Positions 1 to 64,000 of a DNA stretch of 64,000 bases are shown here, in pieces (position 1 is the stretch's first letter; every line of letters starts with the position of its first letter). The notes beneath the pieces were generated by a model, which saw nothing but the letters and a program-made list of their open reading frames with translations, was not told where the DNA came from and searched no databases. The position numbers and the translations under genes are program-made. Source of the DNA: Asterochloris sp. CNOR1 (taxonomy: Eukaryota; Chlorophyta; Trebouxiophyceae; Trebouxiales; Trebouxiaceae); assembly GCA_963969365.1 (NCBI GenBank), contig OZ017750.1, positions 3,038,001 through 3,102,000 on the forward strand, written 5' to 3'.

Positions 1-119
1 GACAAGCTTGGGGTTGGCTGCCCCAAGGCATTGCCAGCTCTGTGCCGAGCTTCTGCTGCAGGGCCAGTCAACCAGTCCCCGAAACCCCTGCCACAGACCA
101 CCTGATTGGCTAACTGCAG

Positions 120-3100
120 CTGAGCGCAAGGGACTGTACGACCTTTTGGGAGAGTCGGCGCTGAAGCAGGGCGTCCCTGACGGGGCAGGAGGTAGGCCCA
201 TCGCAGCCACCCATTGTGTGCTGCTGTCTGCGCTCTTGATATATGCTGCAACAAAGCACTCAGGCTGTCTGGCAGCTGGCTGCAACATACACCTGCTGCT
301 GCGATGTCGTCTGCAGCACATTCAGCATTGTCCAGCCACCCTACAATGGCTGCAAGCCCAGCCATGTGCTTTAGCAGTCACCTTGCTCAGATCTGAGCTA
401 CCAACCGTGTGCACAAGCATTGCGTTGCAGCAGCCAATAACAGCCTGCCCCGGCACCATGCGCTGCAAGGCGTTTTGTGGGCTCTCCTGCAGGAACCACG
501 GGCGGCTCCTACAGCTTCAACATCGAGATGGGGCCAGATGAGGTCTTTGCGCGCTTTTTTGGAACGCTGAACCCTTATGAGGCGCTGCAGGGTGAATGTG
601 GATGCCTGCAGCGAACAGGCCATCGCCATTGCTTTTGGAGCCAGGCAGCTCAGTGGCACTGCAGCCGCACGGCAGGGTAGTCCCCCGTTGCATGACAGCT
701 GCCTGTGTACCCACCATGAGGTGCCTGAAATGCCCTGTGCCATGGGGCCTGGCAGCACAGCGTACAGCCCCCAGACGTGTTGTATCCATAGCCATACAAA
801 AGCTGGTAAGGGCAAGTGTGCCCTAAGCATCAGCTGCAGCAACTGACATTGACAGCCAGCAGATGCAGCAAGCAAAGCGGCTTCCTCATCATCGCCCCTC
901 TTGCTGGACCCAGCCCTGCAACGCCTGCGCTTACCTTCTCAAAGAGGCCAAGCACACGTTGCTCACAGCTTGTATCTGCGCCAGAGCTTTACACTGATCA
1001 AGTGCAGCCTGCCTCTTGGGCGCTCTTGAGCACATCACCACCCCTCAAAACAGTTTGGCTGACTTGGTTCAGGCTGATTTTGCAGGCATCTCAAGCTCAT
1101 TTGAGCAGATGACCACCCCCAAGAAGCCAGCGCCGGGCAAGAAGAAGACGGTGAGGCAAACACCTCTGCTGCCATTCATGAAGCTCAACAAGCCGGCCAG
1201 CACCTGCACTGTGCACAGGCCGAGATGACCAGGACGGCTGCTGCTGCTTTATCGCTGCACTTTGGAGTCTCCCATTGCATTTGCAGCATGTGCCCTTCAG
1301 AATGTTCCTCTCCTGCGTCAGGCAGGCCCTGCACCTATGTCACCATGCAACATGCCACCATAGCAATTGTCTTTCCACCTCCTGCGATGCCTGCATTGTG
1401 GCATCTCCATGACCCTGTTGGAGATGTGCCGACGGGTAGCAGCCAGTCATGGCAGTCCAGACCCTTGACCCCTGCCATTGCTGCACTGCGACAACGTCCT
1501 GACCCGGGAGGGAGTGCACCCAGGTGGAGCCACAGCAGTTGAACTGTCCTCTGCCACAGTAGCAAACTTTCACTCCACACCTTGTCGTCTGCTGCAGCGT
1601 GATTCCTGATGCCTGCGTCAGGTGTACCACAGCTGCAGCCAGCTGGAAGAGCAACAGGGAGCCTGCTTGCCCTGAATGATCTTGCAGCTACCTGCCCTGG
1701 CTGCAGCATCACCTTCAGCTGCAGGCTTGAGAGGAGTGCTCACACACCTGTACAGCCCTCTGCCATGCCAGCAGGTATTGAGGCCCGTCCCCTGCCAATG
1801 CCTGCAGTATGACTTCTTCCTGACTCTGGAGGAGGTGTACCATGGCGTCATGAAGCAGGTGACCCACACGCGGCGGGTGCTCCAGCCAGACGGCGCCACA
1901 GAGGTGCAGGAGAGGGAGCTGACCATTGACGTGAGTGAGGATGCCCCTCTGCGCACCGCGTGGGCCTGACTAGTGTCCAGTGCAGCGCCCCTGGCCTTGG
2001 AACATGGGTGACAGGCCGGGTGACCCCTCTGGCTCTGGAGCAGCTGCTGTGCCTGGTGCATGGCAAGCCGTCAGACAGCACTTGACCGTCTCCTGGTCCA
2101 GCTCTGGAGTGTGGCGTCCAGAAGGCTGGCAGGTCGTGGTAGGTGGAAAGGGAACATATCTGGGGCATCATATCTGAGGGCACATCTGGGGCATGCAGTG
2201 CAGTGAGTGCAGGTTTGTCACTGTTACAGACCTGACACGTTGTTGGTGCCAGACAGGGACCCCTGACCTCAGTGCCCTGATACAGGTCAAGCCGGGGCTG
2301 CCAGACGGGACCCAGTTTGTGTTCCAGCGGGAGGGCAACCAAACCCCTGCCACAGAGCCTGGGCCAGTGGTGTTTGTGCTGCGCTCAGAGAAGCACCCAC
2401 GCTTCAGCCGCCGGGGGGCAGACCTGCTGCACACAGCCACCATTCCCCTGAATGAGGCACTTACAGGAACCTCGCTGCCTGTGCTGATGCTGGATGGCAG
2501 GTGCAGCTAAGTGCACATGTGGCTCTATCAAGGCGCAGCAACTTGCACACATAGGCTGTGCCTGCAGGCATGACAGGAAAGCAGGCACAGAAAATCTGCT
2601 GCCAGGCCTGCTGAGGCTGCAGGCTTTGCTGCATGAAGTGCAGTGGGACTTACCTGCTTGACCAGCAACTGTTTACTAGGCAGCCCATTAATGACATCAC
2701 GCAGCTGCTTACTCTCTTGCGGGATGCCAGGTGGATCATTGATTGTGACAAGGACTCACTGCCGCATGCATGGGCAGGTAGACTTGCATGTTCCTGCAGC
2801 TCTGCCCTCAAGCTGCAACTGCACAGCATGACTGGCTGCCCTTCCCAGCTTGTGCCAATGCTGGATGGCAGGTGGGGATCTGCGCTTGTGCGGCAGCTGC
2901 GCAGTGTAGTAACTGCATGCCTCAAAGTAGCTGCCCATGCTGGCCCTCATGCAGCAATGGTGGCATTTCCCAGCTCAGGTGCATTGCAATTAACGTCCTC
3001 TTCGCTCATGACAGACACGGCTGCCGTGTGATGCTCTGTCAGGGTCACCTGCAGGGACCTCAGACAGTGCAAATGCACAATCACCCCTCATTGAAAAGGC

Positions 3101-3547
3101 TGTTGCAACTGTTTGACATGGAATGGCGCCTGCAGGATGTTGGATGTGCCAGTGGCGGACATCATCACGCCTGGCTACACCATGTCCATACCCAGGGAAG
3201 GCTTCCCCAAGCCTGGAGGTGGCAAGGTACATTGCAGCATTGAGTGGCAATTCAGCAACTGCTGTTGGCTTCTGTGCCTGTCATGGAGCTGACAGCATCT
3301 TGCACTCAAAGTGTCAAGAGTGATGCTGGCTGCCATGCAGGGCAACCTGGTGATCACATATGAGATCAAGTTCCCTTCTGCCCTGTCCGAGCACCAGCGA
3401 GTCATGCTCAGGGCAGGCTTCTTCCTGCCGCACAAGCTGGACCCCCAGCAGGCAAAGGCAGTGAAGGCCTTTGAGACAGCCTTCAGGCATGAGACCCATG
3501 GCTGGAGCCAAGGTTTTGCCAAGCACCAGAACACACCTCTAAATTGA
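120..3547 (+). CDS. DNAJB13-type J-domain co-chaperone, C-terminal part (5' end outside window)
   Basis: Hsp40 (DnaJ class II) C-terminal substrate-binding region, closest by eye to DNAJB13/radial spoke protein 16. Seven exons join in phase: 120-191, 493-591, 1085-1150, 1808-1930, 2286-2500, 3136-3226 and 3341-3547. The first visible exon (RKGLYDLLGE) matches the segment just after the J domain, so the HPD-bearing J domain lies left of the window. Then come a short linker, the first beta-domain (FFLTLEEVYHGVMKQV), the second (VKPGLPDGTQFVFQREG), a domain like the DNAJB13 NIPINDII stretch (LDVPVADIITPGY), and the terminal LVITYEIKFPSALS strand. The stop is at 3545-3547. In flagellates this protein sits in radial spokes; here a general Hsp70 co-chaperone role is equally possible. 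Its 3' end converges on the Gemin5-like gene only about 30 bp away. Confidence 0.85.
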
Positions 3548-3580
3548 TTACAGTGCGCCCAACGAGTTGTATGCTGACTT

Positions 3581-6500
3581 TCAACTTGTTGCTGGTCTGA
3601 GCATGAAAGGATGAATTGCAGGCAGGCGGGCCAGATGCTGTCCTGTGACTTTTTCGGCTATTGAAACAAGCTGCTCCCTGCTGTAAGTGATGGGCCTCTG
3701 ATGGTGCTCCATTGAGCTTGTACTTTGCTCACAAACTGTCTGTGTCTGGTTCCAGATGTCTGACTGAGGGCCAATTGAAGCCGAAGCAGTGCTTGTGGCT
3801 GGGGCTCGCAAACTCAGCTGCTCTTGCAGTTGCTGCGCTCGCCTTTCAAGCCTGCATGTGCAGAAAGCAGAAGGATGCAAGACTTGCCCAGGCCGAGTGG
3901 CACAGGATATTGAGTGTCAGGTGCAGGACACTGCAGAATCTTCAAGGAGACTGAGACATGGGTAGCATGCCACAGCTTACTTTTCTGCATCCCTGTGAGA
4001 ACTGCTGGCAACAGTGGCAGCGAGGTCTGCAGCGGCGCGCAGGCCAGCTGCATCATTCTGCCTCACCAGCATGTTGACTGCGTCCAGGGGCCGGTCCCCT
4101 GCAGCACATCAGACAATCCATGAACATGCATAGTTGCCCACCTGGGATGCTGGCAAGCATTCCAGGTCGCATACACCCAGTCTGCTTGCTTGCTGCATGG
4201 CCTCAGGCTCTTTGAGCCCAGTTTGTCTGGACCAGGAGCAGGGATGCATGAGCACAGCCTCACATCAGCAGCCCTCACCTGCCAAGTAGCTGCCAGCTGC
4301 TTCAGCAAACCTACTGCCCTGCTCCTGCTCTGCAGCCTGCAGGCGGTGCAGGTCCTGCAGCAGACAGGCCACACTCTCATGTCAGGCTCAGCGCTGCAGG
4401 ACAGTCGAGGTACAAACAAGTGTTCCAAAAGACGGCACAAAAGTGGCCCCTCAAAAAAGCAACTCCTTCTGGCCATGCAGGCAGGCTGCTCTCAACCTCA
4501 GGGTGGCCCTACACAATCCAGAAGCCAGCGTCGCAGTGATACCTCACAGCAGTCATGATCAGGATGCAGGTTGCCTGAAATCAGCCATGACCAGGCAGCA
4601 GTGCTCACCTGTAGGAAGGGGTCCTGCGGCAGCAGCCTGGCGCTGCCCAGCGCCACCGCCTCGCCCAGCAGGTGGGCCCGCGCGTATGTCTGCATGGCGC
4701 CGTGCACGTCCCCGGTGCACAGCAGGTGGAGGGCTGCCAGGTGCACCTCGCCTGCACACAGGCAGTGGGCATCAGCAGCAACGCAGGCTGAGCAGACGTG
4801 CCAGAGGACCTTCACCATGAAGACTGACCACAGATTGACAGCATCTGCAGAGAGCTGCTGCCCAGGCACTGTGCACAAGGGTCTAGAGACCGCAGCTTCA
4901 TCAGCAAACAAACATGATGGCCAACAGTGCCTGACTTCAGGGAGCTTTGCGGCAACAGGCTTCCGGCAGTGCTGAGTTCAGTGTGAGCTCCCCAAGGTGG
5001 GTGCCTCCCCACCTTGCACCTCCAGTGTGGCGGCATACACCTGCACCACGGCGGCCCACACCTCCGGCCCCATGCCAGCAGCCATGCTCACAAAGTCGCC
5101 TGACAGGGCATCTGCGTCCAGCAGGGTCACAATGGCAGCGCCCACATCTCCTGCAGCAGCAGGCGGGCTTTACTGCATGACAATCAGCCTCATGCTTGCA
5201 TTCAGCAGGACCTCGATGACTGGCCCAACATCCCCATGCAGCTGCAGACGAGCTTTGCAGTGTGCCTGGCCCTTGTCTTTGTGTTCAACATGGTCTCAGT
5301 GGCCACCCCAGCGTCCCCTGCAGCAGCAGGCATCCTTTTATTGATTGAGCCTCGAGTATGCGGCAGCAAGCCTCTGTACTGTGATCTCATTGGGAGGTGC
5401 AACCTTTGTCTAGCATTTGGCCCAGCGGGGAGGGCAAGCCTGGCAGCGACACAGCTTTTGGGCGAGCGTGTCAGGGCTGCGGTCTGCCACCTGCCAGACA
5501 GTTGCGAAGATCTGGCACGCTGCTCTCCATGACATGTGCAATGCAGCAGGCTGGTCCACATTCCAAAGGGGCCGGGCCCTGCTCTGCAGCAGGGGGGGCC
5601 TGCCACACCTGCGAGGCAGATCTAGACAGCCCACAGAGGAACAGCCAAGCTTTGCAGCAGTAGGGGCCTGCCACAGCCCAAATGCAGGTCTGGCTGGCCC
5701 ACCTGCCCACAGGGAGACAGCTGCGCTCTGCTGCGCTGCCGCCTTGCCGCCTGCTGCCACCAAGCTGGCACCCCCCGCGGTCAGCCTCTGCCGCAGGGTG
5801 TCGAGCAGTGCAGCAGCCTGCAGAGGACTGCCGGCAGGCTGCGTGGCGGCTGCTGACTCGCGTGATGCTGTGGCAGAACTGTTGCCGACGTACACCTGGT
5901 GGGCATAGGCCATGCATGCTTCATAGTGGTCCTGCACTCACAGCAACAGGCTTATTTTGCAGCAGTTGCCAGGTGCTGCTGCACGGGGAGATAGCACTGG
6001 AGACGCTGGCAGTGTGAACCATGTCTCGAGCACCTCTGTGGCAGGGCACGCTGGTGTCGATGGGCTTAGGCATGGAGCAGACAGGGTGCTCCAGGGCAAG
6101 CAAGTGGAAGCTGCCAGCACGTGTGTGGACCCACAGAGGCTGCAGCAGACATTTGTGCAAATACAGGCACAACTGGCATCACCCAGCAGGCACAGCACAC
6201 ATACCAGCCTTCCCAGAAGGCTGCTTGTTTTGCTCACCTGGGCCCTAACCCCATCTGCAGTGACGATCTGCTGCGCGCCCAGGCTGGGCAGATACCGCGC
6301 AGCTGCCTTCTTCTGCGCCTTTCCCCCAGCCACAGGGGGCCTGGCAGCCCGTGCAGCAGCGTGCGACCCCTCTGCAGCTGAGTCGCGACCCTGAACAGGA
6401 GCCTGTGGCCCGCTGTTGGCGTCTGTGTCAAATGGAAGCCCAATCGGGGCCAGCAGCGTTTGCGGCCCATGTGCGGGCAAGGGCGGCAGGTCTGCCCTTT

Positions 6501-9500
6501 CCTGCGGCTCTGCTGCTCTGCTTGGGGACGCTGGCTGACGCGGCACGCGGCTGGTTGCTGGGCCCTCCTCCAGTGTGAGAGAGGGGGAGGCAGCTTGTGT
6601 GCCGGCAGTGGTACAGTGGGGCTGCTGGGTGTCAGCAGCAATGGCTCCAGCGGGTGAGGCAATCTCAAGGTGGGAGCCAGGCATCTGTGCTGTGGCACGT
6701 GCTGCGTTGGTCTCGCCCAAGAAAGGGGTCGATCTGCCTTCCACAGCAGCAGCCTGGCCACCCAGCGGCTGTGCTGCAGCTTCAGGTTCAGAGGTGGCAG
6801 AGTCAGTGAGCCTGCAAGCTAGCGCAGCAGCAGCATTCCATGGTCTGTCTGCTGCTGTGGCCGCATCTCTTCCAGGCAGCGCACTGCTGCTGGTCTCAGT
6901 GTGCTCCGGCCTGCTCCCTGCACCCATGGCAGGGCCGCCAGGCTCCTCCAAAAGAGATGCACTCGGCTCGCCCTGGTGTGAGCCGGTTGCCTCTGGTGCC
7001 TGCTGGCGCTGGGACTTGCCATCTGATCCAGTAGGGTGCTGCTGGGTCAACCCTGCGCCCAGGTGCTGCTCAGATTGCTGCTGCTGTCGGGCCTTGCCCT
7101 CTAACTGCTGGTGCCTGGCTGAGGGCTCTTCCTGCTGGTTCTTGGACAGCGGGCTGCTGGGCTCGCGCACTGCCTGCTGCAGCTCGTGAGGCGTGGCTGT
7201 GGACTCCTCCTGCTGCTGCTGCTGCAGCTCTTGAGGCCTGACCACAGCCCCGTCTTGCTGCTGCTGCTTGAGCAGCAGGCGGGTGCGTTCCCGCTCTGCC
7301 TGCTGCATCTCATAAGGCAGGTCCCAGGCGCGTATGCTCTGGTCCTCAGAGCCAGACAGCAGGATGGCCCCCGCTGGGTGAAAGGCCAGGCTGCACACGC
7401 GCCCAGCATGTCCTGTCAGTGTGCACAGGATCTGGCAGGCACCCTGCGTGAGCCGCAGCACCTGCAGCAACACGGCAGAGGGCTCTGAGTCTGACACAGA
7501 CAATGTACAGAAGGCGTCATAGCTGAAGCAGATTAACCTCAGCACAAATCCAGGGCAGAGGCCCCCAGCCTGAACCCCATGCTGTGAAAGCTGTCGCAGC
7601 TGCCGCACTTATGCACTGTCAACACGCTATCCAAGAGGTCCCAGGCTACTCAGACTTGCAGCAATATTAATTGACTTCAGGCCTGCTCTCAGCTGGGCTG
7701 ACTGCCACCTGACCAGAGGCAAGAGTGACTGCTCCCAATCCCACCTGGATGGCTCTCAGCTGGCTGATCGCAAGAACACTTGGACTGCCAGGGTGCACCG
7801 CCAGCGCAGACGCCGGGCTGCGCAGCTCGTGCACAGCAGACTGCCACCCAGCCTCCGCAGGTAACACCCCTTGGGCTGCGACTGTCTCCCTGTGGATACC
7901 GATGCTGCAGCCAGCTGCCGCCGACAGCAATGCGGGCGCGGGCACAGCGTTGGGGACTGGGAGCTGCTCCTCAGGCTGGTCCAGACCGCTCCACAGGGAG
8001 CAGCAGTCGACTGGAGGTGGCAGCAGGGCAGACAGCTGCCTGGCCCCCGTGGAAGGTGCTGGCTGCCACGTCACGCTTTGAACGGCCTGCTGGTGGGCAG
8101 GCAGCACATGCCGCACCTCCCACGTAACCGTGCTGCTGTCAGGCTGCTCGGGTGCCCGCCAGCTTACAGCTGGCAGCCCAGAGCCTGCCGGCCCTGGAGG
8201 GGTTGCTGCGGCCACCGCTGTGGGCCCGCACAGCTGGATGACTCCAGAGCTGCAGCCCACAGCCAGCAGATGGGCATGGGGGCTCCAGCTGAGGCACCTG
8301 GGGGTGTGTTTCACAGTCTGGCCAGCTGTGGCCACAGCCCCAGCGTGCTCCCCAGGGTGCAGCACAACTGCGCTGCACCCGACAAGGGGCGAGCTGGTCC
8401 CCGTGCCGGCAGCCTTGCCAAAGTGGCGGCTGGCTGCGGCGCTGCCCTTGTTGCCGGCGCTGCTGGCGGGCACCTGCTGCTTGGCGGCCAGCACAGCTGG
8501 CAGGGCTGCCCACTGCAGCAGGCACCCATCCTCGCTCAGGCTGACCAGCATGTCCAGCTTCTGAGCCGTCCCAGCCATGCCAGCTGAGGTTGCTGCCCAA
8601 TCTTTCTGCACAAAGGCACCGGCCTGCTTGCTGTGGCCGTCAGCTGTTGTCCCTGCAGCGGAAGTTCCATTCTCTGCCGCTCTCAGGCCAGCCCCTGAGC
8701 CCACACACTGCTCAAGATTGGCAGCCCCTGTGCTGCCTCCAAGTCCAGCATCAGCAGAGCCAGGAGCAGCAGCGCTGTACGCATCCGACGTGTCCTTCCT
8801 GCTGCTGGGTGTCAGGGCAGCTCCTGCGTCACTGCAAAGCTCAGCAGCAGCGGAAGCCGCAGCAGTGCTGGGGGCGCCTGAGGTGCCCAGCCCTCTGCCA
8901 GGCACAGCCCCGTTGCCGCTGCTGATGACAGTGCCTCCCATGCTGCTACCACTCCTGCCTGTGCACCAGCACAGGTGGGTCACCCCAGCAGGGTGCTGCG
9001 TGGGGGCCAGCCTGATGAGCTGCCGGGCAGCATCCAGCAGTCCCACGCTGCCGTCGCTGCAGCCAAAGGCCAGCAGGGCAGCCCGCGTGGGGTGCCACTG
9101 CAGGCAGAGCACCCTCGCCCTGTCGGGGATGCCCACCCTCAGCAGGCGGTCTGCATGCCGCTGCCACCACTCCAGCTGCGGCAGCTGTGTATGTGCAGCT
9201 GAGCTCTCAGCAGTGACGGGGGTCTGGTGACTAAAAGAGGTGCTTGTGGGGCCCCTGAGACCGTGACCGATAGAGGGGGCCTCTGCCGGCTCCAGGCAGG
9301 GGCCAGGAGGCTCAGGCAGCTTGCCTGGCCCATTCAGGCTGGCACTGGTGCCAGCGCCTGCCAAAGCTGTTGCTGTGGTGGTCAGCAGTGGCAATTCTGC
9401 CTCTGCCTCCGTTGCTGAGCCAGCCTCGTTCCTGTTGCCTGCTGGAGCTGTGTTTCTGGGTTTCAGCGGCAGCGCCAGAGCCTGTGGCTCTGCTGCTGAG

Positions 9501-12500
9501 CCAGGCTTGATCCCAGTGCCTTCTGGAGCTGCGCCTGTGCAGGTGAGCAGCTCTGCCTCAGACTTTGTTGCTGAGCCAGCAGGCAGCTGACTGGACAGCC
9601 GTTTGGGCTGTACATCAGTGCCGGCCTGAGGGACCTGCTTGGCAGGAGTGCCGTTGCTGTTGCTGCCAGGCAGAACAACTGGCTGCTTCTGCAGTTGCTG
9701 TCTGCGGGGCAAGCAGGCTTGGTCATGTGGCAGCCACTGCACCAAGCGGATGGTCCCGTCGCCACAGCCAATGGCTAGCATGTGGTCTTGGCTGGGCTGC
9801 ACATCCAGGGCAGAGGCGTACCCCCCCAGGCCCTGAATGCGGGCTGTCACCTGCATGGAGTGCATGGTGGGTCCACACGCAGAAGCTGAGACACAATCAG
9901 GCGTTTTGAGTGCAGACATCATGCATGAACAGGTCAGACACCATCACCTTCTGCTGCCAGGCAACGCGCAGCAGAGATGCCTCCTCTGTGTCGTATGCAA
10001 CAGGCCCCATCAACTTGCAAAGACACATTCAGACACACCAGCCCCTAGCCATCCCATTTTGTCCCAGGAAGGTGCAGCAGCAGTGCATCAGAGATGCATC
10101 ACTTTGCATGGCAGCAATTGGGCACAACAGCCCCACCTGTGCAGCTTTAGCAGCCCGACCATCCAGAGGCAGTGGCACCTCCAGGCACAGCATCTGCCGA
10201 TCCTGGGAAGTGGTGATAAGTCGCAGGCTGCTGGCCAATAGGGCAGCCCCCGCCACAGCAGGATCTGCCCCAGCATCTCTAGCTGATTGCTGCGGCGCAG
10301 CAGGCTCAGTCACAGCCCCTCCAGCACTCGCTGGCAGCTCCAGCGCAGCAGGCATACCAGCAATGTGCCCAGCACCCTGTGGCAGCCCAGCTGCCGCAGG
10401 GTGTGCTGTAAGAGTGTGTGGCCCGGCAGGCGTTTTGAAGCCCTCCTGCTGCTGCACAGCTGCATGGAGTGAGAATATGCTGCGGGCATGCCCGGGGTGC
10501 AGGCGCAGCGGGGCTGGCACAGGGAAGCCTGCCTGCAGGGGCACCCGCCACGCCAGCACCTGACCTGCAGAGCATAACGTAGGTCCAAATGGCTGTCGGT
10601 GTCAACTGCAGAAGGCGACAGTTCTGCTCAACCCACGTCATGGCGTTTGCCAGCACAGCTGACCATCTGACAGATAGAGGGCAGGCGGGAGAGCCTGGTG
10701 CAAAGCCCGTGTAAAGAGGCTACAGCTGCACGGCATGGTCGCTGGAAGCATGGCAGCAGCGGACACCACGCACAGCCCCAGCAGCTGGCGCTGGTAGCCA
10801 CAGCAAGCAGCAGAGCAGTCCTGCCTGCACAGGCTCACCAGAGTAGGTGCTGCTGAGGAGCACTGCACCGTCACAACAGACAGCTGGGTCCTGCACCCAG
10901 GCGAGGGCGGACCAAAAGGTCTTCCGCTGTGCTGCATGACCTGCAGGCCAAGTTGCTCTAGCAGGTAGAGGGACAGCTAGCTGCAGCCTCACAGTGGAAG
11001 CCCACAGCAGCTGTGCAGGCAGTGCTGCAGCAGGTGAGGCAACAGAGCCCAGCCAGCCTGTGAAAGGAGCACCAGAGTACCTGAGCTAGCTGCACATGTC
11101 AGGCAGGCATGTACAGGCGGCTCACCAGGCACAGTGGGGTGCTCCAGGCAATGCAGTAATGTGGCATTGTCCTTGTTTGTATCTCCAGCATCTCTGCAGA
11201 CAGCAGAAGCATCAGCATCAATGTTACTGGGGACATGAAGGCTGTGACCTAGGTGGGACCAGGCTTGGAGCAGCACACACCTGAGCACCCTTCCTGTTTG
11301 GTGATCAAAACAAGCAGCGCAAGCTGCCCAAGCAGGCAGCATGAGCATCTGGCACCACATGTGCTGCAGCTTGCCTGGTGTGCCAGATCTGAATGACACC
11401 AGACTGCCACGATGCTGCCAGCACTGCATCACCAGTGCTGCCGCTACACTCCTGGCCTGCACTGCCGACGTTTCCTGTGCCTGAGCCTGTCATCGGCGCA
11501 GCAGGCTGCTGTGGAGCATGCTGGCTGCCGCTGTCTGCTCCATCAATGGACGCTGCGAGAGCTGCTGCTGGGCCAGGTGCTGCAGGCAGCTTGCTGGGCC
11601 CATCTGCCTGCTGCTGGCATCCGCCTGCGCCTGCAGCTGCCTTACTCAGCGCCTGGGGCTTCCCCGCAACAAGCAGGGGTGCAGCCTCAGCGGCCTCTGC
11701 TGTCCTGGCATGAAGCTGCGCTGAGGCGTGGGCTGTTCCTGCAGGGCCACTCAGCGGCACCTGCAGATGAGGGCAATGAAGTGTGTGTTGGTGCTCATCA
11801 AGACCGTAGGTTGAGTCACTGCAAAACACACTGCATCCAAGAAAGATCTGTTGGCATTGTCAGGAGCAGGATGGGGCTGCGGGTCATTGTATCAGTGGAT
11901 ATGGCGAGTTCATGAGCTGCATGGTATGGAGCAGCCCCCTGCATCCAGTCCGTATGTTGAAGCATGGGCCACTGCCTACCCTGTGGTGAGTGACTTGACA
12001 CACTGTGCAACTGCTGCTGGCACAGCAGCAGCAGGCTCACCCAGGCCAGGCCCTGCACAGGACCTGACTGCTGTCCCAGACGCTGAAGCTCCCTCCCCTG
12101 GTGAAGGTCCACAAGGATGGCACACCCATCTGCAGTGCCAACTGCCACCTGCACAACCAGAGGCAGGAGTGGCATGTGCGCTGCAATCAAGATGCTTGGA
12201 AGTCCACAATCCAACGGGCCAGAACTGTAGATTGGTGGTGTGCCTGTTTGCTTTGCTGTCCAGCAAACCTGAAGGCGCCTCAAGCAGCCTAAGGCAAGAA
12301 ACAGCATGGCACTCTGCAGGGAAACAAGATAACATGATGGCAGCCAGGATGCAAGGCTGACCAGACGTTGCAGGTCTGCGGGGACACTCTGATGGAGCTC
12401 CTGACTGACAAGATGCATTGCTGCCACAGCTGCAGGGCTGTCAGCAGGCCATCAGTGCATTTCATGCTCCCCTCGGCGCTGCCAGCTCGTGTTTGACAAG

Positions 12501-13521
12501 CTGGGGCTGCCAAAGCAGCCAAAGCTCAGGCAGGTCACAATCCCATGAGACTACATGAGATGCAGCTTGTGAGGAAAGCAACAGCAGCGTGCCTGATGGC
12601 TGCAGAACGGCGTGCAGGCAGGTGACTCCCCCATGGTTGCGGGGTCTTGAGGTTGTGCAGGCCCTTCAGTCGCACCTGGTGGCTGCCAGAGGGGTCAGCG
12701 TGCAGACAGGTGACTGCTGCCTGGAGCTCCAGGCCGGCAACCTTCTGGGCGACACTGCCCTCCAGAAACAGATCCCATGTCCACAGATGCCCTGCCCTAT
12801 CGGCCCAGATTGCCAGAGTCCCATCACTGCAGGCAGCAGCGTAGAGTGTGTTGTGCAGGCTGAGTGACCAGAGGCGCTGCCTACATTTCTCAAAATCTTA
12901 TTGCTTCAGAATCGAAGCTCTGGAGCGAAGGCAATGCATTTCCCACATGTGCAGCACCATGGCGCATGCTTGCGGAATGAGTTCCCAGGCCTGGCCTGCT
13001 GTGCAGCCGAGCCTCTGCTGCAGCAGACACCGCACCCTGCACAGTTTCACCTGCTGACTGTGAGGGCTGTCGGCTCTGTAGGTGGCTTCTTGGGGGTCTT
13101 GATGGAGTGGCCAGTGTCGGCCTGCCACACTTTCAAGCTCCTGTCAGCCCCAGCTGACACAAGGTGCAGCTTGCCGTGAGGCCCTGGCTTTGCGAACTGT
13201 AGGCATGTCACCCTGCACAAGACCATACAAGTATGGTGAGCTCCATTGCCAGGAGAAGAATGGCTCTCAGGGCTTCCACTTTCCTGTGGGTGTGCCCCGT
13301 CCATATGGCTCGCACAACACCAGCTGCTGTGTCCACAACCACGATACTATTGTGGGCAGCATAGGCATACAGCTGTGCCTCATTGTCCCAAGTTGCAACA
13401 TGAGCTGTATACCTGCAGCACAAAACAACGTGAGTAGGTCAGAGATTCGGGGTGTGCATGAAGCTTTAGCAAAATCACCCCACCAGTTTGGAGATGGTGG
13501 CACAAGAACACCGCTTGGCAT
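3581..13521 (-). CDS. Gemin5 homologue (WD40 RNA-binding protein with TPR-like tail)
   Basis: Gemin5 binds snRNA Sm-site codes and cap structures in SMN-complex assembly and also affects translation. The N-terminus (LVPPSPNWW near 13500) matches the animal signature PPSPNWY. Blades follow in order: about 13230-13430, 13050-13240 (VSAGADRSLKVWQADTG), 12680-12870 (AAACSDGTLAIWA), about 12040-12160 (VAVGTADGCAILVDL), 11370-11790, 10849-10943, 10145-10566, one 2.1-kb exon 7745-9850 with several blades (LAIGCGDGTIRLVQW, LAFGCSDGSVGLLD, LAVGCSSGVIQL), and exon 6238-7461 opening with LTGHAGRVCSLAFHPAGA. The C-terminal TPR-like domain is recognisable at about 5710-5930, 5010-5165 (SMAAGMGPEVWAAVVQVY), 4608-4757 (EVHLAALHLLCTGDVHGA), 4280-4380 and 3996-4100 (DAAGLRAAADLAA). 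The 2.1-kb and 1.2-kb exons carry long Ala/Ser/Gln-rich inserts absent from animal Gemin5. Identity is sure; exact junctions and the 3581 stop are less so. Confidence 0.85.
5136..5320 (-). repeat. Three degenerate tandem copies of a Gemin5 exon start
   Basis: Read on the minus strand, three blocks spaced about 80-85 bp apart each start beside a (CTG)nCAG acceptor-like tract. They can encode GDAGVATETMLN (about 5318 down), GDVGPVIEVLLNA (about 5238 down) and GDVGAAIVTLLDA (about 5155 down). The last is the true start of the TPR-domain exon that aligns with animal Gemin5 (GDLKGVLQ...). The other two look like older duplicates of the same exon start, now intronic or alternative. Confidence 0.6.
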
Positions 13522-13862
13522 GCAGGGGTAGCACAGTCAGATCAGGTTTTCTTGCTCATAGCCTGTTCCGCAAGATTGACCATCTGACACCCTATCAAGA
13601 CGACTGGCGTTATAATCCCCTGCAGCCAGCCTTGATGCTCCCACGCGATCCAGGTGGAGACGTCTGCCGTCAGACACCCTGTACAAAGGGAGGCCTCAAA
13701 GTAGTCAACACAGCAGCGTCTGTGTCCCAGCTGTTGCACTTGGGCGTCCCAGGGTGTGGTTGAGCTTGCTGATCTGCACTGCACTGCCCTGCTCATGCTG
13801 ACAAGACAGCAGCAGGTCACAATCGCCTGCCTGCAGTGTCACAGCTGACAAACCACCTGAGA

Positions 13863-15052
13863 ATGGCAGTCGGCCTCAAGCATGTGCATCTGGCTGATGC
13901 ACTGCTTGTGGGGTTTCTCACACCTGGCTGCCCTGCAGGTGAAGCATGCTTGCTGAGACAGGTGGCTCTGCAGGTGATGCCATCAGCTCAGCTTGGGTCC
14001 CAGAGGCTGAGCAGGTTGTCGGCCACTGTGTCTTTCCTAGGCCAGGTGCATTGCAACGCTCAGATCTGCCACCCGTATCTGCTGCAGATCGAGCAGCTGG
14101 TTACACTGACGGAAGCTGCCAGAAGCCACAAGACACTCTGGCAGCATGAGCCCAGCAGGGTGCAGGAAGGTCTGCGCAGTGCCCTTGCAGATCTCGGGAC
14201 CTCTGTCAGCAGCAGCCGTCTGCAGCAGTATGTGCACAGCAGTCTGGGCAGGCTTGTGGTGATGGCCAACAGCCTGGAGGGCACACTGCCACAGGGAATC
14301 ACCACATCACAGACCCTGAGCCAGATGGAAGCCATGGCCACCAACCCCCCTGCAGATCTGCACACACCAGCAAAGTTTGTGTGGGATGCAGAGGGAGGGA
14401 AGTCTGGTGCTGCTGGCAAGCAGCAGATGGAGCAGGGCATGAAGGCTGTCCTGTATTTGCAGAGGACCCTCCTCGAGCCTTTCGGCAGGCAGCTGGTGTT
14501 GGAGGCATACAACAATCTCATGCAAGGCAAATGTGAGCTGCTCTGTATGGCAGTGTGATGATGCCACCTGTCCTGAACATAAGGGGATTGTCTGCAGGAG
14601 CTGTGGACGGTGATGGGCGCCACATTCAGCTGGAGTGGCGCAGCCATCCTGCTTGTTCACCAACTGGCTTCCAGTACACCGCCTGGGAGGAGGTGCCACA
14701 GCAGGTGGACAGAGTCTGCGACTGGTTCAACAGCGGTGTCGCAAACAGGGCGGGTGCAGCAGAGCTGGCTGCTGGGCTGTACTACAACCTCGTAGTGGTG
14801 CATCCCTTTAGCAACGGCAATGGGCGCCTGTGCCGCCTGCTGGCATCCACCGCGTTCCAGCGTGTGGGTTTGCCATTTGCAGTGCTGCCAGACAATGGGC
14901 ACTCCAAGAGCCGCCAGCAGTTCCAGCAGGCGTGGCAGTGGGCAGACCGCCACGTGCATGATCCGCTGAAGCATCTTGAGGTCTACATGCTGCAGTGCTT
15001 GCTGCAGACATGCCTCAACCTCAAATTGAGTCAATTTCGTGTTGTGTCATAG
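13863..15052 (+). CDS. Fic-domain protein (AMPylase/de-AMPylase type)
   Basis: The catalytic Fic motif is intact as HPFSNGNGR at 14801-14827, giving the catalytic His and the phosphate-binding GNGR. An upstream helix has ANSLEG (Glu codon 14277-14279), in the place of the auto-inhibitory (S/T)xxxE(G/N) motif, but with Ala instead of Ser/Thr at its first position. In the FICD family this enzyme adds or removes AMP from Hsp70/BiP-type targets; the target here is unknown. Two exons are supported: one ending at 14526 and one from 14598 to the stop at 15050-15052. Phase is kept only with a GC donor at 14527 (GC-AG intron); the nearby GT at 14533 would create an immediate stop. The first exon could begin earlier: an acceptor-like TGCAG precedes 13837, and the ATG at 13863 is only the first in-frame Met. 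No TPR or membrane anchor was found. Confidence 0.8.
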
Positions 15053-15606
15053 ACAACAAGCTGGTCTATACTGTACCATAGGAGTTGGCCAACTGTTCGC
15101 GCACTTGATGGAGTGCTGCAACAGTCTGTTGTGGTGATTGCTGGGACGGGCAGCCTGTTAACCTGTCTATGCCTTGTGCCAGCTGGGTGCCTGCATGAGA
15201 AGCAAAAATCAAGACAGCAAGATTTGCGACCTATGCTCTTGTCTGAAACCTGCTGCTGCTGCAACAGTTGCTGCGATGATTATGATTTATGATGCTCATG
15301 TGTTCCATCACCATCTAGCACATTTGATGTTCAAGGGGCACGTTCAGAGCATATCACTGCATGCCGTTCAGCAGTCAATCAGTATTTCAGAGAATGTGAC
15401 GTGACCCAGAAGAACTTCAGAATTCCCAGTGGTGCAGAGTAGTAATATTGGCTTGCTCTGAATGTCCATTAGCATCAATGGTTTGCCGACCGTCGCAGGA
15501 CAACCTTGTTTGGAGCGACCATGAAGACTTTAGCGGACTAACAGGGACTGTGACAGCTGGGCAGACAGTGGCGGAGTGTGGCTGTGCAGTGTGGCCTGAC
15601 TGTGCA
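15053..15606. other. Convergent 3' intergenic space (Fic gene and kinase gene)
   Basis: About 550 bp between two convergent stop codons. It is presumably occupied by both 3' UTRs. I see no coding exon, RNA gene or repeat in it. Confidence 0.5.
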
Positions 15607-18600
15607 CTACTGAACTGTAAAGGACGAAAGAATGAGCTGGATTGCCTTGGCAACCTCACCAATGGCGGGACGCTTGCGGTAGTCAAACTCCAAGCAGCGC
15701 TCTGTCAAGACCTACAGCATCAGAGCTTGAGTCAGCACGGCTTTCCAATAACCTGTCAGACCCGCCACACATGCAACACCAACTGCATTTAGACATACAA
15801 GCAGCCAGCCCGGGAATGGCAAGTGCTGAAGCCAACACTTGACCGTGACCGTGACCCTTCGCACGGTCACGGTCACGTGTGATGGTGTTGCCGGGCCCCC
15901 ACAAAGCGAGCAAGGGGCAAGCAAGGAACAGCAACCCACTGAGGAAGATAAAGCTTGCAGAGGGGAGGATCTTGGTTTGAAGCAAGCAGATACAAATGCA
16001 GCCCTAAATCAGCAACCTGCTGGGCCAGAGCAGGCCGCACAGCCCACCTTGAAAGCGGGGTTTGAATTTGCAGGCAGCTCCAGAGTGCGCTTTTTTATTG
16101 TCAAGTTGTGAATGATGGTGATGCCGGCCATGCCAGCCCAGGGGCGTGTACCACTGTACATCTCCCAAAGCAGCACGCCAAAGGCCCACACGTCTGCAGC
16201 CTGCAGAGACAGCCAAGCTGTGCATGTGCGTGCTGGTGATTGTGATGGCACTTGCAGAGACAGTCAGGCTTACAGCAACAGCCAGGCTGCAAGAGCCCCA
16301 GAAGTGTGCTATGCCCAGCAGTGGAGGCAGGCAGCAAGAGCTTGAAGTCAGCTCAGGCAGAGCGCCTTGAGGACATCAGTTCCAGTGCCCATGTCTAAGC
16401 AAAAGGTCAAGTGAAGAGCACCTGATCCTTGGGCTGCAGGCTCACCTTTGTGCGCTTGCCATGCATCAGCAGCTCTGGCGCTGCGTGCGTGACTGTGCCA
16501 TAGCTCTTTGTGTGGTGAGTCTGGTGCCCACTCATGACCTTGCCGAAGCCAAAGTCTGCCACCTGCACATACAAAGCTGCTCAGAGGAGGGGGATCAGGA
16601 GAAGGCTTCACACCCCTGTTGTCAATCTGGCTGCCAGGCAGCAGATATGACCTGTTTGCCATGCTGTTCCTGAAGGGTGCACAACATGCTGTTCTGCAAA
16701 AGCAAGTGTAAGTCCGGTGGCGCTGGCACCAATGACAGCACGTGAAGGCACTGCAGGTTCTCAGGGTACGACTCTTACCTTGCAGGTGAAGCCCCTGGAG
16801 TCCTTGTTGCTGCTGCAGAGAAGCACGTTGCCACCTGCAACGCAGGCATTGGCTGAGTCTTGCTGCCAAGGCCCTGACGATTGGCAATGTAGCTGGCCTA
16901 GTGAGGGAGGGAGGGGCAAAGGGGGCCTTTGCCATGGCAGCTCTGGCACTCAGAGCAGCTCTCCTGGATAATAGGAGGGCCATGCCTCCACCAGCACAAG
17001 GATAAAAACTCCATACGGCATGGACTTGAGCCTACACTGGCATGTGCACAGGAACTCAGGTGCCGCACGGGCTATCCAGTCTGCACCAGCAAGCCCACCT
17101 GATAGGTCCCCGTGAGTGATCTCGCCGTCATGCAGGTAGCAAAGTGCTGAGGCGATTTCAGCGCCCGACCGCAGGACAGCCAGGAGGTCCAGGTTTTCAG
17201 GCTGGGGGGCCTTCCTGTTGTGGAAGAGCCCCTGGCTGACTGCATCCCCCAAAGACCCCATGTTGCAGTACTCCATGACCTGCAGCAGGTCGTTCGAATT
17301 CCTTTCAGCCATGTAAAACTGTGCAGGAGGGCGGCCATCCCCATCTTGCAGTACTCCATGACCTGCAGCAGGGGGTTTGAATTCCTTCCAGCCATGTAAA
17401 ACTGTGCAGAAGGCGGCCATCCCCATCTTGCAGCACCCATGACCTGCAGCAATGCATTCATGTAGACACAGAAAACAACAATTGGCTGCCAGCGTCTGCC
17501 AGAGAGCCAGCACTCCATGACCTGCGGGGAAGTGGAAGTCCCCTTCAGAGCTGGTTCAGAGCGGCTTTACAGGACTTCGGTGATCAAGCTACAGGTCTTG
17601 TCATCCAAGCAGTTGCCAGTGCCTGGGAGCATGGCTGCCAGCGCACCAGCAGTGCGTCACCCACAACGGCGTCCAACATCGTCCACCAGCCCACCAGCAT
17701 CAAGCAGCTGCCTCGGCTGCATACCTGAACAGACTGGTGCACAAACACGAGCTGGCCGTCACACAGCTGCTGTACTGGGCACTCAGCTGGCAGCTGGCAC
17801 GGCAAGCCTTCAGCAAGCACATGACAGCTTGCTCTGCAAGAACCCACCATCCAGGTCTCTTGAAGGCCACCATGTGCTCCTGTGTCCAGGTCATCCTCAT
17901 CATCAGACCAGGACATGGGGTCACTGCAGACCTGACCTGCGAAGAGGGGGTCCTGCGTCTGCAGGCAGGGCGAGGCATGGTCAGCAAGGCCCCTGAAGCA
18001 ATCTCAATGGTGAGCAAGGGCTGCCATGCAGAGCAGTGGAAGCAACTCTTTGCTGCCCAGACTGCTGACCGCGTGCTCAGCACCATGAAGCTGCCAAGGG
18101 GTGTAGACGAGCAGCCAGCACCAGAGGTCACCATTGACACCTGGCAGACAACCCATCAGCAGCCTTATGCAGATGTGCTGCTGTCAGCGTTTCTGCTGCC
18201 CAGGGACCTCACCCTTGCCTCCATCGTGGCGTGGCGGTACGTGTTGACGATGTTGGGATGGTTCAGCCCGGCACTGAGGTTGGCCTCCATCACCTGCTGA
18301 GCCTGATCAATGCTGACACCCTCCTGGCAGCTGGACTCTATGATCTGCAAAACAGCAGCAGTACTGTTGAGGCAAGGTGAGGCGGGTGCATGCAGCACGG
18401 TGCAGCAAGTGCTGAAGATGTAAGCTTGGCACAAGAAAGCCATAGCCAGATGCCTGCTGCAAGGTGTTGGTGAGGCAGTGTACAAGGTGAGAGGTGCACG
18501 CAGTGCAGTGCAGCAGTGCCTGGTGGTGGGCTCTGTAAGCTGGACCCAGATATTTACATCTTTGTACGCCAACAAAAGGCTGTGACCTGCAGCTGTGCCT

Positions 18601-21600
18601 GATTGTGCAGACGTGGGCACTTTCCCGTAATACAGCAGCAATGAGAGCAAGATAATCATTCTAAATGCCCAGCAGCCTGGTCTCATAGCACAGTCTGCAC
18701 CCTGCTACTGGGGCAGAATGCCACGCCCAGAGCTGCAGCATGGGCCCTAGCATGTGCCGGGGCAGGGCAAACTGCACACAACAGCAGCATACCTTTACAG
18801 CACAGACTGCGCCCTGCCACTGAGCACGGTAGACGCGCCCATAGCTGCCCTGCCCCAGCAGGGGGCCCAACTTGACTCCGCTGAGGGAGGCTTGGGAGTC
18901 AAAGGCCTCGTCAGGCATGGGCTGCTGGCATGCAGGCGGCTCAGCCCCTGCCTTGGCCAGCTGCTCCTTGTACTGCTCATGGATGGCAGCAGCTGCTGTC
19001 ATGCTGGTGCTGGAGGTCGGGCTGAGGGAGGCACTGCCTGGCGCGCAGCTGGTCGGGTGCACGGTCACAAAGCAATAGCTGCTGGGTACGTTGGAGCGGC
19101 TGCCCTGGGAGGGAATGATGCTCGGGATCCCAATGGTGGGGAAGCGCCCAGCGAAGGTGTTAGGCTGCTTGGTCCTGCAGGGTCAGAAAGAAAGTGAGAG
19201 TGCTGCACAATGCCGCCCTGACTGAGAGGGCTGCACATAAGCCAGACAGCACATTAGCAGGGGCGAGAGTCGGATGTTTTGACAGACTGCACAGCTGGAG
19301 GTTCACCATCATCAGGCGGATGTAGCCTGATGACAAAGACCCTGCCGAATGGTGCAGTCGCTGCTAGGCAGGCCCTACTACTTTTGGATGTGACACCAGA
19401 CCTGAGCGAGGCGCCCTGCGGCTGGCAGCCTCACCTGATCCTCAAAGTGACCTGCTTGACGGTGCCCCCTGGCGGGCAGAAGACGTCCACCTCCAAGTCG
19501 CTGTCAACCTTCATCGCTGCATGCTCCTCCCACACCTTCCTGGACTCCGGCGGCAGAGAGAAGAGCTCCCACACCGTGGTTCTCATGTCAGGGGTCCAAG
19601 ACAGACCTGCACAAAGCAGACAGCAGCTCCTAAACGTGGATCTGGCAGGCATCACTGACCTGCATGAGTCTGTGCCCAGGCTGGCAAAGCCGAAGTCTGC
19701 CATCTTCAGGTACCCAGTACAGTCGGCCACAAGGTTTTCAGGCTTCAGGTCCAGGGCGTGCACACTGGACAAAACTGTGTGTGGTGCGGCCGGCAGCAGC
19801 AACATGGGACGCAGGCCATGAGTGCTGCCCCAGCATGAATTGGCTGCTTCGATGAGAGTGTTCCCTGCGGTGCTACCACATTGACTGACTGGTGACAGGC
19901 CCTTGCTTCAATGAGCTGAAGGCATACCTGTGAGCTCTGTGACGGCAGAATTTGCGTAGATCACAGGCCACATCGGGCTGCTGACGTCAACAAGCATGAC
20001 GCCCTCGTCCAGCAGCCGGGGGTCGCGGGCCAGGACAAGCTGCTGCGGCCTGGCCAGCACTGCTGCAGAGGTGATCTGGAGGCACGGCAGGAGTGTCCCT
20101 CTTAAGAGGTGGGGCACAATTGAGGCTCAGCCTGCAAAACTGTATGCTGAGGCTGGGCATGAGCAGGCATGCCTGTGTGTGAAATCGGGACAGAGGTGAC
20201 GCATGTAACAGAAGTGATGCATATACAGCACTGCTGATCCCAACAGCAGCATACACTTGTCAGCTTTTCTGTCAGAAGCTGCTGGCAGGCAAGGAGCTGC
20301 GAAGCGACCCTGTCTTCCGATTGCCAGCAGCTTGACAACAGGCAACAAAGACATTGCATAGCTGCATGGAGGCGATGATGACAATCATATGGTCACCTCA
20401 TGTGATCGCCAGCTGCGCTCAATCTCACGCATTGCAAGCTCTGCAAACATGCAGAGGATGAGGCAGTCATGGGCATCAAACCTCCGAGGTTTATGGTCCA
20501 GCAGGCACCTGCAGGCAGCATGAGAAGATGGGCCGAAGGAAGCTGTCTCGAAAGAGTGTCAGTGACCCCATCAGCAGTGCAGGCAAGCTGCATGGCGAGC
20601 CCAGCAGAACATGCCTTGTTGCTGGCTGGGTGAGCACAAGCACTGGTGCTTGGCATGTGGCATGTGCAAGACCTCGTAAGCTCAGCTATGCTGAGCCAGA
20701 TTTCACGCTATGCGTGAGACGTCAGGCTGCAGCTGCTGACTCACAATGCGCCAACGCGTGCGCCATTGAAGGCCACCAGGGGAGCCCCAGTATAGCAAGC
20801 AAAGAGGCCCGACTGGACGACGCCCAAGTTTGAGTACCTGCAGGGTCGGCGGAGGCACATTGAGGCGCTGCTCATCAGCAAGGCGAGGCAAGGCATTGCC
20901 TGCAGGCAGGACTCGTGCGCACGGCTGAGCCATTCAACGTGTGGCCATGTGTGAAACGGGCACTGATGCAGCCAGAGGCGCGCATGTTCAGTGTCCCAGA
21001 ACCCACCAGGCAATAACTCTGGCCATGGCTGCTTGACCCTGACTGGCCATACTAGCCTGTCATGCCGGCAAGCAGCGGGTCTAATCTGCCTGGCCATGCG
21101 CCCACGAGCCTCGTAACACATACAACAGCTGAGACTTACTTCCAGTGCTGCCGTGCATCCTCTATCATGACGACCTGGGGGTAATCTGACGCCAGCAGGT
21201 GGCGGCAGAAGGTCTGATCCCGCACACACTTTCCTTCCATGCCATGCATGTTGTCCAGCACGGTTTCAGTGTTGTCCGAGAGGGTCACCCCCCCCACTGG
21301 CATGTCAAACACGCGACACACTACCTGCAGGCAAGGCAAGACAGTCTGCCTACAGCTTCTTGGTGGATGCGGCTTACAGGCGACTGCAGCAGCCTGCCTG
21401 CAGACTGAGCAGCATTGCTGCCAGCAGGCAGCCCCGCCAGCACCTGTCTGTGTACCTGTGTGCAGGGCTACAGCTCGGTGGTCTGTTGCAGAGGGTGCCA
21501 GCGCTACCACTCAGCATTGCTGCGGGTCCCCAGCAGAGCAGGCAGTGGGTCACACGAATTCCGGCACCGTCGCAGACCAGCAAGAGATGCCACCAGAGCC

Positions 21601-22032
21601 AGCCATGCAGCCACGGGGCAAAGCTGCTCCTTGTCCCAGCGCCCATGCACCCTGCCCTCATGTTGGGGAGCCAAAGCGGCACACTTGAATCTGCAGGCTG
21701 CTGGTCGTGCAAAGTTGCTTAGAAAGGCAGAGTCCCACTGCTGCACAGCCTTTTGGGGGGGGGGGGGGGGGGGGGGCGGTGGGGGGACCTTCCCACCAGG
21801 GCACAGTGGTAGCACTCACCTCGCTAATTGTTGCCAGCACTGGGTCCCGCGGCTTTTCCATCAGCCCCATGACGCACACAGTATCTGCCCGCAGAGTCTC
21901 CTCGTGCGGGTTAATGTCACAGCGCGACCCATTTCCGGAGGACGTGGGCGAGGCACTCCCCTCAGAGGCCTTGAGCAGGGGTGGTGTGCCAGCACCAGGC
22001 GGAGTGGACCCTGCAGAGCATCCCGTCGGCAT
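15607..22032 (-). CDS. GAF-PAS protein kinase (TKL-like, non-RD)
   Basis: Exons with checked junctions: 22032-21820, 21324-21140, 20837-20745, 20508-20397, 20075-19928, 19606-19435, 19174-18793, 18344-18213, about 17310-17080, 16834-16779, 16562-16446, 16200-16048 and 15711-15607. Exons 1-4 form a GAF domain (VVCRVFDMPVGGVTLSD; FACYTGAPLVAFNGARVGAL; FDAHDCLILCMFAELA). Exons 5-6 form a PAS domain (WPVIYANSAVTELTG). The kinase domain shows the Gly loop GQGSYGRVYRAQW with VCAVK, helix C (NHPNIVNTY), hinge VMEYCNMGSL, catalytic THGDLSGGNVLL, ADFGFGKV, an APE motif as HAAPELL, DVWAFGVLLWEM and a terminal CLEFDYRKRP. Arg of HRD is Gly, so it is a non-RD kinase, but Lys, Asp, Asn and DFG are all present. 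The likely role is light, redox or ligand sensing into phosphorylation. An earlier in-frame ATG at 22122 is an alternative start, and a short exon between 18213 and 17320 may be missing. Confidence 0.85.
15844..15877. repeat. Perfect 13-bp inverted repeat in last kinase intron
   Basis: CGTGACCGTGACC at 15844-15856 pairs exactly with 15865-15877 across an 8-nt loop. Each arm is itself two GTGACC-type units. It lies in the intron between exons 16048 and 15711, so the pre-mRNA could form a stable hairpin; the DNA is also a symmetric protein-binding candidate. Confidence 0.8.
17263..17452 (-). repeat. 82/83-bp tandem repeat spanning a kinase splice junction
   Basis: Units 17263-17345 and 17346-17427 differ at roughly six positions by eye; a third partial copy runs from 17428. 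On the minus strand each unit contains an acceptor-like tract, the code for FYMAERNSN or its variant, a CTGCTGCAG|GT junction and VMEYC. The distance from the GT of one copy to the AG of the next equals one whole unit, so splicing could remove a unit exactly. Confidence 0.85.
19660..19764 (-). pseudogene. Kinase catalytic-loop cassette nested in the PAS intron
   Basis: This 105-nt block lies in the intron between the two PAS exons (19928 and 19606), on the same strand. It has its own acceptor (TCCAG|TG) and donor (GCAG|GTCAG). In one frame it reads a Ser/Thr-kinase catalytic segment, DLKPENLVADCTGYLKMADF followed by GFASLG, of AGC/CAMK flavour and unlike the host gene's own HGDLS loop. The HRD is degraded to HALD. 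The flanking exons join perfectly without it (ELTG|LSWTP). In the phase set by the upstream exon, the cassette would reach a TGA after six codons. It is either an exon fossil from another kinase or a poison-type cassette. Confidence 0.65.
21755..21776. repeat. 22-nt poly-G run
   Basis: Uninterrupted G run followed by CGGT and six more G, within intron 1 of the GAF-PAS kinase (C-rich in the transcript). Such a tract can fold as a G-quadruplex and is prone to length error in sequencing. Confidence 0.85.
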
Positions 22033-22200
22033 TGGCAGACAGCCTGACACCTGCCAAGAGCAGCCTTCAGCAGAGGTGCGGTGCCGGGCTGAGTGGACCC
22101 TACAGAGCAAGAATGGTGGCACTCACAGGCAGCCTTAGATGTGCCAACAAGACGCCTTCAGCAGAGCTGCAATGCCAGGCTAACTAGGCCCCATGGAGCA
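21969..22200 (-). repeat. Three degenerate copies around the kinase first exon
   Basis: Blocks beginning at about 21969, 22074 and 22154 share a CCTTNAGCAG start, a GTGCC centre and a GGACC...GAGCA end. The first lies in the coding exon after the ATG at 22032. The others lie upstream and become coding only if the ATG at 22122 is used. Confidence 0.55.
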
Positions 22201-25084
22201 TGACCGATACTGACCAGCTGTGTCCCTGGCAGAAACCCCATGGGCTGCTGCACGCCTCTCCCATCAGAGTCCCTATCACTCATGGTCCCTTGTCTGTGAC
22301 CCAGGCAGCAGAAACAAACCCTGCTCAAGCGGAGAGGCTGATTCCAGGGTCATGGCACAAAGCGCATTGTGGCTGGACCCCCCACCCAAGTGACGAGCAC
22401 ATCGCAGCCACTGGCGGCTGACGCTCGCCAGCCAGCAGAGGCGCCCCCAACCGGTGGGCAAGAACGAATAGAGCTCATGCTCTCTCTCTGAGAGCAGGAC
22501 CCTTATATGCCTCAGCTGGGCTCCGCAAGTGCTGGAGGCATTGCGCCTCTGCTAAGGGCGTCAGAACCTCAAATCCCAGACCGAGCCTCAGACCATTGCC
22601 CATTGATGAGGGACAGCAGGCTTCAGGCCACACAGCCTGCCAAGCACTGGGTCACCAGACAGTCAGACACCTGAGGAAAGGGGGAGTTGCTCCTCAGGCC
22701 CTGCTGCCGCAAGCTGCACTGGCCCGCTTGGTGCAGCTGTGCTGCCTCCTTGCCCATCGAGCACAGGTCTGATCCGCTCCAGATCGACATGCTGCGGCTG
22801 CCTTTCTGCCTGGGCGCTGTCTGTGCGCTTTATATCCCGTCTCTCACGCTGCGAGGAACATGGCTACGATGCTCAGTGCAGCAGCAGGCAGGCATGGCTT
22901 GCTTGTTTGGCAAGCCTGGCAGCTGCTCAAACGGAGAAAATGCAAGCGGATGCACCATTTGGCCAGAAGGCCTGACACCGTTGCGATATCATAAAAACGC
23001 TTGCCTGTTTGTGGTCCTGGCCATGTGTGAGTTCTTCTGCGCCTAAAGCTGGCTGCGATGATGCACAGCCCATGCAGGCTCAAGGCTGAGCCAGCCTGGG
23101 TCCTCCAGGTGGGTGGGCTTGTAGCTTCAGGACAGTAGTCAGTCCACGCGTCCGCGCACCTGTTCTCCACGCGTGGCAGCGTAACACTGCCTCTGCTGGC
23201 CTCCAGGCGTGGGCAGAATCAAAAGCTGTGCTCAGGCCAATCTACAAGTCTCTCAGAGCATCTACCCAGGTTTGGTGCAAGGCAGAGCAGCCAAACAAGG
23301 TTCTGCGGTCAGGATCCAGAAACTGAAAAGAACATATATATCTGCAAGCTTGCCCCTGCGTGGGGGCCAAGGCTTGTTGTCAGGTGAATTCGTCTATCAA
23401 CCTCTCTCCTTTGCCAGGGAAAATTTGAGAAGCAGCAAGCCAAACAATTGAGCCACCTGCCGTCTTGACCGGGTGGAAGGCAGGCAGGCATGACCGTTGC
23501 CAACCTCCATCAGCCCCCAGGTCCCAACACCCACAGGCAACATTGAGCTGATGTTGGCCATGGTTCTCACTCTGAGCGCACTTGCTGACCTGTTCCTTCC
23601 AGCGTTCAGGGAACTGCTTTCAGGGAGGCTTCTGCTGAGAAGCAGCATCGAGACCTGCATCGGGGCAAGTGTGTGCTCCTCTCACATGTGGACCTTGGCG
23701 CTGCTGTGCTGGAGACCAGCGTACAGGACAGACGTCTCCGCCACTGTGAGGTGGGGCCTATTTCCTCTTCTTTCATTGTGTGCCACTGTTGTCTCAGCAA
23801 TTTCACTGCTGCAGGGCCAGGTGGCAGACCTCTGCCTGCAAGGCAGCCTGCGGCAGCAGCCTGCATGGCTGACAGCAGCTATCACGGAGGACGGTCTCTC
23901 AGGATGTGCCCTGGGTAGCACACTGTCAGGCCAGCTCCACACCCCTGGGACCCCCAAGGTGGCAGCCACCATGCTGCTGCAGTACAAAAGCGGCACCCCA
24001 TGGCTGAAGTCCTGCTCATGCACTGTGAGGTGGGTGAATGCACCGTCAGGCCAATATGTCTGGCGCGGACCATGACTGGCCAGCAGCACATCCCTCAGTA
24101 GGCAGCGGGCAGAGCTGTAGGCGAGTCTGTGCATGGCATCATCTGCTTACAAACCTAAAGTGCTGCAGTGGCTTTGCAGGAGGGCTTGCCGCAATGTTCA
24201 ATGGGTTTTGGAAGCTGGGCTACCTGTCTTCGGTATGCCAGGCAGCTGCAGTGGCACAGCATCTGGAGCCTGGCAGAAAAGTGGCTGGGTACATGCGCTG
24301 AAGTTGGCAGTCAAGCCTAGACCCAGCCCCACAGCTGACTTCACCATGAGCTTGAAGCAGAATGTCGCAGCAGCAGGCAGGCTGGAAGCGTCCAGCTGGC
24401 ACAAGGATGCCAAGCCTGAGTGCCTAGCACGCGAGCACAGCCATGTCTCTCGTCCAACAGCCCAAAAGGAAGTTGGAGACTGTGCTGTGCCTGGCCCAGC
24501 ATCTGAGAGTACAGCGCGCGACAGTGCTGTGCAGCCAGGCAGCAGTCTGGAATGCAAGACTCGTCTCAGCCTCCGACCTGCAGGCTGCCGTGGATCTCTG
24601 AAATACTCGCACGCCCTGAGATGGTTCAGAACACGTCCACTACTGCTGGAGACCTCTGCTGAACTTGGCCCCTCAACTTGGAGCCTGCCCTGGCATGTGC
24701 AGCTGCGTCTACCCCTGTCTCATCAGCATGAGCTCCTACTTGAGCATGGTAGCCCAAGTAGAGGCAGCTGGTTGGCAAAAGCCTGTTTGAAGAAGAAGTC
24801 TGTGGGGCATGGCTTTGACTGCCACCTGAAACATGGTGCTTCAGGTGAGCCTGACTCAGGCAGCTGCTCACAACATAAGCCGAGTGTCCCTTGACGAGTG
24901 GACATTTGTGCAGGCTGGAGTGCAGTTTTGACTGCATCCTGGCGTGGTGACTCAGGTCGGGACACTTTCCAATACAAGTGTGGCTCTCCTGCAACTGCAA
25001 GCAGCATGAAGCTAGATAGCCATTTTGAATTGTGACATGTGGATGCTTTGCACTCCAATCTTGATGCATACATGCTGCTTTTCA
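22201..25084. other. About 2.9 kb without a supportable gene
   Basis: No recognisable domain in any frame. The longest open frame is 24133-24894 (+, 253 codons); it is Ser/Ala/Trp-rich and resembles nothing I know, and codon bias alone opens such frames in this GC-rich DNA. A second frame at 23497-24075 (+) has hydrophobic stretches but is also unrecognised. A TATATATA-like stretch near 23332 has no gene clearly behind it. The region may hold the kinase promoter, a lineage-specific gene or a non-coding transcript. Confidence 0.4.
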
Positions 25085-25696
25085 TCATAATCTGCCATTA
25101 CGCTGCTGTCTTTGTCTCAGAAGCAATGCACGATTGCTGCGCTTGGTGGCATGCACCAGCCACTCCAGACCTTCCTTAAGGCCATCACCGTTCAGGGCAC
25201 TAGCTGTCTGCACGCGGCAAGGCCTGGATATGACTGTGCTCAGGCCAAGCTGCTCAGTGACTTCATCGCCAGACAGGGCGGCACTGCTGTCCTGTTTGTT
25301 TGCCAGTACAAGCAGGGGGGCATCGTACAGCTCCCTGCTGCCAAGGGCCTGCTCCAGAGCTGATCGCGCCTCTGTAAGACGCTGGGGGGCTGCTGCATCG
25401 ACCACATAGATGACCGCATGGCTCTCAGCAAAGTACTTGTCCCAGATGGAGCGCAGGTCTGCCTTGCCGCCGAGGTCCCAGAAAACCAGCTGGCCGCCAT
25501 GGGCATCCACGCGCCCCATATTGAGGCCTACTGTGCTGACAATCTTGCTGTGCTCCAGGCCGGGCTGCGAGGTGTACAAGCCTTTCAAGCTCTCCAGCAC
25601 GCAGGTCTTGCCTGCGCCATCTACGCCAATGATCACGAAGCTGATTTCTTCCCGCTGGATCAGGTATTCGTACAAGCCCCAGACAAGGCCAAACAT
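25085..25696 (-). CDS. ARFRP1/Arl3p-type small GTPase
   Basis: Single-exon protein of 203 residues, the family's usual size. It starts MFGLVWGLYEYLIQREE, matching the ARFRP1 N-terminus (MYTLLSGLYKYMFQKDE) and lacking the Gly-2 myristoylation site of classical ARFs, as that subfamily does. The P-loop is GVDGAGKT, switch I contains STVGLNMG, switch II WDLGGKADLRSIWDKY, and the specificity motif is ANKQD. The family acts at the trans-Golgi, recruiting ARL1 and golgins. In switch II the usual catalytic Gln (WDLGGQ) is Lys, which should lower or abolish intrinsic GTP hydrolysis. It is one of only two intronless genes here, amid neighbours with 5-15 exons. Confidence 0.9.
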   Translation of the reverse strand: MFGLVWGLYEYLIQREEISFVIIGVDGAGKTCVLESLKGLYTSQPGLEHSKIVSTVGLNMGRVDAHGGQLVFWDLGGKADLRSIWDKYFAESHAVIYVVDAAAPQRLTEARSALEQALGSRELYDAPLLVLANKQDSSAALSGDEVTEQLGLSTVISRPCRVQTASALNGDGLKEGLEWLVHATKRSNRALLLRQRQQRNGRL

Positions 25697-26143
25697 TGAC
25701 GCCCAGTCAGATTAGAGGCCTGCGCAATGCAAGAGGGCTTAATTGCAGTCTGCTCTGCTTGGAACCAGGTGACCAGGCAAGCTGAGAGCCTCACCTTCGG
25801 AGGATGTGGGAGACAGTGCAGCAGTTGAAAGTCCCTCATCACAGCCTGTGAGGCATCATGGGGTGAAGCTGGATTGACTTCTCGAGGAGCATTGGAGAGG
25901 CCCTCTTGTTGGTGGGAGCAAACCCAGGGATGGAAGTCAGGTCGGATCTCATCATTGTTATGATTATAACTTTTGTGAGGCGGCAATTTCCGCTGCCCAC
26001 TCGTCCCAGTGGTGCTTGGGTCAGTTAGCCAGGTTCGTCCGGATACAGTTTGGAAACACGGTGTTCGGCATAGGCAGGGCTGAGGTGCAACCGCTTCGCT
26101 CCCAGGACGTGCCCCTCTGATTTCTGTTCTGGTGCCTGGCATC
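25697..26143. promoter_or_regulatory. Divergent intergenic region
   Basis: 447 bp between the divergently transcribed ARFRP1-like gene and the 187-residue orphan. It must hold both promoters if both genes are real. I see no clear TATA box or repeated motif. Confidence 0.4.
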
Positions 26144-26707
26144 ATGACCACCTTGCTAACAACTGGTGCACCAGAGCACTGGCTGTACATCAGCAACGCT
26201 GCGCCAGACATTACTCCCGCAATGCTCAATGTGGCTGACCTTATGCACTGCACAGACTACACCCTGACCCAGGGCCTCAATTGCATTCTACGGCAGGATG
26301 GCCTGCGCCCTGTCAGCCACGTCTCTGAGGCACTCGATCGCCTGGAGGACCATTTCATGAGCAGGGCCGAGCACAGCGCCCTGGAAGCAGCAGTGCAGGC
26401 CTTCTTCCAGCAGCATGTCGGCCCGCTGGCCCAATTGGTTCAGCAGCAGTGGCCCACCTGCAAGGAGTGGCTACGCAGGCGCAGAGCTCTGGCACAGCCC
26501 AGAGAAGCAATTGGCACTGCATTTGTGGACCTGCAGCGCCTGCAAAGCGTCAGGGTTCAGATCGAGCAGGAGCCTGGCTACGCTCGTGTCCGCGAGGCTG
26601 CGCTGTTCATGGCCTCTGTGCTGAGGGACACTTTGGCCGCACAGCAGGTGGGGGCTTGGCCTGAGGCCTCTAGCTTGCTCAGTCCAGTGCTGGCTGCCAA
26701 GGAATGA
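26144..26707 (+). CDS. Hypothetical 187-residue helical protein
   Basis: Intronless frame with ATG at 26144 (MTTLLTTGAPEHWLY) and TGA at 26705-26707. Codon use is like neighbouring coding exons and the frame is uninterrupted. Predicted content is mainly alpha-helical, with charged and Gln/Leu heptad-like stretches (EDHFMSRAEHSALEAAVQAF; WLRRRRALAQPREA). There is no signal peptide, membrane segment or known motif. I do not recognise the family. Compact sequence, sensible composition and a bounded start and stop argue it is real. Confidence 0.5.
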   Translation: MTTLLTTGAPEHWLYISNAAPDITPAMLNVADLMHCTDYTLTQGLNCILRQDGLRPVSHVSEALDRLEDHFMSRAEHSALEAAVQAFFQQHVGPLAQLVQQQWPTCKEWLRRRRALAQPREAIGTAFVDLQRLQSVRVQIEQEPGYARVREAALFMASVLRDTLAAQQVGAWPEASSLLSPVLAAKE

Positions 26708-27733
26708 TGTGCTCATGGCGTCCTGTGGAGCAGCAGCTGAGTCCAAGCTCTCCAGCTTACTCAATGTGCTGCTGCGCTGCATTCCGTAAATTGCCAGCAA
26801 CCCCTGGCTGCTGTCTCTCTAGTGTGCTGCTGAATCCTTTGCTTGGTACTGTGCAGATGCAGACAAGCTGACGGGCGCTCAGATGCATGTGTCCTTCCAC
26901 ATTGCAGCTGTCCGTCTTTGACATCCCTGTGCAACTGCGCCCTTGCATATCATGTGCCTTTGTCTTGTTGGATCTGTGCCACAGCTTGCCCTCACTTTGG
27001 AATCCTCTCATGTACAAACTCTACCAATCAACCCTCTGCTGGGCGCATTCGCCTTCCAATACACCAGCAGTACTGGTTTATTTGATCATCTGCAGTCTTT
27101 GTTCAGCTATGGACTCTAAATTTAATCCAATCAATCAAATCAACCAACCTTCACAACGCCTGGTTGCCAACTGCCTTGGCCCGATGCCTCCACTGATCTA
27201 GATCCAGGGACATGTCCCTGCTGCAGATCGCAGTCCCAGATGTAGCTTTGGGCAAGACCTGTTTAAGCAAAGTCTACCTCGTTAAACGAGATGTTGTTTG
27301 AGGAGGTGGGATCAAACCTCCAACATTTGCATCATGCAATTGCAACACAAGGCTGCGCCAGCTGCAGGTGTATGGCTCGCATCAAAAAAACAAAACAAAG
27401 GCGGCCTGGCAGTGCAAGTGCAGTCAGTGAGGCGCCCAGCAGGAGCGACTCTCTGCAGGACAAGGCTAATGTCAACCCCAGCCAGAAAGCAGGGCCTGCT
27501 TGCAAACTGCCTGGCCAAGCATTGGGGTGGCACCGACTGCTCGTAGACTTGGATGTTGCTGATGGGCAGCCACCGCCAGGTTGCAGGGCACCCACAACCC
27601 CAGTCTGTGGTGCTGCACAGGGAGCGGCCGCCAACCAGGTGCACTTGGTTGTCCCCTTGTTCTGTAGGGCCTGTGGCTGCCAACTGCTGCTGCTGAGGCT
27701 GCTGCCTAGCTGCAGGGAACGGCGCTGCTGAGT
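26708..27733. other. About 1 kb without a gene
   Basis: Lower GC than its surroundings. It contains a 6-bp-arm palindrome (CTCGTTAAACGAG, about 27278-27290) and a GGTTTGATCCC-like block on the minus strand near 27305-27315. No exon, tRNA or mobile element could be supported. It probably holds the 3' UTR of the orphan gene and the promoter of the RAP-protein gene. Confidence 0.35.
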
Positions 27734-30700
27734 ATGGCAGGCCCCCAGGCAGCGCATGCAGGTGCCACTGCTCGAGCCATAACTCCGCCCGAAGCCAATG
27801 GCACCGGCAACCGGGACCTGAAAGGTGTTGCTTTCGAGGCTGGGAGCACATCACCTGATGTGAACGGGGGGCGGCCAGCCGTCCCGCGACCTCACAAGTC
27901 GCGCCTGTTTGCTAGGAATCACCTGGAGCCTGGGTTCCAGGCTGCAGCTGCCTCGCCCGTGCCAAGTGAGCACGTGCAGAGGTTGCACCCTTTTGCCAGG
28001 GAGCCTTCTGCGCTCAGACCATGGGCTGCTGCCTCACCTGTGCCGGGTGGGAGCCTGCAGACTTGTCTGGTCCCTGGGCATCCAGGCTTTGCCTTACCAA
28101 TGCCACTAATTGTTGCGAGCCTGACCTCATCCTCTGCCTCCCTGTGCCAGATCTGAGCCCACGCAAGCCATATCGTGTCGTGTTCACCCAGCTCACACAC
28201 TGCCCGCCTCTGCTCAGTGCTGTGCCGTGTCGCAGCACATTGAGAATCGGTGATTGTGTCCCCCAGCTACAAAGCTTTCACTATTACGCCGCCCCTCATG
28301 CTGCCGATTTGTGTCCTTCTGCAGTGCCCAGCATGCAGAACATGAGTGCAGGGCCTGCGCTGCCTGTAGAGCTGAGCAGCTGGGGTGGTACCAAGCGCCC
28401 TGCCGACTCTGATGCAGCTTCAGATGCAGCCAAGAGGGGGAGGGGGAAAGCAGGTAGGCAGTGTCACCTCAGTTGGGGCTGCATGTTTTACAGACTGCAT
28501 GCATGAGCAGCTGCTGACTTGTAACGCCTACGGCTACAGTAACCACAGCTGCAGGCCAGGTGTGGAGGCCAGGCAGCACTCGTTTGTGTGAGTGGCGGGT
28601 CTGTCACATTGCAGGTGCTGCGCCAGCTCAGCAGGAGCAGGCGGGCTGGAGGCCATGTGGCGCCACCACAGCGAGCAGCCAGCAGCAAAATGGAATGGCA
28701 CAGCTCCCAGCAAGAGGGCCCCAGTGTGCCGCACCGCCAGAAATTGGGCGCAATGGCCTGTCCCATGATCTGCTGAACCTGGCAGGGCCATCTGTGCTGG
28801 CGGATGTCAAGCAGGCCCTCAAAGGCACAGCAGGCCCTGGCCTGATGCCCAGGGTCCTGAAGCTTGTGAGGCAGGCGAGCACTCAGAGCACTGGCGTCGA
28901 GGCAAAGCAGGTAGGCACAGCTCTGCTGCAATGCCCCCACCAAGCCGCTCCTGGCACAGTGTGCTGTTGCAGCCTGTGGCCAGAGCCCAGTGCTCTCAGC
29001 AAGCTGTCTGCATGCTGCAGGTTGCTGCTGCTTTCCTGCAGACCTGCGACAGCCAGCAGCCCCCACTGCTGCCTGAGTCACTCATCGAACTGCTGAGAGA
29101 GGTAGCAGGCTGGGGTAGCAGTGCCCCGCCATCACTCGTCACAGGTCTGGTTGAAAGGGCGCTCCAGAGGTGCACAGAAGCTGAGGCGACTTCTGCAAAG
29201 TTGTCCAAGGCGCTGACAGAGCTGCAGACACATGGAATCATCATCCCTGACAACTTACTCAGAGCCACCCACCTCAGGCAATCCCATGTCTGTCTTGCGT
29301 GCGCTGCCTGGTGGCTGTCGCATTGCAGCGTGGCCTGCTGACCTGCAGAGTTGAGAGATTGCTCCAATCCAAGTGCACCCGCCCCTGGGCCCTGCTGGCT
29401 GCCAGCCTGCCAGTTTTCAGATTCAATAAGGGGTGGCTGAGCATGCACCAGCTGTGGCGTCTTCTGTCCCTGGTACAGCAGTATGACTCAAGCTTGCAGC
29501 GCCCTGAGGTGGGCCTACCCTTCCTGCATTGCCCTACCTGCTGGCTGCCCCTTTTCGCATTTCTGCTCACCGCTGGCTCTGCTACAGGACATTGCAGTCA
29601 TCTTGCCATACTGCTGTGAGCTGGCGGTGTGGCCCAGCAGCGATACACTGCGGGCAGTGTTCACATCCCTGACAAATGCCACCCACGAGCTGTTGGCGCC
29701 AGCCGTGTATGTGGATGTCTTCTGGAGTTTTGCACAGTTCTGGCTGTGTGCAAGTAAGCAGTCCGGCTTGTCCCTCCTCTTTCTCGTGGCCAGCCCTGTA
29801 CACTGCCCCTTCAGAGACACCTTGCTCTCCATGTTGCGGTAAGTGCGCATGGTGGCGGCAATACGGTGAGCCTGCTGCTGGTCACGCAAGCTGCTTGTGC
29901 CCTGACCAGTGCCTCACCTGTGGGAGCCCCACATGTGCAGATGAGCCCCTGCAAAACAGGCAGCTCTGCAGCTTGGTGAGGGTCAAGATCGGAGGCGTCA
30001 AGCAGGGCCTGAGTGGGCTCTCAGCCCAGGGCCTTTTGAGGCTGCTGCAGGGGCTGGCCCTGCTGGATGGCCTGACCCCAGACCTTTGGCATGCAGTGCT
30101 TTTCATCTTGGAAGGCAGAGGATTGCAGGCAAGTCCTTCATGCAGCACTAATCTGAATTCCCACTTTCTGCTGAGTTTGTAGTGGCATGTCTCCCTGCAG
30201 AGCCTCCCGCAGCACCTGTCAAGAAGTCTGTCCCAGGTCTGGTGCCTGGTCTCAGGCGCTGAGGTTCCTGCATGCGAACATCTGTCCAGGCCCACCCAGC
30301 TCATATCAGACCCCTTCAGTCTGAACAGCACTGCCCAGACAGCCAAGCATGTGGCTGAGGTCAGTCTGCAGGGCACTCTGCATGTGTCCTGATGGAGCCA
30401 AGGCTCTGGTGCTGACAAAGCGGGTGTACTTGCAGATTTCCAGAGTGTTGCAGAGCCTTCAGATCCCCCACAAGACTCATTTTTGTCCCTTTCCAGCAGC
30501 AACCATGCCATGTATTGACGTGCTGCTACCCCGGAGTGTGGCCATATTGGTCTCGATTGGTCTAGGTCCTCAGATTGCAGAACTGAACGGGAGTGGGCTG
30601 GCCCACACACCCCTTGTACTGAAGCAAAAAGCTTTACGCAGCCATGGCATTCGCAGCCAGGTGGTGCGAGCTAGTGAGTGGCCCAGCAGTCTGGCAGAAC

Positions 30701-30765
30701 AGACAGTTGTCATTGGGAAGCTATTGCAGCAGATTAGCACAGTGGGGCATGCGGCTCCAGGGTGA
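27734..30765 (+). CDS. RAP-domain, FASTK/OPR-like putative organellar RNA-binding protein
   Basis: Multi-exon gene beginning MAGPQAAHAGATARAITPP at 27734, a basic, Ala-rich, acid-poor leader compatible with organelle import. The middle carries helical units with FAST/octotricopeptide-like spacing: about 29100-29260 (VERALQRCTEAEATSAKLSK), 29350-29510 (WALLAASLPVFRFNKGWLSM), 29588-29755 (VFWSFAQFWLC) and 29970-30130 (LSAQGLLRLLQGLALLDGL). The C-terminal exon, about 30560-30765, reads IAELNGSG, then LKQKALRSHGIRSQVVRASE and W, the shape of a RAP domain (VxxEDG...LxxxGxxVVxxxxxEW). Family members process or stabilise chloroplast or mitochondrial transcripts. Exon joints were not all phased, so the residue count is unknown. 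Confidence 0.6.
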
Positions 30766-30956
30766 CAAGCAGATAGCAAGACACATTGACATACAGTTCT
30801 GATTCAAACGTTGGCCTTGTACTGGCACCAAAAGTGCATGAGCTCAGGAATAATTGGAGACTGGCATCAATCTATGCACCCATGCCTTTGCATGACAGGA
30901 AGGCATCACCAGCAATAGTCTGAGCTGAGGACTGAGCCTGCTGCAGCGTTGTAGCA

Positions 30957-32690
30957 TCACCAGAGGCTGAGGTGTCGGTTGCTTGTGACCTCCATGACCA
31001 CATCAGGATTGTGCTCAATCACACGCAAGGCAGCATCATCATCTGGCATGCCAAAGAGCCTGCACACAGAGAGGCGCGGGGAGTCGTGGATGTATCTACA
31101 CGAAGCCAAGCAAGTGGTCTGCCAGGTGTGTACTGCTGGCACAGAGCAAGAGACCCAATGATGCAACAGCCTGGGCCACACCTTTTTACTTCTGCTAGCA
31201 GATACTCCAGGTCCTCTGTCAGGTAGAGGGTTTGCCTCTGGACAAGGGATGCTACCGAGGACTCGGGCAGGTGGGCATGGAGCTGCACCAGGGCCGCCTC
31301 AACCTTCTGGAAGTTCTGCTCCATCAGCAGAGAGGGACTGCAGGACAGCAGCCGCTCTCGTCATGGTGAGGTGTGGCTGCTGTTGACACAGGAGCAGCCA
31401 CACTGCATCCCTGTCTTTGCTGCATGGCAAGAGAGACACTGATGCCTGGGAGCCGCTGCTGGACACTTGAGTCTGGCACCCGCTGATGCCAGGGGGGTGT
31501 GTGCAGCGATACCGGCCACAGGTGGATGCCAGCTACCTGTTGACTACAAGCCGAGACACGTCGACACGAGGCATCCAGCTGCGCAGCTGCAGCAGCTTGG
31601 CAGCAACGGCACCTGGATCCCTGGCCCAGGCCGCCAGCATGGCTGGTTGCAGCCTCAGAAGGCGCTGCTCCATGGCAGGCATCAGGTGCACCAACTCCTG
31701 CAGGCAGAACCGGGTGTACAAGATCCTGCAGGTAGGCCTCCTACGCACCGATCCTTCAGGCCACATGCTCCTGCAACTCCTACAGGCACCAGGTGTGTTT
31801 TAAGCCATGCAGGTTGGCATCACCTGCACCAGTTCCTGCAGGCACCAACAAGCTTGTCCTGGGCCTCGGGTGCTTCTCAACTCCTGCAGGCCGGCACCCA
31901 GAGCGCAACCCCTTGCAGGCAGGCACCCAGGGCGCAACCCCCTGCAGGCAGGCACCCAGTGCACCAAAGCCTGCAGGCAGGCACCCTGCTGAGGGCATTG
32001 CAAGCAGCGGAGAGCACTTGCAGCTCAGGATGCACTGGAAGACAGGGCGCCAAACGCCTCTGCCCATAGTCAAGGCGCACTCTATGTTGGCACTGAGGTT
32101 TGCGTGTATTGCCTCTGCTGCAGAGTCTTAGATTGAATTACCAGGACAAGGTGTCACAGAAAGACACAGAGCAGCAGCCTGACGGGCATTGTTGAGGTTC
32201 ACTGCTCGCCACTTGATGCTGCAGCAGTGGCAGCTTGGCATTGGTGGCACGACGCAAGCACGGTCGGCAAAGCCTGACCAGCTTGCTTTGCAAGGCACCC
32301 TGGAAGTCACCGGCTGTGCACCGCCAGCAATGCCAGCAGACCCACCTGAATGGCATGCTTGAAGTCGTCCTCTGTAAGCCCACTGCCCTTCTGAGCTGTG
32401 TCCCAGTTCTCTGCCTCATGCTTCATCTGTCCCTCTTTGAGTCTCCACAAAGCGCTTGAGTGTATGCTGTTAATGTCTACTTGGGGCACCATGCTCCAAT
32501 GGTGGCCGACATCGGCTTCAGCCTGAGACTTGGCTATCCAGTCCTGGAGAGGGTCCCGGTCTTCCTCAGCTCGAGCCCTGCCCAAGTGCCTTCCCCTGGT
32601 TCTGCAAACACCTGCCTCCTGAATGCAGATCCATGCAGGGGTCAGGCTGAAGGGTTTGTGCTTGCATGGCGCTCCAAGGAGCACCATTCC
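30957..32690 (-). CDS. mTERF-like helical-repeat protein (tentative)
   Basis: Exons read on the minus strand: about 32640-32350 (DPLQDWIAKSQAEADVGHHW ... LTEDDFKHAIQ), about 32210-32150, about 31720-31545 (LMPAMEQRLLRLQPAMLAAW ... WMPRVDVSRLVVNR), about 31324-31190 (VEAALVQLHAHLPESSVASL VQRQTLYL) and a last exon ending MEVTSNRHLSLW with the stop at 30957. The repeated L-x-P-x-x-x-V-x-x-L-V-x-R pattern resembles mTERF or related algal organellar repeats, but I am unsure of the family. It lies convergent to the RAP gene and divergent from the ERD2-like gene; the start is not resolved. Confidence 0.45.
31884..31993. repeat. 29-bp minisatellite, about 3.7 copies
   Basis: Units begin at 31884, 31913, 31942 and 31971, each with CTGCAGGCAGGCACCCAG or a close variant. 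Looser copies of the CCTGCAGGCA core continue leftwards to about 31690. It sits in an intron of the mTERF-like gene, and the repeated core contains the acceptor-type TGCAG. Confidence 0.8.
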
Positions 32691-33060
32691 ATGCCAGTGG
32701 TGCAGTGCTACGATTTGGAGTCAGATAGGATGTGACAAGGCTGGGAACAGTCCAGCTGCCACTGACCGACATTCCCTCCAGTCGCAGAAACAGGAGCTGG
32801 TGATCACAGCCATATCCATTCCAAAGGTCGTGCATCTATCTTGCCTAGATTTCCTCCATCCTGCCCCTCGACTCTCAGAGGCTCCTCCAGGCCCATACCT
32901 CGGCTGGCACGGGCAAGCTAGGTGTGCAGCTCACAGTGCAGGCAGCTTGCATTGCCTCCCTCACTGAAGTGGATCACAACTGCCATCCAGTGCTGGCCTA
33001 CCAGATTGAAGAGCCACACAATATGAAGTGCAGCCATGAATGTGCTTGTCTGCTGCAGGC

Positions 33061-35826
33061 ATGTATGAGCAACAGTGGAACAGCAATGCATCGCGCAGCG
33101 ATGACAAGCTGGGGAAGGTCGTGAGGGATCCCCTGCTGACACTGAGCCGATGGATCAAGCAGCGCAGTCAACAGGAGAAAATGGCAATGGCAGTGGCTGG
33201 AGGCATTCTGGTGACCCTGCAGCAGTGGAGTGCTTTGCAGTTGCTGTAGCCGATCAGGGGCCCCTCCCTCCTCAGAGGCGGGGTACTTATGATGCTGTGT
33301 CCTGGTGTGGCAGCATCGCCCGCACTGCACTCAAGCATCACAACTTGTGCTGTCAAAGGCCCAAGAATTCCTGGCAGCTGTTGTCGTAGCTTGGTGCCTG
33401 AATGCCGGCATCACGTGTGCCACGGCGTCAGTGCAGTTCTTTCCCAAGGTTTGTCTGGCAGCATTGGCCGCTAACAGCTTGCCACCCTGCAGTGCGACTT
33501 CTGCAGGTCCTGGGTGTCCTCGCAGCCGCCAGCACAGCGTGAACGGGCTGAACAGGACTGAGGCATGGCTCTCGACAAGCAAAGCTGGCACCTGACAGTG
33601 CACTTGTGCAGTGCCCAGGCTGACAGCCTAGCCTGCCCTATCTGCAGTGCCTGGTCCTCATGTGGCTGGTCATTGAGGACCATGACAACCTGTTCATCAT
33701 GGCAGAGAGCGTGCACTTCCTGGGCATTGCCATCCTGGGCTACAAGCTCATCAGCAAGCGCAACGCAGGCGGTGAGCTCAGCAACTCTGCATGAACATGC
33801 CTGACGGACAAGCTCTGAATGTGGAGGCTGCTTTCAAGCTGTTTGCTTGCTGGGCTGCGCCCAGGCAGTGAACGCTGCCAAAGGGCAGGCAGTGACCTGG
33901 AATCCTAGCCCTGCATGCTTGCTGCTGGACCAGGAGACATGCGCTGTGCATCAAGGATGCAGCTGTTGGGTATCAGGTTCTGTCGTGCGCGTCATGCTGG
34001 CGCAGCATCTGACTGTGCAACAGCAGTGGTGTGGACGGTGGGCTGAGCTGGACCGCATGAGTGCACTGGCTGCCTGCAGGCCTGTCGCTTCAGTCCCAAT
34101 ACCTCACTGGCCTCTTCCTGGGAGTAAGACTCTTCTGCAGGTGAGGTGACAGGCTGTTGCCGGCCATGCCTGCTCTTCGCTGTCACGAACCAGGCAGTCA
34201 GCTGCGAGATGTGCACCATGTGCATGCTAGCACCTGCCTCCACATTGTTGTAGACATTCAGTGCTGGTCAGTTGAGTGCTTCCCTCCTGCTGTCTCAAGA
34301 CTGCCCTGCCCTGCTCGGGAGCTTCACAACCGTGTATGAAATGTACACCTGCCTGTCAGATTGCTGTCATAACTGGTCAGGACCTGAATACATCAAGCAG
34401 GACTGGGCGCCTGATCCTGCTCCACCTGGCGGCTTGTACTGTTGCCTGCTATGTCAATCGCTCCTGGCTGCTCTGCAGCTTCGTGACGGCACATACAACC
34501 ACCGCCTGCTCTGCTGTGCATTCACCTTTTGCCTGCTGACACTCCCGCCCCTGCCCTGCAGCTTCATGATGGAGTATGACATCCACACTCTCCTCGACTT
34601 CCTGACCCTGCTGGCCACTGTGTGGGTCATCTACATGCTGCGTTTCCCCCTGCGCAGCAGCTACCAGGACAAGGAGGACAGTCTCAAGTTCTATTTTGTG
34701 GTAAGTCTGGTGGAGGGGCTGCTTTGCTGCACAGGTGGAGCGATGCAGCCTCCCGCATGTGCGCTGCGGTGCAGCAGCGCTGCTTTACTATTGTGCAGGA
34801 GTTTACCTCACACTGCTGCTTTGCCACTGGGTGATGTCTTCAAAGTACATGGCACTCGAGCAGCAGACGCTGCTGCTGCTGTTCAGCAATGCCTGGCTTG
34901 CAGCTATGACAAAGTGTGAGCAAGCTCAGGCCAGCTCACTAGCACTGCATTGACCTGTTCCCTTGTGCCTGTAGGCTGTGCCATGCTTAGTGCTGGCATT
35001 CATTGCCAAGCCTATCACACGGCATCACTATGTCTTCAGGGTGAGCTTGCATCTGCTCCCAGCTGTGTCAAGCTCATGCTTGCTGCACCCTCTGTCAGCA
35101 CTGCTGCATCAGGCTTGATGTGCCCATGCTCTCAGCGCATCTTTGACGGCACCCCGTGGTTCATGCTGTGTCCAAACCCCAAATCCATGACATGAGCCCC
35201 CAGGCAAATCTTGGCTGCCAGCCAGTGGACCCCACTCTGCATGCTCTTGCTCTGCCTGCTGTGTTCAAGACCTCACCGGGTCACAGTCACTTGTGTTTTG
35301 ACTGTCTCCTGCTACAGGTCTTGTGGGCCATGTGCGTCTACCTCGAGGCGCTGTCAGTGCTGCCCCAGCTGCGCATGATGCAGCAGGCCAAGGTGGTTGA
35401 GAAATTCACAGCCCACTACGTTTTTGCTTTGGGGGTGGCTCGCTTCATCAGCTGCGCCCACTGGCTCCTCCAGATCATCGATGGCAACTCTTTCTTGCTC
35501 AAGGCCATTGGCAGCGGGCTCTGGCCGGCCATGGTGCTTCTGTCGGAAGTGGTGCAGACAGGCATACTGGCAGACTTCTGGTGAGTGTCGCTGGGCGCTG
35601 GGCGCTGGGCGCTGGGCTGCTTGAAGATGTGCTGTCTGTCGAGCCCTGCAGGGTGTGCTCCTTAGTGGGCTGTCTTAGTGGGCCCACTGTCTACCTATGT
35701 CTGAACGTCAATGTGCCAAATGTGCTGCCTCTGTAAACTTGTGTTGTTTCTGGATGCAGTTTTTACTACGTCAAATCTTATGCCGAGGGCACAGGCGTTA
35801 TTCATCTCGCTGCTGGCATTGTCTGA
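33061..35826 (+). CDS. ERD2-like (KDEL-receptor family) seven-TM protein
   Basis: Seven exons join in phase: 33061-33210, 33648-33771, 34080-34140, 34562-34700, 34975-35040, 35318-35580 and 35760-35826 (TGA). The product aligns along its whole length with the plant ERD2-like protein: IEDHDNLFIMAESVHFLGIA, GLSLQSQYLTGLFLGVRLFC, MMEYDIHTLLDFLTLLATVW, VYLEALSVLPQLRMMQQAKV, TAHYVFALGVARFISCAHW, ending LADFCFYYVKSYAEG. Classical ERD2 retrieves HDEL/KDEL cargo from Golgi to ER; this longer N-terminal subtype (cytosolic basic leader RDPLLTLSRWIKQRSQQEK) is less studied, and its ligand should not be assumed. The start was chosen at the first Met that keeps that leader. Confidence 0.92.
35590..35617 (+). 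repeat. (GCTGGGC)4 microsatellite
   Basis: Four exact 7-bp units just inside the last intron of the ERD2-like gene, beginning 10 nt after its 5' splice site. Confidence 0.9.
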
Positions 35827-36209
35827 AGCATGAAGTCAATGTACGTGCCTTTGGATAGGTTGAAAAGTTTCAGTTGAAAGCTTCAGTTGGGGGAAAAGGT
35901 TTCAGCTGATCCGGCAAAGAATTTGTTCAGAGGGGCCAGGGCCATAGCATATTGCTCAGCACATCGCTCATGGGGCCGGCAAGCCTGTACTTACAGCCAC
36001 ACTCAGGCAGGCTTCAGGCTCTCGGCGTCGTGCCTTACGCCCACCAGGGGCAGATCCAGCACATTGCCAGCGGGACAAGCCTCTGGTGAGCAGCAGCCAG
36101 GGTGCCCCTTGTGGCCAGCCCGCTGATCCCCACCTGTCCTCTGCTGCATTGATGCAGCCTCCTTGCACAGTGTTAAGCAGATGAGACCCCCACAGCTCCT
36201 GGCTGGGCT
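35827..36209. other. Convergent 3' intergenic space
   Basis: About 380 bp between the ERD2-like and LYRM1-like stop codons. It contains short imperfect TTCAGTTG repeats near 35868-35912 and otherwise nothing recognisable. Confidence 0.45.
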
Positions 36210-36915
36210 TCATCCCGAAGGGTCATGTCCCTGCATTTTCTGCACAGCAAGAAAGGCAGGAACCACTTCTTGAGCCTGCTGGTCCTACCAATGACACTGA
36301 CAAGGGCAGCATAGCATGATCTGGGCTCACGGCTCGCCCAGTGATGACAGCTCAACAACATAATGCTTCTGCTGGATGTCGGCTTACCTGTCGCCGCCGC
36401 GCCATTGCAGCTGCAAGCTTGGGGTCCTTCACAGGGGCATCTCCAGCTGAAGCGCTGCTTGGCTTGCGAATGTACTTGCTCTGCAGGCAGACGTCAAGAA
36501 TGACATGGGTGTCTGTGCTGCTTTGATGAATGCCATGGCTGACGCCAGGTGGACTTCACCTGGTCTTTGTGCTCTAGGCGTGGATATGGAATGCCCCACT
36601 GTCTGGCGTATTGCAGCCTCATCTCGCCCTCCCTGATCTGCAGCCAGTGGGTGCGCTCAGTGGCCATCATCTCTGCCGCCAGTGTCTGTTAAGCATCAGG
36701 AGGAGATGCCTTGTCAGCTTGTCAGAACAATGGCAGCCTGCCTGTTCATCAATATCAAGGGCTTCAGATGTGGTCTTGTTGCCTTTGAAAGCTTGCTGGG
36801 CTTCTTTGAAGATATACCGCTGCTCTTCCCCTGAATGTCCCCAACCTCTCCCAAGCTTCATGATCTGTCTGTAGAGTTGCAGCACCCTCTGCCTGGATCC
36901 AGCATAAGGCGACAT
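36210..36915 (-). CDS. LYR-motif protein, LYRM1-like
   Basis: Four exons: 36915-36742, 36685-36560, 36480-36388 and 36239-36210. It starts MSPYAGSRQRVLQLYRQIMK, with the LYR tripeptide in the usual place after about 13 residues. Then come RYIFKEAQQAFKGNK (LYRM1: QYILNEARTLFRKNK) and RQWGIPYPRLEH (LYRM1: HYKIPYPRPIH), which fixes the subfamily. LYR proteins are small mitochondrial adaptors that bind acyl-carrier protein and assist Fe-S or respiratory-complex assembly. Intron 1 is only 56 nt and uses a GC donor. The C-terminus in phase 0 ends KMQGHDPSG. It shares a 135-bp head-to-head promoter with the LENG1-like gene. Confidence 0.85.
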
Positions 36916-37050
36916 GGTGCTTCTCTGGCCAGCTAGGCGGTCTGACTGCCGCAGCTGGTCAAAGGGCCCACAGCTGAAAGTGAAGCTGAGCGAGAATTGC
37001 ACGGCAAGGCTTCTGATCCAGTTCAGTGGTCAGGAGCAGGACATTGAGCG
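36916..37050. promoter_or_regulatory. 135-bp bidirectional promoter (LYRM1-like / LENG1-like)
   Basis: Only 135 bp separate two divergent start codons, so 5' UTRs and core promoters must share this space. No TATA box is evident. Confidence 0.55.
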
Positions 37051-39250
37051 ATGGGTGGCCATGGTGGCCTCAACATCCTTCCCCAGAAAAGATGGAATGG
37101 TGAGCATCTGCAAGCTGCTATGCGTGAGTCATGTCATAGTAGAACAACCTCTGACAGTGCCTTGTTGTTGCAGTCTATGGGAGAGAGAATCGGCTCAAGG
37201 TGGCAAGAGACGAGGCTGCATATGAGGAGGAGCAGCAGGCCAAGCGTGCCAAGCACCAGAAGGTGGCATACAGCTTGCAGCTTCTGTTCTGCACTGTTGC
37301 ACTGCTGCCTCCACTTGAGCTGAGCTTGATGGGGCATGCGCCTTGCTCTTGACTGGCTCACTTTGTTGGCCTGCAGGCAGAGCAGGAGCATCGCAGGCAG
37401 CAGCTGCTGCAGCGAGCACGGCAGAAGTATGGGGTGAGCGCTGTGCTGAGCATGCCTGTGCCGTGTTTCAGGCTGGCCCTCAGCTGCAAGCCGTTGCAAG
37501 GCGTCCCCTGATCACAGAACCCGATGCCTGCTTTTGCGCATTGCCTTGCGCTCGCACCCACACCACCCTCTGATGGAGTCTGAGTGCAGACCGTTACCTG
37601 TTGACTGCCCTGCAGACCGAGGAGAGCAGCTCAGACGTTGCTGCCCTTGCTGCACCAGCTGCAAGCAAGGAGGCAGCCACAGAGCAGCCCGCTTTGCTCA
37701 CAGCAGCAGCATCTTGCAGCAGCTCTGAAGCAGGCCGCCCACTGGCTGCCACAGAGGCTCCTGCAGAGGACAGTGCTGTCGTGAAGGCGCCCGAAGAGGG
37801 GCAGGGCCTCTTGCAGCACATCAACTTCTGGCAGCAGGATGAGCTCCGCCTGGAGCACCCTGAAGTGCAGGTTGGGGCCTGCCAGCGTGTGTCGCGCAGA
37901 TGCATGCCGGGGCTAGTCATCATTGTGGCTGCAGCACATCGACTTCTGGCAGCTGGTGGGTGCTGGGCACTCCAGCCCCCCATGACCCTTTTCTCTTGAT
38001 GAAGGCAGCATGGGGCTGTGCAGCTGCCAGGTTCAAAATGTGCCTCAGGCTGGGGCCAGGTTGTCATAGGCTGTCATGGTGCAACCTCCCTATTTTGTTT
38101 GCTGACAAGTTGCTGCAGGGTGTGCCTGTTATCCAGCGGACATCGCAATGTGCGGGATCTGCAGGCTGCAAAGCAGCTGCAGACTAGGCCAAAATTTGCC
38201 CCCGCAGTCCTGCACTTGTTGGACAAGCAGCTGAAGGCTGCATGCAACTGGTAGCACATCATGCAGGGCGCCTGTTGTGCAGGCTGAGAAGCGGCTGCAG
38301 GACAAGTCACGTGGCAAGAAGGACACACAGACCAGCGATGCACGTTTTGATGCCTCGTTTGAGCTCGGACACCGCATGCGCGGCAAGGATGCAAAGGTCG
38401 GCTGTGCACTTGAGCAGCAAAGCTGCGCAGCCGGACTGGTTCGCCCCTGCCCAGAGCTGAAACTGCTTTGGCAGCTGCCTTCACAGGCTACTGCATACTG
38501 TTTGACTGCAGTGTTTGCCCATGTCCATGTCGAGCACGCCTTGTATATATCAGAAGCGTCCCAGGCAGCAGCAGTCCAAGTCTGAGCCGCAGCTGCGTGC
38601 TTTTCATGTAATTGCAATTGCAAGATACCGTTGCTGCATGGGAGTCACTGAGTGCACAGTTCAGTGGTTGCACCCAAAATTGGCAGCATGAAGCCCATCC
38701 AGTGTGTGGCCTGAGCCTGTTGTTTCAGTTGTCTGACACTGATGCGTTGTGCTGCAGCCATGGGCTGTCAGTGAACAGCCCACGCTGCACTCTGAGTGAG
38801 TGGACTGGACCGGGATCAGTACCATCGACCTGATAATCTGTCTGTGATGCGTTACAGCCATGGTCTATATGTCAGGTGTCCATGCTGCCCTGAAAGGCAG
38901 CCAGACTGGGCCTGGGCCACTCCGACAACTGAAAGTGCTTCACTGCGCTGCAGCCGTGGTATGTCAGCGAGGGGTCCACGCTGCCCTCAGAGGCAGATGA
39001 AGCCAGGCTGCAGAGCCAGGACCCAGCCTTCAATGCAGGCAGGCTTGGCTCCCTCAGAGACCAGCGCCACCCCAAGAGTAGGAAAAAGCACCACGAGGTG
39101 AAGCACAAAAAGCAGAAGGCTCCTGGCAAAGCAGAGAGCGATGCGGCTCTGGAGCGCCTGCGGCTTGAAAGGAGGCAGAGAGAGGCTGCTGAGCACCAGC
39201 GCCAGCAGGGACTGCTGTCAGGACAGCAGCGAGTACGAGCGCCAGCCTGA
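37051..39250 (+). CDS. LENG1-like protein with CIR N-terminal domain
   Basis: Exons in phase: 37051-37099, 37174-37262, 37377-37433, 37616-37870, 38283-38396 and about 38990-39250. The first two encode GLNILPQKRWN|VYGRENRLKVARDEAAYEEE, the CIR_N signature of spliceosome-associated proteins (LENG1, CWC25 and relatives). The third is coiled-coil (EHRRQQLLQRARQKYG) and the fourth ends in LLQHINFWQQDEL. The last is strongly basic (KSRKKHHEVKHKKQK) and then LERLRLERRQREAAEH, like the C-terminal LRAERLRREAAER of LENG1. A nuclear pre-mRNA-splicing role is inferred. The final exon could be spliced further, since an RYNxxFNP-like tail expected in the family is absent before the 39248 stop. Confidence 0.8.
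38725..39005 (+). repeat. Three degenerate copies of the LENG1-like last acceptor
   Basis: Blocks at about 38730-38800, 38832-38905 and 38935-39000 share GATGCGTT/GTGCTTCA, then GCAGCCATGG-like, TGTCAG and CACGCTGC. The third carries the real acceptor region of the last exon; the first two lie in the intron before it. Confidence 0.55.
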
Positions 39251-39403
39251 CATTCCATGCTGGGCTTCTGCAGGCAGGCCTGTTGTTGAATTTCAACCCA
39301 CGTGAACCCAACAATGACCACTTCATGTCTCCATTTCATGACAATTAGCTAGCCTTTCGCTGAATCAGCATATGTTAAGCAAGTCTCATTCTGCACCAGT
39401 CAT

Positions 39404-42400
39404 TCATTCTGTGTTCACCCGCCTGTGGCACTCCTCGTACAGGATGAACAATCTTTCAATGGCTCGATCTGCCAGTCTGGTGGCCACACAGGAGGTTAGC
39501 CGGATAGCCTCCAGCACATGGCGCTCTGCAATCATTTGACATGCCACCTTGGCCAGACTGATGACCTGACCAATGAAGACGCCTGCAACTGCGACCTGTA
39601 GCACAAGATAGTGAGAGAAACTTGCCCATAAGATAGGAAGCCTGTGTGAGCTCACAGCTGTCTTGTCGCCACCAACCTTGCAGGCTTCTGCCAGATGGCC
39701 TCCAGAGATGAGCGAGGCACAGGCCTCTGCGAGAAGGGCAGTTTGTCCATGGTATTCCACCAGGCTGTGGATGAGCGGCAGGATCAGGTGCACCCTCCCC
39801 TTCTGGGCAGCCCTGATGACCACGGCAGCGCACATCTTGGTGGCCTCACAAGCTCTGCAGCACAGCAAGGACTGACCTCGAGACCATCACAGTGCTTAAG
39901 AAAGCAGCTCACAAAGCAAGGGTGTCTTGCAGGCAGGCTATGCCACGCGTGCAAAGGGCTACCATGTGTGTCTGTTAGCCAAGCGCTGGCCTTGACACGC
40001 AGCAGACAATGTATACCAGAGCATGTGACAATATACCACAGTGTGAGGTCTGTAGCTCAGCAGGGGCCTTTTGGCTGCGTAGCAGCCTGAGTGCATCAAC
40101 GTCAGGTACTGAGTACCCATCTGCTCTTCTGCACCACGGCTGCTGCCGGTCCAGCCAGTCACTTTGGCTGGTGCCGCGTCAGCAGCACAGCACCAGCAGG
40201 ATGCAGCCTCAGCTTACAATGTGTACACAGCTGAGCTGCCCTCCTGCACCCCGCCGTGGCCAGCCCTGGCCTGTGCGGCAGCCTGGTGCCGCTTGAGCAG
40301 CTCAAAAACCCCCCTGCCTCAGCTTACCTGCCCTCCCGCACCATGGCTGCAGTCAGCCCCGCCAGGTACTCTGAGGCTGCCTCCTGCCGCCCCAGCATCA
40401 CCAGCGCCAGCTCAGCCACGGCGCCAGCGTGTCCCGTTGCCCCCAGTGCCGCGACAGACAGCACCAGCAGGCTCCTGACAACAGGGTCCCCGCTCCGGAG
40501 CAGCAGCAGGGTGAGGTCTGCCAGGGGGTCAGCCTCTGCTGCGCTGACTGCCAGGGGCACCAAGGCTATCATCACCTGTAGGACACCAGAGGAGCAGTTG
40601 CATTACAGGCAGACCAGGCTGTGCCACCTTGCGAAGGCAGAGCAGGGACCACCACAGGCAGAGCAGGCTGTGCTACCCTGCAAGGGCAGAGCAAGCAGTA
40701 CCACAGCAAGGGAAGGGGCACCAGCGCCACAGGCACAACAGACTGTACCTGGTGAGCATGAGCAGAGTAAGCAGCACCACAAGAACTTTCAGCAGAGCAC
40801 CTCCGAAGCCCCAAACTGCAGACGTCAGCACAGCATGCGGAGCAGTTGACACACATGCACCAGTGCTGTGCTGACTTGACTTTGACTTATCCTGCAAGCA
40901 CATGAGTGTCAGTGTGCACCAGGGGCTTGGCTGGGAGCAGTGCCCAATGCATTGCTCAAGGTGCCAGAAGCCTGTTGCGACGCCCAGCCACCGGGAAGCA
41001 GCAGCCATCTGCACTGCTGACCTGCTGTGCCTCACGCGATGGCCCCCAGCAGGCTGCTGTGCCGACACCGCCATAGCTCTGCAACGCATTGCCTGAGGAT
41101 GAAGGCCCCAAGCAGCCTCCCAGCCTATGATCCTGCACAGCAATGGGGTCAGTCTGCACAGATGTCATCAAATGGGCAGGGACCACGCCAGGCAGCCCAC
41201 AGCCTCCCATGCTTCACGATGCTTTTTCTTTGCACAAGATACAGTCACAGCTGGGTGGGCTTGGCCCGCGCCAGCCTCACAACCCACTAACCTGCAGAGT
41301 GGAATGGACAGCTCAGGGCGATGCAGCACCAGAGCTGATTGGATACGGCCCAGGGCCAGTATGCCAAGCCTCTTGCGCTGCAGCGAGAGCGCCAGGTCAA
41401 GGGACAGGCAGCTGCAGGAAGACCGCCAGGCTGCATGCCTGCTGCTGTGAGATGAACACGAGCCTGTGGCACAGTAGATGCAGTTGCAAGCGCTTGATGA
41501 GGGTCCCTGAGGAGCTTCTGCACCTGGTTTGGCTGAGGGCAGGGAGGAGCAGCCCTGCAGCAGTCACAGACCAAACATCCTCATCGGCAGCACCCACCTG
41601 TATTGCCGGCAGCAGCTGCTCATGCAGGTGTCCTGTGCTGCACGTGCCCTGCATCCCAGGTCTCGACGTGAGCACCTGACTGCGGGCACGATTTTCTGTT
41701 TGGCCGCACACACCTGTCACGCTGTCGGCGGCTGCCTGTGCATGTCCCCTGCGTGCGGCCAGTGCCCTGCAGCCCAGGAGCAGACACGCAGTCGCAGGCA
41801 TCTTCACACAGCATGGCAGCCCACACCTGGAGCTCAACCAGCGGCTGCTCCTGCCGTGCCGCCGGCGGCTGCGGTTCCTGCGCGTTCCCTGCCTGGCCAT
41901 TGCCCTGCAGTCCGGGAGCAGGCACCCAGCTGCGGACGCGCGCTCGCTTCACCGGATGGTCCAGCCAGCGCGCATCGTCAGACCGGGTGCACGGGCTGGG
42001 CTCGCTGAAGTCCCTCAGGTGGTTGTGTCTGCGGTGGTGCCGCTTGCTTGCCGCCAACGGGAGCCTGTCCCCAGCCACTCCCATGCCAGGCAGGTGGGCC
42101 AGGGCAATCATGATCTGCACAGACACAATGCAGGTTGTTTTTGCACCTTTGTGGGTTGGTGCCACCATCCCTCTCTGCCTGCCAATAAATTGTGGGGCAC
42201 TGCTTGTTGGCAGGTTCGCCAGTTTGCATGTGCACACAAGACGAGCCAGGGTGACAGGATGCACAGGGCAGCCGTCAAGCAGAGTGGCCGCAGCACTGTG
42301 GGCAAGCTAAGCAGGACATATGCCAGTGACGCAGCTGTCTCATGGAGACATGGCAGCCACACAGGAAAGAAGGTTCAGGGGACAAAAGTTGCAGATGCCT

Positions 42401-45400
42401 GCTACTTGTCAAACTCTCAGCAGCCAGCCTCCCACCTGAAGCTGACAGTGCAGCTTGCGCTGGGCCAGCATCTCCATTGCTAGCACCAGGACGCAGGTCA
42501 GGAGACCGTTGCGGACGAGTGCAGCCACAACCTCTGCTGCGTGCTGCTGCAGGCCGGTGGCCACCATGGTGCAGGCTGCACACAAGGGAAAGGCTCAGTG
42601 AGCTGGACAGGCCAGGAATACACAGGCAGTGGTCGCGGCTGTCACCAGATCCAGCAAGTCTGGCATATTGGCCAACCTGCAGGGCTTGACACATGTGGGG
42701 ACCCAGACCAACCTAGGCATCAACTCTTCCTCTGCTGCATCACCATCTAGAATGCAGGCGGCAACGCCGCTCACAGCAACCTAATAGCACATCTGCTCAT
42801 TGAGGTGAGGCCCCCATGTGCAGGAGTGTGAGCAGAGTGTTGCTGTGCCGCAAGGAAGAATCTGGCGGGCCTTGGGTGTACGCTGCACACCGCAGGGTGG
42901 ACTCGGACATTGACAGACAGAGATGTGGGAGATGGGGAGCAGCTTGGCTACCTCGATGCAGGCTGCACATGAAGGGAAAGGTTGGGCGACAGCCAATGAA
43001 ACAGGACAAAGCTGTCCAAGCCAGAGGAGACGCGGTGGAGTGTGCATGCACAGGCTGCCACGAGATGGGGGCAGGCTCAACTAGGCAGCAGGTCTGGCGC
43101 ATCATGCACCAGCAGCAGCAGGCATGCAGCTGCAAACGCTGGCGCCAGTGCTTGCCTGCACATGCGACCAGGCCGATCTCCTGTGCCTGCACGCCCGCCA
43201 GGCAGGCGCTCTGGCTCACGTGGCAGGCAGCGCCTCGCCAACCCTGCTGCAACATGGCAGCCGTCAGCCGCGCGACCTCCCGTTCGCGCCCATGTATGAT
43301 CATGTTCCAGGCCAGGCCTGCAGTGCGGTGAGTGACGTTGCTGATAGTGAGATGAGCACTGACACCTTGAGCAGGGCTGGGAGACGGGCTGAGTGGAGGA
43401 CAGGATCATCTTCCAGGTTAGGTTTGCATTGCAGTGAGTAGAGTCGGTGGCTGTGAACTGATCAAGGTTGAAAGGTTGGCTTTGTGTAGGACAAAATCGT
43501 CATCCAGGCCAGATCTGCAGTGAAGTGTTGGCGTTGGCCAGCCATGAGCCTTGACCCACCAAGTGGGGCCAATGTTCTGTGCCTCAAAGGGTGAAGTGCA
43601 GGAAGTGTCTTGTTTGCATGAAGTGGCTGCTGCCTAAGGGCATGCGGCAGCTGTCCCCTCTAACTTCGTCTCCATTGCACTGGGTGTTTGGGGCAAAAAG
43701 TTGCTGCCTGGATGGCTTCCCAGGGCAGCCATCAGAGCACAGAGGGGTGGCCATGACTGGCCTTCAGCAGACAACCTGTCCCAACCTCTGCAGTTTGCAA
43801 TAGGCATCGGCACCAACTGACCTCCAGCAGTCTTCACATGGCCGCTGCAGGCCTGGCGGCGCACAGCTGAGGCCACCACCACCAGCAATGCTGAGTCAGA
43901 CTCTGCCACCCAGCTGGCCAGGACCTGCAGGCACCAGGGCCATGACAGCTGAATTCTCCTGTCCGAGAAGGGATCAGCATGACAGGATTCATGCCGGGCA
44001 GTTCTGTCAAGCCTGGGCAGCAGGCGCTACATCTGGACAGTGCCAGGGCGCCGTCAAGCTCTGGCTGAGGCTGCTAGGGCGCAGGCAGGCAATGGGGCAT
44101 GCAGCCCACATGAGGTGCATGTGTGGCAAGGGCAGCTGTGCCACGTTCGCGCAGTTGCCATGTGGGCATTGTTGCTGCGATATTGATCTGTAATCAGCAC
44201 CAGCTGTCTTGCACCCACCACCTGATTTCACATACCACGTGAAGAGCCCTGGTGATCAGTCTATCAGGCAGGCAGCACTGGCTAACTTGCACCTACCACA
44301 AGTTATTTCGTTTTGCACCCCCTTTGAACAAGTTGCAGTGTGTTAATCGTGACATTGCCTTTTGTCTTTGCTGAGGCTGACGCATTCTTTACCGCCTGCT
44401 GCACTGAGAAATTGTATTGCAGCTGTTGGCATTGTATATTACGTACAGAGCCCTGGCAACCGTTCTGTCAGGCAGGCAGCACTGTCTGACATGCACCCCA
44501 CAACATTGATGGGCAGTCACCCAGCCCATAGGCAGGAAGCTGCTCACCAGTGCCAGCTTGTCGCCATGCCCCTCCTGCACAGCCTGGATCCCAACCTGCG
44601 CTGCCAGCTGCCCTGCCTGATCCAGGTATGAGTGGCGCCCCATGTAGGACACGATGTCCTTTGCGGTGTCCTCGTGCCCTGCAGGGGACGGCACCCACTT
44701 GTCAAGTCACCTGGGGAAAACCCAGCTCTGGATGCAGCACATGCAGTGTGACAGTTCCTTGCCTGTCAGGACTGGACAGCTAAGCTGCAGTGTGACAGAA
44801 GCTGCCACAGCACAGATGAGCCGGCAGCAGGACGGGGCATCCCCACACTGCTGCTGGGAATGGCACAGCATGCAAGCAGCTCTGTGGCTACTGGCAGCAG
44901 CGGCCACACTGTGCTAGTGCGCAGCACGACGCGCGCTGCCTACCTGCCTCAATAATGAGCTCAAGGGCAATGCTGGCACCACACTCGGTGTGCCCGTGAT
45001 CCACCAGCCATGCATTGGCCTGACTGCAGGTCTGAATGTGGCCTGCACTCAGCATGCTTCCATGAGCCAGAATGGCGATGCCTGAGCTGCTGTCATCAGT
45101 GCAGGCCAATATGCCGTCTCAACCACTGCTCCCAGGCAGCGCCTCAGGCAATCATGGCGCCTGGCAGAGCGCAACTGCAGCATGGAAGCACGTGCTGCCT
45201 GGCACTGCCGTTGCAGCACATGAAGCAATGCAGCTCTCAGCCTCATCATTGTCGTCACCCTGCATTGCTGCAGTCAACCCGCCTCTATCCACAAGCCTGG
45301 CTATTAGTGCAGCCGCCGCATGGTCGTCGCCCTGCCGGTGCAGCAAGATCATGCAGGTGGCAATGCCGCCGGCAAGGCCTTTTCTGGGGATTGCTCCAGC

Positions 45401-46100
45401 ACCCGCCAGCAAGGCGTGCACGCTGACTTGCCCCATGACTGCTCTGCTGGGTGAAGCTTGTGCCTTTAAGGCGGCTCACGCATAGCTCTGCAGGTGTGGC
45501 TGCTTGCTGGCGTCTGCCATGGTTGCCAAGAGGGCTAAGCCAAGCTGCACAGGCCACAGGCCAGCAAGAATGCAACCTTCAATGGTTGATTTGGACCGGA
45601 ACCTGCCAGAATGGTCAGTACGTCGGCACCCCTGTTCTGAGATGCTGGCGTGTGCACTGTCGTGGATGCATCAGGGTGCAGGCTTCCGCAGAGGGCAGAA
45701 GGCCTGCCAGCCTTGTGCGCACATGTGTGCGCTGAAAAGGATGCTTTGACCAGACCTCACAGCCCCATGAGGCTGATTGGGAAATTGTGCCAGTGGTGCT
45801 TGGGACTATCCAACAAGACTGTTTGAGCAATTTGTTTGAACTGCAGAGGCTACAGCATGAATGGAAGAACTGGACCACAGCGCCCTCCAGCTCCAGGCAA
45901 CGGCCAATATGATCAAGAAGCACTGTTGTTGGGACGGCAGCTGTGCCTGTTGGCCATGCACAGGAGGGCATCTGTGAGATCGATGCAGATCCTACCAGGG
46001 CTGTAAGACTGAGCGCTCCTGCACCCGCAGGTGGGCTGCTGCTCTGGCACGGCCCCAGCTGCCCTTTGGATAGCCAGTATAAAGCTGTGCAGCCTGCCAG
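39404..46100 (-). CDS. Long ARM/HEAT-like helical-repeat protein
   Basis: Many minus-strand exons with good splice sites encode tandem two-to-three-helix units: about 45910-45840 (HIGRCLELEGAVVQFFHS), 45440-45240 (IATCMILLHRQGDDHAAAAL), about 45035-44945 (ANAWLVDHGHTECGASIALE), 44690-44550 (EDTAKDIVSYMGRHSYLDQA), 43930-43820 (VAESDSALLVVVASAVRRQA), 43320-43150 (REREVARLTAAMLQQGW), 42572-42436 (QQHAAEVVAALVRNGLLTCV), 42113-41750, 41400-41290, 40575-40330 and 39850-39404 (final, RRVNTE stop). Spacing and the Leu/Ala pattern with Gly-His turns fit ARM or ankyrin-like repeats. I cannot name the subfamily. Boundaries, the N-terminus and whether this is one gene or two are unresolved. Confidence 0.5.
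40605..40750. repeat. 49-bp tandem repeat, about three copies
   Basis: Units start at 40605, 40654 and 40703. The first two share ACAGGCAGA, CAGGCTGTGC and GGCAGAGCA; the third is more diverged. It lies in an intron of the ARM-like gene next to its exon end at about 40576. Confidence 0.75.
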
Positions 46101-47652
46101 TCGTGCAGAACTCTGTATTGCCCACCAGACAGGCAGGGGTCCGCTGAGATGGGCCATGTGGCATAGGCAAGTCAGGACCCCTCAAACCCTAAGCTGCATC
46201 CTTCCTGAGGTATCCTATCATCGCACTGCACCACTGTTGACACAACGCCTCCTTGCTGGGAGCTGCCATGTCTGCTGCAGCAGCCACAGTGCCCAACATC
46301 AACCTCACTACTGCCAGAGTGCAGTTGTCCGCCTGATGCACTGAGGAGGCAGCCTGCTAGCAAGACCAAGCAGCGGAAATGGAGTGCTACACCCTGCATC
46401 TGCTTGTCATGGCAAGCCACAGCTGCCCTGCAGGCTGCTCACCTGCAGCCAACAGTGCATTGCTTTCCAGGTGCCCCCAAAAGGCTGCAGGCATGGTCCC
46501 ATGTGCTCCAGTAGGCGCTGCCCGTCCTCCCGATGTGGACAACTTGGCAGCGTTGTCCTCCTGACTCCTGCTCATCAGGGTGGATGGCAATCCTTAGCGG
46601 CAGCATGCAGCTTAGACCAAGCTGAGTCCAGGGCTGTCTGGGCAGGAAAGTCTTGCTATAAGAGGATTGAGGGAGACAGAGCCATGCAGGCTGAGGCAAC
46701 TGACAAGGTAGGGTCTGCCTTTCTGGGGTACCTCACTGAGGGCCAGGCCGTACACTGCACCCAGGTCAGAGCGCAGTGACAGATGCAGATGACACACAAT
46801 GATGTTGTAAGCTGGAACAGGGGGTTGCACAGTGGCCATGGGCATGGGCGTCCTACCTGAAACAGGTGGTCATGACTCGGACCCGCTGTGCTGCTTGTGG
46901 CCTCTGGAAGGCTGTCGTCATGCACAGCAGATGCCCCCCAATGCTGGGCCGGCAACACAGCGCGCCCGCACAGGCCCAGCTGCAGTGCCATGCAGCCATG
47001 CCACAACCCCCCTTCAGCCGGCTGGCCTCTATCCTGCCCTGCTACATCTGGCTGCAGCTGTACCAGCAGGGCTGCAGGCTGGGACAGCAGGGGAGTCTGG
47101 TGGGCCGTCAGCTGCCACATGCTGCACAGCCATGAGGCCACCTTGATTGAGGTCTTCACAGCCTACGGTCTGGCAGCTCTCTTGTGAGGCGTGATGGCAG
47201 ATCCTGCAGCATCAAACCTGTCGCTGGGCCATGTGGCCCCCTGCTGCTCTACTGCTGCGACGCTCTGCTAAGCTGCAGGCTTGGTGTTGCTGCAGCCAGC
47301 CACCAAAGGTGCAGCACATTGCCAGCAGGGCATGACCCCTTTGGGGACTTGGCAACTTCGCAGCTTGACCTCAGGTCACTTACAGGCCCTGCACAACAGT
47401 GCTACCACCGAAGCATGACTGCATGCCCCAGCAAGCAGACCCAGCCATGCGACTTGTGCTCAACGGCCTAGGGCAGTCCACCTCATGCTGTATGGATCTG
47501 CATGCAATAGACTCAAGAATAAAAGGCCAGCTGTGCTTTGGGCAGAAGCACCAAGGGCCTGCGAGCTTTCACAGCAGGGGGGCAGTTTGAACCTCCTCAA
47601 CTCGTAACCTGATCTCTGGTTTCGGAATTGGTGGACCTCCGTGTTGCTTAGA
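46101..47652. other. Unresolved region upstream of UBFD1
   Basis: It may contain the first exons of the ARM-like gene (an open minus-strand frame about 47159-46860 ends in a good donor, CAG|GTAGG), but no recognisable protein motif supports them. The right 480 bp are presumably the divergent promoter of UBFD1. Confidence 0.35.
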
Positions 47653-50483
47653 ATGAACTCTGAGGGGCCTGCAGAAGTCGAGACTGTCAAGTTCAGGCTG
47701 GGCTATGGCAAATCAGTTTATGATCTAGAGCTGCCAGTCAGTACCACTGTGGGCCAGATCAAAGCAGAGGCCTACAAGCTCATTCAGATACCCCCAGAAA
47801 TGCAGAAGCTGCTCATTGGCGGCAAGATCAAGCCTGATGATGCGACGCTCACAGCCGCTGGCGTCAAGAAGGGCATGAAACTGATGCTCATTGGCAGCAA
47901 GTAAGACAGCAACCAGTCACAGCGCCTCTGAAACCCACAAGCGTGCTGCCTGCTTCGCGATCCCCAACAAGGAGGCTTGCTAGCTTCTGGCAGCTCATGA
48001 CGCAGCACCCCTCTCCATACCTGTAGGCCCACAGACATCCTCACAGTTGCTGCTTCTCCTGAAGCGCCACAGACCGCAGCTTGGGACGCACCGCCAGCGC
48101 CAGAGCAGCCTGTGCATGAGCAGGCGGCGCACAAGAAGGCGAGCACCTGGCACCTCAAGTCTCAGTGTTGGCTTTGAAGGGGCACGTCTGGCAGCGGCTT
48201 ACCACAGGCGACTTCCTTTGGCTTGCAGGTGCCGCAGCTTTTGGCAAGAAGCCCTGCACCTGAGCACTGCTTTACGGCACAAGGGACCCTTCTTCCACAT
48301 GTGGACTGGGCACAGCATGCCTGTCTGCCTGCAGTACGGTGACCACACCAGCTGCACTGCTGTCAACCCTGTGTCCTTGCATCTGCTACCTGTGAGGGGC
48401 CTCTGCACCACCTGCAGCATGCTTCTGCGACTCTTCACCACCTGCAGCATGCTTCTGCGGCACCCCTGCAGGGGCTGCCTCCAGGTCGACAGCGCACAGA
48501 GGCAATGCAGCAACCTAGCTCCTTGTCGCGTCACCTGGAGGCGCTGCCTGCATCACTGAAGCAGCACCTGGTGTGGGATCTTCTGCAGGGTTGCCCCTCA
48601 GAGGGGTGCTCACCCTGCATCGTCATCAGTGCAGGTGTCGCTGCAAGGCTGCAACTGGGGCTGCCAGTGAGCTGGGCGCTGCCTTAGCAGCCTGAGCGCA
48701 GCCGGGGCTGCCTGCATGACAGGCAGTGCACTGGCGCCTCAGCACTGCATATGTTGCCTGCAGGATGGCTGATGCCCCACCTGTAGAGACAGCACCCTGG
48801 CTCCTGCAGGTGCTCCACATGGTCTCACAAAATGAACTCAATGATGCTGCCTGCAGTGATCCCTGCCTGACTTCTGCAGTTGCTGTCTGCATCCATCAGC
48901 GCAACATCATCCAAGACCCAACACTCCTGGCCTGCAGCAGAGCCTGCTTGGCTTCTGGAGGCGCCGCCCCAGTGTAACAAGACGATGTTGAGCTGACTCT
49001 GCCTGCAGTGATTCCCCCTGGCCTTCAGGTGCTGCCCCAGTCAAATTGAGATGGCACAAGTAACCTTGCCTCTCCCTGGCGTCTGCAGGTCCTGGACAAA
49101 GGCAAGCCTGAGGGGACAATGCCCGGCATTGCTGGCAGGCAGGTCTCCCTGCAGGAGCATGAAAACGTCATCTCTGGGCTGCTGAACTCGCGGGGGGAGA
49201 AGGTGAGAACTGGACTTGAAAGGCAGTGCACTACTGGGCCGGCTTACCATGCCAGCTGCAGGGCAGGGAGCCTGCTTCTGAAGGTAGTGCACCAAGTGGT
49301 TGTGCCTGACAGCCCAGTTGCTGTAATGTGAGGGGACTGCTTCTGAGGGTAGTGAGATGCAATTTCAAGTCCGCCTGGCCAGCTGGTTCCTCAGCAAGGC
49401 GGTGTGATCCTGCCCTGCATCGCGCTGGTACAGACAGGATACAGTGCACTGCAGGCACGCATGACCTTCAAGCCAGAGACTGAGGAGCTCTGGATTGGAT
49501 CGCCCACCACCACCCAGAAACGTGAGGCCACCCCTTGTGCTGGGCTTCCATGCAGGAGCTGCCTCATATGGCAGCTGCCTGGGCCACGCCTAGCTGCCTC
49601 ATTGTGGGCTCTGCGCTGGTTGTCTTGCTTGATGTCGATGGCTTCTCATGTCATGCCAGGGCAGCCGCATTGCAGATGCTGTGCTGAGTCCACTCTTATG
49701 CGCATGGCCACCACTACCCTTTGTGGGCGTACTGCCGCTGGACTGACATCGTGCGCACAGTGGCTGGGTCCCCTGCTGGACTGATAGCTTGCTGCTGCTT
49801 GCGGTGGCTGGGACCCACAAGGGCTGCCCCCACTGGAAGGCCAGTGTTCCAGTTGACTTGCTACTGAAGGCGGCTCCATGTTGAGGCTGCCTATGTGGCT
49901 TTGGGCTTGTGAAACAGCTGCCTGCAACGACAGGGGCTGACATGGCCTGGTGAGCCCTCCACCTGCTCAGCGTTGCATATCAGTTCGAAGATGGGGCACC
50001 TGCATTAGTCCAGCTGCTCACCGATGCAGTCCCACATGCCTCTTCTGCAGTCCAATATCGCCAGATCAGCAAAATTGACTCACATGCCATCCCAGACAAC
50101 GAGGCGTACAGCATGATCGCGCTGCACCTCGGCTCTGAAGGTGGGGAGCCTCGCATGCTCCTGTTGGCTGGACTGCCAATCTTGTGGGTCTGCCTTCTTA
50201 CATGTTGCACTTAGGGCCACATGCTGCCAGCAGCCGTGGGATGTTGCACGCTGTGAGCTTCATGCTGCACCTCGGTGCAGAAATATAATTTGTGATCTCT
50301 CAATGTCTTCACAGCAGACCTGTGCAAGTCAGCACGGTGGCCGTCACCTAGAAATTTGCCCCTCTGCTGCATGCCTTCATGCTTCCCTGTGCAGGCAGGT
50401 CAAAGCTGTGGCTCTATTGGGTGCCCTCGCAATATGTGGCCTCCATCAAAGTGAGGCTGATCGGCGTCCACGCCCTCATCTAG
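47653..50483 (+). CDS. UBFD1 homologue (ubiquitin-like domain plus UBFD1 C-terminal domain)
   Basis: Six exons in phase: 47653-47900, 48027-48138, 49089-49202, 49455-49521, 50051-50140 and 50395-50483 (TAG). Exon 1 is a ubiquitin-like fold (VKFRLGYGKSVYDLELPV ... PPEMQKLLIGGKIKPDDATL). Exon 3 starts VLDKGKPEGTMPGIAGRQ (human VLDKGKPEDVMPSVKG) and ends GLLNSRGEK. Exon 4 gives MTFKPETEELWIG, exon 6 WLYWVPSQYVASIK. The human protein binds polyubiquitin and influences NF-kappaB; here a general ubiquitin-pathway adaptor is inferred. The intron at 48139-49088 needs a GC donor (AAG|GCGAGC) and is unusually long. Alternative small exons inside it cannot be ruled out. Confidence 0.88.
48401..48460 (+). 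repeat. 30-bp direct repeat, two copies
   Basis: Units 48401-48430 and 48431-48460 differ at two positions by eye. They carry CACCACCTGCAGCATGCTTC, again with an acceptor-type TGCAG. They lie in the long GC-AG intron of the UBFD1 gene. Confidence 0.85.
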
Positions 50484-50839
50484 CTGCGCTGGGAGAGCAA
50501 CTCACAGGCTCAGCAAGTTCTTAGCCTTGAGACTCAGCCCCTTCCCATGCACGACGTGTGTCCCCCCTACAGCCCACAAATCTTTTTGATACTATTTCAA
50601 ACAATTTCATGTAAGCTCTCATCATGTGTTACAGCACCACCTCTGAAAGTACAGCACTGGTAGGGGTTGCACTCTTCCTTGGAGCCTGAGGGACCGCTGC
50701 TTTTGTGAGGGGTATGCCAATCAATGGTAGGGAGAATGCATATGGGAGTGCTGCAGCTGCTGTGTGGTCACTGGTGCCAACATTGAGGCTAGTGCTTTGG
50801 GGTACTGTCACTGCCAGCTGCCGATTGTGCCCCCTCCCC

Positions 50840-51420
50840 CTGCATGCAGATCATGTGGGACTGCCAGAAGGCCTCCAGCGCCTTATACACTGTGAGAGTG
50901 CAACTGCTCCATGTGACATGCTGTAGCACGGGGCGAGCCTGCCGCGAAGGGCGTCTGCTGCTCTCTGACACACCCACTTGGTGTGGCAGCAGCTTGTCAT
51001 AGAGGGCCCAAGCCTGCTCTGATGTTGGGCTCTCTGGAAGCCCAGCTCTGGTCCCTCAATGGAGGTTGGCAGGGATGCAGGTGCTATGCATTGGTGCATG
51101 GGCACACCTGCAGCACGCTCTGTGCGGGTGGGAGAAGTTGGGACAGGGTGTTCTGATCTAGGTATGCATGGGTTTCCTGAGGGGCAGCTGAGAAATGCTG
51201 GGTGTGAGGGAAGGGGGCTGCCGTGCCAGCAGAGCTCAGGGCCTGCCCCTGTGACATTGTCTCCACCATGCGCCTGCAGCACCACGCATGGGATGAATCC
51301 TGGTTCAGGCAGATGCACAAAGGTGGTGATGCATACACACCTCATGGCCTGCAGGAGGACCACCAAGTGAGCTCTCTCCTCGTCATCCGTGATTTCAAAC
51401 TCTGTGGTGATCTTCATGGC
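50840..51420 (-). CDS. Possible gene of unknown function
   Basis: Candidate minus-strand exons: ATG at 51420 (MKITTEFEITDDEERAHL), a second from about 51280 after a TGCAG acceptor, and a third near 50930-50850 (SCTLTVYKALEAFWQSHM). An acidic N-terminus and two open segments with plausible splice sites suggest a real small gene, but no family is recognised and the reading frames of the later exons are ambiguous. 50484-50840 shows nothing else. Confidence 0.3.
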
Positions 51421-51669
51421 AGCTGCGTCGCTTGCTTTGACCGAGAAAGCTAAAACACAACCACCTCTGCTGTCGTTTGTGTCAGAGTGGCACATGCAGC
51501 TACCAGGCCAACAGAGCAGATCGTATGGCAGCGCTATCAAACACAATATCAATGAAACGAGTTACAGCATCACCACTGTATCAGCACAGGCAGCAGCCAC
51601 CAAGCTGTTGAGACAACAGAGGTCAGGGGTCCAATCAGAGGGACTATTTCACATACAAAGCACTATTCA

Positions 51670-52856
51670 TCATGAAGCCAGCAGAGCTCGTTTCCGCCTC
51701 TTCACTGTTTTGACGCAATCGCATACCTTTTGCTGCCACTGTGTGCCATCTTGATAGATCCAGTGTGCAACTTTGTTAGACTGCACCACCACAGTGTCTG
51801 GGGTGAGGTGTTCATTGGCATGAAAGTCCCACAGCGCTGCTGCCTCAGGACACTGCACAGCCAGCGAGTTGCAGGCACAGACAGCCTTGCCGGATGCCTG
51901 GAGGAAGGGCGAGCCATGCCCCAGCAGTATGCGGTGGCTGGGGGTCGCCTGCCACCTGTGCACCAGGCCGAGCTTGCACTCTGCCTGACGGTGCCAGTGG
52001 ACTTTTTTGTGGGACATGAGCCTCACACGTTCAGGGTGCCAGCCTTGCCTGGCATTGGCCTCAAAGTCCCACTCCGCCAGCACGTAGGGTGCCCTCTCGC
52101 TGATGGTGGGCTGCCGGGTCTTGACTACTTTGGCCTCTGCCGCACACTGGGGGCAGGATGACTCCTCACGAGTGCGGCTGAAGACTGCAGCCAGCCACTT
52201 GTGCCCACAGCGACGGCATTGCCATGCCACCTTGCGGGAGCTAAACGCTGTGAGCAAGTCTGGCCTGCCTGGGCTGTTGGCCTCCCAGTCCCACTCGGCT
52301 GCCACCTCAGGGTAGTTGTGGGCCAGGTCGTTGCAGGGGCAGACCGCAGTCCCGCTGTCAAATGGGGAGTTGGAGCCGTTGGTGCGGCTCTGAACGGTTG
52401 CCTGCCATCTATGGGGCTGCTCTGTCCTGCACAGGCCGCTGACCCAGGCCACCTTCCTGTTGCTGTGAGGCTTGATTGTGAGGCTCCCCAGGTGGGCATT
52501 TGCTTCCTTGTCCCACTCCAGCTGCAGGTGCGGCGCCAGGCGGCTTATGTCGGGCACAGGCTGTTGGAGGCCTGCCACCCACGCAGCCTGCTGCCTGTCA
52601 CGAGGGAGGCCCATGCAGCCTGCAGGTCAGTGATTTGTGGTGTTGAGCACTTGGGGTTGTGGAGGTGCAATCCAGTACATGTTGGATGGCCTTGCAGACC
52701 TGTCCTTTGGGACTCATAAATAAACTGCTCCATTGTCTCTGTGTCTGTTAGGATGATGCCAGCTTGAGTGGCATGCAGGCGAAGACGGCAGCTTGAATAC
52801 CTTTGCACATCTCTCGGTGCTGGGGAGGTAGCGGGCTGCACCAGAAGTGTTGACAT
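51670..52856 (-). CDS. Multi-repeat DUF4379 zinc-ribbon/treble-clef protein
   Basis: Two exons, 52856-52700 and 52619-51670, joined in phase across a 80-nt intron. The N-terminus MSTLLVQPATSPAPRDVQRY is basic and hydroxylated, compatible with import into plastid or mitochondrion. The rest is four tandem units of the form C-x-C-x-x-LA-x-x-x-PE-x-A-x-x-WD-x-EAN ... KVxWxCxxCGHxW ... CPxC. Unit 2 is complete (KVAWQCRRCGHKWLAAVFSR then SCPQC); units 1, 3 and 4 have lost one or both metal-binding pairs but keep the WDxxAN and K-V-x-W landmarks. It ends in a basic tail KTVKRRKRALLAS. I recall DUF4379 (zinc-ribbon) from protists, bacteria and large-virus proteins, sometimes linked to endonuclease folds; none is present here. 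The function is unknown; nucleic-acid binding is inferred. Confidence 0.8.
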
Positions 52857-52966
52857 CGTGTGTGCAGTTAGCTGATTCAGGCATGCAAATGATGAGTCGT
52901 TAACCTCCTAAGCATATCTGGTCGTCAGCGTGAAATTCTTTGGTACAGTGCAAACGACATGTGATC

Positions 52967-53086
52967 ATGCTACGGTCATACCATCCAGAATATCCCCGTT
53001 CTCGTCCGATCACGGAAGGCAAACTGGATTGGGCCAGATCAGTACTACGTTGGGTGACCACGCGGGAATATCTGGTGCTGTAGCGT
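52967..53086 (+). rRNA. 5S ribosomal RNA gene (single copy)
   Basis: 120 nt with the eukaryotic 5S layout: ATGCTAC at the 5' end pairs with GTAGCGT at the 3' end, followed by GGTCATACCA, CGTCCGATCA, GGGCCAGATCAGTACTACG, TTGGGTGACCACGCGGGAA and GGTGCTGTAGC. A T run follows immediately. The internal box A region reads GAAGGCAAACTGG instead of the usual GAAG(T/C)TAAGC. No second copy is in the window, so it is a dispersed gene rather than part of an array. It could be functional or a recent pseudogene. Confidence 0.88.
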
Positions 53087-53089
53087 TTT
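53086..53089 (+). terminator. Pol III T4 terminator of the 5S gene
   Basis: TTTT directly at the predicted 3' end of the 5S rRNA, in GTTTTG context. It is the minimal RNA polymerase III stop. Confidence 0.6.
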
Positions 53090-53426
53090 GCTCCTGGTGC
53101 TATGGTCACCTCTTTCTTGCTACCCCTGGGCCGCCTTCAGTGCACTTTTTGTTGCTTGCAATTTCTTGACTGAGGATGCTGGAATGATCTGATGCGGTGC
53201 TAGCACCGCATTGCGCCAGCAGCCTTAATTGTCTTGAAGGCAGGCCAGACTGCCTGGTGTCGAGTCCAAGGCACTGGACGCTGAGATCAAGGGTAGGCAC
53301 ATGGTGTTGTGTGGCACAGTGGGCAACAGGGCCACCTGCTGTCATACGCAACCGCGCCCCTGATGGGTCTCTCGTCAAGTTGGGAAGTGCTTGACAATGA
53401 AGTGCTGTAGTATAGTGAGCAGGCGT

Positions 53427-56400
53427 TCAGCATGGGGCCAGTTCATGTCTCTCTTTGCTGGCTGAGCAGCAGCACATCCCCACCAACTGTACCAGCAACG
53501 ATGCTGTCTGTGGTGCGACACACATCCAAAGCGCTGACACTCGCTGGGACTGCGATTGCAAAGGAGGCACGACCAGGCGCTCCATCCTCAGGGCTGCCAG
53601 CAATGTCATCTGCAGGCCACCAGCAGACTTGATGAAGTTGAAGCTCTGCAAAGTAGCGCTGACCCTGGCGAACTCACCTGTTGGTACAGCACAGGCTGCC
53701 AGGGGAGACGGCCTGAAGTCCAGGATGCGCACAGGCCACCCACTGGTGCAGAAGTACTGCCCATCACTGGTCCAGGCACAGCTCTGGCTGGGTTGGCCAT
53801 GAAGAGAAGAGGTGGGCAGTTCCCCACCACTGGAGGGGCAGAAGAGGTGGGTGACCCTGTCATCCACCAGGTCCAGCACCCCTGCAGCATCACAAGGGGA
53901 GCCTATCAGGGGCTCAGCTGGCCTGGACAGACAGGGAGATGGGCAATCCTGTGCTAGAGAAGGATGTCCATCCAGAAACTGTGCTGCCCAGACACGGTCC
54001 GCCAGAGGGCACCCCGATGTGTTGGCAGGAGCACGGCAACTGACTGGAGGCTGCCTGACAGGCAGAGGTGACCATAGACATGGAGCTTCATCCTGAGAAC
54101 TGTCTTTCTCACAGGGTGCTGAGTTTGCGCAAAGCCTGCTCATCTCACCAGATGAGCGTCAGGTATGTGCTGCCAGCTGCTCAGCTGCCCACCAACAGTC
54201 GACAAAACTGAACAGACAGGACGATGCCTGGCACCGGATGGGTCCCTCAAAACGGCCTGCCAGCTGGTCATCTCTCCACCGGAACATGAGGCAGAAGACA
54301 GTGAGAACAGAAACTGACCTGCCCACCCACACTTGAGAAGGAAGCCCAAGCGCCGCTCGTCATGAGGGTCCAGCCGCATGGCAGCCATCCTGCTGCTGGG
54401 AATGCCTGCCTGAGACACAAGGCCTGGGACCCTCTCCAGCGCTTGCCAGAGGGAGGCAGACTTCACCTGAGCATGCTGCAGGCACAGTGCACGCTCAAAG
54501 GAATTGACTGACATTTGCAGCAGGTAGTCCAGCGCTTGCCAGAAGCAGGCGCACGTCAGCAAGGCCATGCTACAGTGAGCAGGGCAGGCTGCCAAGAGTT
54601 TGACAGCTGTTCACCATGTCACAGGAGGCCCGCCTCAGTCAGTGTGCATTCAGTTGAATGGGGCACTGCAGGGCGGCAGAGCCCATGCAGCAGCTTTGCC
54701 GTCCACTTTATGTGCTCTGGGCTGGACAGAAGCCTGCTCGCCAGCCTTTCGGGTACATCTGCAGGCTGCTCACCTGATAAAACCCATTGCCTCCAAAGAC
54801 CACAGCTGAGTCCCGGCCGCCACGCACATCCCAGAGGGCAATCTGCAGACATGCACCAAGTCAACAGGTGTACAGGCTGCTGCACAAGGTGCACACCGAG
54901 AGAGACCCTGGCACCTCACACCTTTCCATTGCCCACTGCCCCAACGACTGTAAAGCCATCAGCACAGACTTCCACAGCATCGACTCTGGGAGGCCCTGGG
55001 GGTGCCAGAAAGCTCGGTGAGCAGCTGGCATCCCTGGCACAGATGGCCACCTGCATGCAAGAGGCCACCTGGGCAACAGCAGGGAGTGGGGAGACGCAGA
55101 TGTTGAGCTGCAAAGCAGCAATTGTTGGCGAAGCAAAGCATGGTGCCAGCAGGGCCTGCTGTGGGCACACTCTTGCTGCAGGGGATGTGAAGTGATTCAT
55201 GGTGTTGACAGGGAGCTGACTGTGTGCGTAGCAGTGCACTGATGTACGTCAGCAGCGCATCAATGTGCAAATACATGGTCGCTGCGCACCCCAGTGTCTG
55301 TGGCTGCTGCGAAGGCATGCCGGGCGTGGCTCGGGAAGCCAACAAGGTCTGTAGCAGCACACAGGTCTGCAACAGCCCTCCGCCCAAGCTTGAAGATCTT
55401 GTAGGGGAGGCCCTGCAGCAGCCATGGGCCCAGGGCCTGCTGTGGAGCCACTAGTGGTGCAGCAACAGGGTGAGGAGCAGCATTGGATGTCAGGTGACTG
55501 GCTGCAAACACGGCCGTGACTGCTCAAGGTCATGGCAACCCAGCTGAAGGCTTGCCTGTGTCCTGGCAAGGTTGTACAGTGACAGCAAGCCCGGGCTTGA
55601 CACGGCCACACAATTTTCATCATGGGAGTCCCAGGCGCAGAGGGTGGCTTTGTGACAGCCAAAGGCAAACAGGGGCTGCACCCCTGCAGCGCTGTCCGAC
55701 CTGCAGAGGGGCAGCATTGATGGGCCAGCAGGCTGCACGTCCCTCGAAGGCATGCAGACAGGCCCAGCCTGAATGTGCAGCTGTCCCTCTGAGTGTGCAG
55801 GTCACACTGCAGCCTGCAGTGAGAGTTCAGGTCTGCTACAGCCCACTCACGTCGGCTGACTCTCTATGTCTCTGACGTCATGGAGGGAGATCTGGGCAGG
55901 GTCCCGTGCACTGCTGGAGACCGATGCACAGGAGAGAGAGAGCGCCCCTTCACTGTCGCAGCGCAGGCTTGTGACACCGTCACCAAAGGACTGGGGTGGA
56001 TTGCTCCGTGGCGCCAACGATGGCTGCGCTGAGTGCTGCAGCCCACCGTCGACCGTCATGTGAGCCTGTAGGTGTGGCATGCATGTCAGGCACACGGCTT
56101 GACCTGCCATGGGCACACTCAGGGAGCAGCAATCAGATTTGAGACGCATACCACAGTGACTGCAGCATATGATTCCCAGGCTGCAGCCTGTAGCCTGCCG
56201 TGAAAGCTGAAGCTCTGACTGCCATGCAGCTGGACATCCAGCAGTTGCCTGCATACACACATGAAGGTCTGCTTTGAGCAGATCTGCACAGTGATGGCAC
56301 ACAACACGGGCACAGCCACACCTGATCTGTGGTTGCTGATGAGCAGCAGGGGAGCCAGTCTGGTCAGATGAGGAGGCAGGTCCAAGGAGCTCGGGCTCCC

Positions 56401-56491
56401 CCTCCACTCCCTTTCCCCCCTTGTGCTCTGATAGAGTCCTGCTTGGTGCAATCGATTGCTCGCGGGGCAGACGGACTACATACCTGTCCAT
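53427..56491 (-). CDS. WD40-repeat protein, family unresolved
   Basis: Minus-strand exons with WD-type signatures: about 56060-55860 (VTSLRCDSEGALSLS ... ISLHDVRDIE), 55700-55545 (KATLCAWDSHDENCVAVSS, LLSLYNLAR), about 55470-55290, about 55013-54925 (EVCADGFTVVGAVGNGK), 54857-54779 (IALWDVRGGRDSAVVFGGNG), 54600-54440 (an alpha-helical part), 54420-54320 (AAMRLDPHDERRLGFLL) and 53880-53690 (SQSCAWTSDGQYFCTSG). The open frame to 56491 adds a Cys-rich N-terminal stretch that may be partly intron. It is a scaffold-type beta-propeller by family. I could not match the blade order to a named protein, and the exact ends are uncertain. Confidence 0.6.
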
Positions 56492-56577
56492 TCAGGGCAG
56501 CTGACCATGACTCTGGCACAGCAATATGCTGTTCTGGCTATTGACTTAACGGATCCGGAAAGCAAGTCAAAGTCAGC

Positions 56578-59465
56578 ATGGGGGGTGCCTGCTGCAAGGG
56601 CCGCAGAGCCACCAATCCTGAGCCTCATGAGTCTGTACAGGCCGTGAATGTGGCACCTCGGGTTGCACCTGTTGGTGCACCAGCAAAGCTCCATGAAGCT
56701 GTGCAATCTGGAGCAGCTGCTATCCTGGAATGCTCATCATCTGGTCTGCTGCAGCTTGATAGATGGGCTGTCCAGCATGAGACTCAGTGAGTGGCTGCTG
56801 GACCAGATCTCACACATGTTCATGAGCGATTCACACAGGACCCCTTATTGCAGGACCACCACCACCCTGGTGGCCATCAGCGCCATCAACGCCCTGCTGC
56901 AGCCGCTGCTTGACAGGGTCCAGACGGCACTGGATCACCCTGCAGGCATTTCAGATCCCACTTGGCAGGACGCAGAGCTGGCAGATCTTCAGAAGCTTGT
57001 GACTGCTGCCGCAGAGGCACAGGCAGGTTGCGCTTTGCTGCAGCCGATTGCTAAGGCGGTGGCTGAGCTGCTTGCTGTTGCAGCAGCCAGCCTGCACGCT
57101 GATCAGTCAACACCTACAAGCAGTGAGACAGATGCAGCAGTGTCAGCCTCACCACCCTGCACCGCAATCAATTGCCTTCTGGGAATGGCAGGTGCTCTCG
57201 TCACCCGCACAGTGTCTGTGTCCACAGCACAGGAGGCCCAGCAGCGGTGGCAGCAGTGGCGGCAGCTGGCAGCATCTCTGGGCCTGCAGGAGCAGGCACA
57301 CCTGGCCCCAGTGCTGGCTGCCCCTGGGAAGGCGCTGCTGCTGCATCTGCAGTCTGCAGCGCAGGAGCCCCCCAAGAAGGTGCCCCTGCAGGTGAGGCTT
57401 CCCGTGCGCTCAGTGCTTCGTTGCTTCACAGCCTGCACCACAGTGACACTATGCGTGGTGCAAAGCTGGCGGCTGCATCCAGTCCTGCTCAAACTGGATG
57501 ACTTCATACGCACAGCATGTCAGGCCTGTGGCAGACAGCATACGAGAGCCCCTGCTGTCAGGGGGCAGATCACTCTGCTGCCCTCGTACCTGCAGGTGCA
57601 GCGAGATATGGCGTTCAGCACTGCCTGTCAGGACCTCAGCAGGCGCGGCCTGCTGGGCCAGCTGACCGGGCCCTGCACCCTCTTCCCCTGCTTCCTGCAC
57701 AGGTACAGCCCTGGGCCCCAGCACCAACGGCCAGCAGCGGAGGCTGGGGAGGGCCATGGGCCCCGCAAAGACTTCTTCGAGGCAGCGGCTGCTGAGCTCA
57801 TGCTGCAGAGGGCAGGTGGGGCAGTGCTGGTCGAGGTGCAGCAGCACTCTGCCCTGCCTACCATCTCACAGCGGCACAGTGAGTGGCACTGCCTGTGTCT
57901 GCGTGCAGCTGTGGCCTTCTGTGCCTGTGACGGACAAGGTTGCCATTTTCTGCTCCCTGTGACAGCAGGGCATACTGTGCAGATGCTGGTGGGTCAGCTC
58001 CGTGCCCTGCGCAGCTGTTCATCTATATCAGCAGTAGCGCGTACTTCTGGTACAACACAAGCCTGGCCAGAAGTGCCCATCTTGAGGAGCAGTATTGGCT
58101 GGCTGGGTGGCTGCTGGGCCAGATGCTGCACAACAGAACAAGCTTCCCCCTAGTCACATCGTCTGTCGTGACTGAAAAGCTCATCTTGGGGTCCCAGTTT
58201 GAGGTGAGCAGCATCATGACATCATGAGGCTCTGGGCCTCCTGTACAATTGCTGGTGCTCTCCTTGACGAGACTCCCCGCATTTGGCGCATAGACTGTGG
58301 TGCATCACCTGAAGTCTGGCAGACCAGGCAGACCTGCTCACACTGCTCGATTGCAGGCCAATATCGATGTCTTGAAGCGCCATGACCCTGTGGCAGCGCA
58401 GTCCCTGCTGCACACGCAGAAGCTCCCCCCAAGCCAATTTGACGCCCTGATGGAGTTGCAGAACCAGCCAGCTGGGACCAGCAGGGAGGATTTTGTGCGG
58501 CAGGCTGTGCAGCAGCTGCTTGTCTGGGAGGTTGACTGGCAGTGTGCTTCCTTGGAGCAGGTAAGCCAGCATTCAATTGGATGTTGACTTCTTTCCTAAC
58601 ACTATGGAGGCTATGTGACTTCTTCAGGCATTGACATCCCAAAGGTAGTTGATGGCAAAGCCGTCAGTCCCGCAGGGTTGCTGGCCTGCAGGGATTTTGG
58701 TCCGCTATATCACAGGATCTGCTACGCAGCTGGCAGGTGTCCAGCGCAGACCTGCAGGCCATAGCCTCTGGCGGTGGCCAAGTAAAGCATGGCAGCAGCA
58801 GGCGACTGCAGGAGGTCTTCAGGGTGGTGCTGGACCCAGAGCTGAGGGGACAGAGCAGCCTGCTGGCGGAGTGCTTCTGGGAGGTGAGGGCACTTCATCC
58901 AGGCGGGGCCTTTCACCCATGGACGTGTATGCACTATAATGTCAGCTGCATCTGGCGTTCTCACTGGTCCAGCGCATATGAGAGTGACTTGCTGCGCCTG
59001 CAGGTGGAGGACAGCTGGTCGCCTAATGTCCGCCAGCAGTTTGTGCGCTTTGTCACTGGCAGCACACATATGCCGCACCCCGGGATGGAGCTCCTCAGGG
59101 TTGAGCTGCCCTACACTGCTATGGGTAGGGAGGACCACAGGAAGATGCTGGGCAGGCTGCCACAGGTGTGCACATGCAGACTGCAGGCCACAGTGAAGCC
59201 TCAAGCTGTTCTGGCCCTGACTCTTCACCAGCTGAGTGCATGACCCTGAGAAGCCACTACGCTGCAGGCACACACCTGTGGCAACATTTTGGAACTTCCA
59301 AACTATCAGGAAAGTTGGATAGCACTGCACAGCCCAGGGGCCAAGGCATCACTTAGCCAAAAGCAGCAGACGCAGCTCAGGGAAGATCTACTGCAGATTC
59401 TGCAGGACAGACTGGCCATGGCTGTTGCCAATTGCCATACATATGGTCTTGATGAGGCAGATTGA
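56578..59465 (+). CDS. HECT-type E3 ubiquitin ligase with MGGACC N-terminus
   Basis: Exon 1 (56578-56786) starts MGGACCKGRR, a Gly-2 plus double-Cys arrangement typical of myristoylated and palmitoylated proteins, and splices in phase to exon 2 (56854-57391, TLVAISAINALLQPLL). A long open exon to 57878 carries the HECT N-lobe start, GHGPRKDFFEAAAAELM. Later exons: 58015-58203 (AYFWYNTSLARSAHLEEQYW), 58357-58560 (IDVLKRHDPVAAQSLL), about 58692-58883 (GFWSAISQDLLRSWQ), 59004-59165 (VRQQFVRFVTGSTHMP) and 59268-59465. The last holds the catalytic centre HTCGNILELPNYQES; the active Cys codon is 59277-59279. It forms a thioester with ubiquitin and passes it to substrate. Membrane attachment is inferred from the N-terminus. 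The joint between 57878 and 58015 is out of phase, so a small exon or another donor is missing from my model. Confidence 0.85.
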
Positions 59466-59591
59466 CTGAGGTTCAGCCTTCTTCATGAGACAGCCCAGCC
59501 ACAGGGTCACCAGCATCAGCACAACCAGGTGGCTGATGCTGCTGACCCTGAGATTTTAGATTGACCGACTGCAACAATCTTGTTTGGGCTC

Positions 59592-62500
59592 TCACGAGGC
59601 TGCACTGGCAGACTCATCCTCCTCATCATTGCTTGCTGCCACTTCCTGATCACCATCCACTTCCGTTTCATCGTGGGCAGACTTCTCTGGCTCATCGTCA
59701 AAAGCCCAGCTCTCTACAGCTCCCTCAGGCAGCTTGTCAAACATGACTGCCTGCATGTACTCCTCTGCAATTCCCTCTCCAAAGGCTGCCGCCAATACGG
59801 TCTTGGTCTTGCCGTTTTTTAGCTGCTGGTCAGCATACCGCTTGTGGGCAGCTGCAACATCCTCCATCCTTGCCTCCCTGCAGCAGGAGCCGACCAAAAT
59901 CAGCCATGGGATGGCAGCCTGCACGCAATGTCTGCAGCTCCCCTGACTGTGCACGGGTACAGCAGGAGGGCGGCCAGTCAAAGCTTCATCGTGCACACCT
60001 CCGCGAAATGTGGCACCCAGCAGCTGGATTTAGCAGAAAAGGGGCTGGCAGATTGCCAGGCTGACCACACGCAGCTCAGATTGTCTGGGACATGCAGCCT
60101 CGAGCTTTGCCTAGCGCAGGCCAGCATGCAGCCTGAGCAGACAAAGCCAAAGCAGCCTGGCCATGCATGAAGAGGCTTGCAGGGTGCAGTCACCTAGGTC
60201 GTGGGGCGCAAGACCCAAGCTCTGCCAGACAGCGGCAGAGCCCAAGCAGCCTAGGCATGCAATCCCCAAGCCTTCAGCAGGCACTGCCTGACTTTGACAT
60301 GACAAGCCAAACTCACCTGTCAGGGCCATCCAGGGGCTTGATGTGCCACGCCAGCCGCAGGTGCTGGTGCACCAACCCGATGACATAAGTGACAAAGGCC
60401 TCCACATCCCTCCCGCTCTTGGGCATCATCAGAACACACTGGTCTGAGAAGATCTCGCGGCCCCAGTCTGGCATGTTTCGATTGTTCGTCAGCTCAAACT
60501 GCTCCTGCAGGTCCCTGCACAGCAAGGCAGAGGTAAGCTCTGGTGGCCAGCTGCTGTTTGGCGCAGGAAAGCAACCTGCGCTCTGAAGCAGTGCGAGTGA
60601 GGCAGCTGTCTGCAGCGTGGCTTACCGCCGCTTGCAGACAGGGTTTGCAGCTCCCAAGACAACCAGATTATAGGGCACCCAGCACAGCAGGTAGCATGCA
60701 GCTGCTTGCGAACAGCTACCAGCAGGGTGATGATCAAGCTCATGAGGGACAGCCCGCATTCTGTGTGGCACCGCTGCCTGTTGCAGAAAGCCACTCCTTT
60801 GACCAGAGCGGTTGTCAGACAGCACTCAGGTCTGCTCTGCAGTGTTGAAGAGTGCAGCTGCACTCACGTGAGCATCTTCTCATAGAGCGGGGGCAGCTTG
60901 CGGGTCATGGAGACCGGGGAGGCATCCACACAGCAGAACACGACGGCGCCAGCCCGCCCCACCATGTCAAAGGCCACGATGGGGAGGTCCACATCCCCGC
61001 GAGGGTACATCACACAGTGGATGACCTACAGGGAGGCACTTGCATCAGGGTGCGCTCTCCCTCATGCGCTGAAGGTTTGTGTGGGGGACAGGTAAGTGCC
61101 TGGTCAAGCAGCGGCGCCAGAACTGTATGCGGAGCCTGTGTGTGTGCACAAGGCAGCGCTTGCCAGCACCAGCCTTTGAGACTGCAGCTGGCAGCCTGAA
61201 CGGTCTCAGGAGTCACACTGAAAGGCCGCCCTGGAAACGGTGCCACCTCAGGCTGCGCTATTAGGGCCATAGTGACAAGTCAGCTCCACGTCGTCATACC
61301 GGATGCTGACTCCAGGTGCGCGCTTGTACTCTCTCCAAAGCCTAAGATTGCTGACAGAGGCGGTGCCAGAAGACTGACTGGCCTTGAGCCCACTCGCTTG
61401 AAGGCTGGGATGGGAGGACAGCTGGCCGTGAGATCACATAGAAACCCGCCTGTTGCTCTTCACACAGTCATCTGTTCAAGGGCCAGCCAAGCTCGCTGCA
61501 TGCTGCCCTGCTGTATGCCGCCCCCAGAGAGCAGCTGCTGCAGCCCTGCCATTTTGTACAATTGCTAAGCGAGCTGGCAGCAGAGAGGTCCACCCCAATC
61601 AACAAACTCACCTCAAGCCTGTCCAGCCTGGCAGCCAGCTTCATTTGCGGCCTGCACCCTCAAATGCAAGGTGCTGGTCAGGTTGCGGCCCCCTGCCTGC
61701 CCTGCTGCAGGCGAAGGCAGACATAGCGCCCACCTCAAGCCCTGTCCTGCCTGGCAGCCCCCTGCAGGTGCTAAGGTTGCAGCTGAGCGCATCAGGAAGG
61801 TTTTGTCATCTTGCAAGACGGCCCACCTCCAGCCCATCCTGCCTGACAGCCAGCTCCAGGTGGAGCTTGCGGAAGACATCGCTCTGGTAGCAGCGGTTCT
61901 CCAGCAGCAGGCGCGGCCACCCCTCCTCGCCCTTCTTGGGGTCAGGCACCTCTGCGTAGCTGGTGGAGCTGTGGTCCTCAGTCATGTTGCAGGAGTCCAT
62001 ATACTTGTAGGGCTGCAGGCAGCAGAGTTGGACGGGGTCAGCTCCTGTGCACTTGACCTGGCAAGTCTTGGGGTGGGGCAGCACAGTCGACCTGACTGGG
62101 TCTACACATATGCAATTGAGCTGGCCAGGTCATGGGGCCAAGCAAACAAGGCTGCAGGCAAGGTTTGACATGGGTCAGTTCTCAATGCTTTTGAACTGCA
62201 GATTGGAAGGGCAAAAAATGGGACCCTTTTGCGTGCTTGTTGAAGGATATGCCATGGGGGCCTTCAGGCATTGCCACTCATGATATGCTGCACCCTGTAG
62301 GGTGGCGCCGCGCTAGTACACTTGCATCAGTGAGCAGAGCAGATATTCGCAGCACACTCTGCAGGGTGCAGCAGTCTTTGACTGGTCATCAATCTGCAAT
62401 CATGCCATGCAGGCACACCCAGTCAGGCAGTACCCGTCTCCTTCAGGGGCAAAAGCCTCACACTGATGCAGGATCGATGACAGCATGTGAAAGGCAAGCA

Positions 62501-63251
62501 CACCCCAGGCAGGGAGGCCCTCACCTCTGCTAGAGGGTACAGCCTCAAGTCCATGGGCAGCTGGTGGCGCCACATGCCCTCCACATGAGCCACCAGAGCA
62601 TCAATGGGCTGGCTCACGCGGTCTGCCAGGCGCCAGGAGCCCATTCCGATCACTTCTATGGCCTCCCAGTCATCAATCCCAGTCTGCAGGGGGCGACGTA
62701 CCTGTCAGCCTCCTCAGAACACGAGTCCATACCCTGTGATTGTGCAGGCCAATCATGCAGCAATGATGCAGGTGACTCAACAAGGGGCCTGTGTCAGATT
62801 AAAATCGAGGTGCCAGGTGCAGCCATCGGTGCTTGATGCAGTTGTCAGGCAGCAGCATCACATGTGCTGCAGCGCAGACCACTTACGCCGCCTGCCTGGG
62901 GTTACTGCATCTGCATGGGCTTTGCTTGCTCACCTCAGCATTGGGGCCTGCCTGGGTTTTCCGCGTCTGCATGGGCTGCTGCATAAAGCCCTCTGCAAGC
63001 CTGTCAACCATGTCCTCGTCCACAGGCTGAGCAAGGTCTAGCCAGCGGACATTTGAGTCCAGCTCCGGCTGCTCCACAACTGCCTCTGGCAAGGGGAAGG
63101 GTGCGCTCTCTGTTGCTGCTGCCTGGCACCTGACAGGCCTCTGGGCTGTAGCCTGGCATCTCAAAGGCGGCTGTACTACCTCCATTGTGAGAGATGGCTG
63201 TCGGCAACAGGCTACATGGCAGACAGCATTGGGTCGCAAGGTGGCATGCAC
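59592..63251 (-). CDS. PCYA: Phycocyanobilin:ferredoxin oxidoreductase (PcyA)
   Basis: Six exons in phase: 63251-62934, 62684-62525, 62012-61827, 61025-60868, 60514-60317 and 59877-59592. Exon 1 starts with a transit-peptide-like leader (MHATLRPNAVCHVACC..., Arg/Ala/Gln-rich; a second Met at 63185 is possible). Then come LVAHVEGMWRHQLPMDLRLY, LLENRCYQSDVFRKLHLELA, VIHCVMYPRGDVDLPIVAFD, MPDWGREIFSDQCVLMMP, and finally HKRYADQQLKNGKTKTVLAA plus AFGEGIAEEYM. The residues used by cyanobacterial PcyA, Glu of ENRCYQ, His of HLELA and Asp of VDLP, are all conserved. The enzyme reduces biliverdin IXalpha to phycocyanobilin with ferredoxin, in the plastid; in green algae the product serves in signalling and photosystem biogenesis rather than phycobilisomes. 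An acidic tail (VDGDQEVAASNDEEDESA) extends beyond the cyanobacterial end. Confidence 0.93.
61607..61860 (-). repeat. PcyA exon-3 donor repeated twice inside the intron
   Basis: The stretch spanning the true 5' splice site (61823-61860) recurs at 61727-61769 and 61607-61643. Copies 1 and 3 agree at about 30 of 37 positions; copy 2 has a one-base insertion. All keep the GAG|GTG(G/A)G donor-like core and the AGCCAGGC(A/T)GG-type block read on the minus strand. Confidence 0.75.
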
Positions 63252-63779
63252 ATCGCTCCCTCATGGCATGGGAGGCGCAGGAGGGTGCAGACGCATCTCA
63301 GGTGCTCTCACCTGTGCAGTGTTCATTTGCTCTGCTGCGCAATTGCCAAGGTGGGGGAGCCATTGCTCCATGCTGTATGGCCTTTGTTGAGGTCCACATC
63401 GTTTGCGTTAGCTTCCCAAGCTGTGGTGCCTTCAGATATGTAAGCAGATGGGTGGCAGCTGGAATGCCGATTTAAAGTCTGACAAAGGGCTCAGGTGCTG
63501 CGGCGGCAGAAGAAGCCTGCGTTCTGCATGCTGAGATCTGGCTGACCTGCAGCCGCAGCCAAACCCGCAGCTGTGAGTCAGGCCTTTCTGACCAATTCCT
63601 GTGCCAGATGCAATGATTTGTTCAGGAGGAGATTTGCAGCTCCATCACTCTTGACTGCAGGAGGTCCTCTCCACCTGGCCTGCCTTGAAGGTAGCCGAAG
63701 CTCATCTTAGTGCTGCATTGATCTCAGGCTCATGTCCTCCTCAAATGTCATCGCAATACCAATGCAGCTTTTATGCAGG
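63252..63779. promoter_or_regulatory. Divergent region between PcyA and MINDY-like genes
   Basis: About 530 bp between divergent starts. It must contain both promoters and 5' UTRs. No TATA box, repeat or coding exon was seen. Confidence 0.4.
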
Positions 63780-63950
63780 ATGAGCACATCAGTGCCCAGC
63801 TATAAGCTCAAGAGGATTCAGTATTTCAGGCGGGAGGTCCCAATAGCTCTACAGAATGAGAATGGGCCCTGCCCTCTGCTGGCCATAGCTAATGTTCTGC
63901 TGCTACGGAACCAGATTACGCTGCCAGCCAATGCGCCAGATGTCTCACAG
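63780..63950 (+). CDS. MINDY-type deubiquitinase, first exon (cut by window end)
   Basis: ATG at 63780 opens MSTSVPSYKLKRIQYFRREV, then PIALQNENGPCPLLAIANVL and LLRNQITLPANAPDVSQ, and a donor follows at 63951. This is the start of the MINDY-1/2 (FAM63) catalytic domain: human YHLKWI...QNENGPCPLLAIMNILFLR. The Cys in NGPCPLL is the catalytic nucleophile. MINDY enzymes trim K48-linked polyubiquitin from the distal end. The remaining catalytic His and the ubiquitin-binding tail lie right of the window. Confidence 0.9.
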
Positions 63951-64000
63951 GTGGGGAGTCTGTTCCAGCCTGCCGTGCCTTGTGAATGGATCCAACAGTA

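What the first reader, a model, noticed from the sequence alone, without database searches (positions are those of the whole stretch)
3581..63251. Recurrent tandem 'echoes' of splice junctions across unrelated genes
In at least eight independent places, a 40-100 bp stretch spanning an exon-intron boundary is repeated two or three times at 50-120 bp spacing next to the real boundary: Gemin5, the GAF-PAS kinase (twice), LENG1-like, ARM-like, UBFD1, the WD40 gene and PcyA. The copies range from about 93% to about 70% alike, so the process looks ongoing. Tandem duplication of an AG|GT-bearing segment is an established route of intron gain; seeing it repeatedly in 64 kb would mark a lineage with a high current rate. 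The shared CTGCAG acceptor core may supply the microhomology.
Basis: partly seen in the sequence, partly recalled or inferred. Interest (0 to 1): 0.72.

Follow-up and report, generated by a model that had tools for sequence, protein, structure and literature searches.

The report
Short tandem duplications crossing splice sites
In this algal genome small stretches of DNA are often copied side by side, and many of the copies straddle exon-intron borders; the copies are real, but they mostly look like dead weight inside existing introns and do not show new introns being made.

Summary
In 344 kb (the window plus 280 kb of the same genome) 213 local direct-repeat pairs stand against 3.7 in sequence simulated from the same gene models. 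Thirteen window junctions (10 acceptors, 3 donors) lie inside a copy, at offsets of 68-411 bp; the WD40 and PcyA loci show the same with gaps allowed.

The interpretation mostly fails. Duplicates are about as dense in exon interiors (0.26/kb) as in introns (0.30/kb). The classic signature of intron gain by tandem duplication is seen in 1 of 747 introns, not in the window, and ankyrin homology argues against that one. A junction-blind model of duplication, selection and indels predicts about the observed total share of junction-spanning pairs, but fewer at acceptors.

Best reading: frequent small tandem duplication in genes whose exons and introns are of similar size, so many hits cross a junction. 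The outer splice site stays in use; the other copy decays inside a longer intron.

Unexplained: the acceptor excess, an offset peak at 88-94 bp, and scarcity in intergenic DNA. Without RNA data or a sister species, imprecise intron gain is not excluded.

The parts
17256..17451 (-). Freshest junction case in the window: 83-bp unit, about 2.4 copies; exon start of the kinase (acceptor at 17279) plus 51 nt of intron, repeated in the 445-nt intron
   Evidence: 92% over 75 bp; one match only when the intron was searched in its genome; gene has a kinase Pfam match
18670..18848 (-). Kinase gene: donor at 18792 and its echo 112 bp away inside the intron
   Evidence: 70% over 67 bp
21995..22203 (-). 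Kinase gene: acceptor at 22010 with intronic echo (offset 89) and a neighbouring intronic pair (offset 91)
   Evidence: gapped 70% over 79 columns
5113..5338 (-).
   Evidence: gapped 67% over 108 columns
5576..5702 (-). Same gene: acceptor at 5583 and intronic echo, offset 68
   Evidence: 73% over 59 bp
1387..1841 (+). Gene with DnaJ C-terminal domain: acceptor at 1807 and intronic echo, offset 411
   Evidence: 75%; DnaJ_C Pfam match
27944..28061 (+). Donor at 27965 and intronic echo, offset 81
   Evidence: 76% over 37 bp
31667..31986 (-). Five-copy CTGCAGGCA-rich array with 29-bp core beside acceptor 31697; minisatellite-like
38160..38300 (+). Acceptor at 38282 and intronic echo, offset 118
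   Evidence: 87% over 23 bp
38733..38996 (+). Gene model with ER-lumen-receptor domain (reader: LENG1-like): acceptor at 38953 with two upstream intronic echoes, offsets 196 and 96
   Evidence: 73% and 75%; one match only when the intron was searched in its genome
40228..40342 (-).
   Evidence: 87% over 23 bp
42558..42978 (-). Same gene: acceptor at 42575 and intronic echo, offset 387
   Evidence: 84% over 25 bp
43298..43527 (-). Same gene: acceptor at 43317 with two intronic echoes, offsets 106 and 197
   Evidence: 70-78%
54380..54620 (-).
   Evidence: 75% over 63 columns, score 27 against at most 14 in 200 shuffles
61590..61900 (-). PcyA-like gene: donor at 61827 with two intronic echoes; one was taken by the gene finder as a probably false micro-exon (61612-61651)
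   Evidence: 84% and 77%; dropping the two predicted micro-exons raises Fe_bilin_red from 116.9 to 131.5 bits
62890..62977 (-). PcyA-like gene: 32-bp exon piece and intronic copy, offset 56
   Evidence: 88%
48820..49080 (+). UBFD1 gene: weak pair at a predicted 20-nt exon, doubtful as a junction case
   Evidence: 77% over 44 columns, score 20 against at most 13 in 200 shuffles

Best explanation
Small tandem duplications, mostly of about 20-200 bp, arise often along genes of this genome (probably a trebouxiophyte green alga) without aim at splice sites. Exons (mean about 135 nt) and introns (median about 200 nt) are of the same size as the duplicated unit, so a large share of duplications cross a junction. 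Those that survive keep the original mRNA: the outer splice site stays in use, the other copy (with its spare acceptor or donor and a piece of exon) becomes part of a longer intron and decays. Purifying selection on the working exon copy keeps the pair recognisable. Shown: the duplicates, their local direct nature, the intronic place of most echoes at junctions, the near absence of in-register intron gains, and that a junction-blind model yields about the observed total of junction-spanning pairs. Inferred: that the outer site is the one used in the cell, and the DNA-level cause, most likely fill-in and end joining at staggered breaks, with slippage for the short-unit arrays.
For: 213 pairs against 3.67 simulated. 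At score >=18, 133 of 142 pairs up to 500 bp have offsets under 300; between 500 and 4000 bp there are only 14 (simulated about 3.5), and inverted repeats number 1 (15 at >=16, against 3 in one simulation). The intronic copy lies upstream or downstream of the exon copy equally often, 41 to 39. Density in introns 0.297 and exons 0.256 per kb. Exon-exon offsets are multiples of 3 in 27 of 32, intron-intron in 20 of 64, as selection on the frame predicts. Junction-spanning pairs have the second copy in an intron 43 times (A-I 30, D-I 13) and in an exon 11 times (A-E 6, D-E 5); shifted annotation gives 23.8 and 12.5. In a junction-blind forward model with constraint and indels, like for like at offsets 40-300, junction-spanning pairs make 0.28-0.36 (all predicted exons) or 0.23-0.28 (small exons removed) of the five classes counted; observed 0.33 (39 of 120) and 0.30 (42 of 140). 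Dropping echo-derived micro-exons improves Pfam scores in both genes scored: PcyA 116.9 to 131.5, Ank_2 60.8 to 78.7 bits. Two echo-bearing introns gave no second match in the genome.
Against: Acceptor-intron pairs exceed shifted placement (30 against 12.0 +- 3.6; 32 against 9.7 +- 3.0 with small exons removed) and also exceed the indel model (0.23 against 0.13-0.15; 0.20 against 0.12-0.15 with small exons removed); donor-intron pairs do not (13 against 11.8; 14 against 10.3; model 0.10-0.16 against 0.10). The model's acceptor/donor ratio is 0.89-1.42 (0.90-1.40, 0.98-1.18); observed 30:13 (p = 0.014 against 1:1, 0.16 against 1.4:1). The model also expects pairs holding a whole exon (AD-I, 0.01-0.06 with indels, 0.05-0.14 without); observed none of 120 or 140. 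Without indels it fitted exon-intron pairs badly (0.05-0.10 against 0.30); indels and their rates were my choice afterwards, so the fit is partly after the fact, and wholly exonic duplications were left out of it. Intergenic DNA is poorer in duplicates (2 within 38.4 kb; p about 0.0009 at intron density), which a blind process does not predict unless those stretches are constrained. Gene models are ab initio, without RNA.
Confidence: 0.7

Rival explanations
1. Active intron gain by tandem duplication of AG|GT-bearing segments.
For: Donor CAG|GTGAGC and acceptor CTGCAG|G share CAG|G. One intron (block C2, 3645-3736, 92 nt) has donor and acceptor contexts duplicated exactly at intron length, score 28.
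Against: 1 of 747 introns, not in the window. For that one, a later acceptor at 3998 restores the ankyrin repeat and raises Ank_2 from 60.8 to 78.7 bits, so the second copy is probably an intronic echo. Mean in-register identity of donor and acceptor contexts follows the null, the shared CAG|G included (587 introns).
Confidence: 0.07
2. Imprecise intron gain: duplication across an existing junction creates an extra intron plus a small in-frame exon, as in the potato RdRp gene (PMC4974935).
For: 22 of 747 introns have donor and acceptor contexts duplicated with a slip of up to 36 nt (score >=15; null 0.32), 13 of the 22 with slip a multiple of 3. In block C3 a 21-nt in-frame predicted exon (11648-11668) and the next exon follow copies of the same acceptor.
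Against: The gene finder accepts only in-frame chains, so the multiple-of-3 excess is partly built in. In the two genes scored with Pfam, skipping the echo exons fits the family better. No RNA evidence.
Confidence: 0.15
3. Acceptor-directed process: duplications are formed or kept preferentially at acceptors.
For: A-I 30 against D-I 13, only A-I exceeds shifted placement, and A-I exceeds the junction-blind indel model about 1.3- to 1.8-fold.
Against: Exon-intron pairs touching acceptors and donors are about equal when no margin is required (33 and 29), and upstream and downstream echoes are equal (41:39); similarity runs further into the intron at acceptors (median 19 nt) than at donors (8 nt), which may account for part of the excess.
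Confidence: 0.18
4. Encoded protein repeats (ARM, ankyrin, WD40) or unrecognised exons, not intronic echoes.
For: Exon-exon pairs with offsets that are multiples of 3 (27 of 32); ankyrin and solenoid-like proteins in the sample.
Against: Echo-bearing genes include a kinase, PcyA and a DnaJ gene, not known as tandem-repeat proteins (recalled); mixed-class offsets have little frame preference (43:40:34).
Confidence: 0.08
5. Introners or other transposable elements in introns.
For: Introners are reported mainly from fast-evolving lineages such as green algae (PMC9860276, passage read).
Against: 18 of 762 introns match anything elsewhere in the sample at E<=1e-3, and the 15 listed have matches of only 22-52 bp; two echo introns gave no second match in the 56-Mb genome (that search skips very common words).
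Confidence: 0.02
6. Chance similarity from CTGCAG-rich, biased composition.
For: CTGCAG is the acceptor core.
Against: Simulations with the same composition and splice-site weights give 3.67 pairs against 213.
Confidence: 0.01

Closest known systems
Small tandem duplications formed at staggered breaks or paired nicks (Schimmel et al. 2021, PMC8355091; abstract and introduction read)
   Same: Direct, adjacent, short units; [quoted passage not shown]
   Different: The introduction speaks of insertions under 100 bp; here offsets reach about 300 bp and most cases are old and decayed, so the break chemistry cannot be read.
[quoted passage not shown] seen only as a reference in PMC3443670; paper not held; content recalled)
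   Same: Tandem duplication inside genes, some with splice sites in the unit.
   Different: No duplication here is shown to have made an intron.
[quoted passage not shown] abstract and Results section read)
   Same: Acceptor-spanning duplications like those here are the raw material of the potato case; that paper also mentions an 83-bp duplication inside an intron that changed no gene structure.
   Different: Potato has RNA and phylogenetic support for a new intron; here the spare copy appears to be an unused part of an existing intron.
Introners (PMC9860276, two passages read)
   Same: A proposed source of rapid intron gain, found in green algae among others.
   Different: No intron family was found in the 344-kb sample.

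Membership tests
Small tandem duplication | Copies in direct orientation at short distance | tested here: met
   133 of 142 direct pairs (score >=18, offset up to 500) under 300 bp; inverted repeats 1 at >=18 and 15 at >=16
Small tandem duplication | Copies adjacent (repeat length about equal to offset) | tested here: inconclusive
   40 of 213 pairs have ungapped length >=0.8 of the offset; others are decayed or gapped, as at 5113-5338 (108 columns at offset 167)
Small tandem duplication | Breakpoints without a fixed motif | tested here: inconclusive
   Only TGCAG was tested: near ends 0.174, inside 0.225, random nearby points 0.141
[quoted passage not shown]
   1 of 747 introns, not in the window, and that one disfavoured by ankyrin homology
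[quoted passage not shown]
   No relative of this genome is held
[quoted passage not shown]
   No RNA data; indirect Pfam tests in two genes go against
Introners | Many near-identical introns at different loci | tested here: not met
   18 of 762 introns with any distant match in the sample; the 15 listed are 22-52 bp; no second match for two echo introns
Encoded protein repeats | Both copies coding, offset in frame | tested here: not met
   Fits the exon-exon class (27 of 32 multiples of 3) but not the mixed class (43:40:34)

The most novel reading that the evidence does not exclude
The lineage has an unusually active small-duplication process with a preferred unit near 91 bp that acts on transcribed DNA and spares intergenic DNA, and a fraction of the acceptor-spanning copies is used by the spliceosome as in-frame micro-exons with an extra intron, so imprecise intron gain is in progress through acceptor duplication.
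Probability: 0.12. Interest if true: 0.65.

Novelty: new member of a known kind. Interest (0 to 1): 0.3.

Why it matters
It separates two things that look alike: duplications that create introns and duplications that only lengthen them. The echoes carry intact-looking acceptors, donors and coding-like pieces, and an ab initio gene finder turned some of them into probably false micro-exons, so gene annotation in such genomes needs a check for them. The genome would also be a good system for measuring how often a duplicated splice site is tolerated, since dozens of natural cases of different ages are at hand.

Tried and rejected
The first gene-finder training failed because of an improper intergenic score and an impure coding seed (seen); both were changed. 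Circular shifting of the annotation was the first control and suggested enrichment at junctions; it moves the pairs without modelling how a duplication arises and decays, so a forward simulation was added (and like for like). Its first version, without indels, fitted exon-intron and donor-intron pairs poorly. The excess of slips that are multiples of 3 looked like evidence for intron gain until it was seen that the gene finder forces the frame. The C2 intron looked like a perfect tandem-duplication intron until the ankyrin test. For the EGY-like gene in C3 the judgement that the 21-nt exon is an echo rests on Arabidopsis sequences recalled from memory; its two models were written out but not scored. 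CTGCAG as microhomology was tested and not supported, though TGCAG is slightly commoner at duplicate ends than at random points nearby. A search for introners found none in the sample. Published work was looked for; in the listed part of those results I saw no paper on splice-junction duplicates in trebouxiophyte algae. All statistics rest on 344 kb of 56.4 Mb at places I chose (block C5 is 20 kb from the window), on ab initio gene models, and on a score cut-off of 16 unless said otherwise. Pfam was run on 9 of the 13 predicted window proteins.
Full report
What was examined. The window is bases 3,038,001-3,102,000 of contig C5 of a 56.4-Mb, 21-contig genome. I added 280 kb from the same genome and trained a gene finder on all 344 kb: about 65 genes, 807 introns, median intron 200 nt, mean exon 135 nt, donor CAG|GTGAGC, acceptor CTGCAG|G. 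Of 13 predicted window proteins nine were scanned with Pfam; seven match known families (kinase with Arf and GAF, ER lumen receptor, bilin reductase, UBFD1, DnaJ, HECT, Fic) and two (the ARM-like gene and the small gene at 30957-32426) match none. So the models are broadly right but not in every detail. Size and GC content fit published Asterochloris glomerata (56 Mb, GC 56-62% in 98% of the genome, 9 introns per gene; PMC6652019, passages read; GC of the window 58.6%); that identity is an inference.

The observation. At score >=16 there are 213 direct-repeat pairs at offsets of 15-500 bp, against 3.67 per simulated data set. The window has 50. Thirteen window junctions sit inside a copy, and gapped alignments confirm the WD40 and PcyA loci. 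The UBFD1 case is weak. Density in the window (7.8 per 10 kb) lies within the range of the other blocks (2.8-8.0).

What kind of repeats they are. They are local and direct. At score >=18 there are 40-130 pairs per 100 offsets below 160 bp and 14 in the 3500 offsets between 500 and 4000 bp (simulated about 3.5); inverted repeats are few, 1 at >=18 and 15 at >=16. Among pairs of at least 35 bp, 4 of 116 reach 90% identity (0 of 19 exon-exon, 3 of 31 intron-intron, 1 of 66 mixed), and medians are 75-77%. So copies of several ages exist and most are old. Introns are not members of a repeated family, as far as the sample and two whole-genome searches show.

Are junctions special? Pairs wholly inside introns and wholly inside exons are about equally dense, 0.297 and 0.256 per kb. 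Compared with shifted annotation, acceptor-intron pairs are in excess (30 against 12.0 +- 3.6) and donor-intron pairs are not (13 against 11.8); relabelling 223 internal exons under 60 nt as intron gives 32 against 9.7 and 14 against 10.3. Two facts speak against aim at acceptors: echoes lie upstream and downstream of the exon copy equally often (41:39), and when no margin is asked the pairs touch acceptors and donors about equally (33:29). Similarity runs further into the intron at acceptors (median 19 nt against 8). A junction-blind simulation with purifying selection and indels, compared like for like at offsets of 40-300 bp, gives a total junction-spanning share of 0.28-0.36 (0.23-0.28 with small exons removed); observed 0.33 and 0.30. 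But it gives 0.13-0.15 (0.12-0.15) for acceptor-intron pairs where 0.23 (0.20) are seen, and some whole-exon pairs (0.01-0.06) where none are seen. Without indels it fits less well. I take aim at junctions in general as not shown, with a moderate acceptor bias left open.

Is this intron gain? In the classic model an exon segment with AG|GT is duplicated and the new intron runs from one AG|GT to the other, so donor and acceptor contexts match at an offset equal to the intron length. This is met by 1 of 747 introns, not in the window. That intron (block C2, 3645-3736) lies in an ankyrin gene; skipping the two small predicted exons after it, so that splicing goes to an acceptor at 3998, restores the repeat and raises Ank_2 from 60.8 to 78.7 bits. 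The same happens in PcyA: skipping two micro-exons raises the family score from 116.9 to 131.5 bits and makes the match one stretch. With a slip of up to 36 nt allowed, 22 of 747 introns have duplicated contexts (null 0.32); some could be imprecise gains of the kind reported in potato (PMC4974935), but the gene finder's liking for coding-like echoes produces the same picture. Only RNA can tell.

Mechanism. Selection on the mRNA explains the place of the echo: junction-spanning pairs have the other copy in an intron 43 times and in an exon 11 times, where shifted annotation gives 23.8 and 12.5. In the 26 same-intron rows the intron is always longer than the offset. The DNA-level cause is inferred.

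Left over. Offsets of 88-94 bp are about two to three times as common as other 7-bp bands between 60 and 150 (30 against a mean of about 11; nearest neighbours 15 and 15), in both halves of the sample (12 against 5.5 and 18 against 6.9, though in the first half the band 81-87 has 10). Intergenic DNA holds 2 pairs in 38 kb where intron density predicts 11. I have no tested explanation for either.

Noticed in passing
whole 344-kb sample: Offsets of 88-94 bp between copies are about two to three times as frequent as other 7-bp bands between 60 and 150 (30 against a mean of about 11), in both halves of the sample.
   Followed up: partly
intergenic parts of the 344-kb sample (38.4 kb): Only 2 duplicate pairs lie wholly in intergenic DNA where intron density would give about 11; UTRs are counted as intergenic by the gene finder.
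   Followed up: partly
window 61612-61704; block C2 3737-3774 and 3956-3959; block C3 11648-11668: Echo copies of splice junctions are taken as in-frame micro-exons by an ab initio gene finder; Pfam scores improve when they are dropped in the two genes scored, PcyA and the ankyrin gene. The C3 case was not scored.
   Followed up: partly
window 31667-31986: Five-copy array with a 29-bp CTGCAGGCA-rich core next to an acceptor, like a minisatellite.
   Followed up: no
window 15607-25696: One predicted gene joins an Arf-like GTPase, a GAF domain and a protein kinase; possibly two genes merged by the gene finder.
   Followed up: no
window 13635-15029: Gene with a Fic/DOC domain.
   Followed up: no
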